Source of the DNA: a bacterium
GTDB lineage: Bacteria; Hydrothermota; UBA3073; JACQXS01; JAQTXJ01
DNA length: 42,730 nt
Assembly (NCBI GenBank): GCA_028688815.1
Contig: JAQTXJ010000011.1
Span: 1 to 42,730, forward strand
Direction of reading: 5' to 3'
In this document: positions 1-42,730 of the stretch, in pieces
Position numbering within the stretch: the stretch's first letter is position 1
Layout: each line of letters starts with the position of its first letter
Position numbers and translations under genes: made by a program
The notes under the pieces: generated by a model
The model's database searches: none
What the model was told of the DNA's origin: nothing
The model's input: the letters and a program-made list of their open reading frames with translations, nothing else

Positions 1-1
1 A

Positions 2-2737
2 AACTCCGGGGAGACAGAGATAGAAATAAGAGGTAACCTTTCACCTAGTAGTAAAGAATTTGATTTGAGCACAAAAGATTTATCCCTGAAAGACATTATA
101 AAAGATGTATCAGGAAAAGTAACTTTAACGGCTTCTTTAAAGATAAAAGGCGTAGATACAACATTAAAGGCAGAAACAAAAATAAAAGATTTAAATTATA
201 AAAAGAATTATATTGGAGACATTATATCAGATATAAATTATTCTGGTGCTAATTTGCAATTACAGATAAACAAGTGGACTCTTGGAAAAATGTTTTGTAG
301 CGGAATAGCTGTTGTAAATCTTAATGGGGATCGTTCTTCTTATAACGTAAATTTAAACGGACAAAACATAGATTTGTCCGTTTTTAATAAAAATATACGT
401 TCCGACTTAGTCGGGAAAGTAGAAGTTACCGGAGAAGGCAAAAAAGCTCAAATAGTCCTTAATTCATCAGGTTCAATAATGGGATTTCCATTGGAATCTT
501 TAGTTTGTCTTATGGAAATCAAACAATCCGGAAAACCCAGTGATATGCCTGATGTTGAAATTAAAAACTTTGAAGCGAAGCAAAAAGAAACCGAAGTCAA
601 AATAACGGGAAATATTAATCAGGAAAAATGTAATCTTTTAATCTCCGGCAGAAAAGTAGGGTTGTCTAATTTTAACTCCAGTATCATTGGGGTAACAAAT
701 TTCGACTTTATTATAAACGGCAACCCCAGAGATCCTATATTATTGGGGAGTTTCTATGTCAAGGGATTTGAATTTGATAAAATCAAAAGCGAATATATTT
801 CAGGAAATATAAGATTCAATAGTTTATTTAAACCGGAAGGCGAAGCAGAAATTGATATTGTAAATATGAATCTATATAATAATGAACTTAATAATTGTAA
901 AGCAATAGTAAAAGCCGAGGGGGGAAAGACACAATTTAAGGTTTTGGCCGAGGGGAAAGAAGCAGGTTTAAAATTTAATGGCAATGGGGATGGGCTGTCT
1001 TTTACCGGAACGGAGTTTCTTTTTTATTCCCCAAAAGTGAAGGTTACAAATGAAGGAAATATGAATTTTAAATTAGCACTTAATAAAGTAGAAATAGAAG
1101 ATTGGAATATTTTGGTAAATAAATCTTTATTTTATCTAAATGGTATGGTTTCAAAGACTTTATTAAATATTGCATTACAGAGCAGTAAAATAGATTTGCA
1201 TAATCTGGCAGATTCGCTATCCGGAATATGTGAGTTAAAAAGCAATATAAAAGGTACGCCTACTAATCCGCAAATAGATTTAAATATTTATGTAAGTAAT
1301 TTTTTATATAAAACCATGATAGCGAATGAGATAGTTTTTAAAGGTATGTATAAAGATAAAATATTTTATATAGAGACAGGCAAGTTAACAAGGGGGTCTC
1401 GTTCTATTTCATTAGATGGGGAGTTACCTATGGCGAAGTCTTTTAAAACGAGCGATAAACAAATAAAACTGAATCTAAACGTTGTAAATATTGAAAATGA
1501 GTTTTCTTATATGTATAGAGATTTTTGCGAGTTAGAAAATTGTAAGATAAATGGTAAATTGGTAATTTCCGGATCTTATAAAACGCCTACAATATATGGA
1601 AATATTGGGATAAATGGGGAAGCTTTTAAGATAAGGACTACCGATACAAAACTAACGCATCCCGATATAAAATTAAAATTTGATGGAGATAAAATAGTTA
1701 TAAATTCTTTTACGGCAAAGACTAAAGATGGGGATATCAGTCTAACTGGAAATGTAAAAATGTCGGAAGAAGTCAATATGGCTATTCGTATGAATAATTT
1801 AGAATTAAAAAACATAGAAGACATAAGCGCGAAGATTTCAGCTTCTCTTGCCCTAACGGGTTCTTTGAAAAAACCAAAGGTATCCGGAATTATAAAAATA
1901 AAAGAAGCAGAAATTGGCACAGAATTTGGAACGACGAAGTCAGTTAATCTTCAAAGTCCTATGGATTATGACCTGGAAATAGATTTTCCGGATAAAGTAT
2001 GGATAAAAAATACAATGTTAGATGCTGAATTATCAGGCAATGTTAGACCTCGTAAAATAGGAAATGAATTTTTTATCGCCGGGAATGCGTCGGTAAAAAA
2101 CGGATATTTTTACTACATTGATAGACCATTTAAGATTGATACGGGGGAGATTAGGTTTACAAATTCGGAACTTAATCCGATAATCAATATTTCTGCTTCG
2201 ACTACAGTTAATTATACTTCGGAGAAAAATAATAATATTGGGGCAGATACTACCAAGAATATTGTTCAAGATACTATAACTATAATTGTAAATGTAAGTG
2301 GGACTTTGAGAGAGCCTAAAATGATACCTTCTTCTAATCCTCCAATGTCAAATGAGGATATATATAGTTTACTTTCTCTGAATATGAAGGCAAGCGATCT
2401 TTTTAAGTTTGAATCTGCTCGTTATCAACAAGTTGTGGGAAATAAGGTTACATCTTATTATCTTTTCAGGAAAACTGGTATTCTAAATGAATTAAGGCAA
2501 CAGGTGGGAGTAGATGTGTTGAATTTGGAACCGGAATTATTTGGAGAAAAAAAGGCAAGATTTAATGTAGGGAAGTATGTTTTAAAAGATTTATATATAA
2601 ATTATACAAACGACCTTTTCGCGATTTCAAAACAAGAATTTAAAGTAGAATATACTCCATGGAAATATGGCGCGATTGTCGCTGAAAGAAAAGAAGATGT
2701 GAATAGGGTAGGTATGAAATTAATATTGAGATATTAA
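2..2737 (+). CDS. tamB: TamB-like translocation and assembly protein, 5' end outside window
   Basis: The reading frame is open from base 2, so the gene starts upstream of the window; the TTG at 65 is not a real start. About 910 residues are visible. They are long, repetitive beta-strand segments with alternating polar and apolar residues and frequent G-x-I/L-x-G turns, as expected for an AsmA/TamB bridge-like periplasmic protein. The last ~200 residues match the TamB C-terminal domain (DUF490): a YFYYIDRPFKIDTGEIRF stretch, an NPIINISA segment, then a V-x-G-T-L-x-x-P element and S-N-x-x-M-S-N-E-D-I-Y-S-L-L. TamB family proteins span the periplasm and work with an Omp85 protein (TamA or BamA) in barrel insertion or lipid transport. 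A candidate Omp85 partner lies 31 kb away at 33724-35172 rather than next door. Only 31 bases separate this gene from the following VWA gene, so they are probably cotranscribed. Confidence 0.85.
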   Translation, partial: NSGETEIEIRGNLSPSSKEFDLSTKDLSLKDIIKDVSGKVTLTASLKIKGVDTTLKAETKIKDLNYKKNYIGDIISDINYSGANLQLQINKWTLGKMFCSGIAVVNLNGDRSSYNVNLNGQNIDLSVFNKNIRSDLVGKVEVTGEGKKAQIVLNSSGSIMGFPLESLVCLMEIKQSGKPSDMPDVEIKNFEAKQKETEVKITGNINQEKCNLLISGRKVGLSNFNSSIIGVTNFDFIINGNPRDPILLGSFYVKGFEFDKIKSEYISGNIRFNSLFKPEGEAEIDIVNMNLYNNELNNCKAIVKAEGGKTQFKVLAEGKEAGLKFNGNGDGLSFTGTEFLFYSPKVKVTNEGNMNFKLALNKVEIEDWNILVNKSLFYLNGMVSKTLLNIALQSSKIDLHNLADSLSGICELKSNIKGTPTNPQIDLNIYVSNFLYKTMIANEIVFKGMYKDKIFYIETGKLTRGSRSISLDGELPMAKSFKTSDKQIKLNLNVVNIENEFSYMYRDFCELENCKINGKLVISGSYKTPTIYGNIGINGEAFKIRTTDTKLTHPDIKLKFDGDKIVINSFTAKTKDGDISLTGNVKMSEEVNMAIRMNNLELKNIEDISAKISASLALTGSLKKPKVSGIIKIKEAEIGTEFGTTKSVNLQSPMDYDLEIDFPDKVWIKNTMLDAELSGNVRPRKIGNEFFIAGNASVKNGYFYYIDRPFKIDTGEIRFTNSELNPIINISASTTVNYTSEKNNNIGADTTKNIVQDTITIIVNVSGTLREPKMIPSSNPPMSNEDIYSLLSLNMKASDLFKFESARYQQVVGNKVTSYYLFRKTGILNELRQQVGVDVLNLEPELFGEKKARFNVGKYVLKDLYINYTNDLFAISKQEFKVEYTPWKYGAIVAERKEDVNRVGMKLILRY

Positions 2738-2768
2738 TTCTTTACTCTAAAAGTTTACTTCAATCCAA

Positions 2769-4634
2769 ATGACAAGATTCCTAAGAATTTCTTCTATTTT
2801 GTTACTTCTGGCTTGTATTTTTAATCCACCATTTAGAGTGTTTTCTTTTAGAAAGCCATGGGTATTGGTTTTGGTTGATACTTCAAAATCAATGAGCATA
2901 AGTAACAGAATTGACAAAATAAAAAAAGCATTGCTGTATATTAAAGTAAAGAAAAAAATATATGGATTTGATAGTAGAGTATACCCTATAAAGAATACTA
3001 TTGTTGCCGGGACAGGATATTCCATAATTGCGGAGGGAAATGAAACCAATATTGCCAATGCGCTTAATTTAAGCCAGACTCCATATGCATATATTTTATT
3101 TTCGGATGGGGGGAACAATAGTGGTATTGATCCTATTGATATAGCAAAGGATAAAAGAATACCTATATATTCTGTTAAAAACGATGATGCAAACCAGAAA
3201 GATATTGCTATATCAGAGATTAATTACAACAAAATAGCCTATGTGGGTAATGGCATTTATATAAAACCTATTATTGATAATACAGGTTTTATCAATCAGG
3301 AAATTCAGGTTTTACTGAAACAAAACGGGTATTTAGTGCAACAGAAAAAAGTATTATTTTCGCCGGACAACAAAAAAACAGAATTAGAATTTTATGTTAA
3401 TGAAAAAGAAGCAGGGGAATATTCTTACGAGGTTACTGTTCCTGAGTTAAAAGATGAGGCAAATTATGAAAATAATAGAAGGGAAATTAAAATAAAACTT
3501 ATTAAACCGGAAATAAAAGTCGGTTGGTTCAGTAGTTTGCCTACATGGAATTTTAAGTTTGTAAAACAAGAGCTTATTGCAGATACTTCTATTGAGTTTG
3601 ATTGGAACATAAAAATAGAAGAGAATAAATATATTTCTAAAAAAGGAATTATTAGCAAACCCTATATTAACCCTGATTATGATGTAGTTATAATAGAAAA
3701 TTTTAATTATCCTGACATAGAGGCATTTATAAACACAAAAACAGGAGTAATTATTATTGGGGAAGGGGAACAAAAGATATCTCCAATGTTTATAGAAAAT
3801 AGAAAAATTATTGAAACTCAAGTTCCTATCCAGATTAATGAGATATCAATATTCGGTGAGAAATTATTGCCTCCCTTAAAAGAGCTTTATGCTGTTAAAG
3901 TAATAAAAAGCGGGGCAAGAGTTTTGTGTAATATTTCCGGCTTGTCCGATGATAAACAAGGCGATCCTGTGATTGCAGAGTGGACATATGAACACAGGAA
4001 GGTGATACATATTGCGGCAAAAGATATATGGAGATGGAATCTCTCCACGCAATTGGGGAGTATTCCGCACTCTGAAGTAAAATTCTGGGATAAATTAGTT
4101 AGATTTGCATCGGGACGTGAGTCGAAATTATATATGAATTTACAACCGACTTATGAAGCAGGCAAGAGAATAATTTTTAATGCGTATTCTTATGATGAAA
4201 ATGGTTTTCCGTGCGAAAACAGTAAAATTATAATTAAAATACAATCCTTAGAAGCGGGGTCCGGGCTTAATGTTCCACTTTATTCCATAGGGAATGGCAA
4301 ATATGAAGGGTACTTAGATTTTTTATCCCCCGGGGAGTATAAATATAAAGCAATTCAGAAAGATACTTTTGAAACTGTAAAAGATTCTATTACAGGGCAT
4401 TTTAGTATGATAAGCAACGGCGAATTACAGACTCTTGCTCCCGATGAAACACTTTTGCGTGCATTGGCAGATGTTTCGGGGGGAAGGTATATAGAAGATA
4501 TGAAAGAACTTGAGAATATAAAATTAAACGCGATAAATAATAAAATACTTTTCTATCCGGCGTACCAGTGGATAACTTTATTGTTTATAGTTTCATTGTT
4601 ATCTATAGAGTGGTTTATTCGCAGGAAAAGATAG
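2769..4634 (+). CDS. Membrane-anchored VWA-domain protein
   Basis: The product is 621 residues. An N-terminal hydrophobic segment (about residues 5-22) is followed by a von Willebrand factor A fold. D37-T-S39-K-S41 fits the metal-ion-dependent adhesion site signature DxSxS, and ILFSDGGNNSG lies near residues 112-122. The middle is a beta-rich extracytoplasmic region, and a single membrane segment (about 598-617) is followed by a basic tail RRKR. The architecture resembles BatA/BatB-like or glutamine-amidotransferase-fold membrane proteins of unknown role in the FCB group. The start ATG has no convincing Shine-Dalgarno sequence, so translation may depend on coupling to the TamB gene 31 bases upstream. 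It ends 2 bases before the end of the convergent gene at 4637. Function beyond metal-dependent protein binding is not known. Confidence 0.7.
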   Translation: MTRFLRISSILLLLACIFNPPFRVFSFRKPWVLVLVDTSKSMSISNRIDKIKKALLYIKVKKKIYGFDSRVYPIKNTIVAGTGYSIIAEGNETNIANALNLSQTPYAYILFSDGGNNSGIDPIDIAKDKRIPIYSVKNDDANQKDIAISEINYNKIAYVGNGIYIKPIIDNTGFINQEIQVLLKQNGYLVQQKKVLFSPDNKKTELEFYVNEKEAGEYSYEVTVPELKDEANYENNRREIKIKLIKPEIKVGWFSSLPTWNFKFVKQELIADTSIEFDWNIKIEENKYISKKGIISKPYINPDYDVVIIENFNYPDIEAFINTKTGVIIIGEGEQKISPMFIENRKIIETQVPIQINEISIFGEKLLPPLKELYAVKVIKSGARVLCNISGLSDDKQGDPVIAEWTYEHRKVIHIAAKDIWRWNLSTQLGSIPHSEVKFWDKLVRFASGRESKLYMNLQPTYEAGKRIIFNAYSYDENGFPCENSKIIIKIQSLEAGSGLNVPLYSIGNGKYEGYLDFLSPGEYKYKAIQKDTFETVKDSITGHFSMISNGELQTLAPDETLLRALADVSGGRYIEDMKELENIKLNAINNKILFYPAYQWITLLFIVSLLSIEWFIRRKR

Positions 4635-4636
4635 GA

Positions 4637-7600
4637 TTAAAAATTCAACTGTACTTGAGCATTTAGTTTATGGTCTGTCGGGTAGGTGGGTGTTTTATTT
4701 CCCTGGTAGCTAAGGATATAATTAGTGTTCATTTTTCCGATGATTGTTATATTCGCATCCCAATCAAGAGTTATTCCGGATGGATAAATAGCGTTGATAG
4801 TTAAAGGAATCTGGTTATTTCCTAACCAGTGTGTTACTTTAAATCTACATCCCAGTGTAGCAGGGACTTCAAAGTTGTTATTATTACCTGCCAATGAATT
4901 TCTTATTATTTCATAAGTAAAAGAAGGTTCTACATTATAGCCGTAAAATTTATATTGAGGGGATTCTTCACTTAAACTGACATTTCGCGTTTCGGACTGA
5001 ATTGATAAGTATAATATGGGTTTATTAAATATGTTTTTGCCGATTCCTGCCGTATTTGCGTCTTCCTTCCATATACGAATATTGTTTCTGTAATTCTGTA
5101 TGGTTTTGTTGGTATAATTAAATGTTAATTTTTTATATTTTGCTTCTGTTAGCCATATTCCCTGTTCACCACAAGTTGGAGTGTTATATAATTTATTCTC
5201 CCTGTAATCTTCTTTCGTGTAGGTTAAGGTAACAATTCCTGCCTGTATCCCGCAATTAGTTTGATTCCTATCGTCAAAGGCATCGGTTGCTCTTTCCCAA
5301 AATAGTACTTTATTCCCTTCTCCCCGCTTAATGTTTCCAATTCTCATTATGATATTAGTATTTGGGGAAAAAGTAAATGAATTAGCAAATTGAAAGTTTT
5401 TATGAATAGAAGAATTCCCTGATGGGACTAGCTTTTTCTCGTAGTTGCCATGATAATTCTGATAATATGTTCCCGAGAGAGAGTCCTTGCTGAAGCTGCC
5501 TTTACCCGGGGCTACTTCATAATATTCTTCCTGGAAAAGTTGTTCTTCCGAGGAGGAAAGATTATACCCCACGTTTATATTTTTTGTAGTAACTCTTAAA
5601 TTCCCAAGGTCGACTACATATTTATTTCCTGAATAAAATTTTTGTGTATAGATGTAAGCCAAATCTATAGGGTTTTTGGTAATACTTATATTATTTGAAA
5701 TAGTTTTTGTGTTGAAACTTTTATTCTCCTCTGTTCCGATGTTAAATATGGAGTTTTGAATTCCTATCCCTTTTAATTCATTACTTGTTTTGTAACCAAA
5801 CGTATCTGTTTGAGACTTTATTATCTTATATTTACAAAACGGTTCAATGCTTTTTATTTTATAAGACAGTAAAAATTCATTTGTATTGTTTGTTTTTCCA
5901 CCATTATATTTATAGTAGAGAGAAGGAAGTTTATGCGGGGACAGAGTTATCCCTAATTGAGGTTTAATATCCGTAGCCGTTTTGGTTATTTTCCCGTCTA
6001 TTCCGCATCTGAGGGGTGTAATTGGCGCTACGGACCCAAAAACTTCCCCATATACGCGGTCAAGAGTATCTGTTGTCCCCGGGAAATAGAAGGTTGAGTC
6101 AATAGTTCTTGCGCTAACGCCTGCACCCCATAATGATTTCTTAGTTTCGATTTTAGCAAGGAATGCTTTACCTGTTTTTTGATTTGCATTAGATTGTCCT
6201 AAGGTATTGGGTGAAAATTGTGTTGCCCCGCCGGCAAGAGTAAAATCGACACCTTTTGCCTGACAGGAGTAGTCAATATCCATAACTAATTTATCTTGTG
6301 GTAAAGATGTTTTAATCATTGGGATATAATCGCCGCTATCCTTTCCTACATATTTGTATCCTCCAATGAAAGGGTCAAACTTGTAATCTCCTTTATTAAC
6401 CATAGTAAATCCAATTTCATAGTCTCCTTTATTGTAGCCCGCATATTCATAGATACTATCTTTTTTGGTATAACTACCTTTGTTTGTTCCTTTAAATGTG
6501 GCTCCCGAGACCCATCCATAGAGAGAATCGTAAGAGATATTTTGAAAATTAGTAGGTTGATGGGCATCTATGATGTCTTTTTCTTTAAACAACATTGCCT
6601 GTAAAGTGCCTGATTTATTTAGTTTCCCGTTTGCCATATACACGCTATTTTTGTATTCTTCTTCTTTCTCTTGAAAAGAGATTATTATTTTATCTTCGTC
6701 TTTTATAGGGACAATATTTGTAAATGTAAGAGAACCGTCGGAGTAATCAATAGTATATTCTTTACCTCTTTTGAGATAGTTTCCGTTTAGTGCTACTTTT
6801 TCAGAACCTGCAGTAACCGTATATTGAGAAGAAAGTTCATATGGTCCTTGTTTCCCAAATTTTCCCTGGAATTCTTTTTTAACCCATTTGCCTTTTGAAA
6901 TTGCGCCTCCCAAAAGTAGTATATTGGATTTATTTTTAGTTCTTGTGTCGGATATCAATTCTCCGGTTATTCCTTCAAGTTCTCTATCCAGCGTTCCGAA
7001 ATGCGTTTGAGTATTAAAATTAATATCTCCAAATTTTAGTTTAGAATTACCTTTGTTTATCTTTATGTACATTTCATCTAACTGTTTAAGTTCCTGGGTG
7101 CTTCCCTCGGGTTGGATTGGCAAATTATCATCGTTTAAAACGCCCTCAATGTTTACTTCACTGCCCATATTACCGTTTAAGCTAAGTTGTGTAGATTGGT
7201 CAAATTCCACGTTTTTTCTTGAGTCTATTGATACTCCAAGTGTTTTTGAACCATTTAAGAAAAATTTACTACCTGATTTTTTATCGGAAGTTATTTCTGA
7301 AACAGATGTTTGAGTATTATAAGGTAAGTTTTGATTGATAAGCTCACTGTCCAAGAGACCAGTTGTTTTATTTAAGGTGGAATCTTTTAATGATAAGGCA
7401 TTTATAATTAACGAATCCGATTTTTTAAAACGTCTATGATAATATTCTTTTTCTAACCCGGAAAAGGGATTAATGAAAACTTGAGTTATGATTGTGTCGC
7501 AAGTATCTCCGCTTTTTACGAAGTCTGTTGTGGCATTGACTTGCTTGCTATTCTCAAGCTGGAAGCTTGAGTTACATTTTGAACCGGAAAAAGGATTAAG

Positions 7601-7675
7601 TATTTTAGTAGAAGGGGAAGGGGTGTCAGAACAAATTGTAGAATTTAGGACTAATAAACAAAGAATTCCAACCAT
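4637..7675 (-). CDS. Large predicted outer-membrane/surface beta-barrel protein
   Basis: The product is 1012 residues. It starts with a short hydrophobic leader (MVGILCLLVLNSTICS) and then a low-complexity Ser/Thr/Asn-rich N-terminal region. Around residues 240-335 is a conserved-looking module containing KFGDINF, GKQGPYELS, EKVALNG and KEYTIDYSDGSLTFTN. The rest is a long series of alternating hydrophobic/polar strands ending in NAQVQLNF, a C-terminal phenylalanine typical of Bam-inserted barrels. I recognise this layout as recurring in uncharacterised FCB-group surface proteins but cannot assign a function. The start is the only ATG after an in-frame stop and lacks a Shine-Dalgarno site at usable distance. 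A TTGACA...TATTTT promoter places the predicted transcript start at or next to the ATG. It is convergent with the VWA gene and may share termination signals with it. Confidence 0.7.
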   Translation of the reverse strand: MVGILCLLVLNSTICSDTPSPSTKILNPFSGSKCNSSFQLENSKQVNATTDFVKSGDTCDTIITQVFINPFSGLEKEYYHRRFKKSDSLIINALSLKDSTLNKTTGLLDSELINQNLPYNTQTSVSEITSDKKSGSKFFLNGSKTLGVSIDSRKNVEFDQSTQLSLNGNMGSEVNIEGVLNDDNLPIQPEGSTQELKQLDEMYIKINKGNSKLKFGDINFNTQTHFGTLDRELEGITGELISDTRTKNKSNILLLGGAISKGKWVKKEFQGKFGKQGPYELSSQYTVTAGSEKVALNGNYLKRGKEYTIDYSDGSLTFTNIVPIKDEDKIIISFQEKEEEYKNSVYMANGKLNKSGTLQAMLFKEKDIIDAHQPTNFQNISYDSLYGWVSGATFKGTNKGSYTKKDSIYEYAGYNKGDYEIGFTMVNKGDYKFDPFIGGYKYVGKDSGDYIPMIKTSLPQDKLVMDIDYSCQAKGVDFTLAGGATQFSPNTLGQSNANQKTGKAFLAKIETKKSLWGAGVSARTIDSTFYFPGTTDTLDRVYGEVFGSVAPITPLRCGIDGKITKTATDIKPQLGITLSPHKLPSLYYKYNGGKTNNTNEFLLSYKIKSIEPFCKYKIIKSQTDTFGYKTSNELKGIGIQNSIFNIGTEENKSFNTKTISNNISITKNPIDLAYIYTQKFYSGNKYVVDLGNLRVTTKNINVGYNLSSSEEQLFQEEYYEVAPGKGSFSKDSLSGTYYQNYHGNYEKKLVPSGNSSIHKNFQFANSFTFSPNTNIIMRIGNIKRGEGNKVLFWERATDAFDDRNQTNCGIQAGIVTLTYTKEDYRENKLYNTPTCGEQGIWLTEAKYKKLTFNYTNKTIQNYRNNIRIWKEDANTAGIGKNIFNKPILYLSIQSETRNVSLSEESPQYKFYGYNVEPSFTYEIIRNSLAGNNNNFEVPATLGCRFKVTHWLGNNQIPLTINAIYPSGITLDWDANITIIGKMNTNYILSYQGNKTPTYPTDHKLNAQVQLNF

Positions 7676-7681
7676 ACATTG

Positions 7682-7710
7682 AAAATAAAAAGACTCCTAA
7701 GAATTGTCAA
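7682..7710 (-). promoter_or_regulatory. Promoter of the 1012-residue surface protein gene, probably leaderless
   Basis: On the minus strand, TTGACA (7705-7710) is followed by a 17-base spacer and TATTTT (7682-7687). Only 6 bases separate the -10 box from the ATG at 7675, so transcription should begin at or within a base or two of the start codon. A GGAG at 17 bases upstream of the ATG is too far to act as a ribosome binding site. Confidence 0.6.
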
Positions 7711-7734
7711 CTTATAAAATACATAAGGAGTTAT

Positions 7735-8652
7735 TTATTTTAACTTGCGGCGGTGCCAAAGAAAGAGGAACCCAAACAGTGCAGCTAATGCTATACCCAT
7801 TATAATCCAGAATGCACGGGGGTGTTGCTGAAACGGGATTTTTACATTCATAGAAAAACACGAAACGACTAAAGTGGGAACCATAATGCAGATAGTAATT
7901 ATGGTAAGAGTTTTCATACTTACGTTAAGATTGTTGCTTATAACGCTGGCACGTGCATCCATAAGACTAGCAAGGATGTTTGAATATATTTCTGCCTGTT
8001 TATAACATTGGCTGTTTTCAACATAAATGTCATCCAGATATTCTAATTGTTCCTTAGAAAGGTCTATTTTGGTATAACTGTTTTTGAGTTTTTCAATGAG
8101 GACACTGTTTGAGTTTATGGCATTAAGGTAATAAACCAAGCTTTTTTCAAGAGCAAACAAGTTTATAAGGTATTTATTCTCCATAGAAAGGTTGATTTTT
8201 TCTTGAAGTTCGTCGGAGAACATATTAATCGCTTTCAAGTGTCCTAAAAAGTGGTAAACAGAACCGTAAATCAATTTAATTATGACTTCGGTCAAGGAAG
8301 AAACTTTTGCAAAATGTTTGCCTTCAAAAAGCTCAACATCTTCGGAATTCAAGATTATTAGTTTTTCTTTAAAAAGAAAAATCCCGGTAGTAGTAACTCC
8401 AAATAATAGAGTATCTTTTTTGGAAAAGTTTTTAGGCCTTTTAAAAATGACGGTTGTACATTCTTGGTCAATTTCCAATCTTGAGATTTCATCAGGGTCC
8501 AAGGCGGAATTTAATGTGTGTTCATCCAATCCATAATTTTCTACAAGATGTTTTCTGTCGTTTTCATCAGGGTCCGTAAATAACAGAATAGTGCTATTTT
8601 CATCCGTAGCTTCCATAATTTTATCTTCAAATAGTTTGTATCTTTTTAGCAT
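7735..8652 (-). CDS. corA: CorA-family divalent cation transporter, SMN variant
   Basis: The product is 305 residues, the usual CorA length. It has a soluble N-terminal alpha/beta domain, long helices (about 130-235) and two C-terminal membrane segments (about 245-265 and 280-300), followed by a basic tail HRRKLK. CorA proteins are pentameric Mg2+/Co2+/Ni2+ channels of the inner membrane. The signature (Y/F)GMN at the end of the first membrane segment reads F-S-M-N here (CFSMNVKIPF), so the glycine of the selectivity loop is replaced by serine. The family call is firm from topology and the surrounding motif; ion specificity is not. A TTGACA box (8697-8702) with TAACTT (8675-8680) lies upstream, and no Shine-Dalgarno sequence precedes the ATG. 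Confidence 0.85.
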   Translation of the reverse strand: MLKRYKLFEDKIMEATDENSTILLFTDPDENDRKHLVENYGLDEHTLNSALDPDEISRLEIDQECTTVIFKRPKNFSKKDTLLFGVTTTGIFLFKEKLIILNSEDVELFEGKHFAKVSSLTEVIIKLIYGSVYHFLGHLKAINMFSDELQEKINLSMENKYLINLFALEKSLVYYLNAINSNSVLIEKLKNSYTKIDLSKEQLEYLDDIYVENSQCYKQAEIYSNILASLMDARASVISNNLNVSMKTLTIITICIMVPTLVVSCFSMNVKIPFQQHPRAFWIIMGIALAALFGFLFLWHRRKLK

Positions 8653-8674
8653 ATTCTTACAATTAACTAGTGTT

Positions 8675-8702
8675 AAGTTATAATTTATCGATTTATTGTC
8701 AA
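8675..8702 (-). promoter_or_regulatory. Promoter of corA
   Basis: On the minus strand TTGACA (8697-8702), a 16-base spacer and TAACTT (8675-8680) are visible, with 22 bases from the -10 box to the ATG at 8652. The leader would be about 15 bases and contains no purine-rich ribosome binding site. Confidence 0.5.
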
Positions 8703-8783
8703 GAAATATTTCTAATCAGTTTAAAAGACAAAATAACTTTACAACGATAAAAGTATATATAAACTATGGGAAATTAATACTAA

Positions 8784-8914
8784 GTCAGGAACGCTGATAA
8801 GAAGCTCTAAAGGCTAAAGTCTAAGAGTTTCTAATCAGGAACACTGGGGAAATTGGATTCCCGCAAAGCGGGATATCCGCCAAAGGCGGAAAGGGCTTCT
8901 TATAAGTCCCTGAC
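8784..8914. repeat. Compound multi-hairpin repeat element (family A, copy 1)
   Basis: The 289-base gap 8653-8941 holds the corA promoter and this structure. Outer arms GTCAGG (8784-8789) / CCTGAC (8909-8914) and ATAAGAAGC (8797-8805) / GCTTCTTAT (8895-8903) enclose two perfect triloop hairpins: CCCGC-aaa-GCGGG (8860-8872) and TCCGCC-aaa-GGCGGA (8876-8890). An alternative hairpin GAAGCTCT (8801-8808) / AGAGTTTC (8824-8831) competes with the outer arm. The element ends 27 bases before the TM2 gene, just upstream of its Shine-Dalgarno site. Confidence 0.7.
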
Positions 8915-8941
8915 GGAACAAAGTCCAACTAAGGGGGTAAA

Positions 8942-9316
8942 ATGTATTGCAGAAACTGTAAAAAAGAACTTTCAGATAGAGCAGTAGTATGTATTGGTTG
9001 CGGGGTTAAACCTCTGGATGGGGATAAGTTTTGTCAGAATTGCGGTGCAGAAACAACGCAGGCAGCCATGATTTGTACGAAATGCGGGGTAAAACTTTCG
9101 AAAAAAGGTGAAAAACAGTGGTTAACAGCGCTTCTTTTTTCTATTTTTCTTGGTGGATTCGGCGTAGACCGTTTTTATCTCGGGTATACGGGATTAGGCA
9201 TTTTGAAAATATTGACGTTAGGAGGACTTGGAGTATGGTGGCTTATTGATATGATTTTAATGGCTTGCAATGAGATTAAAGATGCAAATGGAAATGAATT
9301 GGAGAAGAATTGCTGA
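8942..9316 (+). CDS. Double zinc-ribbon TM2-domain membrane protein
   Basis: The product is 124 residues. Eight cysteines in four CxxC pairs (C3/C6, C17/C20, C31/C34, C45/C48) form two consecutive zinc ribbons. They are followed by a TM2 domain (about residues 58-112) with two membrane helices joined by the characteristic G-G-F-G-V-D-R-F-Y-L-G turn. TM2 proteins are small membrane proteins of unclear function; the ribbons probably bind zinc in the cytoplasm. AAGGGGG is placed about 5 bases before the ATG, a good ribosome binding site, in contrast with the next gene. A 131-base compound hairpin repeat sits immediately upstream and would lie in the 5' leader if transcription starts in or before it. 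Confidence 0.85.
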   Translation: MYCRNCKKELSDRAVVCIGCGVKPLDGDKFCQNCGAETTQAAMICTKCGVKLSKKGEKQWLTALLFSIFLGGFGVDRFYLGYTGLGILKILTLGGLGVWWLIDMILMACNEIKDANGNELEKNC

Positions 9317-9365
9317 GGGTTGTAATAAGGTAAGAAAGTAGAGAGAGTTGCAATTCCGTATTTCC

Positions 9366-9393
9366 TTGACAGTATTTAAAAAAAATGTAATCA
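9366..9393 (+). promoter_or_regulatory. Promoter of the Ca2+ ATPase gene, near-leaderless
   Basis: TTGACA (9366-9371), a 16-base A-rich spacer and TAATCA (9388-9393, preceded by TG) end 9 bases before the ATG at 9403. The predicted transcript start is within about 3 bases of the start codon, and the CATCTCACAGT before the ATG contains no Shine-Dalgarno sequence. Confidence 0.55.
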
Positions 9394-9402
9394 TCTCACA
9401 GT

Positions 9403-12150
9403 ATGATAAAAAATAATTGTCAGTGGTATAAATTAAGCACGGAAGAAACCGTAAAAGCGCTTAATTCTTCTAATACGGGATTAACTGTTGATGAAGCCCA
9501 GAAAAGGTTGCAAGAATACGGATATAATGAATTAGTCAAAAAGAAACAAACTCCTGCTATTGTTTTACTTTTAAAACAATTTGCGAATTTCTTAATCATA
9601 ATACTTCTCTTTGCGGTTGTCTTATCTGCAGTTTTAGGCGAAACGGTAGATGCCGTCGTTATACTTATCATAGTAGTTTTTGCCGTAACTTTAGGTTTTG
9701 TACAGGAGTACAAGGCAGAAAAGTCACTGGAAGCCTTAAAGAAAATGGCGGCGGCTATGGTATCCGTATTAAGAGGGAATAAAGAAATATCAATAGATGC
9801 GAAAGAATTAGTGCCGGGGGATGTATTTATTATAAGAACGGGAGACAAGATTCCTGCGGATGCGCGGATAATTTCAGCCGTAAACTTAAAAGTGGATGAG
9901 GCTGCCCTAACTGGGGAATCCGTTTCCACGAACAAAATAAGCGAACCATTAAAGGGAGAAACTGCTATTGGGGATAGGAAAAATATGGTGTTTATGGGAA
10001 CGGCTGCCGTTTATGGGAGAGGAATGGCTATCGTGACGGGTACCGGTATGGAAACCGAATTTGGTCAAATTGCGGATGCATTGCAAAAAGTAGAACGGGA
10101 GACGACTCCTTTACAAAAAAATCTTGATAGTGTAGGCAAATGGATTGCAATAGGCGCATTAGCATTATGTTTTGTCCTTGCGGCTATAGGCGTTACCCGT
10201 GGGCACACGATACTCGAAATGCTTATATGGGGAGTAAGTTTAGCAGTAGCTGCGGTTCCGGAGTCACTGCCTGCAGTGGTTACTATCTGTCTTGCAATCG
10301 GTATGCAAAGGATGTTAAAAAGAAATTCTCTTATAAAAAAATTGACTGCGGTAGAAACGCTCGGGTGCACGACTTTTATTTGCTCTGACAAAACCGGGAC
10401 GCTTACTCAAGACCAGATGACAGTTCGACAAATTTATATTCCCGGCAAAGAATCTCCTGATTCTAAAGGCGAGGGATTAATTGATGTTTCCGGGACGGGA
10501 TACGAACCTAAAGGCAGTTTTCATTTTCACAGTACGAAAACAATTGTAGTTCCTGATAAAAATAAAGAATTAAGTTTGTTGCTTCGGGCGGGAAGTTTAT
10601 GTAATGACTCTTCTTTAGAACTAACGGATGGAAATTATACGATTAAAGGAGACCCGACGGAAGCCGCTCTTGTGGTAATTGCAGAAAAGGCAGGATTATC
10701 CCAGAAAGATTTGTCGGCACAATTTCCAAGGATTAGAGAAATTCCTTTTTCCTCCGAAACAAAAAGAATGACAACCGTTCATAAATCACCGGAAGGTAAT
10801 ATTGCTTATGCAAAAGGGGCTTCCGAAATAATATTAAACTCCTGCAAATATATTTTTATTAGTGGTAAAGAAGAAATATTAACTTCCGAACACAGGGAAA
10901 AGATACGTGCGGTTGCTCATCAAATGGCAAACGACGCATTAAGAGTTCTGGGAATATCCTATAAGAAATTATCATCAGGCAATACTGAAAAAGATTCTGA
11001 GATAGAACACGATATGGTATTCATTGGAATTACGGGAATGATTGACCCCCCACGCGAAGAAGTTAAGGCCGCAATTGCTTTATGTAATAAGGCGCATATA
11101 AAATCCGTAATGATAACTGGGGACCATAAATTAACCGCAATGGCGATTGCTAAAGAGTTAGGGTTGTTGAAACACGGGATGGCGTTGAGCGGGGAAGAAT
11201 TGGATAAAATAAGCGACGAAGAATTTAATAATCTTGTAGAAAAGATAGAAGTTTATGCGAGAGTTTCCCCTGCTCACAAATTAAGAGTTGTAACGGCATT
11301 AGAAAACAGAGGGAACGTTGTAGCGATGACTGGTGATGGGGTAAATGATGCTCCAGCGCTAAAGAAAGCAGATATCGGCATAGCAATGGGAAAAACCGGG
11401 ACAGATGTAACGAGGGAAGTTGCGGATATCATATTGCTGGATGATAATTTCGCTTCTATTGTTGCCGCGGTGGAAGAAGGGAGAGGAATTTTCAGCAATA
11501 TAAAAAAGTTTCTTGCGTATATGCTTTCCTGTAATATCGGGGAAGTATTATTAATGGCAGTTGTTATACTTTTTGGAACGTTTTTGGGTTTGCCTGCCGG
11601 GATTATACCTCTTATCGCTATTCAAATCTTATTTGTAAATCTTGTTACGGATGGATTGCCTGCAATAGCACTGGCTTTGGAGCCGATAGAAAAAGGCACG
11701 ATGCATAAAAGACCAAGAGGAAAAACCGAATCTATATTTAATAGAGGAGTATTATTTTATATTATAGTCATAGGCATCTGGACAGCAGGCGTGAGTTTAT
11801 TTACTTTTAAGTGGGCACTGGGCAAAGGATATTCGGTAAACGATGCGCAGGGGTTGTGTTTTATTTCGTTGATGTTAGTGCAGTTTTTTAATGCAATAAA
11901 TTGCAGGTCATTAGATAGTTCGGTTTTCAAGATAGGTTTTTGGGGTAACAAATGGCTTTTATTGGCAATAGGATTTTCTACAAGTATGATATTGGCAGTA
12001 GTATATATTCCGGCGCTGCATACAATATTTAATACATATTATCTTGGATTAAAAGACTGGATATTTGCCGTATCCGTTTCCTCGACGGTATTTGTTATAG
12101 TAGAAATCGGGAAACTTGTAAGAGGGTTGTATAAGTTGAGGTTGAAATAA
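9403..12150 (+). CDS. P-type Ca2+-transporting ATPase (P2 type)
   Basis: The product is 915 residues, the normal size for bacterial SERCA/PMCA-like pumps. Visible elements in order are the N-terminal cation ATPase domain (KLSTEETVKALN), the actuator TGES (within LTGESVS), the P2-type intramembrane PESLPAVVT, the phosphorylation motif SDKTGTLT (D329), a nucleotide domain with KGASE, the hinge GDGVNDAPALK, and four to six C-terminal membrane helices. Family knowledge: ATP-driven export of Ca2+ (possibly Mn2+) across the inner membrane with an aspartyl-phosphate intermediate. PESLP in place of the commoner PEGLP is a known bacterial variant. It is preceded by its own promoter and is convergent with macB, with 11 bases between them and no room for a strong terminator. 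Confidence 0.93.
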   Translation: MIKNNCQWYKLSTEETVKALNSSNTGLTVDEAQKRLQEYGYNELVKKKQTPAIVLLLKQFANFLIIILLFAVVLSAVLGETVDAVVILIIVVFAVTLGFVQEYKAEKSLEALKKMAAAMVSVLRGNKEISIDAKELVPGDVFIIRTGDKIPADARIISAVNLKVDEAALTGESVSTNKISEPLKGETAIGDRKNMVFMGTAAVYGRGMAIVTGTGMETEFGQIADALQKVERETTPLQKNLDSVGKWIAIGALALCFVLAAIGVTRGHTILEMLIWGVSLAVAAVPESLPAVVTICLAIGMQRMLKRNSLIKKLTAVETLGCTTFICSDKTGTLTQDQMTVRQIYIPGKESPDSKGEGLIDVSGTGYEPKGSFHFHSTKTIVVPDKNKELSLLLRAGSLCNDSSLELTDGNYTIKGDPTEAALVVIAEKAGLSQKDLSAQFPRIREIPFSSETKRMTTVHKSPEGNIAYAKGASEIILNSCKYIFISGKEEILTSEHREKIRAVAHQMANDALRVLGISYKKLSSGNTEKDSEIEHDMVFIGITGMIDPPREEVKAAIALCNKAHIKSVMITGDHKLTAMAIAKELGLLKHGMALSGEELDKISDEEFNNLVEKIEVYARVSPAHKLRVVTALENRGNVVAMTGDGVNDAPALKKADIGIAMGKTGTDVTREVADIILLDDNFASIVAAVEEGRGIFSNIKKFLAYMLSCNIGEVLLMAVVILFGTFLGLPAGIIPLIAIQILFVNLVTDGLPAIALALEPIEKGTMHKRPRGKTESIFNRGVLFYIIVIGIWTAGVSLFTFKWALGKGYSVNDAQGLCFISLMLVQFFNAINCRSLDSSVFKIGFWGNKWLLLAIGFSTSMILAVVYIPALHTIFNTYYLGLKDWIFAVSVSSTVFVIVEIGKLVRGLYKLRLK

Positions 12151-12161
12151 GTTTTCTGCTT

Positions 12162-14138
12162 TTATTCGTATCTTAATGCTTCTATGGGTTTCAATTTTGA
12201 GGCTTTATTTGCGGGGTAGATACCGAAGAAAATACCAATAACAAATGCAAAAGAAAAAGCTAATATTACTGAAGTCGGAGAAATTACAGTAGGCCAGTTA
12301 GCAAATTTGCTTGCAAGTCTGGAGACTACACTTCCCAGAAGGATTCCAATTATCCCACCCATTAAACTTAAAATCAAAGCTTCTATAAGGAATTGAGATA
12401 ATATATCTCTTCTTTTTCCGCCGATTGCTTTGCGGATACCAATTTCTCTTGTTCGTTCGGCAACGGAAACGAGCATAATGTTCATAATACCAATACCCCC
12501 TACGAGTAAACTTACAATTGCTATTCCGGCTAATAACATAGTGAAGGTCTTGGAAGTTTCCTGCACCGTAGAAAGGACTTCTTCCTGTGAGAATATCCTA
12601 AAATCATCCGGGTCAGATTTTTTAACTTTATGTCTTGCGCGAAGCAGTGTAGTAATTTCAGCCATAGCGGAATTTATAAAAATTTCAGCTCTTGCCTGAA
12701 CATAAATTCTGGAAAGGCGGTTTGGGTGTTCAAGTCCAAAAAGCCTTTTTTGGGCTGTAGCCAGAGGAACAAAAACTATATCATCCGGGTCGTGAAAACC
12801 CTGATTTTGACCTTTAGAAACCATTGTTCCAACAATTTCAAAATTAATTCTATTAATTTTTATATATTGCCCGATAGGATTTTCATCCCCAAATAATCCT
12901 GTTCGGACGGTTTTGCCCAATACTGCTACTTTTCGCATAAGTCTATTATCTTTATCCGTGATAAACGAGCCAGTTTCTACCTGAAAATTATTAATTTCTG
13001 GGTAATCAGCAGTGGTGCCTTCTATGGTTGTAGAATTGTTTTGATTTTTGTAAACGACGGTTGCTCCCCTGCTAAAAGAAGGACATACTTTGAGAACAGA
13101 AAAACAATTACGTTTTATGGCGTCTACATCCTCATTTACCAACGTTACGGAACTTCCTCCACCCTGCCTTATTCCCCCTTGATTAGCCGCACCCGGGGAA
13201 ATAATTAACAAGTTTGACCCCATAGATTTTATTCTGTCGGTTATCTGAGAGCTTGCTCCCTGTCCTAAAGCTATCATCATTATTACGGAACCCACGCCAA
13301 TAATTATGCCTAACATCGTAAGAAAAGAGCGCAATTTAGTTGCAAACAAGGAAGACAAAGACATTGCCAGACTTTCTTTTATACGGTTAAGTGAAAACGA
13401 AAAAGAAGATTTTATAGAGTCTTTCTTGTTAACGGACAAATTAGTTTTTTGTTCTTTACTGTCTTTAGGGACTTCTTTGTCCTCTAATATTTGTCCATCC
13501 TGGATTCTTATAATTCTTCTTGCAGATAAAGCCACTTTTTCATCATGGGTTATTAAAATTATAGTAATTCCTTTTTTATTAAGTTCGGAAATTATCTCCA
13601 TTATTTCTTTGCCTGTTTTAGAATCAAGGTTCCCGGTAGGTTCATCGGCAAGGAGGACAGAAGGATTATTTACCAGTGCGCGGGCAATGGCTACTCTCTG
13701 TTGTTCCCCGCCGGACATTTCATTTGGTTTGTTGTGCATCTTTTCGCTAAGATTGACGGACTGCAGGCATTTTATTGCTCTTTCTTCTCTACCGGAAGAT
13801 ACGGAACCATAGATAAGCGGAAGTTTAACATTTTCAAGCGCATTAAGACGCGGGAGCAAATTAAAATGCTGGAAAATAAATCCTATTCTTTTATTCCTTA
13901 TTTCTGCAAGCTCATCGTCGGAAAATTTACTTACATCCTGTTCCGACAGTAAATAACTGCCGGTAGTCGGAGTATCAAGGCAGCCAAGCATATTCAATAA
14001 AGTTGATTTCCCCGAACCCGATGGTCCCATAATGGCAACAAAATCACCTTCGGCGATTTTCAGGGAAACATTATCAAGGGCATTAAACGGAAGTTCTCCC
14101 GTTTCGTAGGTTTTAGTGATATTTTTTAACTCTATCAT
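12162..14138 (-). CDS. macB: MacB-type ABC transporter, fused ATPase and permease
   Basis: The product is 658 residues. The ATPase domain (about 1-225) has Walker [10 protein letters not shown], signature [15 protein letters not shown], Walker [13 protein letters not shown] and the H-loop LITHD. A Ser/Lys-rich linker leads to membrane segment 1 ([20 protein letters not shown]), a periplasmic MacB core domain and a C-terminal FtsX domain with three membrane helices ([22 protein letters not shown]). MacB is a mechanotransmission pump that works with a periplasmic adaptor and TolC to export macrolides, peptides or lipoproteins. Here it is the third gene of a tolC-macA-macB operon, 7 bases after the adaptor gene. 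The substrate cannot be told from sequence. Confidence 0.92.
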
Positions 14139-14145
14139 TTTTTAT

Positions 14146-15249
14146 CTAATGGGGCATCATTCGAGTCATTTGTCGGGCCCTTGAAGAATTGGGTCCTGTT
14201 TGAGGAGAAGTTTCTATTTTGAAGATAACGGTGTCTCCTTCTTTCAGACCGGATGTTATCTCAATGTTTGCACCGTCAGACAGTCCGGTTTGTACGTCTC
14301 GCTCTACGGATTTGCCATTTTCCAACAAGAAGACATACTTATTGTTTCTTTTGCGTGTGCTGGTAGAGTCGCGTTTAGGACTATTACTGCCTGCCCATTG
14401 TCCTTGTTTTCCATGTTTGTCCGCATTGGCAGATTTCTTAGCTCCTTTGAACCCTTTTCTTTCTCTTACAATGCTAAGAGGGAGAGAGAGAACGTTATCT
14501 TTTGATTGAATTATGAAGTTAACATTTGCAGTCATACCGGACCTCCAGTATTCGGGAATACTATCCGGAACGACCATTACATCATAAATATTTACATTTG
14601 AAACGAGCCTGCTTTCGTGAGAGATTTTGACGACTCTCCCTGTAATCTCCTGGTCAGGGAATGCATCCAGGACGATTTGTGCGGGGTATCCGATACTAAT
14701 ATTACGTATATCGGCTTCATCTACGGATACATTGGCAACTAATTTATCCGATATAACAAATAAAACCGTTGCGGTAGTAACGTTCTGTCCCGGTTCGCAA
14801 TCCCGTTTTATTATTTCGCCGGAAATAGAAGCGTTTATTGGGACCGATTTATAAAAACCTTTAACCATTTCATAGGATTTCTGCGCGCTTTCTATAGAGG
14901 CATTATCGCCTGACTTTTTTGCTTCTGAAAGGTCGGATTCTGCGGATGTAATAATTGCTACTCGTTCTTCGCTTGACAATAAAGCTAAAACTTTGTTTTC
15001 ATAAACTTTATCCCCTTCCTGTGCTTCTATTTTATCAAGCCTTCCGTTTACGGGCGGTTTAACTTCCACTCTGGTATATGGCTGGATTGTTCCAGTTGAC
15101 AGGACTTTTACTTCAATGTTACCATAACTCACCTGAACAGTAGGGTCTTTTTGTTGTTGTTTTAAGTTTGTTTTGTGTTTTTTTACCGAAAACAATACAA
15201 CACTTATTATTAGCAATACTAGAATACCCGGGATAACTATTTTTTTCAT
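14146..15249 (-). CDS. macA: MacA-type periplasmic adaptor (membrane fusion protein)
   Basis: The product is 367 residues. It has an N-terminal membrane anchor (residues 4-22), a biotinyl-lipoyl-like segment (VNGRLDKIEAQEGDKV), a short helical hairpin (about 88-130), a second lipoyl half (INASISGEIIKRDCEPGQNV), and beta-barrel and membrane-proximal domains. The C-terminal part has a charged, low-complexity insert (about 270-300, rich in K, S, N and R) and an Arg/Met-rich tail. Membrane fusion proteins connect the inner-membrane ABC pump to the outer-membrane channel. The ATG overlaps the tolC-like stop (ATGA, 15246-15249), indicating translational coupling. The helical hairpin is short for a MacA, which may matter for how it docks on TolC. 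Confidence 0.88.
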   Translation of the reverse strand: MKKIVIPGILVLLIISVVLFSVKKHKTNLKQQQKDPTVQVSYGNIEVKVLSTGTIQPYTRVEVKPPVNGRLDKIEAQEGDKVYENKVLALLSSEERVAIITSAESDLSEAKKSGDNASIESAQKSYEMVKGFYKSVPINASISGEIIKRDCEPGQNVTTATVLFVISDKLVANVSVDEADIRNISIGYPAQIVLDAFPDQEITGRVVKISHESRLVSNVNIYDVMVVPDSIPEYWRSGMTANVNFIIQSKDNVLSLPLSIVRERKGFKGAKKSANADKHGKQGQWAGSNSPKRDSTSTRKRNNKYVFLLENGKSVERDVQTGLSDGANIEITSGLKEGDTVIFKIETSPQTGPNSSRARQMTRMMPH

Positions 15250-16487
15250 AATCCACCTGCCTTATATAAATTAGCAATTGTTATTTGTAAGTCATTCAAT
15301 GAAGTTATGTAATTATATTCTGCTTTTGTTAATTCCGCTTCTTTTTGCTGAAAGAAGAAATAAGTAGTATTTCCCTGTTCATATTGCAGTCTTGTCAGCT
15401 CATACATATCCTGTATAGCGTTTAAGGATTTTTCGCTAAGTTCGAGTCTCTTTTTTGCCAGAGTCCAATTTGAGTATGCCTGGAGAATTTCGCTTTCTAT
15501 GTTTTGTTCAAGCTCGGTTAATTTTATCGTATGTTTTATGATTTCTAAACTGCTGCTTTTTATTTTTGATTTGGTGGAAAACCCGTCAAAAATCGGGAAT
15601 GAAAGGCTAACGCCAACGCTTAATGGGTTATCTTTTAAGCCGGAGATATCATCTCCGGAGAAGAAACCGGAACCACCCAAACCATAACTTGAACTTAGAT
15701 TAAGTTTCGGGAAATATTCGCTTTTTGTTTCTTTAGATTGCAGATAGAGTACCTTATGGTTCAGGTTTTCTATTCTTATATCCGGGCGGAGATCTTTTGC
15801 TTGAGATATGAATTCACTGCAGGGAGGTAGTTCCCGTAATTCTGTGGATTCGTTTTTTAAAAGAAGTTCTGTTTGAGAATTTCTTCCCAGGAGGAGATTA
15901 AGGTCTACTTTAGATAATTTTAATTCTTCTTCTGCGGATAATTTGTCGTATTCTGCCTGGGATAAGTTTACTTCGGATTCTTCAACGGAGGGATAACTTT
16001 CCCTGCCGACATTATATTTTAGTTTTATCAACGAGTAATCTTCTTTTCTTCTGGAAAGAATTTTATCGGACAATTTAATTTTTTCTTCTTTTTCGAGGAT
16101 GCTAAAAAAAGTTTGTTTTACGGAAAGAATAACTTCTTGTTCTGTCAGGCGATAGTTTTCTTCTGCAATTTCTGCTCTTATTTTTGCAATTTCGATACTG
16201 GCGCAAGTATATCCACCATTGTATAATTGATAACTCAAACCGACACTTGCCGAATGCTTGTCCGTTGCCGGGGTTAAGGAATTGTCTTTATAATCTCTAC
16301 TATAACCCGAAGAGAAGTTGATATCTGGGTATCGCGAGGAATAAGCAGAATTAACATCGTTTTTTGCTATTTCTACGGATTTTTTTGCCTGAATTATCTG
16401 GAGATTATTCTTTTTTGCAATTGAGATACAATCGTCTAAAGTTAACTTATTAGAGGCAAGAATTAATAAGGTAAATAAATGTACCAT
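15246..16487 (-). CDS. TolC-family outer-membrane efflux protein
   Basis: The product is 413 residues. A short signal-like N terminus (VHLFTLLILAS) is followed by two OEP repeats, each with long helices and a strand pair. LTLDDCISIAKKNNLQIIQAK is the classic start of an OEP family member, with N-Y-S-R-like strand regions near residues 55-80 and 270-300. TolC proteins form trimeric channels through the outer membrane and periplasm. It is the first gene of an operon with the adaptor and the MacB pump. No Shine-Dalgarno sequence precedes the ATG; TTGACT...TATTCT places the transcript start close to the start codon. Confidence 0.88.
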   Translation of the reverse strand: MVHLFTLLILASNKLTLDDCISIAKKNNLQIIQAKKSVEIAKNDVNSAYSSRYPDINFSSGYSRDYKDNSLTPATDKHSASVGLSYQLYNGGYTCASIEIAKIRAEIAEENYRLTEQEVILSVKQTFFSILEKEEKIKLSDKILSRRKEDYSLIKLKYNVGRESYPSVEESEVNLSQAEYDKLSAEEELKLSKVDLNLLLGRNSQTELLLKNESTELRELPPCSEFISQAKDLRPDIRIENLNHKVLYLQSKETKSEYFPKLNLSSSYGLGGSGFFSGDDISGLKDNPLSVGVSLSFPIFDGFSTKSKIKSSSLEIIKHTIKLTELEQNIESEILQAYSNWTLAKKRLELSEKSLNAIQDMYELTRLQYEQGNTTYFFFQQKEAELTKAEYNYITSLNDLQITIANLYKAGGL

Positions 16488-16497
16488 AATGTAGCAA

Positions 16498-16525
16498 AGA
16501 ATATACTAAATAATAGATTAGTCAA
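16498..16525 (-). promoter_or_regulatory. Promoter of the tolC-macA-macB operon, short or no leader
   Basis: On the minus strand, TTGACT (16520-16525), a 16-base spacer and TATTCT (16498-16503) end 10 bases before the ATG at 16487. This matches the geometry seen at 7682-7710 and 9366-9393. Confidence 0.5.
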
Positions 16526-16827
16526 ATCTTTAATTATTATTGTTTTTTACTTTTACTAATTAGACAAGAAAAAAAACAAAAACTTGCGGGGAAAGTTGTT
16601 AAATTTTTAGTTGGAGTTTAGTTTCGACGAAGGTGAAACTTTAGTCCAACTTATCCAGTTCAGCTGGATAAGTTTAGTTAGTTGAGTAAGGTAAGTAAGT
16701 TGAGTAAGGGGGATTTTTAAACTCAGCTTTGCTGGATAACTTAGAGTAATCCTTCTACGTCGCAAACTCTAAGTAATAGACAAACCCAGAGGATAAGAAA
16801 AAAAACATATCACTCTGGGTTGTTGTG
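16526..16827. repeat. Gene-free stretch with two family A hairpin elements and GTTGAGTAAG repeats
   Basis: Between tolC and HU there is no gene. Copy 2 (reverse orientation) holds GTTGGA (16610-16615) / TCCAAC (16645-16650) around an inner GTTTC/GAAAC hairpin. It is followed by a perfect 11-bp hairpin, AACTTATCCAG (16648-16658) / CTGGATAAGTT (16664-16674). Direct repeats of GTTGAGTAAG follow (16681-16708). Copy 3 has head CAGC-ttt-GCTG (16724-16734), GGATA, and arms CTTAGAG (16740-16746) / CTCTAAG (16767-16773). Confidence 0.75.
16783..16821. repeat. Perfect 9-bp inverted repeat with A/T-tract loop downstream of HU
   Basis: AACCCAGAG (16783-16791) and CTCTGGGTT (16813-16821) are exact complements separated by 21 bases that include a run of eight A (eight T on the HU transcript strand). 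It lies 7 bases past the HU stop codon. It may act as a transcription end or RNA-stabilising hairpin, but the T-run is in the loop rather than after the stem, so it is not a canonical terminator. Confidence 0.5.
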
Positions 16828-17100
16828 TTATTTGACTCTGCTTTTCAATTCTGAGCCAGTTCTGAATCTGACTACTCTTCTTGCAGGAATGTTAAGGGCT
16901 TTGCCATTCTGTGGATTTCTCCCCTTTCTGGCTGCTCTCTTTCTTACATCCCAGCTACCAAAGCCGACGAGTGTAACTCTTTCTCCCTTTTTCAATGCAT
17001 CTGATACGCCTCCCATAAACTCATTAAGCGCTACTTCTGCTGAACTCTGGGAAATTTCGGCCTTTTTTGCCATTCTGGCAACAAGGTCTGATTTATTCAT
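16828..17100 (-). CDS. hup: DNA-binding protein HU
   Basis: The product is 90 residues, exactly the HU length. It reads MNKSDLVARMAKKAEISQSS with the conserved core GFGSWDVRKRAARKGRNP and the arm-tip N-I-P-A-R. HU is a dimeric nucleoid protein that bends DNA. The start at 17100 is fixed by a perfect AGGAGGTGAT Shine-Dalgarno site 7 bases upstream; an upstream in-frame ATG at 17160 would overlap the promoter. TTGACA (17155-17160) with TAAGCT (17132-17137, 17-base spacer) forms a plausible promoter with a leader of about 25 bases. It is monocistronic and flanked on both sides by repeat elements. Confidence 0.96.
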   Translation of the reverse strand: MNKSDLVARMAKKAEISQSSAEVALNEFMGGVSDALKKGERVTLVGFGSWDVRKRAARKGRNPQNGKALNIPARRVVRFRTGSELKSRVK

Positions 17101-17131
17101 TTGTAAATCACCTCCTTTATCAAGTGTTTTG

Positions 17132-17160
17132 AGCTTAAACACATCTAAAACCTTTGTCAA
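17132..17160 (-). promoter_or_regulatory. HU promoter
   Basis: On the minus strand TTGACA (17155-17160), 17-base spacer, TAAGCT (17132-17137). The -10 box is poor (3 of 6), but the -35 is perfect and the leader then carries the AGGAGGTGAT ribosome binding site. Confidence 0.45.
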
Positions 17161-17517
17161 GCTTTATTTTTAATTTTGTTTTCTTTTCTTTTCCACAGAA
17201 TATGCGAGATTAGAGGCACTATTGGAAGAGCAGAACAGAAAAATATACAAAAGAATATTCACCGCAGAGTCGCTGAGAACGCGGAGAACAGAATAAAAAA
17301 ATGGAAGAAAGTTTCTCTTAAAAAACAACAGAAAACAGAATTGAGAGCCCAGCTGAGCTGGATAAGTTGGAGTAATCCTCCTTATGTCGGAAATTCCAAC
17401 TAAAAAACAGCAGAGAACGCAGAAGAAAAATAATTTTCCTGTTTTGTTTTTTTTGTTACTATTTCGTTAATCCTGTTTATCTGCGAAAATCTGCGTTCTA
17501 AACTCCAACTTATCAGA
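17161..17517. repeat. Gene-free stretch with phrase-like repeats and family A copy 4
   Basis: No credible gene is present; the open frame here is composed of repeats. CACCGCAGAGTCGCTGAGAA (from 17262) and CTGTTTATCTGCGAAAATCT (17471-17490) belong to the degenerate phrase repeats seen across the window. Family A copy 4 has head CCAGC-tga-GCTGG (17349-17361), GGATA, and arms AGTTGGA (17365-17371) / TCCAACT (17395-17401). Confidence 0.7.
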
Positions 17518-20500
17518 TTATTGCAAGATTACTGTTTTGCGCGTGAGTGTACGTTTATTGTTTTGTAACCTTACAAAATATATTCCAGCTGCAATCTTTT
17601 TATTGTAAGCATCGGTTCCGTTCCACTTCACGGTATGATACCCTGCAGTGCATTCACCTTCAAATAATGTCTTTACCAGTCTTCCGCTTACGTTGTAAAT
17701 TTTTAATTTCACATTTCCGGCTTCCGGAATGCCGAATTTTATAAACGTTGAATTCAGTGCCGGGTTCGGATAATTCTGACTCAGGAACATAACTTTTGGA
17801 AGAGTCGTCTCCTCTGCTCCGGTTAGAACTACGGTAAATACTTTTGACGCTATATTATTCGTAGTATCGTTTTCTACGGGGTCGACTTCCGAGATTTTTA
17901 CCCATACCGTATCCAGACCCACTGCCAGTGGTGTCCACATCACGTTCAAATGTGTAATTTTGTTTGCTTCAACCGAAACAAGAGCGCTTGTAATCAGGTT
18001 AGCCGAATCAATATGATGCAGATACACGGATACCAAGCATTCCGCATCTTTTCGGATATTCTTTATATCCGTTCTAATCCAGCACGTATCGTTAATAACC
18101 GGAGGTTTATTTGTAGATATGTCGTTTGTAGTTATATATACATCCGGTAAAGTATCCGAGACCACGCTCAAATGTATTGAATCTCCGCCGATTAATCCTT
18201 TGCTGTCGTGGCCTGTCAGGTATATAGTATGATTTCCGAGAGAAAGCATTGTTGAAAGATTTTTCCCTGTTCCGAGTTGTCCGCTTACGTTTGATGTCCA
18301 TTTCAGAGTAGTGTCATCCACAATCCGGTCTTCCGCGTCGTAAGAATTGGCGCTGAATGCGACTTCCTGGTTTATAGCATAAACAACGCTATCAAAGGGT
18401 TCGGCGATAGATATAGAAGGTGCTTTATTATCTGTCCCAAAATCCCCGTTTGATTCGTCGCTTGAAGTGTTTATGCCGTCAGTGGCGATAACTTTGAATT
18501 TACAGGTCGTTCCGCCCGGGAAAGACTGCATATTTACTAAGTAAGTTGTATCAATTAAATCTATTGCAATGGGCGTCCACACGGAATCCTTAGTATATAA
18601 CAGCCAGTAATAAAGTTGCCCGCCGTCAATATCATTTCCGCTCCATTTCACTCTTACCGTATCCGAGAAGCTTTCTCCGCCGTTCGGGTAGAGAAGCGTT
18701 ACGATTGGCGCATTGGCAGATTTTACAACTTGTTTAATTATGTTGGAGTTATGTTTTATAACTATTTTCTGCGTATTTACAGGGAACTCAAGATTAAAGT
18801 AATACGGGGAACCCTTGAGTGTTGAAGAAGGGACATCTATAAAATCGGGCTCAAAATTTATACCTGATAATACACTTCCTGAGCCGTTCTGACATTCTAT
18901 CCTGTAGTTTCCGGGTTGTCCCGTATCTGCTTCTCCATTTGGAATTTTATAAGAGGGTTTAATCAATGCGGAATCATTATCATAAATATTAAAACTGAAT
19001 GCAATTCTCGGAACGGACGCCTTCTTTTTAGCAGGGAAATTATTTAACAAAATTTTATAAACGGAATCAGATACCCAGTGAGACATAGTGCCGGAGTTAC
19101 CCATAAAACTGTAATAATTATTTCCAACATAATCTTTAGGGTGAGGGTTGTGGATACATCCTTTTGTTCCCTTTTCTACCCACCATCCTTCGCTTGAAAC
19201 AGAACCGTCAGGCTGGGTTTTATAAGGCCAACTGCTATTCCCATCCGTATCCCAGAAACTTCTTATTTCATAGTATTCGTCATTTAATACGTAACCTCTT
19301 CCGTTAAAAACATGTCCCATTTCGTGAGTCGCTACCCATTGATCACCGGGAAATGTTGTGCTATCAATAAGAACGACTCTTGCGTATCCCGAATGAGATA
19401 ACCCATGGCTGAATGTTCCTTTCGGCGCAATACCCACTACCCTGTGGTCTACGTCCTCAGAAGCATAGAGTCTTATAATTGTGCTCATAACTGTTCGGGT
19501 ATTCCAACCGAATGCCCCGCCTGTAACAGTAGAATCTACATTTATAATATTACAATCATATTCTACCATACCCCAGTACATTGGTAAAATTGCTTCTAAA
19601 AATGAGTGGCATTGTTGGGCAAAATCAGTAATGTTTACTGTTGAGAGCCCATGCCATCTTTCTGCAGAAATGGGTCTATATGTTATCCATGCGCGGGGCG
19701 AAGAGACTACTTTTACCGAATCTATCCCGGTATTATTTGTTTCGTTTCTTTCCTCAACTGCTCCGGGAGCGTAATCTACTTCCGCGTTGACTACCGAATT
19801 TCCAGCAGCAGCGAATAAATCTCCAATAGGTATAAAGAAATTGATACTATTGACTCCGGTATTTAATTCAGCATTAGTCCAGACTTTTGCGCCTTTAATA
19901 GAGTTTCCCGCAGAAAAATAATCTGTTCCGTTGAAAGTTAATTTAACGTTTACTCCATTCACAGGCTTGCATCTTCCTGCATCCACAAAAACTCTTACCA
20001 TAGTTGGTTTTCGGGTTACCAAATCAACATCCTGAACAGTCTGGATTGTTTTTACATCTTTTATTTTTAAATCAATATTCGCCAGTTCTACATCATAATA
20101 TGTATTTAAATAGGGCGTGTAATTTATGTTTCCAATTATCGTATCTCCGAGTGCGAATTTACCTGAAGCGGTTTTTGGGCCTCCGCTTCCCCAGTAGCAA
20201 TTCATTGCGCTCATATTGACTGCTCCGTCGTTATTTCTGGCACCGGCACTGTCGTTGCCACATATATTACTATATCCGACATTAAACCATCCTCCCGAAG
20301 TTCCCATGATTCCGTATTTATTGTTTATGATTTCGCTGTATCTTATCTGTGGCAATCCAGTTCCTGATGAATAAATTCCGTAATTGCAGTCCGCGATAAA
20401 AACGCTGCATACCTTGCACGGACTCTTGGCGTTTATGCCTATAGAATCGTCCGTAAATCTGCATCTTGTTATGTTTGCGCTGCCCTTTGCGTTTACGTAA

Positions 20501-21252
20501 CTCGTTACTCCAAATCCTGCTCCCGTAACTTCGACCCATTCCAACGTTCCTTTACAAGAATCTTGAATCGCGACGTTATAATTTGAGCGTGTTCCGGTAT
20601 TGGAAGAAATTTTTATCATAGTATCTTTTTTCCCTAGCATTACGAGATTTCCGGCTGTAGCGCCAAGAACATGTGACGGGTCTATTTTTATTTCCACGCC
20701 GGGTTCGATTGTGAGCGTTGGAGACGATGTATCGCCCCATCCTCCTGTCAAGACAACGCAATCTTGCGCCCAATAAAGAGACCCTTGTATGACAAACGGA
20801 TTGTCTTTTTTCTTCCATATTGTATTTCTTGAAATTTGTCCGCAAATGATGCCCGGATTTGCAGTAATTATATTGCTTTCGGATATTAAAGAATCGCCCC
20901 AATAAATTTTTGTCTGGTAGGTATAAGATGACCCTTTTACTACATTGGTGTCCCTGTATACCATAGGCCCGTCATCCGTAGAATCGATTAAAGTCCCGTT
21001 ACGATATAGTTTATATCCCCAACCGCCGCCACCGTAGGTTATTTCCGCAATATCCACCTCACTGTTCCCCTGGTATAAGACGTAAATTGTATGAGATTTT
21101 GGAACGCCGTTTTTCTTGAATTCCGCACGTGAAATACTGTGTGCAGTTATTTTTTCTTTTACGATTTTTTCACCGGTATTTTTTACCGTTATAAAATCAC
21201 CGTAGCATAAATTTGTCACAAAAAACAGCACAAACATAATACATCTTTTCAT
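17518..21252 (-). CDS. Secreted M64-like metallopeptidase with beta-helix and FlgD-like sorting domain
   Basis: The product is 1244 residues with a signal peptide (MKRCIMFVLFFVTNLCYG). Right-handed beta-helix repeats (about 130-385, many N-I-x-R-C-x-F and Y-G-I-Y turns) lead to a CARDB-like Ig region (about 390-500). The metallopeptidase domain (about 530-740) has WVATHEMGHVFNG with HExxH near residues 640-644 and a downstream N-D-E-Y-Y-E. This resembles the IgA peptidase M64 HExGHxFGGLxDEY pattern with about 5 extra residues. Further Ig-like domains follow. The C terminus (about 1150-1244) is a FlgD-like/type IX-like sorting domain (QNYPNPALNSTFIKFGIP ... GIYFVRLQ). The start is fixed by AGGAGGT (21256-21262). 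It probably acts outside the cell or on its surface. Its neighbour upstream is a second sorting-domain peptidase, so the pair is likely functionally linked. Confidence 0.8.
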   Translation of the reverse strand: MKRCIMFVLFFVTNLCYGDFITVKNTGEKIVKEKITAHSISRAEFKKNGVPKSHTIYVLYQGNSEVDIAEITYGGGGWGYKLYRNGTLIDSTDDGPMVYRDTNVVKGSSYTYQTKIYWGDSLISESNIITANPGIICGQISRNTIWKKKDNPFVIQGSLYWAQDCVVLTGGWGDTSSPTLTIEPGVEIKIDPSHVLGATAGNLVMLGKKDTMIKISSNTGTRSNYNVAIQDSCKGTLEWVEVTGAGFGVTSYVNAKGSANITRCRFTDDSIGINAKSPCKVCSVFIADCNYGIYSSGTGLPQIRYSEIINNKYGIMGTSGGWFNVGYSNICGNDSAGARNNDGAVNMSAMNCYWGSGGPKTASGKFALGDTIIGNINYTPYLNTYYDVELANIDLKIKDVKTIQTVQDVDLVTRKPTMVRVFVDAGRCKPVNGVNVKLTFNGTDYFSAGNSIKGAKVWTNAELNTGVNSINFFIPIGDLFAAAGNSVVNAEVDYAPGAVEERNETNNTGIDSVKVVSSPRAWITYRPISAERWHGLSTVNITDFAQQCHSFLEAILPMYWGMVEYDCNIINVDSTVTGGAFGWNTRTVMSTIIRLYASEDVDHRVVGIAPKGTFSHGLSHSGYARVVLIDSTTFPGDQWVATHEMGHVFNGRGYVLNDEYYEIRSFWDTDGNSSWPYKTQPDGSVSSEGWWVEKGTKGCIHNPHPKDYVGNNYYSFMGNSGTMSHWVSDSVYKILLNNFPAKKKASVPRIAFSFNIYDNDSALIKPSYKIPNGEADTGQPGNYRIECQNGSGSVLSGINFEPDFIDVPSSTLKGSPYYFNLEFPVNTQKIVIKHNSNIIKQVVKSANAPIVTLLYPNGGESFSDTVRVKWSGNDIDGGQLYYWLLYTKDSVWTPIAIDLIDTTYLVNMQSFPGGTTCKFKVIATDGINTSSDESNGDFGTDNKAPSISIAEPFDSVVYAINQEVAFSANSYDAEDRIVDDTTLKWTSNVSGQLGTGKNLSTMLSLGNHTIYLTGHDSKGLIGGDSIHLSVVSDTLPDVYITTNDISTNKPPVINDTCWIRTDIKNIRKDAECLVSVYLHHIDSANLITSALVSVEANKITHLNVMWTPLAVGLDTVWVKISEVDPVENDTTNNIASKVFTVVLTGAEETTLPKVMFLSQNYPNPALNSTFIKFGIPEAGNVKLKIYNVSGRLVKTLFEGECTAGYHTVKWNGTDAYNKKIAAGIYFVRLQNNKRTLTRKTVILQ

Positions 21253-21321
21253 CTTACCTCCTTTTAAAAAACTACTTCAACCAACGGGCATAAAATGGAC
21301 TATATCCCGTACTATCCGAAC

Positions 21322-21396
21322 GGGCATAGCATGCTATGCCCCTACAAAAAAATTAACTAATTTACAGATGGGCAAACGCATAAGTTTGCCCCTACA
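21322..21396. repeat. Two family B palindromes ending in CTACA
   Basis: Two copies sit in tandem in the 205-base gap between the peptidase genes. The first is the perfect palindrome GGGCATAGCATGCTATGCCC (21322-21341) followed by CTACA. The second is GGGCAAAC (21370-21377) / GTTTGCCC (21384-21391) followed by CTACA. The stems differ in sequence but each is fully complementary. A third copy, GGACTTGAT/ATCAAGTCC plus CTACA, is at 33674-33698. I recognise such GTAGGG-flanked palindromes as common intergenic repeats in many bacteria. Confidence 0.75.
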
Positions 21397-21434
21397 TACT
21401 AAATAAATTGCAAAAAAATTCAAATGTCAAATTT

Positions 21435-21452
21435 CCTGAAAATTCTTTCAGG
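21435..21452 (-). terminator. Hairpin just downstream of the C25 peptidase gene
   Basis: CCTGAAA (21435-21441) and TTTCAGG (21446-21452) form a 7-bp stem with a 4-base loop, 6 bases beyond the end of the gene. The following minus-strand sequence is AT-rich but the T-run is about 15 bases further on, so termination here is only a guess. Confidence 0.35.
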
Positions 21453-21457
21453 GTAAT

Positions 21458-24400
21458 TTATTTCAGCAATATTAATTTTCTAACTTTTGTATCTCCGATG
21501 CCTTCAATTTTTATAAAATATATTCCTGTTGGCGCCGGATTTTCATTTGTATCTTTCCCGTACCAATACACGTTATAAGTCCCTGGTTTTACGGTATTAT
21601 TAAAAAGCGTTTTTATATGTTGTCCCGCAAGATTAAAGACATTAATTTTAACGTTTGCATTTTCAGGGACTGAAAAAGACAGCAATGTTTTCTTATTAAA
21701 AGGATTTGGCATTGTCTGTGATATGGATAAGGTAAACTTATTATCTGCTTTTTCTTCTACACCGGGATTGGAAGGAGTAAATTTATACCATCCCGTATGC
21801 CACACATCATTTTGAGATGTTGACCATTCTATGTCTTTGGAATCTCCCTGAGTATTCCATACATAAGTGTGATTTAAGCTCGAACCGATAATTTCAATAA
21901 ACCCGTCATTATCTAAATCTGCAAGTGTAGGTGATGGGGATGCCAGATTAGAATCTGCCGTAAACTTTGGAAAACTTGGAATCAAAACCCCGCTGTCAGT
22001 GAAAGCATAGAATTTGCCTTTATCCCTTGTGCCAACTACAATTTCCATACCGGGGTTCGTATAAATATCTCCTATAACCGCCGAAGTAAAGATTTCACTT
22101 TTTACTGAAAGGGTTTCAGGCCAACCCGGAAAGAAGTTACCGGTATAGTCAAATACAAACAGAACAGGGTTATAATTGTATAAAGAATCCGTTGATGGCA
22201 TTACTATTTCAAGCAATGAATCTCCGTTCAGGTCGCCCAGCGCAGGCTGAAAAAATGGTTCCATAAAAGGTACAATAATAGGTTTAGGCCAGCCGGGCAT
22301 CCTGCTCCCATCGGATTTAAAAATATAAATGCTATCGAAGCTTCTACCGCAGGTCGGAACAACTATTTCAAGAGAGTCATTATTATCAATATCACCGATT
22401 GCAGGGATTCCTATTTCCCTGCTTAGCTGCATCGGCCAACCTGCTAACGTTGTTTTATCTTTTTTAATAACACATACTTCTCCAAGGCTGTTGCCAAATA
22501 TTATTTCTTTTTCGTTGTCACCGTTTATGTCCGCCACTGCGGATTTATAAATACCGGGTGCATAAATCGGCCAACCCGATACAATACTTCCATCTCCCTT
22601 AATCCGGTATAAACTGTCGCCCGAACAATACAGGATTTCAGCAATAGAATCATTGTTGAAATCACATAACGTCGGTGAAGTGTAAGCCATCCCGGGAAGA
22701 GACCTAGGAAATGAAGTTACTATTGTTCCGTTATGATGCCAGGCGTAGAGTTTGGTTTTTTCGGCTGCTACCATTTCAAGGTCGCCATCCCCGTCAATAT
22801 CTCCAACTGACGGTGCGCCATAAAGCCAATCGCTTGATGAAGTATTGAATAGTTTGTTCCCCTGGTTATCATAAACAAATAAACCCTCGGCTTTGCTTAT
22901 TAGTAATTCGTTTCTACCGTCAAGATTTACGTCGCAGACAGTAGGTGAACCAAACCAGCCTCCGTAAACCGGAAATCCCGGCAACCCGGATTCATCAATG
23001 TTTATTTCTATTACAGATTCAAAAGTATCGCTTCCGTAAACGTTTAATTTAATAGCATAAACTTCAAGAGGAATCTGCCCGAGTACCCATATTCCAAGTG
23101 TATCGTTGCCTTTTTCGCTTATTCCGTTGTTTCTCAGTACAATCCCTGTTGTATCCCATACGTCAGGCCCGCTCTTTTTCTTAAATTTTATCGTATAATT
23201 AGTAAAATTAGAAACAAAAGCGTTGCCTTTAAAATATACAGTATCGGAGTTGCTGTATGCCGGTGATTTATTGGCTATATCCAATGCGCAGTTATTTATG
23301 CGATAATACTTTTTATCTTCTCCTATTTTTCCACTGGAATCTTTTACAATAAGTTTAATAGTAACTAAACTGTCTTCAGTTATTAACCGCGTGTTTAATA
23401 GACACAACGTATCGTTTGTTACGGGTTGATAAAAAGAATCGGAAACAGGAACCCACAATGAAGGAGTTTTTCCCATTCCGTATTCAATTTTGTAATTCAA
23501 GAACGTAGCTCCGGCAGCATCTCCCTTTTTAGCCGTTCCTTGCATCAGCACATCTCCAAATATTGTAGCATAGTTATTCGGGGAAGAAATATTTGCGTTT
23601 GGCGGAAGATATTCGGTAATAATAGGCGTTTCAGGGTCGCCAAGAAGATTAATCGTGAAATAACACCATCTCATTGTTCCGGTAGCTCCCATAGCGGTTA
23701 CCAGGTCTTCTTTTGCGTCATTAAGTGCATCGCCTAAATTCTTTATATTTTCCGTAAATATCGCATCCAGGAACTGATGGTCAAAGTGTTCCCCGGGACC
23801 TTCCCAGAGCCCGGAAGAATACCATCCAAAGCGAGTATTACCGATGTATGCAAATGCTCCTGTTGGCGAAAATATAAATGATTCGGAAATTGCTTCAGAG
23901 GGACCGCTCATCGCTTCATCAAAACCTGCGGTATAACATCCCTGGGAATATATCAGCGGGTAATCGGCGTTCCCTATATTTCCGCCAAATAAATTCATTA
24001 CTTCCGAACTATTTGCGTGTCCAAGATGATTCAAAATGTGTGTCCCTTTGAGGAGTTCAGCTTCAACAGCTTCGGAAGAAAACGTCTCATCCCTGTCATA
24101 CAACCTTGTTATACTAAATTTTGGAAGAAGTAAATAAGCAAGACTATCTTTTTTATCTCCGCCTTGAGTATAAGGATCAAGGTATTCACCGACAAACAAG
24201 GCTCTGTTAAAGTAATTTGGGTTTGTTCTGTTCTCATAATAAATTAGTTTTTTTATATAATTGCCTGCTTCTTCAGGCGTTTCTACGGTTATTCTTCCGA
24301 CCGCTATTTCGAAAAGAAAATCGGCTTCTTCTCCGGAAGTTCCGGTTCCGCCGCCTGCCGTATCGCCTTCCCCGTAAACGCCGTCACCGTCGGTATCCCA

Positions 24401-25405
24401 ATTGCCATCAAGTCCTGCGTAATAAATGTCGCTTGCCATAGTAGAATCAATCGGGCTTCCTACGCCGTCAGTTCCCCATGCTAACAAACCTCTTACAGGG
24501 ATAATTTCGTCGTCCCCGCCGAGAGCAACCCATTTAAGAGGATGGGCAGTTCCACTCCATGTGGTGTAGCAGGCTTTTATAAAATTCCTAATTTTTTCCT
24601 GATTGTCAACGCCTGTATAATTAGCATATATTGAATCCGTAGTAAACAGCCCGGCTTGTATTCCACGGGAGTTTTTCCAGTTTACGAGTACCTGAAACGA
24701 GTCTTTCAGGGGTGTGCCGGTTATAAGGATATAATCAAACGGACCTGATTTAGATGCAAGAGTGCCAGGTGTGGGTATTGGTTTAGTAAGACTATTATAG
24801 GAGAATAATGCTTCGCTATTTTCTATATTTTGTAGTATCTTATCAGAAGTTTTTCCACCCGTAATTCTCATTGCCGATTGTTCTGTTTTTGTTTTTGTGT
24901 CCGGTGTTGTAGTTATTTCCAAGGTTACTTTTTTATAATAGAGTATTTTACCCGTTTTGGGGATGTAGCAGACAGGAAAAATCTGCCCTGTCAGTATGTC
25001 AAATCCGTTAAGTCTATGTGTTAAATAATTGGAGATTGATTCTCCGGGGTAGGGAGAGGATTGTTTATATATTTTGCTGTCTTTAACTGTTTTTATTTTA
25101 TCTTCTTTTACAGAAGTAGGTATTATAGGAGGTCCGGGCTGAATATCATAATAGCCTTTCAAGGTTTCGGTTTCACAGGGGATTAACTTAACGTTTAGGA
25201 CTTTTTCTCCTGCAGGAATGAGTATTTTTATGTCTTTTGAAGGCAGAACCGGTTTGCCGGGTTGTATAATGGGACTAAGTCCTGCGATGGAAATAAGGTC
25301 GTATTGCCCGTGTTTTACCGAAGGTTTTTGGAATTCGTAATTGATTTTTATAGTTTCCGCAGAAAGGGTTTGGGCAAGTAGCAGAAAATAAATTATTAAT
25401 TTCAT
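21458..25405 (-). CDS. Gingipain-like C25 cysteine peptidase with FG-GAP repeats and FlgD-like sorting domain
   Basis: The product is 1315 residues. The start at 25405 (MKLIIYFLLLAQTLSA, a signal peptide) is fixed by AGGAGGT at 25409-25415; an upstream in-frame ATG at 25525 overlaps the promoter. A C25 propeptide-like region (about 25-215) precedes the caspase-fold catalytic domain (about 220-595), with catalytic H463 in HLGHAN and C490 in YSQGCYTAG. From about 805 to 1170 there are seven or more FG-GAP/VCBS repeats (DVNLDGRNELLI, DIDGDGDLEMVA, DLDNDGFIEIIG), which usually form a Ca2+-binding propeller. The end (about 1223-1315) is a FlgD-like/type IX-like sorting domain (MPNPFNKKTLLSFSVPENAN ... 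PTGIYFIKI). Gingipain relatives degrade or mature extracellular proteins. Confidence 0.88.
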   Translation of the reverse strand: MKLIIYFLLLAQTLSAETIKINYEFQKPSVKHGQYDLISIAGLSPIIQPGKPVLPSKDIKILIPAGEKVLNVKLIPCETETLKGYYDIQPGPPIIPTSVKEDKIKTVKDSKIYKQSSPYPGESISNYLTHRLNGFDILTGQIFPVCYIPKTGKILYYKKVTLEITTTPDTKTKTEQSAMRITGGKTSDKILQNIENSEALFSYNSLTKPIPTPGTLASKSGPFDYILITGTPLKDSFQVLVNWKNSRGIQAGLFTTDSIYANYTGVDNQEKIRNFIKACYTTWSGTAHPLKWVALGGDDEIIPVRGLLAWGTDGVGSPIDSTMASDIYYAGLDGNWDTDGDGVYGEGDTAGGGTGTSGEEADFLFEIAVGRITVETPEEAGNYIKKLIYYENRTNPNYFNRALFVGEYLDPYTQGGDKKDSLAYLLLPKFSITRLYDRDETFSSEAVEAELLKGTHILNHLGHANSSEVMNLFGGNIGNADYPLIYSQGCYTAGFDEAMSGPSEAISESFIFSPTGAFAYIGNTRFGWYSSGLWEGPGEHFDHQFLDAIFTENIKNLGDALNDAKEDLVTAMGATGTMRWCYFTINLLGDPETPIITEYLPPNANISSPNNYATIFGDVLMQGTAKKGDAAGATFLNYKIEYGMGKTPSLWVPVSDSFYQPVTNDTLCLLNTRLITEDSLVTIKLIVKDSSGKIGEDKKYYRINNCALDIANKSPAYSNSDTVYFKGNAFVSNFTNYTIKFKKKSGPDVWDTTGIVLRNNGISEKGNDTLGIWVLGQIPLEVYAIKLNVYGSDTFESVIEINIDESGLPGFPVYGGWFGSPTVCDVNLDGRNELLISKAEGLFVYDNQGNKLFNTSSSDWLYGAPSVGDIDGDGDLEMVAAEKTKLYAWHHNGTIVTSFPRSLPGMAYTSPTLCDFNNDSIAEILYCSGDSLYRIKGDGSIVSGWPIYAPGIYKSAVADINGDNEKEIIFGNSLGEVCVIKKDKTTLAGWPMQLSREIGIPAIGDIDNNDSLEIVVPTCGRSFDSIYIFKSDGSRMPGWPKPIIVPFMEPFFQPALGDLNGDSLLEIVMPSTDSLYNYNPVLFVFDYTGNFFPGWPETLSVKSEIFTSAVIGDIYTNPGMEIVVGTRDKGKFYAFTDSGVLIPSFPKFTADSNLASPSPTLADLDNDGFIEIIGSSLNHTYVWNTQGDSKDIEWSTSQNDVWHTGWYKFTPSNPGVEEKADNKFTLSISQTMPNPFNKKTLLSFSVPENANVKINVFNLAGQHIKTLFNNTVKPGTYNVYWYGKDTNENPAPTGIYFIKIEGIGDTKVRKLILLK

Positions 25406-25434
25406 AGTACCTCCTTTAATTTTATATCTTTTGA

Positions 25435-25463
25435 ATTCTAAAATAGCGGAAAGGGTTTGTAAA
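25435..25463 (-). promoter_or_regulatory. Promoter of the C25 peptidase gene
   Basis: On the minus strand TTTACA (25458-25463), a 17-base spacer and TAGAAT (25435-25440). A leader of roughly 23 bases carries the AGGAGGT ribosome binding site (25409-25415), unlike the leaderless genes. Confidence 0.5.
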
Positions 25464-25683
25464 GTTATTTTAAAGGGAAAGCAGAGAAGAGTTTGCCACA
25501 AAAACACTAAAGCACGAAATTGCACTAAACAGAAAAATAGAGAAATTAGCTACGGATAAAGGACCCCTGCGGAGCGGGATAACAAACTCTAAGGATTGCA
25601 TCCAAGAGTTTGTAAACGGATTTTCACGGATACAGAAAATAGAAAACGGAAAGATTTTAAACTTGCCAAACTCAAAAAAAGAA
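25464..25683. repeat. Intergenic repeats between divergent peptidase and transsulfuration genes (family A copy 5)
   Basis: In the 367-base gap 25406-25772 are phrase repeats (TTGCCACAAAAACACTAAAG, TTTTCACGGATACAGAAAAT). Family A copy 5 has an imperfect head CCCCTGC-gga-GCGGG, GGATA, and perfect 9-bp arms ACAAACTCT (25582-25590) / AGAGTTTGT (25605-25613). No riboswitch-like structure was recognised before the sulfur amino acid gene. Confidence 0.7.
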
Positions 25684-25724
25684 TTGACAAATACGATAAA
25701 AATCCAATATTAGAACAATATAAT
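25684..25724 (+). promoter_or_regulatory. Promoter region of the cystathionine gamma-synthase/lyase gene
   Basis: TTGACA (25684-25689) is followed at 18 bases by TATTAG (25708-25713). A perfect TATAAT occurs slightly further on (25719-25724) but at non-ideal spacing. The leader is strongly A-rich and has no Shine-Dalgarno sequence. Confidence 0.4.
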
Positions 25725-25772
25725 ATAAAATTAAGACAATATAAATAAAACAATAATAAAAATTAAAACATT

Positions 25773-26936
25773 ATGAAAGACAATATGAAAGACGATATGA
25801 AGTTTGAAACTAAAGCGATACACGTTGGGCAGTCTCCTGATTCTGCAACCGGTGCTGTTACTACGCCGATTTACCAGACATCTACATATTTCCAGGAAAG
25901 TCCCGGCAAACATAAAGGTTACGAATACAGCAGGACAGGAAATCCTACAAGAACTGCACTTGAAGAATGCCTTGCAAGCCTTGAGAATTGTAAATACGGA
26001 CTTGCTTTTTCATCCGGTATGGCAGCAATAAATACCGTTATGGGTTTGCTGAAGGCAGGAGATAATATAATTTCCACTTTAGATGTATACGGCGGGACTT
26101 ATAGACTTTTTAAAAACGTATTTAATAATTACGGGCTGACTTTTACTTTTGTTGATGCCACAAACCCTAAGAATGTTACTAATGCGATAACTCCTGAGAC
26201 TAAAATGCTTTGGGTGGAAACGCCAACTAATCCATTATTAAAAATCATAGACTTGAAATCATTTGCAGATATGGGCAAAAAACATAATTTGATTACCGTA
26301 GTGGATAATACTTTTGCTACACCATATTTCCAGAGACCTGTGGATTTTGGTATAGACATTGTTCTTCACAGCGCTACGAAATATCTTGGCGGACACAGTG
26401 ACGTTATAGCAGGCGCGGTAACTACTAATAATGAAACTTATTATAAAAGATTGAAATTCTGCCAGAATGCAATCGGTGGAGTTCCCGGGCCTTTTGACTC
26501 GTGGCTTGTTTTAAGAGGAATAAAGACTCTCGTCGTAAGGATGAAAGAACATTTTTCAAATGCGTTAAAAATAGCAGAGTTTCTTAACTCTCATCCTAAA
26601 GTAGAAAAAACATATTTCCCTTATTTGCCTTCAGACCCGCAATATAAACTTGCAAAAAAACAAATGAGCGGGATGAGCGGGATGATTGCGTTTGACATCA
26701 AAGGTGGGTACAAGGAGACTAAAAAATTTCTTGAAAGCGTAAAGTTTTTTACCCTTGCCGAAAGTCTTGGCGGGGTTGAATCTTTAATCAGTCATCCTGC
26801 AACGATGAGTCACAGTTCACTTACAACTGAAGATAAAACAAAAATGGGCATAAAAGATAACTTAATCAGGTTGTCCGTGGGAATTGAAAATGTTGATGAC
26901 CTGTTAAAAGATATTGAACAAGCGTTGGAGAAATAA
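25773..26936 (+). CDS. Cystathionine gamma-lyase/gamma-synthase (Cys/Met PLP enzyme)
   Basis: The product is 387 residues, normal for the family. Motifs are YEYSRTGNPTR, the PLP-binding SSGMAAI, DNTFATPYFQRP, and the Schiff-base lysine K203 in HSATKYLGGHSD; GGVESLISHPATMSH closes the active site. The enzyme either makes cystathionine from an activated homoserine and cysteine or cleaves cystathionine to cysteine. The neighbouring cystathionine beta-synthase-like gene favours the lyase direction (reverse transsulfuration, MccA/MccB-like). Three in-frame ATGs (25773, 25788, 25800) lie in a repeated ATGAAAGA/ATATGAA stretch without a Shine-Dalgarno site. Homologues usually begin near MKFETKAIHVG, so 25800 is a possible true start. 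Confidence 0.9.
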   Translation: MKDNMKDDMKFETKAIHVGQSPDSATGAVTTPIYQTSTYFQESPGKHKGYEYSRTGNPTRTALEECLASLENCKYGLAFSSGMAAINTVMGLLKAGDNIISTLDVYGGTYRLFKNVFNNYGLTFTFVDATNPKNVTNAITPETKMLWVETPTNPLLKIIDLKSFADMGKKHNLITVVDNTFATPYFQRPVDFGIDIVLHSATKYLGGHSDVIAGAVTTNNETYYKRLKFCQNAIGGVPGPFDSWLVLRGIKTLVVRMKEHFSNALKIAEFLNSHPKVEKTYFPYLPSDPQYKLAKKQMSGMSGMIAFDIKGGYKETKKFLESVKFFTLAESLGGVESLISHPATMSHSSLTTEDKTKMGIKDNLIRLSVGIENVDDLLKDIEQALEK

Positions 26937-27217
26937 TGAAAGAAACTAAAATCAACCACAGAGGACACGGAAAAAAACCAAAAACTTGCCACAAAAGCAC
27001 GAAAACACAAAATTCCCAGTAAAACTGGATAACAAGCCCTAAATGACTTAAGGGCTTGTAAACACTAAACAGAAAAGTTTAGAGTTAAAATAAAAAGAAA
27101 GAGACAAACAGATGATAAAATATTTTTACTGTAGAGGGCACAGAGGAAAAATTAGTTCTCAGTTTTTATCTCTGCGTACTCTGCGTCTCTGCGGTGAAAA
27201 TTTTATCCGTTAACTAT
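26937..27217. repeat. Repeat-filled gap with family A copy 6 and CTCTGCG phrases
   Basis: Family A copy 6 has head CCAGT-aaa-ACTGG (27016-27028), GGATA and perfect 9-bp arms ACAAGCCCT (27032-27040) / AGGGCTTGT (27051-27059). Upstream is an ACCACAGAGGACACGG phrase. Downstream is an 8-9 base periodic phrase, CTCTGCGTACTCTGCGTCTC (around 27170-27190), running almost to the next gene's start. Confidence 0.7.
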
Positions 27218-28186
27218 ATGTGGAATAATAATGTTCTTGAAATAATCGGTAATACTCCGCTTGTAAAATTAAATAAAGTTACCAAAGATATAAAAGCTAC
27301 TGTTTTAGCAAAGTTAGAGTGTTTTAATCCCGGCGGGTCCATTAAAGATAGGATGGCGTTGTATATACTGGATAAGGCAAAAGCGGAAGGGAAATTAAAC
27401 TCCAACAGCACGATTGTAGAAAACACTTCCGGGAATACGGGAGTTGGAATTGCTTTATACGCGGGAGTTAACGGGCAAAAAACAGTTTTTACTATACCCG
27501 ATAAAATGAGTATGGGAAAAATAAATTTTCTCAGGGCTTTCGGGGCGGAAGTTTTTGTTTGTCCTACTGCGGTGCCTTATGATTCTCCCGAATCTTATTA
27601 TGAGGTGGCAAAAAAAATTGCAAAAGAAACTCCGAATTCGTTTGCGCTTAACCAGTATCACAATACGGATAACCTTGAAACACACTATAAAATAACAGGA
27701 CCGGAAATCTGGGAACAAGCGGAACATAAAATAGATTATGTGGTTATTGGGGCAGGAACAGGCGGAACGGTTTCCGGAATAGGTAAATTCTTAAAAGAAA
27801 AGAATCCCGATATTAAAGTTATTGCAGTGGACCCGATAGGTTCAATATATTATGATTATTTCAAGAGCAAAAAATTTATTGAGCCTAAAGTATATTTCGT
27901 AGAAGGCATAGGCGAAGATATGATATGCGGAAATATGGATTTTAGCGTCATTGATGATATTATCCAGGTTACGGATAAAGACTCTCTTTTAATGAGCAGA
28001 CAGTTATTGAAAGAAGAGGGGATTTTTGCGGGAGGGTCTTCCGGAGCAACGGTTTGGGCAGGATTAGAAGTGGCAAAAAAATTACCTGAAAATAAGATTG
28101 TCGTGACTGTTTTGCCGGACGGCGGATATAGTTATATTGAAAAAATATTCAATGATGAGTGGATGAAAGAAAAAGGTTTTATTTAA
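27218..28186 (+). CDS. Cystathionine beta-synthase / cysteine synthase family PLP enzyme
   Basis: The product is 322 residues starting MWNNNVLEIIGNTPLVKLN. An upstream in-frame GTG at 27194 lies inside a repeat phrase and is not a likely start. PLP lysine K43 is in NPGGSIKDRM; the substrate loop is ENTSGNTGVG, the phosphate loop is GAGTGGTVSG, and EGIGEDMICGNMDFSVIDD is closer to cystathionine beta-synthases than to CysK. There are no CBS regulatory domains. Family knowledge: beta-replacement of serine or O-acetylserine with homocysteine or sulfide. Next to a gamma-lyase homologue it probably runs homocysteine to cystathionine. No Shine-Dalgarno sequence precedes the ATG. rsmD follows after 43 bases. 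Confidence 0.88.
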   Translation: MWNNNVLEIIGNTPLVKLNKVTKDIKATVLAKLECFNPGGSIKDRMALYILDKAKAEGKLNSNSTIVENTSGNTGVGIALYAGVNGQKTVFTIPDKMSMGKINFLRAFGAEVFVCPTAVPYDSPESYYEVAKKIAKETPNSFALNQYHNTDNLETHYKITGPEIWEQAEHKIDYVVIGAGTGGTVSGIGKFLKEKNPDIKVIAVDPIGSIYYDYFKSKKFIEPKVYFVEGIGEDMICGNMDFSVIDDIIQVTDKDSLLMSRQLLKEEGIFAGGSSGATVWAGLEVAKKLPENKIVVTVLPDGGYSYIEKIFNDEWMKEKGFI

Positions 28187-28229
28187 GACATCTCAAGTTG
28201 TTTGCGATAAAAAGATATTCCAATAAAAA

Positions 28230-28754
28230 ATGAGAATAACAGGCGGAGAGTTTAAAAACTTAAGAATAAACGCTCCTGAAGATATACGTCCAACGCAAGA
28301 TTCGGTCAGACTTGCAATATTCAATGTCATAGGGGAGAGGATAGAAAATGCGAATTTTATTGATTTGTTTGCGGGTAGCGGGGCAGTTGGGATAGAGGCA
28401 TTATCAAGGGGCGCAGAGAAAATAGTATTCGTTGACAGTTCCGTAAAAGTTATAAAAGAAATAAAAACTAACATTAAGATTATAGATAGTAGTGATTCTT
28501 ATAAGAATAGAATAACAATAATAAATAAAAAGTTTTCGCAGATAGAATTGCAGGATTTGCTTATTCCGGGGCGGCAAAATATTTTATTCGCAGACCCGCC
28601 GTACAACAAAGGATATGTTAAGTTGTTGCTAGAAAAATTTGCAGGCTTTAACAAGAGCGAGAACGATATTTTTATAATAGAACACTCAAAACACGAAGAT
28701 ATTTCCGAAGGGAAACATTATAAATTCGGGGATACGATGCTGACTTTTTTGTAG
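28230..28754 (+). CDS. rsmD: 16S rRNA (guanine966-N2)-methyltransferase RsmD
   Basis: The product is 174 residues, typical of RsmD. It opens with MRITGGEFKN, followed by R-P-T-Q-D-S-V-R-L-A-I-F-N and the SAM-binding motif IDLFAGSGAVGIEALSRGA (43-62). The catalytic motif is D122-P-P-Y125. It methylates N2 of G966 in 16S rRNA during 30S assembly. It lies 43 bases after the cystathionine beta-synthase gene in the same direction and may be cotranscribed with it; no strong ribosome binding site is visible. Confidence 0.93.
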   Translation: MRITGGEFKNLRINAPEDIRPTQDSVRLAIFNVIGERIENANFIDLFAGSGAVGIEALSRGAEKIVFVDSSVKVIKEIKTNIKIIDSSDSYKNRITIINKKFSQIELQDLLIPGRQNILFADPPYNKGYVKLLLEKFAGFNKSENDIFIIEHSKHEDISEGKHYKFGDTMLTFL

Positions 28755-29054
28755 AGAATAAAATCAACCACAGAGGAGAAGAACAGAAAAATTTTGGACG
28801 CAGATTAACGCAGATAAAAGGGATAACAAAGTAAAAGAAAAACAGAAACTGAAGAGTTAAGAAATAGAAGAAGAAAAAATATAATTTAGATTAACAAAGG
28901 AAGATTCCCACAGATAAAGAAAAATAAATTTCCTGTTTTTGGTCTGTTCCGTTACTATTTCGTTAATCCTGTAATCCTGTTTATCTGCGTCCTAAAGTCT
29001 AACTAAAAAGTTTGAACGTTAAAAAGATTAACAAACTGAGAACAACAGGGGAAG
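28755..29054. repeat. 300-base gene-free stretch of phrase repeats
   Basis: No gene is seen between the convergent rsmD and thyX genes. The stretch contains AATCAACCACAGAGGAGAAG, ACGCAGATTAACGCAGATAA and, in the opposite sense, CTGTAATCCTGTTTATCTGC. Each is a version of a degenerate phrase that recurs in other gaps. No terminator-type hairpin with a T-run was identified. Confidence 0.6.
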
Positions 29055-30668
29055 TTACTTCATTACCTTATTATAAATTTTCTTGAAATCGTGTTTGCCG
29101 GCAAGGAGTATTGTTGTGATGGGGGCGACTTTTTTTGCGAGATTACTCATCTGGGTTACTTTGTCACGGATATCCCATTGAGCGCTTTTATCTTCCCGTA
29201 TTCTTGAAATATGGTATAACTGTCTTACATTCATTCCGATAAGCACTCTTCTTTTGTGAGCGTTTGTAAGACAATATTCCGCAGCCTTGCCATACAGAGG
29301 TTTGAATTCGTTATACAAATCCGTGCTCTTTTCGCATACTTCTTTTAATTCTCGCGATAGACCGACTTCTTCAATGTTTGGTGGGATTGTGTATCCGAGT
29401 CCGGGGTCATAATCCTGGCTTAACAACGTATTCATCCTGTGTCTTTTTAGTTGTGCAAAACTTGTGGCGCTTAAAACAACTTCGTATATTAGGAACCCTG
29501 CTTCAAAAGCTCTTGGGACTTTATCAAATTCACTGATATGTTTTAAGGCTTCTTTAATGAAGTTCACAGCTTTGCCGGTAGTAATTAATTGTTCCGAAAA
29601 AGTATAACATTCGTTCATTGGTTTGTTTGAATATAAGTGTAAGAGGGCAGTTAAAATCTCCCTATCCGGGGTATTATGATTTACGAGAGTCACTTCTTCT
29701 TTTGTTTGCTTTGATTCATCAATATAAAAAAGAGATGGAATGGATTTAAAATTTTTCTCAATGAATTCTCTTAATTTTTGTTCCGTATATTTGAAATTGT
29801 CTTCCTGTAATTCTTCTTTTGTAGCAGTTCGGGCAGAAGAACTTCTTTTTGCAAACAATGACATTTGTTCACTTAAAGACAGGGTTTTGGGTAAAGGAGT
29901 ATTTCCCGCAACGTTTTGTTGTTTGAATAGTTCAGGCGCAGCTAACTGGATTATAGAGGGCGCTTTTTCTATTATTGCGGAATATAATAATTTGGCAAAT
30001 TCTATTTCTTCTTTTAGTCTGCCGTATTTTAATTCCCTGATTGCAAGTTCGGCGGTTTGCCCGGTATAAGAGCATCCAAGCTGGGTTTCAGTTGCCATGC
30101 AAAGACTATATCTTGCGTCTTCTTTTGAGAGGGTTTGCAATTCCATTAGTAAAGATTGTCTGCTTTTATCTGTTAAATCAACTAACTTCTTTGAGTGTTT
30201 GTTTTCAAAAAGTTTTGTTAATAAGGGGACGGCTTTGAAATAGAAGTCATTTTGGAGTTTAACAAGTTCATCGAATTTTTCTAAATCCTGTTTGTTAAAT
30301 TCTTTAGGTTTTATGTAATCGCCTTCGAGCGTAACATATCTCTGGGATTTTTCCGTATATCCTGCGAGTCTTCTTTTTTCTATGGATTCTGCAAGAAGTC
30401 TTGAAACGCCTTTTATGTTTAAGTTGAAAATTGCATGGTCGGCTACGGAATGATGTCCCATACCGTAGATAATGGCTTCGTTTGATTTTCTGGATTTCTG
30501 GATATTTTCAAGGGATTCGGATACCAGTTCATCAACGTTTTTTTCGCTTCTACTTATTCTGGCGTAAGCCGCGGAGATTACTTCCGGAGTTGCTTTGAGT
30601 TTTTCTTCCTCAGGGAGAGTTTTAAGAATCTCCAGAGGGACGTTTGTTCCTGCTAATCGTATTTCCAT
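29055..30668 (-). CDS. thyX: Tandem-domain FAD-dependent thymidylate synthase (ThyX)
   Basis: The product is 537 residues, about twice a normal ThyX (210-260). The N-terminal half contains GMGHHSVADHAIFNLNIKG and KRRLAGYTEKSQRY (about 98-111), a degenerate version of the ThyX signature RHRxxSxNExSxRY. The C-terminal half has a better RHR (409-411) in LKRHRMNTLLSQDY and the substrate-binding NVRQLYHISRIRE followed by SAQWDIR (about 480-501). ThyX transfers a methylene from folate to dUMP using FAD. A fused pseudo-dimer would place one degenerate and one more canonical domain in the same chain. It follows rocA by 34 bases, with no Shine-Dalgarno sequence, and is probably cotranscribed. Confidence 0.8.
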   Translation of the reverse strand: MEIRLAGTNVPLEILKTLPEEEKLKATPEVISAAYARISRSEKNVDELVSESLENIQKSRKSNEAIIYGMGHHSVADHAIFNLNIKGVSRLLAESIEKRRLAGYTEKSQRYVTLEGDYIKPKEFNKQDLEKFDELVKLQNDFYFKAVPLLTKLFENKHSKKLVDLTDKSRQSLLMELQTLSKEDARYSLCMATETQLGCSYTGQTAELAIRELKYGRLKEEIEFAKLLYSAIIEKAPSIIQLAAPELFKQQNVAGNTPLPKTLSLSEQMSLFAKRSSSARTATKEELQEDNFKYTEQKLREFIEKNFKSIPSLFYIDESKQTKEEVTLVNHNTPDREILTALLHLYSNKPMNECYTFSEQLITTGKAVNFIKEALKHISEFDKVPRAFEAGFLIYEVVLSATSFAQLKRHRMNTLLSQDYDPGLGYTIPPNIEEVGLSRELKEVCEKSTDLYNEFKPLYGKAAEYCLTNAHKRRVLIGMNVRQLYHISRIREDKSAQWDIRDKVTQMSNLAKKVAPITTILLAGKHDFKKIYNKVMK

Positions 30669-30702
30669 TTTTAAGTATAACCAATTTTAAACAGCTTTTA
30701 AC

Positions 30703-32253
30703 TTACATTTTTTCGCTTATTGCTTTAGCCTGGGAGAAGAGTAAAAGGTAATCTCTGCCGCCAGCTTTTGAGTCTGTTCCTGACATATTGAATCCGCCGA
30801 AAGGATGAACCCCGACGAGAGCGCCTGTGCATTTACGGTTTATGTATAAATTCCCGCAATGGAATACACGTTTTGCAAGTTCTATTTTGGTTCTGTCGCG
30901 TGTATAAACTGCGCCTGTTAAGCCATATATTGTAGAATTGGCGATTTTTAAAGCATCATCGAAATCATTAGCCTTGATTACGGCAAGTACAGGACCGAAT
31001 ATTTCTTCCTGCGCGAGACGGTCATTTGGTTTAATATCTGCTATTATGGTAGGGTTAATAAAGTACCCGTTATCGTTTTCGTTTTTGCCGCCAAAAATTA
31101 ATTTACCTTCTTTTTTACCGATTTCTATGTACTCAAGAATTGATTTATATGCTTTTTCATTAATGACAGGTCCCATATAATTATTTGAATCCGTCGGGTT
31201 GCCTACGTTGAATTTTTTGACTTTTTCCGCAAGGATATCAATGAACTCATTGTATACGGATTTATCTACTATTACGCGGGAACAGGCAGAACATTTTTGT
31301 CCCTGGAAACCAAAAGCCGAAGCAAGCGTTCCTGTTGCAGCTTCCTGTAAATCGGTATCTTTATCAACGATAATGGCGTCTTTCCCGCCCATTTCTGCAA
31401 CGACCCGTTTTATCCAGATTTGTCCTTCTGCAGTTTTCGATGCGAGTTCGTTAACGTGTAATCCTACTTCTTTAGAGCCGGTAAATGCAATAAATCTTGT
31501 GAGCGAATGCCCGACAAGAGTGTCACCTATTATGCCACCTCTACCTGTTACAAGATTAACGACTCCTGCGGGAACTCCGGCTTCTTCCATTACTTCCATA
31601 AATTTATAAGCAGTTACGGGAGAATCGCTGGAAGGTTTTAATACGACCGTGTTTCCTGCGACAAAAGCGGCTGAAGTCATACCTGTCAGTATTGCCATAG
31701 GGAAATTCCAGGGTGGGATTACGACGCCTACGCCCAGAGGAATATATTTCGATTCGTTTAATTCACCGGGGTAAGGAGTTATTTCCTGTGGGGCTCCGTA
31801 TCTTAATGCTTCTCTGCCGTAGAATTCCAGGAAATCAATAGCTTCGGCGAGATCGCCGTCTGCTTCCGGCCAACTTTTTCCTGTTTCATAGACAAGAACT
31901 GCGCTTAGTTCAAATCTGCGGCGTCGCATAATAGCGGCGGCTTTAAATAAGTATCCTGCGCGTTCTTCGGCAGTTTTTTCTTTCCATTCGTTAAAAGTTT
32001 TATGTGCTATTTCTATTGCTTCAATTGCTTTTTCAACTGTGGGCTGTTGTATTATGCCTATAACTTCTTTTTTATTTGAAGGGTTATAAGAATTAAATTT
32101 ATCTTTACAGAGTTCTTTTTTCCCTCCGATTATAAGCGGATATTCTTTCCCGAATTCTTTTTTTACGTTATTGAGAGCTGTTCCCATTTTTTCGTGATTA
32201 GCGGGAATAGAAAAATCTACGAAAGTTTCGTTTTTAAATTCTGGTAACATCAT
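30703..32253 (-). CDS. rocA: L-glutamate gamma-semialdehyde dehydrogenase (RocA/PruA type)
   Basis: The product is 516 residues from ATG 32253 (MMLPEFKNETFVDFSIPAN); the adjacent ATG at 32250 is equally possible, since AGGAGG lies just upstream. A longer in-frame ATG at 32337 would sit at the -35 box and is rejected. Aldehyde dehydrogenase motifs are PPWNFPMAI, FTGSKEVG, catalytic E287 (VVAEMGGKDAI) and C321 (GFQGQKCSACSRV), and EEIFGPVLAV. The N-terminal region PYPLIIGGK and the overall length match the RocA subgroup, which oxidises glutamate semialdehyde/pyrroline-5-carboxylate to glutamate with NAD+. No proline dehydrogenase is in the window. Confidence 0.9.
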   Translation of the reverse strand: MMLPEFKNETFVDFSIPANHEKMGTALNNVKKEFGKEYPLIIGGKKELCKDKFNSYNPSNKKEVIGIIQQPTVEKAIEAIEIAHKTFNEWKEKTAEERAGYLFKAAAIMRRRRFELSAVLVYETGKSWPEADGDLAEAIDFLEFYGREALRYGAPQEITPYPGELNESKYIPLGVGVVIPPWNFPMAILTGMTSAAFVAGNTVVLKPSSDSPVTAYKFMEVMEEAGVPAGVVNLVTGRGGIIGDTLVGHSLTRFIAFTGSKEVGLHVNELASKTAEGQIWIKRVVAEMGGKDAIIVDKDTDLQEAATGTLASAFGFQGQKCSACSRVIVDKSVYNEFIDILAEKVKKFNVGNPTDSNNYMGPVINEKAYKSILEYIEIGKKEGKLIFGGKNENDNGYFINPTIIADIKPNDRLAQEEIFGPVLAVIKANDFDDALKIANSTIYGLTGAVYTRDRTKIELAKRVFHCGNLYINRKCTGALVGVHPFGGFNMSGTDSKAGGRDYLLLFSQAKAISEKM

Positions 32254-32600
32254 TCCTCCTAAATTTGTTGTATTTTTTTTAGGTAAATACTTAGAAATAA
32301 TAGAATTATCACTAACAATAAAAAGGGATAATGTCAAGTATTTTAAGTTAATGTCGTAAGGGGTTGAAAATAAATGGAATGAGTGGGAATATTAAAGAGA
32401 TTAACAAATTGGAACCACGAGATTTCACAAGATTAAAAAACAAATTATAACCACGAATAAACGCGAATAAGTACGAATATGAAAAAAATAAGATATTTAG
32501 TCACGGATTCACACGGATTAAAACATGAAACAAAAATAGGACAATGAAATATTTGACAAAAGGATTTAAGAATATTACATTAATAAAATTAGAGGTGACT
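32254..32600. promoter_or_regulatory. Divergent promoter region with phrase repeats
   Basis: Minus strand: TTGACA (32332-32337) starts a leader of about 70 bases that ends in AGGAGG for rocA; the -10 box is weak. Plus strand: TTGACA (32553-32558), a 17-base spacer and TACATT (32576-32581) precede the methyltransferase. Between them (about 32370-32530) lie phrase repeats such as AACCACGAATAAACGCGAAT and TCACGGATTCACACGGATTA. Confidence 0.55.
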
Positions 32601-33407
32601 ATGAAACAAGAAAAATGGGTAGAAAAAGATTTTGAAGAAGTTGATTGCTTTAGGTGCGGAACAAAGGGAAAATTATTATACAAAAAAGAACTATGGGGAG
32701 TCGTAAAATGCGAAAAGTGCGGGCAGGTGTTTATAAGCCCTAGACTTACAGAAGAAGGAAGAAAGAAAATATATGAAGACCATAGTTACTTTGATACGGG
32801 AGTTTATGGATTTTCTAATAAATTTAATCTGGCTATGAGCTTGCAAAGAACATGGTCGAACGATAGACTTAACCTTATAAGCGAGTTATTAAATAAGAAC
32901 TTAGAAAATAAAAAACTTCTGGAAATAGGTTGCGCTTATGGACTATTTCTCAATTTTGCAAAACAAAAAGGTCTTGAAGTAACGGGAATAGAATACTCCT
33001 CTACAGCCGTAAAATGGTCTAAAGAAAATCTAAAATTGAATGTGCATAATGGAGAAATAGAGACCATTAAATTACCCGAAAATACTTATGATGTGGTATG
33101 TTTTTGGGATGTTATCGAGCATGTTAAAAACCCTGAATTGTTTTTAAAATCCGTAAGACGAGTATTAAAAAAAGACGGTGTTATTGTTTTTTCTTGCCCA
33201 TATTTTAATTCCGTTCCTGCGACGGTTTTTAAGTCTAACTGGTGGACATTACGCCCGGAACAACATATCTGGCAGTTTACCCCTGATACTCTGGGGAAAT
33301 TATTTGGAGAACAGGGAATGAAACTCGTGAAGGTTATAAGAAATCCTCTCTCCCGTATAAATTTGTTCAGGTTTGATAGCATTACGGTTGCGGCGAAAGT
33401 CGTGTGA
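32601..33407 (+). CDS. SAM-dependent methyltransferase with N-terminal zinc ribbon
   Basis: The product is 268 residues. The start at 32601 is set by AGGTG 4 bases upstream; an in-frame ATG at 32544 precedes the promoter's -35 box and is rejected. Four cysteines in two CxxC pairs (C16/C19, C37/C40) form a zinc ribbon. A class I methyltransferase fold follows, with LLEIGCAYGLFL (motif I), GIEYS (acidic residue contacting SAM), and DVVCFWDVIEHVKNPELFLK (motif of the type 11/23 family). A glycan, lipid or small-molecule substrate is likely, but nothing nearby identifies it: neighbours are rocA (divergent) and an Omp85 gene (convergent). Confidence 0.8.
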   Translation: MKQEKWVEKDFEEVDCFRCGTKGKLLYKKELWGVVKCEKCGQVFISPRLTEEGRKKIYEDHSYFDTGVYGFSNKFNLAMSLQRTWSNDRLNLISELLNKNLENKKLLEIGCAYGLFLNFAKQKGLEVTGIEYSSTAVKWSKENLKLNVHNGEIETIKLPENTYDVVCFWDVIEHVKNPELFLKSVRRVLKKDGVIVFSCPYFNSVPATVFKSNWWTLRPEQHIWQFTPDTLGKLFGEQGMKLVKVIRNPLSRINLFRFDSITVAAKVV

Positions 33408-33723
33408 TAGAAAGTTGAGTAGGTTAAGTCCAGCTGAGCTGGATATCAATCTCTAATCCGCCAAAGGCGGAAAGAGTTTGTTATAAGTTGAGTAAGTTAA
33501 GTAAGGAGAAAAAAAAGATTTACAGAACGAAAAGACGCAGAGTACGCGGAGAATATAATACAAGAGTATAGCCACCCCGCCCATTACGGGGTAAACTCCT
33601 GCCAAGGATGGACACGGATAAAGAGAACAAAAAAAGATTTAGGGTTTAAGAAAGAGAGAACACAGAGAAGACCGGACTTGATAAATCAAGTCCCTACACA
33701 CATAAAAGAGACGAATGGGCGGA
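33408..33723. repeat. 316-base gap with family A copy 7, family B copy and a GC hairpin
   Basis: Family A copy 7 (33430-33480) has head CCAGC-tga-GCTGG, arms CAATCTCT (33447-33454) / AGAGTTTG (33473-33480) and inner hairpin TCCGCC-aaa-GGCGGA (33457-33471). It is bracketed by near-identical 18-base direct repeats (33412-33429 and 33485-33502, 17 of 18). Phrase repeats follow (CGCAGAGTACGCGGAGAA), then CCCCG (33575-33579) / CGGGG (33587-33591), then family B copy GGACTTGAT (33674-33682) / ATCAAGTCC (33685-33693) plus CTACA. Confidence 0.75.
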
Positions 33724-35172
33724 TTAGAATACTGCCTGGAGAGACAGGTGTAATTTTCCGTCCATAAATTCATTTGGTTTGGTTAGTGCATACATAATTT
33801 TTATCATCCCGATTGGCGATTCTACTGCACCTCCTATACCAAACCCTTGTCTCCAAATCCCATCAATATAGCCGATGTCATAGAATGGGAATAAGAAAGA
33901 ATTACCCGAATATTTACGATACTCGATGTTTGACCAGCCTATTGTAGTTCCGCTGAATTCATCTTCCCAGTAGCCCCGTAACGTTTTTGCGCCGCCCAAT
34001 TTAAACTCATCATAGATTGAAACTTCTTTCATAAGTTTATAAAAGTTTATTGAGTTAAATAAAATGTCCGTATGTTTTATTGGTATGTAGGAATCAAAAT
34101 TTGTCATTATTCTTTCTATATATTGCGTTGTAAAAGCAGTTTTAATATGGTAATTTACACCGGGCATTGTCTGTGTGTTAAAACCTATTCCAAGTATTCC
34201 CGTATAGATAGATTCTTTGTTCAGAAATGCTCCACAGATGCCGACATCCGCTATGAATTCATAACTTATGGGGATGTTAAGAAGCAATTCGGCTTGCTTT
34301 TTTGTATAAGTAGTATCTTCTTTCCTATATAGAAAATTTCCTGTAAATCCGGTTTTAGAAGCGAATAGCCATGGCTCTTTGTATTCAATTTCAGAGTAGT
34401 TTGAGAGTTTGCCGAGTTGGTTCCATCGAATATGGACAGTTTTGCCTGTTCCGAAAAGGTTAGGGCTTCTAAGTTCAAACAATCCTGCAAGTTCGTTTTG
34501 TTGATAGCCGACGATTCCTTCCGCCGTGTTTGCTCGTTTCTCTTTTACTTCAATGACGAGAGTGTCTTCGGTTAATAAGTCTATTTTTACCGAGTCAATA
34601 AATTCAAGATTTTCAAGTCTTTGCGTTGCGGTATTAATGTTAGACTGTTTAAATGTTTCGCCTTTTTTAAGCCCGGATTTTCGTAAGATTACAAAATCCT
34701 TAGTAGAGTTATTCCCTTTAATTATTATTGTTTTTAGTTTTACAATGGGACCTTCGGCGATTTGGAATTCAAAATTTACTTTACTTTCAGCAAAATTAAA
34801 GTTAGAAGGGATTACTTTACAGAAAGGATATCCCGAATTCTCGTATTTAGTTATAATGGATTCGATATCATTTAAGAAGGCATTTTCATTAAAGACGATT
34901 CCTTTTTTCATAGTTAGCAGTTTTCTTAGTTCGCGGGATTTGAATATTTTGTTTTCTGTGAATTTTATTTTACCGATTTTGTATTGAGAGCCTTCGTTTA
35001 TGAACAAAGTGTCTCCCGATGATTTGACTTCTACTTGTAAAAAACCTTGTTGTTTATAAAGATTTGTAATTGTCTCAATGGTTATTGTATCTGTCTCGGT
35101 TAAAAGTTGTTTGGAGGGGAAAAACTTATTGCCAATTATTATCGTACTTATTAAAAATAAGATTATATTCAT
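33724..35172 (-). CDS. Omp85-family outer-membrane protein (TamA/BamA-like, short)
   Basis: The product is 482 residues, short for the family (TamA about 577, BamA about 800). A signal-like N terminus is followed by roughly two POTRA-like domains (about 50-215; GSQYKIGKIKFTENKIFKSRELRKLL and EGPIVKLKTIIIKGNN). The beta-barrel then has the loop 6 signature LGGAKTLRGYWEDEF, equivalent to (V/I)RG(F/Y), and a final strand ending in LQAVF. Omp85 proteins insert barrels into the outer membrane or secrete substrates. The reduced POTRA number suggests a TamA-like role, possibly with the TamB-like protein at the window's left end, but this is inference. TTGACA (35214-35219) and TATGCT (35190-35195) form its promoter; no Shine-Dalgarno site. 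Confidence 0.85.
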   Translation of the reverse strand: MNIILFLISTIIIGNKFFPSKQLLTETDTITIETITNLYKQQGFLQVEVKSSGDTLFINEGSQYKIGKIKFTENKIFKSRELRKLLTMKKGIVFNENAFLNDIESIITKYENSGYPFCKVIPSNFNFAESKVNFEFQIAEGPIVKLKTIIIKGNNSTKDFVILRKSGLKKGETFKQSNINTATQRLENLEFIDSVKIDLLTEDTLVIEVKEKRANTAEGIVGYQQNELAGLFELRSPNLFGTGKTVHIRWNQLGKLSNYSEIEYKEPWLFASKTGFTGNFLYRKEDTTYTKKQAELLLNIPISYEFIADVGICGAFLNKESIYTGILGIGFNTQTMPGVNYHIKTAFTTQYIERIMTNFDSYIPIKHTDILFNSINFYKLMKEVSIYDEFKLGGAKTLRGYWEDEFSGTTIGWSNIEYRKYSGNSFLFPFYDIGYIDGIWRQGFGIGGAVESPIGMIKIMYALTKPNEFMDGKLHLSLQAVF

Positions 35173-35189
35173 TTTAAGTTATAAAGTAA

Positions 35190-35219
35190 AGCATAGTCAG
35201 AGAAACAAAAAATTGTCAA
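35190..35219 (-). promoter_or_regulatory. Promoter of the Omp85 gene
   Basis: On the minus strand TTGACA (35214-35219), 18-base spacer, TATGCT (35190-35195), 17 bases before the ATG at 35172. The leader would be about 10 bases without a ribosome binding site. Confidence 0.45.
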
Positions 35220-35277
35220 CAAATTGTTAAAGTTGTTATAGGGGCAAGCACGCACACAAATAGAAATAACATTTTAA

Positions 35278-35308
35278 TTGACATAATGCATAAATAAAGT
35301 AATTTATA
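35278..35308 (+). promoter_or_regulatory. Promoter of purF, probably leaderless
   Basis: TTGACA (35278-35283) starts 38 bases before the purF ATG. The -10 region lies in an AT stretch (AATTTA at 35301-35306 with a 17-base spacer, or TTTATA at 35303-35308). Either choice puts the transcript start at or next to the ATG at 35316; there is no purine-rich ribosome binding site. Confidence 0.5.
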
Positions 35309-35315
35309 TATAATT

Positions 35316-36743
35316 ATGTGTGGAGTTGTGGGGATAATAGGGAATACGCCTGTAGCCGAAGAATTATGGCTTGGGTTACTTGCAATTCAGCATAGGGGGC
35401 AGGATACTGCAGGTATTGTAACGTATGACAACGACAGATTCCATTCAAGACGAGGCAATGGAACGGTGCAGGAAGTTTTCGAACAGAAACATTTGCTTGC
35501 TTTAACCGGGAATGCGGGAATAGGACAGGTAAGGTATCCGACAATTGGCTCCGGTAGCGAAGAAGATGCCCAGCCACTTTTAACGAATTCTCCTTTCGGC
35601 ATAGCGATGGTTCATAACGGCAATGTTGCGAATTACGGAAGTTTGAGAACATGGATTACGAATAACTATCATAGACACATAAATACGACAAATGATGTGG
35701 AAGTTATACTCAATGTTCTTGCAGCCAACTTAAAGGACTCAAGTACTAATTCATCTAACGAAATATTTAATGCCCTGAAAGCAGTTATGTCTAAAGTAAA
35801 CGGGAGTTATTCCTGTATAACTTTTATTGCAGGACATGGGATGTTGGCATTCAGGGACCCGCAAGGCATAAGACCTCTCAAGATAGGGAAGAAAGGTAAA
35901 AATTTCTGCATAGCTTCGGAATCTGTAGTGCTTGATACGCTTGGGTACAAAGAGATGCGGGACGTATTGCCGGGAGAAGCCATATTTATAAATATGCAGC
36001 GGGAAATGAAATCCAAAATAATTAAAGCGAAACCTGCGCGTCATTGTATATTTGAATATATATATTTTGCAAGACCTGACTCTATAATGGATAACGTAGA
36101 AATATACAAAGCAAGATTGAAGTTGGGAGAGGGACTTGCAAGACTCGTGAAAAAGATGAAATTGAACCCGGATGTGGTAATCCCGGTACCTGACACGGCA
36201 AGAACTGCTGCACAAGGAGCGGCAGAAGCATTGAAAATTCCCTGCAGAGAAGGGCTTATAAAAAATAGGTATATAGGAAGAACTTTCATAATGCCGCGAG
36301 AAGTCAATAGGGCGGAAAAGGTAAGATACAAGCTTAATCCATTAAAATGCGAGATTCAGGGGAAAAAAATATTATTAATAGACGATTCCATTGTGCGCGG
36401 GTCTACTTCAAAATCCATAATATCGCTTATAAGAGAAGCCGGACCAAAAGAAATCTATCTTGCAAGTACCTGTCCGCCGTTAAGATACCCATGTTTTTAT
36501 GGTATTGATATGCAGACAAGAAAAGAATTTATTGCTAACGGCAGGAGTTTAAGCCAGATTCAAAGAGAAATAGAATCGGATAAACTAATATATCAATCAC
36601 TGGATGGGATGTTAAAAAGCGTGGGGAACGGCAAACTTTGCTGCACTGCTTGTTTTACGGGGGATTATCCTACGGCAATCGAATCCGACGATATGTTGAG
36701 GATAGAAAAAGACAGGGCAAAACAGGTTTCTTTATGGGAGTAA
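35316..36743 (+). CDS. purF: Amidophosphoribosyltransferase PurF
   Basis: The product is 475 residues. It begins MCGVVGIIGN, so removal of Met exposes the catalytic N-terminal Cys of the class II glutamine amidotransferase domain; RGQDTAGI and HNGNVANYGSLR follow. The phosphoribosyltransferase domain carries the PRPP motif ILLIDDSIVRGST (about 353-365) and the C-terminal CCTACFTGDYP. It catalyses the first step of purine synthesis, PRPP plus glutamine to phosphoribosylamine. Some PurF carry an iron-sulfur cluster bound by Cys residues in the C-terminal region; the C-x-x-C-C-x-x-C pattern here is compatible but unproven. No other pur gene is in the window. Confidence 0.95.
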   Translation: MCGVVGIIGNTPVAEELWLGLLAIQHRGQDTAGIVTYDNDRFHSRRGNGTVQEVFEQKHLLALTGNAGIGQVRYPTIGSGSEEDAQPLLTNSPFGIAMVHNGNVANYGSLRTWITNNYHRHINTTNDVEVILNVLAANLKDSSTNSSNEIFNALKAVMSKVNGSYSCITFIAGHGMLAFRDPQGIRPLKIGKKGKNFCIASESVVLDTLGYKEMRDVLPGEAIFINMQREMKSKIIKAKPARHCIFEYIYFARPDSIMDNVEIYKARLKLGEGLARLVKKMKLNPDVVIPVPDTARTAAQGAAEALKIPCREGLIKNRYIGRTFIMPREVNRAEKVRYKLNPLKCEIQGKKILLIDDSIVRGSTSKSIISLIREAGPKEIYLASTCPPLRYPCFYGIDMQTRKEFIANGRSLSQIQREIESDKLIYQSLDGMLKSVGNGKLCCTACFTGDYPTAIESDDMLRIEKDRAKQVSLWE

Positions 36744-36792
36744 TTTGTACTTTACAAAACCACGAAATTTAATCGTACAAACAAAAATAAAA

Positions 36793-36965
36793 TAAACCCA
36801 GCTGAGCGGGATAAGTTAGAAACACTGATAAGTTGGACTAATGCTTCCGCCTGAGGCGGATCGCAAAGTCTAACTAAGGAGAGAGAAAATGATAGAAGGC
36901 TCTTAGAACTTTAGTTCTTAGAGAATTCTATCTGGCTTTGTTGGAAAAAAGGAGAGAGAAAATGA
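36793..36965. repeat. Family A copy 8 and an adjacent hairpin bracketed by a duplicated ribosome binding site
   Basis: The gap 36744-36961 holds two structures. Copy 8 has a head near 36798-36810, arms AGTTGGACT (36831-36839) / AGTCTAACT (36867-36875), and inner hairpin TCCGCC-tga-GGCGGA (36846-36860). Next, the 17-base sequence AAGGAGAGAGAAAATGA occurs exactly twice (36876-36892 and 36949-36965). The bases between carry a hairpin with outer arms GATAGAA/TTCTATC and inner arms CTCTTAGAAC/GTTCTTAGAG (one mismatch). The second copy supplies the ribosome binding site and start codon of the lipoprotein gene. Confidence 0.75.
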
Positions 36966-37462
36966 CAAACTTTAAAAGATTACTTTTATTGAGCAGCGTT
37001 GTGTTTTTAACTCTTTCAGGTTGTGCGATGATTAAAAGCCGTTTAGCTATGAAGGATTGTAAATTCAGGATTGCCGGTATAGAGTCTGTGGAGTATAATC
37101 CATTGCAAGATATAGATAAAGTCAACGTAAAATTGAATATTGATTGTATGAATCCAAATAGTGCAATAGAAGCAGTTTTGGACAAGCTTGTTTTTAATCT
37201 TCTTTTGAACGGGAAAAATGTGGCTGACGGCAAAATAACAGACCAACTAAGAGTAGCTCCTCAAAAGACTGTAAGTTTCCCTGTTAATATAGGATTATCC
37301 TTATCTAAAATAGGGAAAACTGCCCTTGAAGCCATACAATCAAACAAGGCTGCCTACGAACTGAAAGGAACGGCATTCTTTTCTACAATCTTAGGAGAAA
37401 CTTCTATCCCGGTAACAATAACTAAAGGTAAGTGGTCAGGGGAGTATACGGTGTCAAATTAG
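36962..37462 (+). CDS. LEA14-like lipoprotein
   Basis: The product is 166 residues. The start at 36962 is set by GGAGAGAG 5 bases upstream; an in-frame TTG/ATG further upstream at 36938 lies in the repeat. A lipoprotein signal (MTNFKRLLLLSSVVFLTLSG) is followed by lipobox L-S-G-C21. The mature part resembles an LEA type 2/WHy domain: a single Ig-like fold with VEYNPLQDIDKVNVKLNIDCMNPNSA and ADGKITDQLRVAPQKTVSFPV. LEA14-like lipoproteins are common in the FCB group and lack a settled function; membrane-surface or desiccation-related roles are proposed. It is convergent with gatC, overlapping by 9 bases. Confidence 0.78.
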   Translation: MTNFKRLLLLSSVVFLTLSGCAMIKSRLAMKDCKFRIAGIESVEYNPLQDIDKVNVKLNIDCMNPNSAIEAVLDKLVFNLLLNGKNVADGKITDQLRVAPQKTVSFPVNIGLSLSKIGKTALEAIQSNKAAYELKGTAFFSTILGETSIPVTITKGKWSGEYTVSN

Positions 37463-37807
37463 TTTCGGCACTACAAAGTAGTTATTATATGTTGCAGGAG
37501 CGTTTGCAAGCACTTCCGAAATAGAAAATCCTTCTTTTATAATATCTTCTCTCAAAGGTGTTTCCGTTTTAAAGACATAATCTCCGATTACCGCCAAGTA
37601 GGCGGAATTTTCAACAAGACCCAAGCGGGATGTTCCAGATGTCCCATTTGTATTTAATGATGTGTTGTCTATACTAAGTTTTTGAATTGTATTCACGTAC
37701 TTTACGATACTGCTAAGTTCGGTAGTGAATTTTTCTATTTCTTCCAAAGTTAGTTTTAATTTACAGAGTTCAGCAATATGGGTAACGATAGAAGGTGTAA
37801 TTTCCAT
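37454..37807 (-). CDS. gatC: Asp/Glu-tRNA amidotransferase subunit C
   Basis: The product is 117 residues, slightly longer than the usual 95-100. GatC hallmarks are IVTHIAELCKLKLTLEEIEKF at the start and PLREDIIKEGFSISEVLANAPATYNNYFVVPKLI at the end. GatCAB converts misacylated Glu-tRNA(Gln)/Asp-tRNA(Asn) to the amide forms. gatA and gatB are not adjacent, so the complex is encoded in scattered places. The gene ends inside the convergent lipoprotein gene (9-base overlap). A stretch in the middle (about 48-62, SIDNTSLNTNGTSGTSR) is an insert of low complexity compared with typical GatC. Confidence 0.9.
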   Translation of the reverse strand: MEITPSIVTHIAELCKLKLTLEEIEKFTTELSSIVKYVNTIQKLSIDNTSLNTNGTSGTSRLGLVENSAYLAVIGDYVFKTETPLREDIIKEGFSISEVLANAPATYNNYFVVPKLI

Positions 37808-37897
37808 TTTTAAGATTTATTTTTGGTTTGTATTTTTGATATTAAATATTAAAACCAAATGTTAATCAACTTTTTAGAAATACCTAAAAATTAAATC

Positions 37898-37926
37898 CTC
37901 AAGCTGTTCGCCTGAGGCGGATTGAG
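37898..37926. repeat. Family A fragment (copy 9)
   Basis: CTCAA (37898-37902) / TTGAG (37922-37926) encloses a CGCC-tga-GGCG hairpin. It sits 10 bases past the stop codon of the ferredoxin-type gene and is the shortest member of the family. Confidence 0.45.
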
Positions 37927-37935
37927 TTACATTTT

Positions 37936-38535
37936 TTAATAGCCCCAGGTTTCGTGCAACCAGGCTTCCCTTCTGCAATCAGGGCAAAGCATTACAATAT
38001 GTCCCGAACGGTAAGGATAGGCATTGGTTTTATCGTGTTCAACAACGTTTAATTCCCGTGTAAGAGGGATCCATAAAGTAGGATTGCTGTAGGCTAATTC
38101 GCCTACTTTATCGGCTATCCATAAAAGGTGTTGTTTTGTAGAAATGGTTTTTCCGCATTTTTCACAAAATACAAGAGCTTTTTCAACTACTTCCGTATAA
38201 CTGTCTCTTTTAACGTCTGCAAGGTCAAATTCATTTATATGTTTTAATGCTTCGGAAGGGCAGGCAGCTTCGCATTGTCCGCAGAATATACATTTATCCG
38301 AATAGTAAATGATTTTACGGTTTTCCTTTTTTATATCGTCTTCTAATTTTCTTGACTCGGCAGGACATACTTCTATACATGCACCACAGCCTATACATTT
38401 TTCGGAATCACATTTAAGGATACCCCTGAATTCTTTTGCCATCGGGGTCTGTTCATAAGGATATTTAGTAGTGTAAGGTCCACCGACAAGCGCTCTTATT
38501 GCTTCGCCGAGTTCTCTTATTTTAGGAGTTTTCAT
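37936..38535 (-). CDS. Hydrogenase-type 2[4Fe-4S] ferredoxin subunit with C-terminal zinc-ribbon-like cysteines
   Basis: The product is 199 residues. Two [4Fe-4S] motifs, C47-x2-C50-x2-C53-x3-C57-P and C82-x2-C85-x2-C88-x3-C92-P, place it in the NuoI/EchF/HyfH family that passes electrons to the large and small subunits of group 4 hydrogenases. The C-terminal third has CEKC (about 123-126) and CPDC (about 187-190), a possible zinc or rubredoxin-like site as seen in formate-hydrogenlyase-type subunits. It is the last gene of a three-gene run, 2 bases after the large subunit. Confidence 0.85.
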   Translation of the reverse strand: MKTPKIRELGEAIRALVGGPYTTKYPYEQTPMAKEFRGILKCDSEKCIGCGACIEVCPAESRKLEDDIKKENRKIIYYSDKCIFCGQCEAACPSEALKHINEFDLADVKRDSYTEVVEKALVFCEKCGKTISTKQHLLWIADKVGELAYSNPTLWIPLTRELNVVEHDKTNAYPYRSGHIVMLCPDCRREAWLHETWGY

Positions 38536-38537
38536 AA

Positions 38538-39713
38538 TTATTTTTTATATTTACTTCTAAATTTTTCCGTTTTTTGCCATGAAAGTTTTAATAAGTCTTT
38601 CGTAGATAATTTTTGTCCGTTGTTATTTGCAACGACTAATCTTTCCGTGCAGCAATAGCACGGGTCAACGGCAGCCAAAACCAGTACCGCGTCTGCGATT
38701 TCGCATCCCTTAACGGCTACTGCATTGGAAGCAATATTCATATAACTTGGAGCTCTGACTTTATATCTGATTGGCATATTTGTGCCGTCTGAGCGGACAT
38801 AATGGATTACTTCGCCTCTTGGCGCTTCTGCTCGTCCGATTCCTTCTCCTGCCGGAACATCATCAACTTTCAGGTCAAATGGTCCTTTTGGCATTTCTTT
38901 AAGGCATTGTCGTATAATTTTCAAAGATTCAAAACATTCAAGAAGACGAACTTTTGCTTTTGCCATAACGTCGCCTTCATCAAATTTTATAACATCCCAT
39001 TTTATAAGGTCATAAGCAGCATATGGGTCATCTCTGCGAACGTCAATAGCTAATCCTGATGCTCGGGCAGTCGGACCTATAACGCCATAATCCATCCCTT
39101 GTTGTTTTGTTAATATACCAACATTTACAAGTCTTGCTGCGAGGACGGGGTCATCAAGAATGGCTTTCGTAAACAACATTGCTTTTTGTTCTACCAATTT
39201 TAATACTTTTTCAATTTCTGGAATATCTTCTTCTCTTATGTCTTTTCTAACTCCACCGACTTTCATCATCCCGTAATGATTTCTGTTGCCCGTAATTTTT
39301 TCAAACAAATCAAGAATAGGTTCACGGTATTTCCAGAACCACATCCATACGGTATTATATCCAAGAAAATGACCTGCAAGTCCACACCATAAAAAGTGCG
39401 AATGAAGTCTTTCTAATTCTGCGATTACAGTGCGTATGTATTTAGCACGCAAAGGAATGTCTACGTTATTAATGTCTTCTATTGCCTGAACTCCGGCGAG
39501 TGGATGAGAATTTGAACAGATACCGCATATCCTTTCAACAAGAAACGGAACCTGGTCGTAAGTCTTTTTTTCTGCAAGCCATTCGTGCCCGCGATGATTG
39601 TAGCCGAGATTTATTTCAAGCCCTACGACTTTTTCGCCTTCTACTTCGAGCTTGAATAACTCAGGCTCTTCCTGTAAAGGATGGTAAGGTCCTATCGGTA
39701 TGATTGTTTTCAT
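38538..39713 (-). CDS. Group 4 [NiFe] hydrogenase large subunit (EchE/NuoD-like)
   Basis: The product is 391 residues, the size of energy-converting hydrogenase large subunits. Both [NiFe]-binding pairs are intact: RICGICSNSHP (C63, C66) and DPCYCCTER (C352, C355). This distinguishes it from NuoD of complex I, which lacks them. The C-terminal extension removed by maturation endopeptidases in other groups is absent or minimal, as in many group 4 enzymes. It binds the H2-activating Ni-Fe centre facing the cytoplasm. It overlaps the preceding NuoC-like gene by an ATGA. The small subunit and membrane subunits that normally accompany it are not in the window. Confidence 0.92.
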   Translation of the reverse strand: MKTIIPIGPYHPLQEEPELFKLEVEGEKVVGLEINLGYNHRGHEWLAEKKTYDQVPFLVERICGICSNSHPLAGVQAIEDINNVDIPLRAKYIRTVIAELERLHSHFLWCGLAGHFLGYNTVWMWFWKYREPILDLFEKITGNRNHYGMMKVGGVRKDIREEDIPEIEKVLKLVEQKAMLFTKAILDDPVLAARLVNVGILTKQQGMDYGVIGPTARASGLAIDVRRDDPYAAYDLIKWDVIKFDEGDVMAKAKVRLLECFESLKIIRQCLKEMPKGPFDLKVDDVPAGEGIGRAEAPRGEVIHYVRSDGTNMPIRYKVRAPSYMNIASNAVAVKGCEIADAVLVLAAVDPCYCCTERLVVANNNGQKLSTKDLLKLSWQKTEKFRSKYKK

Positions 39714-40135
39714 TTATATTTTTTAAGCGGATGTTTATTATCCCACTGAAAATCTGCATCCGTAAGCAGAGGTTTCAAGTTTGGATGTCCTTCAAATTGT
39801 ATGCCAAGCAACTCATGCATTTCCCTTTCTATCCATTCGGTAGCGGGTAAGAAATTTGCAAACGAGTCAATTTTTGGGTCATCCTTTGGTATATAAACTC
39901 TTATAGAATATACGACTCCTGTGCTGTCTAAAGAAAAATGATAAAGGATTTCAAATCCTTTTCTCGTATCCATTCCAGTAGCAATGGAAAATCTCATACC
40001 TTCATCTTTGAAGAAATATTCGGCTAGTTCTTTTGCCCGTTCTCTATTGATTTCAATGTAAATTCGTCTTGGGGAATTCTCTTTTATTTTTACACCGTCA
40101 AACTTACTTTTAACCTTTGCTATTATTTCATCCAT
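39710..40135 (-). CDS. Hydrogenase/complex I 30 kDa-like subunit (EchD/NuoC-like)
   Basis: The product is 141 residues from ATG 40135 (MDEIIAKVKSKFDG). A longer frame back to 40264 runs through an intergenic repeat (40207-40280), whose translation GYETLRFAQGDK is an artefact, so 40135 is the better start. Complex I 30 kDa-family features are ATEWIEREMHELLGIQFEGHPNLKPLL near the C terminus. It bridges the large subunit and the small/membrane subunits in energy-converting hydrogenases. In ech, mbh and hyf clusters the small-subunit gene lies just upstream; here the upstream sequence is a repeat and then larC. Confidence 0.85.
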   Translation of the reverse strand: MDEIIAKVKSKFDGVKIKENSPRRIYIEINRERAKELAEYFFKDEGMRFSIATGMDTRKGFEILYHFSLDSTGVVYSIRVYIPKDDPKIDSFANFLPATEWIEREMHELLGIQFEGHPNLKPLLTDADFQWDNKHPLKKYK

Positions 40136-40493
40136 TATGGCAAATAATCCACTAAAAATCCATTCTGTCAATAAATTTTTTAGAATGTGCTGGAAAACCC
40201 ACTTTTTGTCACCCTGAGCGAAGCGAAGGGTCTCATATCCTCTTGAGTTTATTAGATTCTTCACTTCGTTCAGAATGACAGTTTGAGTCGATTTAGGACT
40301 TTTTTAGCAGACTCTTTCAGAGCACAATATGAATATACTTCTTGGAATTTTAAAGGATTATACAAGGTTATTGTAAAACTTTTCTGTTATTTTTCAACTC
40401 GCCTCTTGTTTTGTTTAGTGTTATTTTGTGTTTTTGTGTCTTTGTGGCAGGTTTTTGGTTTTTCTCTTTGTTCTCTGCGGGGAAAATTTCGTA
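40136..40493. repeat. 358-base gap: double hairpin repeat (family C) plus phrase repeats
   Basis: Family C occupies 40207-40280. The left arm begins TGTCACCCTGAGCGAAGCGA and ends AGGGTCT; the right arm ends CACTTCGTTCAGAATGACA. As inverted copies they differ by paired substitutions, ACCCT/AGGGT in one and ATTCT/AGAAT in the other. The remainder (about 40330-40490) carries reverse-sense phrase repeats such as TTTTGTGTCTTTGTGGCAGG and TTTGTTCTCTGCGGGG. Nothing resembling a hydrogenase small subunit remains. Confidence 0.75.
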
Positions 40494-41666
40494 TCAGTTC
40501 GTTTTAATTATTTTGTTCGCTTCTGCATAGATGATTTTAATGGGGATGTTAAGTTTCTCGGCAATTATTTTACAGGATTCGTATTCCGGGGAAATATTTT
40601 TAATTACATTCCCGAGTTTTCCGATTTTGACTTTAATTTTTCCGTATTTCGTATTTATAATCTTTTCTTCTCTTTGCAGTTTAAATCTTGATGTTGTATA
40701 AGTCCTTACGCCAAGCGTAGTTGTTTCCGAAAAGAGTATTTCTAATATAGTATGCAAGTTTTTTTCTTCCGTGATAACGCTTATCATAGTTCCGGGTCTG
40801 TTTTTCTTCATCTGTATAGGAGTAAGATAAACATCCAGAGCTTCCGCCTTAAAGAGTTTTGTAGAGACATACTCGTACAATTCCGGGTTCATATTATCAA
40901 TATTTGTTTCCACGACGACAACCGTATCTTTCGTGTATTTTTCCTTTGTGGTTCCGATATAAACTCTTAATAAGTTTGGTATTTCAAGTTCTTGTTTGCC
41001 CGCACCGTATCCTATACTATTTATTTGCATTTCCGGAAGTTTGCCAAAAGCATTAGCTATTGTTGTAATAATAGCGGCGCCTGTTGGCGTGATTAATTCC
41101 GCAGAAATGTTGTTCCCGTAAAGAGGAGTATTTTTTAAAAGTTCTATTGTTGCAGGTGCCGGGACCGGTAATATTCCGTGCGCGCACTTTATATAACCTC
41201 TTGTTATTGGCAATGGAGAAGAGTAAATCTCGTCTATTTTTAGTAAGTTTAATCCGATTACTGCGCCCGTAATATCAATAATGGTATCAATGCTTCCGAG
41301 TTCGTGCAAATGAACTTTTTTCGAAGATTTGTGGGATGCGCCATTATGAATGGTGTGTTCGGCGTTAGTCAGTCTGGAAAATATTTTTTGGGAAACGGAT
41401 TTAATTTCAGGGGAGAGTTTGCTGGTGCCGATTATTTTAAGTATTTCTTCGGGGGTATAAGATTTATCTTTACCCGGGGCGCTAATATCTATGCTTGTTC
41501 CGCTTATTCCGTTGCGGGTAGTTTTGGATTGGGAGATGGAGTATTTGATATTTAATTTATTAAGTTCCTGTTTTAGTTTATTGAAATCCAATCCTGCGTC
41601 AATAAGTGAGCCCAGAATCATATCTCCGCTGATTCCGGAGAAACAATCAAAATAAGTTATTTTCAT
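40494..41666 (-). CDS. larC: Nickel-pincer cofactor biosynthesis protein LarC
   Basis: The product is 390 residues, full length. The DUF111/LarC hallmarks are YFDCFSGISGDMILGSLIDAG at the start, VHLHELGSIDTIIDI (about 118-132), PLPITRGYIKCAHGILPVPAPA and ELITPTGAAI. LarC inserts nickel into the pincer precursor (P2TMN) used by lactate racemase and related enzymes, using CTP. In Lactobacillus plantarum larC is read through a frameshift; here it is one uninterrupted frame. It overlaps larB (ATGA, 41663-41666). Neither larE nor larA is present in the window, so the cofactor user is unknown. Confidence 0.94.
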   Translation of the reverse strand: MKITYFDCFSGISGDMILGSLIDAGLDFNKLKQELNKLNIKYSISQSKTTRNGISGTSIDISAPGKDKSYTPEEILKIIGTSKLSPEIKSVSQKIFSRLTNAEHTIHNGASHKSSKKVHLHELGSIDTIIDITGAVIGLNLLKIDEIYSSPLPITRGYIKCAHGILPVPAPATIELLKNTPLYGNNISAELITPTGAAIITTIANAFGKLPEMQINSIGYGAGKQELEIPNLLRVYIGTTKEKYTKDTVVVVETNIDNMNPELYEYVSTKLFKAEALDVYLTPIQMKKNRPGTMISVITEEKNLHTILEILFSETTTLGVRTYTTSRFKLQREEKIINTKYGKIKVKIGKLGNVIKNISPEYESCKIIAEKLNIPIKIIYAEANKIIKTN

Positions 41667-42418
41667 TTGGATTTTTTATTTATTAGTCCGGCGAGATAGC
41701 CTGCGCCAAAACCGTTATCGATATTTACAACGGAAACTCCCGGAGCGCAGCAATTAAGCATAGTTAATAATGGCGCCAGCCCGCCAAAACTTGCTCCGTA
41801 ACCTATACTTGTAGGGACAGCTATAACCGGGACATCAACAAGTCCCCCGACTATGCTTGCGAGTGCGCCTTCCATACCCGCCACTGCGACGATAACGTTT
41901 GCGTTGAATAATTTATCTTTTATGCTGAATAACCTGTGAATTCCTGCTACTCCAACGTCATAAGCTTTATTAACTTTATTGCCCATCAATTCTGCAATGA
42001 CTACTGCTTCTTCTGCCACGGGAATATCGGAGGTGCCGGCAGTTATTACAAGAATATTGCCTGTTTTATTTTTGTTTTTAGTAGGAGAAGCGATTATTCG
42101 TGCTTGTTCATACCAGACGACTTCAGGTGCGATTTTCTTAACTGCTTTATAGATTTCTTTATTTGCTCTGGTAGCTATAATTCTATTTATTCCTGTTTTA
42201 TTTGTTTTTATTTTTTTTACAATAAGGATTATTTGTTCTATTGTTTTCCCCTGGCAGAAAATTACTTCGGGCAATGATGTTCGCAGTTCGCGGTGGGTAT
42301 CGATTTTGGCTATATCAATATCCTCGTAAGGGAGGGATTTTAATTTGTCCATTGCTTTATCTATGGACAAATTGCCTGACTTTACTTCTTGAAGTAATTT
42401 CTTTAGTATATCTTGCAT
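41663..42418 (-). CDS. larB: Pyridinium-3,5-biscarboxylic acid mononucleotide synthase LarB
   Basis: The product is 251 residues, normal for LarB. The N-terminal helical region (KKLLQEVKSGNLSIDKAMDKL) is followed by an AIR-carboxylase-like (PurE-like) domain with VITAGTSDIPVAEEA, YDVGVAGIHRL, VAGMEGALASIVGGL and PTSIGYGASFGGLAPLL. LarB carboxylates and hydrolyses nicotinic acid adenine dinucleotide in the first step of nickel-pincer cofactor synthesis. It is cotranscribed with larC. TTGACA (42453-42458) and TAAACT (42430-42435) lie upstream; the 11 bases between the -10 box and the ATG leave no ribosome binding site. Confidence 0.95.
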   Translation of the reverse strand: MQDILKKLLQEVKSGNLSIDKAMDKLKSLPYEDIDIAKIDTHRELRTSLPEVIFCQGKTIEQIILIVKKIKTNKTGINRIIATRANKEIYKAVKKIAPEVVWYEQARIIASPTKNKNKTGNILVITAGTSDIPVAEEAVVIAELMGNKVNKAYDVGVAGIHRLFSIKDKLFNANVIVAVAGMEGALASIVGGLVDVPVIAVPTSIGYGASFGGLAPLLTMLNCCAPGVSVVNIDNGFGAGYLAGLINKKSK

Positions 42419-42429
42419 TAATTAAGCAA

Positions 42430-42458
42430 AGTTTAATTTGCTAATATAGCTCTGTCAA
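42430..42458 (-). promoter_or_regulatory. Promoter of larB-larC, near-leaderless
   Basis: On the minus strand TTGACA (42453-42458), 17-base spacer, TAAACT (42430-42435), 11 bases before the ATG at 42418. Confidence 0.5.
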
Positions 42459-42480
42459 TACAAAAAACAAGTGTTGTTAC

Positions 42481-42730
42481 TTAGGAAGCAGAGAATTTAA
42501 TCGTAACATCTTTTTTATCTTCTTCCGAGACTTTGAATAATTCTTCTTGATTAAAGTTGCAGAATTTTGCAATAAGCATATCCGGTATTTGGTTAATTCT
42601 TATATTATAAAGATTTACGTTTTCATTATAGAATTCCCTTCTGTCGGCAATCTGGTTTTCCAGAAAGCTTATTCTTTCGCGCAATTCGCCAAAAGTCTTA
42701 TCCGCTTTAAGGTCGGGATAATTTTCGGAA
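42481..42730 (-). CDS. lemA: LemA family protein, N-terminal part outside window
   Basis: The last 83 residues are visible; the frame is open to the right edge, so the gene starts beyond 42730. YPDLKADKTFGELRERI, LENQIADRREFYNENVNLYN and IRINQIPDMLIAKF are the conserved C-terminal LemA signatures. LemA proteins have one N-terminal membrane helix and a soluble four-helix domain; their function is unclear. It lies upstream of larB in the same direction, but larB appears to have its own promoter just past this gene's stop codon. Confidence 0.88.
   Translation of the reverse strand, partial: SENYPDLKADKTFGELRERISFLENQIADRREFYNENVNLYNIRINQIPDMLIAKFCNFNQEELFKVSEEDKKDVTIKFSAS

Follow-up and report, generated by a model that had tools for sequence, protein, structure and literature searches.

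Dispersed double-hairpin elements with covarying stems in two sister bacterial genomes and their probable spread as single-stranded DNA

Intergenic regions of the 42,730-nucleotide stretch of bacterial DNA analyzed here (the window), which is contig C42 of a draft genome (G000; 2.67 Mb in 157 contigs, 92% complete), contain short palindromic segments that raise the question of how a repeat can change the letters of its stems from copy to copy and still remain paired. A sequence-only reading had proposed that nine intergenic places in the window carry copies of one family, in which a triloop head hairpin (CCAGC-tga-GCTGG or a variant of it) is followed by GGATA and a second hairpin, and had attributed the paired changes to selection on structure in RNA or single-stranded DNA. 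To address this question, we utilized a covariance model, R1, that was trained on G000 copies only.

The layout of head, GGATA and second hairpin is present at seven of the nine places, namely 16605-16667 (reverse), 16724, 17349, 25566, 27016, 33430 and 36798 (Table 1). These seven clear members have E values from 1e-15 to 4e-9 in a search over 97 kb (43-68 bits) and, when folded as single-stranded DNA, exceed dinucleotide shuffles in stability by 2.6-6.4 SD. The arm pairs that had been quoted are correct, including the single mismatch at 33430, and all of the window copies are indeed intergenic. An eighth place, 8797, holds a degenerate copy (DNA fold z of -1.5), while the ninth, 37898, is not a member as it has no R1 match even at E 10. 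Three further stretches of the window (17254-17300, 25494-25540 and 26956-27013) are dispersed degenerate intergenic repeats (CACGGATTTACACGG / CACCGCAGAGACGCAGAG) that often host element insertions. Additionally, GC-rich triloop inner-hairpin modules (TCCGCCnnnGGCGGA, CCCGCnnnGCGGG) at 8859-8890, 33457-33471 and 36846-36860 also stand by themselves at other places and might represent small repeats in their own right.

Table 1. Double-hairpin elements and one unrelated hairpin in the window, with R1 scores.
Position	Strand	Assignment	Head	Second-hairpin arms	Other features	R1 (bits)
8786..8832	+	degenerate member	broken	AGAAGCTCT/AGAGTTTCT	second hairpin intact	28.7
16607..16668 (start also given as 16605)	-	family member	CCAGCTGAACTGG	AGTTGGACT/ACTCCAACT	inner AGTTTC..GAAACT	43.4
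16723..16776	+	family member	CAGCTTTGCTG	ACTTAGAGT/ACTCTAAGT	adjoins HU gene	59.5
17348..17403	+	family member	CCAGCTGAGCTGG (canonical)	AGTTGGAGT/ATTCCAACT		67.9
25565..25615	+	family member	CCTGCGGAGCGGG	ACAAACTCT/AGAGTTTGT	inner GGAT..ATCC	56.3
27015..27061	+	family member	CCAGTAAAACTGG	ACAAGCCCT/AGGGCTTGT		50.5
33429..33484	+	family member	CCAGCTGAGCTGG	CAATCTCT/AGAGTTTG	one T.T mismatch; inner TCCGCC-aaa-GGCGGA	56.9
36797..36877	+	composite member			5' half partly duplicated internally	45.4
37890..37930	.	non-member			simple hairpin between two genes, conserved in G001	

Read from its 5' end, an element consists of a Y-CCAGCnnnGCTGG triloop hairpin, ATA, an arm of the form A(7 nt)T, AA, an inner hairpin, AA, the complementary arm and AA. 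The arms of the second hairpin are thus 9 nt long, the inner hairpin is variable, and the whole measures about 50 bases (range 47-60) with short linkers of GGATA, AA...AA and a terminal AA. The two ends, CCAGC and ACTAA, do not match as inverted repeats, and palindromes lie close to both of them. Neither end carries a GTAG or CGTC tag in 144 parsed copies, the element has no U-tract, and an Rfam scan of the window gave no match. A tandem arrangement exists at L122:1201-1607 (G000:C146:2551-2957), where five second-hairpin units with a CAAAACTGGATAAG head variant follow one another with a period of about 91 nt.

The family extends well beyond the window. In the 2.67-Mb genome, 14 exact occurrences of the 17-mer CCAGCTGAGCTGGATAA contrast with none of its reversed control, which disposes of the idea that these are unrelated sequences with chance palindromes. 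A search of the genome and its relatives with R1 yielded at least 145 matches in G000 (E up to 1); at E <= 0.01, an order-wide search, capped at 150 scored candidates for each genome, gave at least 130 matches in G000 and at least 141 in G001, the sole other genome of the genus that was searched. At E <= 0.001, matches occur in 2 of 80 genomes (G000 and G001) and in none of the other 78, all from the phylum; one further genome of the order gave a single borderline match (E 0.002). When 85,000 species genomes were scanned for the pattern, the MAG "bacterium isolate STD1_36", which is G001, was the sole match. Consequently, as far as these collections show, the family appears to be genus-specific, with the proviso that the same architecture built from other sequence would escape such a search.

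Paired changes are genuine and occur in all three helices. Covariation scores of 0.472, 0.456 and 0.378 were obtained for sets of 18, 149 and 56 distinct sequences, as compared to 0.127, 0.124 and 0.107 with shuffled partners. This is about 3.5 times the shuffled level with about 94% of cells paired, and none of 500 shuffles reached the observed score in any set. Sliding the partner by 1-3 columns lowered pairing from about 94% to 13-57%. The 56-sequence set is composed of G001 copies and provides a separate test, given that no G001 copy was used to train R1, although the alignment of this set is still fitted to R1. The 9-nt arms of 134 copies form 60 distinct pairs; 19 of these are fully Watson-Crick and are linked by at least 24 two-sided changes in a minimum spanning tree, counts that do not represent independent events given that the copies are related. 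The mean arm pairing of these copies is 8.2 of 9 versus 4.9 when shuffled. Decay of a single stem cannot be the source of 19 distinct perfect stems. Inner hairpins vary even more, with a helix of at least three pairs in 121 of the 134 copies and 71 distinct versions. Stem positions 5, 7 and 8 exhibit recurrent kept mismatches (T.T in GTTGGTC/GTCCAAC, T.C in GAATCTC/GAGCTTC) which, unlike random decay, may constitute a recognised bulge as E. coli REPs require.

Not all of this variation appears to have arisen one base pair at a time. At several shared sites, the stem or the inner hairpin differs between the two copies while both remain paired. For example, the inner hairpin is TCCAGC..GCTGGA at C138:7346 and TGGC..GTCA at L202, within flanks that are 94% identical. 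The same-site pair C77/L181 has GAC..GTC versus GAG..CTC, both paired, and C157/L217 differ by C-G versus T-A. The paralogous HU locus in G001 has the same insertion as 16724 with other arms; three versions of the arms are known for the HU locus, CTTAGAG/CTCTAAG, GTTAGAC/GTCTAAC and a mismatched hybrid, CTTAGAG/GTCCAGC. The HU gene itself (window 16828-17160; L160; L161) has several near-identical copies in G001 that are with or without an element at the same downstream position. These same-site differences suggest an exchange of modules between copies, which makes it harder to read the covariation as base-by-base compensation alone; part of the covariation could stem from gene conversion. The proposed selection on structure holds to the extent that folding matters for the origin or spread of the element, but part of the stem change that occurs in place is whole-module exchange.

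The way in which copies enter the chromosome was analyzed by joining their flanks after removal of varying numbers of bases and by searching for the joined 16-mer in 1.35 Mb of both genomes. When Y-CCAGC...arm-AA is removed, the join is an existing 16-mer for 32 of 134 copies versus 2.3 with shuffled flanks. Joins at other points that take out an equal number of bases are enriched as well (13-15), and joins that imply a duplication or deletion show no enrichment among the 134 copies. As enrichment is confined to equal-length joins, insertion is clean, without duplication or loss of the target. Three weak signals of target-site duplication (k of 5-6, 3-4 copies each) are contradicted by this empty-site test and probably stem from repetitive flanks. 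As an example, C78:4010 reads cggataacagac[CCCAGC...TTGTAA]acggatt when filled, and the insert-free repeat cggataacagacacggatt is present in the flank of C22:8762. The nested copies at L197:1696-1799 and C77:19149 have exact empty counterparts in the respective sister genome, at C127:5687 (GTTGGAGT^AATGTTTC) and L181:8723 (GTTAGAGT^AATCCC), respectively. Sites have the form W N^N (A/C/G) R, with A/T at -2 in 94% and a purine at +3 in 95%; beyond this W and R, no fixed target tetra- or pentanucleotide was found 5' of the element. Turnover of copies between the sister species is also high. Synteny links the window to G001:C7, with an identity of about 90%, and 16724, 17349 and 36798 are common to both, with a different inner hairpin at the counterpart of 17349 and a nested second element in place of the partial 5' duplication at that of 36798. 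The copies at 16605, 25566, 27016 and 33430 are missing from the syntenic G001 intervals, and many further loci differ beyond the window.

The orientation of the copies is biased, with 153 of 193 located on the strand that has more G than C. The coding-strand GC skew is 0.165 for genes on the element strand and 0.045 for genes on the opposite strand. The strand that carries most elements at a G001 locus coincides with the gene-balanced skew in 27 of 34 loci (P 0.0008) and with the majority gene strand in just 16. When both are entered into one regression, skew alone has an effect (t of 3.3 versus 0.2 for gene strand). Additionally, neighbouring copies switch strand 18 times versus 36 expected. 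The G-rich strand in bacteria is normally the leading strand, and its sequence equals that of the lagging-strand template. The written strand of the element would therefore be the one that is exposed as a single strand, so that orientation appears to follow replication, the direction of which we infer by proxy of gene-balanced GC skew. Domains of constant element strand flip several times within single G001 contigs (L174-L193, L196-L235; C1 and C2), more often than two replichores allow. Past inversions or assembly errors thus have to be assumed, and the flips may mark such events. The composition of mismatches also bears on the molecule that folds. Under RNA selection on one strand, G.U should exceed its antisense mirror A.C, but pooled over the three helices there are 38 G.T (15+11+12) and 37 A.C (11+8+18) mismatches. 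This equality, together with an orientation that is linked to skew independently of gene strand, favours single-stranded DNA at the fork over RNA and narrows what had been left as either of the two.

Searches for a mobilising enzyme identified no PF01797 (Y1 transposase) gene in G000, of which about 8% may be missing from the assembly, and two such genes in G001. Neither genome has an IS110 DEDD transposase or a reverse transcriptase (RVT_1), a Y2 transposase search (IS91/Helitron-like) had no match in G000 or in any control genome, and a full-length relative of the element was not found. We nonetheless consider it probable that the element is a non-autonomous, seemingly parasitic, genus-specific and PATE-like mobile DNA that is coupled to replication and moves as a single strand, with the fold as its recognition signal. 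The written strand, as lagging-strand template, would become single-stranded at the fork and fold into two hairpins. A transposase for single-stranded DNA, provided in trans, would recognise these hairpins and the linkers, irrespective of the letters in the stems. The enzyme would excise or copy the folded strand and paste it into single-stranded target DNA. With recognition limited to the fold and the short linkers, a stem change would survive in a lineage only when its partner changes too, and covariation would follow. Inserted copies would subsequently decay as neutral DNA and swap modules through local recombination or template switching.

Several features of known systems fit this PATE-like reading. 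The IS200/IS605-derived PATEs of Haloquadratum (PMC3119063) also lack terminal inverted repeats, have palindromes near both ends, cause no target duplication, undergo nested insertion, are heterogeneous in sequence and lack the length to encode a gene, with one 52-bp form that consists of the termini only. IS608 and ISDra2 of the IS200/IS605 group share single-strand hairpin ends, the absence of a target duplication and an orientation that follows replication (PMC5371812). However, these are autonomous elements with tnpA and a strict target of 4-5 nt, and PATEs target a well conserved oligonucleotide and have relatives that carry transposase genes (PMC3119063); neither feature is found here. 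The points against the PATE-like reading are the lack of a Y1 gene in G000 and of the strict target tetranucleotide that IS200/IS605 transposases need, the repeated flips of element strand along single G001 contigs, and the share of the covariation that gene conversion could explain.

The main rival, which we regard as unlikely but tenable, is a selfish hairpin spread by host replication and repair, through template switching or slipped annealing, with no transposase at all. Arms would then stay complementary through copying of one arm from the other or of whole modules between elements. This would fit with the absence of a candidate transposase, IS110 or reverse transcriptase from G000, with the in-place module swaps described above (C138:7346 versus L202; the arms at the HU locus) and with the replication-linked orientation, and such spread has been proposed earlier for short palindromes of organelles. 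Against it, exact identical ends at dozens of sites are easier to obtain with an end-defining enzyme, and arm-to-arm copying leaves the shared linkers and the two separate hairpins unaccounted for. The double-hairpin or repetitive hairpin elements of Allomyces, sponge and Volvox mitochondria (PMC2800124, PMC2670323) are likewise intergenic and mutually nested hairpin pairs of about 50 nt, without flanking duplications in Allomyces. They differ in that the present family resides in a bacterial chromosome and is presumably unrelated in sequence, common descent being unexpected. A bolder version, which we hold to be rather doubtful, is that the family constitutes a bacterial counterpart of these elements, one with exact ends that spreads by the fork machinery alone and keeps its pairing by module exchange.

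Distinctly less probable is mobilisation as a REP family by RAYTs, for instance by the products of the two Y1/RAYT-like genes of G001 (L194:1414-1920 and L195:1363-1878), one of which lies 350 bp from a copy. REPs and REPINs (PMC3733652, PMC8266576, PMC3116915) resemble the element as short, high-copy extragenic palindromes with triloops, complementary stem changes between subfamilies and conserved mismatches. However, each of the two genes lies between its own GTAG palindromes (GTAGCGCGAAGCTTTAGCTTCGC; GTAGGCGCAGGTTTTAACCTGCG), so that these RAYTs were rejected as mobilisers, and G000 has no such gene. The element, in contrast to REPs, lacks a GTAG or CGTC tag and a RAYT of its own and arranges its two hairpins in tandem in a constant order, and genuine GTAG REPs coexist with it in G001 as distinct entities. 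One GTAG REP of similar type sits inside a double-hairpin copy in the G001 counterpart of window 17500.

A functional RNA element under selection for its fold, such as an mRNA 3'-end stabiliser, terminator or regulator, is in our estimation very improbable. It would account for the strong fold, the covariation and the intergenic location, and (+,+) gene contexts outnumber (-,-) ones (70 versus 34). However, all kinds of gene context are used, orientation shows no dependence on gene strand after skew is taken into account, there is no G.U excess, U-tract or Rfam match (in the window), and most sites are not kept between the sister species. Finally, although the element is short, dispersed and partly palindromic, a MITE derived from a classical DDE transposon is scarcely credible given the absence of a target duplication in the empty-site test and of ordinary terminal inverted repeats. 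By inspection, an attC-like reading (GTTRRRY/RYYYAAC) was also rejected, with the arm order opposite and many copies having other arms.

As it fails both the REP tests and the classical IS200/IS605 target test, we file the element as a member of neither group. The initial impression of a formula without a described precedent stands for the exact sequence but not for the kind, of which PATEs, REPs and mitochondrial double-hairpin elements are known, and by analogy the element appears to work like PATEs and the mitochondrial elements. The family thus provides bacterial, sequence-tractable examples of tiny hairpin elements in which the letters of the stems change while the pairing stays, and in which exact ends, empty sites and replication-linked orientation can all be measured. 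Consequently, the spread of short palindromes with no obvious transposase, a question that is shared with CGTC REPs and mitochondrial double-hairpin elements, becomes testable.

Follow-up and report, generated by a model that had tools for sequence, protein, structure and literature searches.

Genes of a Mrp-linked group 4 [NiFe] hydrogenase at nine separate loci in a bacterial genus

The window, meaning here the whole stretch of 42,730 nucleotides that was analysed, contains three adjacent genes of a [NiFe] hydrogenase, and none of the ORFs inspected beside them encodes a small or membrane subunit. The question raised by this locus is whether such a trio is a fragment or the catalytic part of a complete enzyme whose other genes lie elsewhere. 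Comparison with related genomes makes it very probable that one ancestral cluster broke stepwise into nine loci, all of them retained and apparently with promoters of their own, which together encode one Mrp-linked complex.

Hydrogenase genes in the window

The three genes lie on the minus strand in the order C-D-I. They and the surrounding features are as follows.

40494..42418, minus strand: larC and larB, conserved upstream neighbours outside the complex (ORFs and profile matches)
40207..40280, no strand: 74-nt hairpin repeat, nearly perfect (-34.3 kcal/mol)
40143..40171, minus strand: putative C-D-I promoter directly before the start of C (TTGACA at 40171-40166, 17-nt spacer, ATTATT at 40148-40143)
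39710..40135, minus strand: NuoC-like (30 kDa) subunit C, 141 aa (Complex1_30kDa, E 1.5e-24)
38538..39713, minus strand: [NiFe] hydrogenase large (catalytic) subunit D, 391 aa (Complex1_49kDa, E 1.5e-68)
37936..38535, minus strand: NuoI/HycF-like subunit I, 199 aa, with two 4Fe-4S motifs (two Fer4 stretches)
37454..37807, minus strand: gatC, conserved downstream neighbour outside the complex (ORFs and profile matches)

The order of a NuoC-like protein, a large subunit and a ferredoxin with intact Ni ligands, which the first-pass annotation had read from this DNA, is borne out by the ORFs, by the profiles and by four cysteines in D, C63/C66 (RICGIC) and C352/C355 (DPCYCC). Both CxxC motifs are kept in all aligned homologues that cover them. 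The ORFs also agree with that annotation in placing larC upstream, where small and membrane subunits are missing. The start of C has no upstream overlap, and its stop shares 4 bases with the start of D. The top PDB match of D is MbhL of the Pyrococcus furiosus MBH (6cfw_L, 288 bits), followed by Escherichia coli HycE (259 bits), and the top NCBIfam match of I is the formate hydrogenlyase Fe-S subunit, which falls under that model's cut-off. A 33-residue C-terminal tail follows CTER in D, as expected for a precursor with a putative cleavage by a HycI-type protease.

The junction upstream of the trio

A second genome of the genus (G001, 30 contigs) has the identical nine loci with conserved neighbours; both it and the genome of the window (G000) are apparently metagenome assemblies. 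In G001 the order larB-larC-C-D-I-gatC is found on a 220-kb contig (JAQUPX010000007.1) without the repeat. Both ends of the larC-to-C intergenic region align with the window and the 74-nt hairpin is absent, which indicates a later insertion and not a rearrangement breakpoint. The repeat noticed on first reading is real, but the proposal that the cluster was split by a rearrangement there does not hold. Within this region the stretch with the putative promoter is conserved in G001, and the DNA further upstream is not. In the search for the missing partners suggested on first reading, all partners were located, and no second copy of the repeat occurs in the 199 kb of G000 searched, including the flanks of the other hydrogenase loci.

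The fragmentation of G000 (157 contigs) and the presence of a hairpin repeat near the junction would also fit an assembly artefact, in which unrelated pieces were joined at 40207-40280. This is for practical purposes ruled out by the identical gene order, without the repeat, in the separate assembly G001 and by the agreement of the remaining eight loci between the two genomes.

The downstream neighbour gatC is unusually fast-evolving (77.8% identity, dN/dS 0.32, G000 versus G001), perhaps in connection with the presence of GatDE. GatD and GatE, an archaeal-type Glu-tRNA(Gln) amidotransferase, match well over the NCBIfam cut-offs in this apparently bacterial genome (L017:1-2303 on C32; L096:13855-17183 in G001).

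Eight further loci

Searches of the G000 assembly (2.67 Mb, 92% complete) gave 18 genes in nine loci, the trio included (G001 C7:80k). The other eight, with G001 positions in brackets, are as follows.

C32:7312-9745 (G001 C4:88-90k): molybdopterin-type (Mop) protein, 4Fe-4S protein and small subunit B, from profile searches of G000
C32:7312-7719, within the preceding: NuoB-like small subunit B (PF01058, 111.7 bits; cluster-binding cysteines 20, 23, 87, 89 and 117)
C93:4867-5787 (G001 C1:504k): NuoH-like H
C53:27611-29542 (G001 C1:262k): NuoL-like L
C46:24705-26078 (G001 C2:66k): NuoN-like N, with hypC 2 kb away
C72:100775-104902 (G001 C6:82-86k): MnhC-D-E-F-G, with an unrelated ORF before MnhG
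C41:8977-9408 (G001 C6:15k): MnhB
C95:20051-20596 (G001 C1:823k): MbhD/DUF4040
C153:198-2448 (G001 C1:451-453k): ShyB/AsrA-like and AsrB/HydG-like pair (sulfhydrogenase-type NAD(P)H module), with a 135-aa ORF between them

The G001 loci sit on contigs of 220-954 kb, a single one of which bears L, the reductase pair, H and MbhD near 262, 452, 504 and 823 kb. The Ni motifs in D, the NuoB-like B and the NuoH-, NuoL- and NuoN-like subunits for membrane anchoring and ion pumping, with B, H, L and N at other loci, are those of a group 4 [NiFe] hydrogenase. MnhB-G and the MbhD-like protein, the Mrp-linked gene set, are all present (C72, C41, C95), and their homologues sit with the large subunit in relatives. 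Mrp-linked hydrogenases are usually encoded in one cluster, although this is not a biochemical definition; in neither G000 nor G001 do these genes form one.

The Mop protein (525 aa) retains the N-terminal cysteine cluster motif, and its Fdh-alpha match scores only 84 bits, where the cut-off is 666. Inspection of the alignment by eye revealed no catalytic Cys/Sec motif of the formate dehydrogenase type in this protein, which makes a link to formate doubtful. The 135-aa ORF between the ShyB-like and AsrB-like genes has a signal-peptide-like start and is present in both genomes (L127:1022-1429, L129:8867-9274).

Maturation genes are represented by hypC and a HycI-HypF fusion. The fusion of the HycI-type protease to HypF occurs at L139:1548-4133 (G000, truncated by a contig end), L141:8821-11694 (G001) and L142:8630-11416 in G004, a genome of the same order, where the copy was identified solely by a protease-like match and its length.

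Strong purifying selection acts on all 18 genes, and each is intact. None has an internal stop, the proteins are 94-99% identical between G000 and G001, and dN/dS is 0.013-0.074, a range resembling that of an intact paralogous hydrogenase in the same genomes. A decaying leftover of a lost hydrogenase might be suspected where small and membrane subunits are not adjacent. With every partner found elsewhere in G000, a dN/dS of 0.022 for D, four Ni ligands kept and internal stops in no gene, such an origin of the trio is hardly credible.

The paralogue is an 11-gene cluster, N-L-M-J-K-A-B-C-D-H-I, with intact Ni motifs. It is whole in G001 (C1:5086-14620) and divided in G000 between C98 and C157 by contig ends. 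G000 has in total two large subunits, two NuoB-like small subunits, two full NuoH proteins and six antiporter-type proteins, three per complex. The first-pass annotation had held that its reading would be refuted if the remaining subunits formed an undivided cluster elsewhere that carried a large subunit as well. To the letter the paralogue is such a cluster. However, a second full set of the missing subunits exists with no further large subunit, so the paralogue does not argue against a place for the trio in a complete complex. Borrowing of subunits from complex I was considered and rejected, because the sole other full set belongs to this second Ni-containing group 4 hydrogenase. The earlier suggestion that the trio uses subunits encoded elsewhere, for example complex I or Mrp-like modules, stands as to subunits encoded at eight further loci, Mrp-like modules among them, but not as to complex I; the subunits at these loci are orthologues that belong to this hydrogenase.

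A further [NiFe] hydrogenase-like cluster, with 448-aa large-subunit-like and 255-aa small-subunit-like proteins, lies on C6 of G001 (L147:4712-8933). Its small subunit was not found in searches of G000.

Gene arrangement in relatives

In five relatives from the phylum (G016, G021, G027, G038 and G039) the homologous genes form one cluster of ShyB-like, AsrB-like, Mop, 4Fe-4S, H, B, C, D, (N), L, MbhD, MnhB-G and I. A similar cluster that does not contain the Mop gene is present in G006 and in the Omnitrophota sequences L055 and L057. In G004 the genes occupy five loci: ShyB-like with AsrB-like; Mop-4Fe4S-B-C-D-I; H-N; L alone; and MbhD-MnhB-C-D-E-F-G. The nine loci of the genus are exact subdivisions of these five, and the derived placement of I beside D is common to G004 and G000/G001. 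The trio is kept as a unit in G001 and is also found within the second of the G004 loci.

In a tree of large subunits, for which the references available to separate HydDB subgroups 4b, 4d and 4g were MbhL, HycE and the paralogue only, all on long branches, G004 joins G000/G001 (99/95) inside the genomes with intact clusters. A tree of antiporter-type proteins places each of the dispersed L, N and MnhD with its own group of clustered orthologues, beside G004. The large subunit of G006, from the same family as G004, lies on a different branch, indicating that paralogue transfer or loss has also occurred.

These orthologies also bear on another reading, in which the trio serves the membrane arm of the paralogue (C98 and C157) as an alternative catalytic unit, and membrane subunits from the dispersed loci belong to other complexes. 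In favour of it, both complexes occur in one cell and have a complex I-like architecture in common. However, the dispersed B, H, L, N and MnhD are orthologues of subunits encoded beside this large subunit in relatives, and the numbers of subunit genes fit exactly one second complex, so that this reading is very unlikely. On the preferred reading, that of one dispersed Mrp-linked complex, orthology to the clustered homologues suggests that the separately encoded proteins still assemble together.

About 1 kb before the intact L of G004, in a stretch with stops, lies a fragment of a second NuoL-like copy (L104:7780-8019) that is 73% identical to the dispersed L. This may be a trace of how the genes moved.

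Promoters at the nine loci

The blocks conserved between G000 and G001 directly before the first genes bear TTGACA-like -35 elements. At seven of the nine loci TTGAC lies 25-60 nt before the first gene, and at an eighth it lies ~75 nt before MnhC. None was found before L, where AGGAGG is present. In the contigs examined, TTGAC precedes 28% of leader genes in the same range, compared with 5% of genes inside operons; this comparison is post hoc, with approximate start codon calls, and serves as supporting evidence only. Most loci are apparently transcribed from their own TTGACA-type promoter, as judged from these sequence elements.

Discussion

Orthology allows a mechanism to be proposed. The ancestral cluster would have contained ShyB/AsrA-like, AsrB/HydG-like, Mop, 4Fe-4S, H, B, C, D, N, L, MbhD, MnhB, MnhC-G and I. 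Electrons would enter by the AsrB/HydG-like flavoprotein (NAD(P)H) and/or by ferredoxin at the Fe-S proteins, and would then pass via NuoB to the NiFe site, where protons would yield H2. H, N, L and MnhD would move ions together with the accessory Mnh proteins. Each locus needs transcription of its own.

As a complex this hydrogenase belongs to a known type, the Mrp-linked group 4 enzymes like that of Saganbacteria RX5A, and the dispersed arrangement is the new part. Ech has six subunits. It resembles the present system in the adjacency of NuoC-, NuoD- and NuoI-like genes, and the earlier match of the trio to echD-echE-echF is correct as to gene order. However, there are 18 genes here, among them a complete Mrp module and multiple antiporter proteins; identity as a six-subunit Ech was rejected in view of the 18 homologous subunits clustered in relatives, and the complex is instead Mrp-linked and Mbh-like. 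The MBH of P. furiosus is not known to have the NuoL and NuoN proteins or the Mop/ShyB/AsrB module present here. It has the closest solved large subunit (6cfw), and the core and MbhD-, MnhB-, C-, D-, E-, F- and G-like subunits are common to both. Saganbacteria RX5A carries an 'enigmatic' group 4 hydrogenase with Mrp subunits, an unclassifiable molybdopterin oxidoreductase, cooF, asrA and asrB (PMC6349859). The gene content of this type and of its Zixibacteria and Omnitrophica relatives matches that found here, but it is described there as one genomic region, in contrast to nine loci. Mrp-linked group 4g hydrogenases have also been reported in Omnitrophota and Cloacimonadota (PMC8542988); these are likewise Mrp-linked and membrane-bound, with a homologous cluster in L055 and L057, but are clustered.

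The papers searched describe no group 4 hydrogenase dispersed over nine loci, and they gave nothing direct on scattered nuo or ehb genes or on operon disintegration. The ehb genes may be partly dispersed in some methanogens other than Methanothermobacter marburgensis. In M. marburgensis itself Eha and Ehb are each transcribed as one unit (PMC3087415). Chthonomonas calidirosea has a disorganised genome in which genes that are operonic elsewhere are spread out, an arrangement conserved between strains (PMC4959169). The cases there are biosynthetic pathways, whereas the present one is an energy-converting complex of many subunits, for which an intermediate arrangement is preserved.

Some ribosomal-protein genes are dispersed as well. 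L2-S19-L22, preceded by an L23-like ORF recognised by eye, end beside an unrelated gene; L5 is isolated between a PPIase and RnfD, and L15 is on its own. The pieces of the broken S10-spc operon, each with unrelated genes at its flanks, are:

G001: L097:17144-18867, L099:17435-18022 and L054:4649-5395
G000: L023:4277-6298 and L020:2044-2631

The scattering at these loci suggests a wider loss of operons, like that reported for C. calidirosea (PMC4959169). RnfD is likewise alone. The chances appear even that operons broke up genome-wide in this lineage, with energy-converting complexes and the ribosomal-protein operon divided into single genes or short units that each have a compact, near-leaderless promoter, leaving an 18-subunit hydrogenase without co-transcription and a five-locus intermediate in the sister family.

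The need to produce the subunits of a large complex together is held to be one reason why operons persist. From gene neighbourhood alone, the hydrogenase of the trio would be labelled an incomplete orphan. An intermediate stage survives in a relative, the intact paralogue in the same cell provides an internal control, and an 18-subunit redox-driven pump apparently stays functional after its cluster broke in nine.
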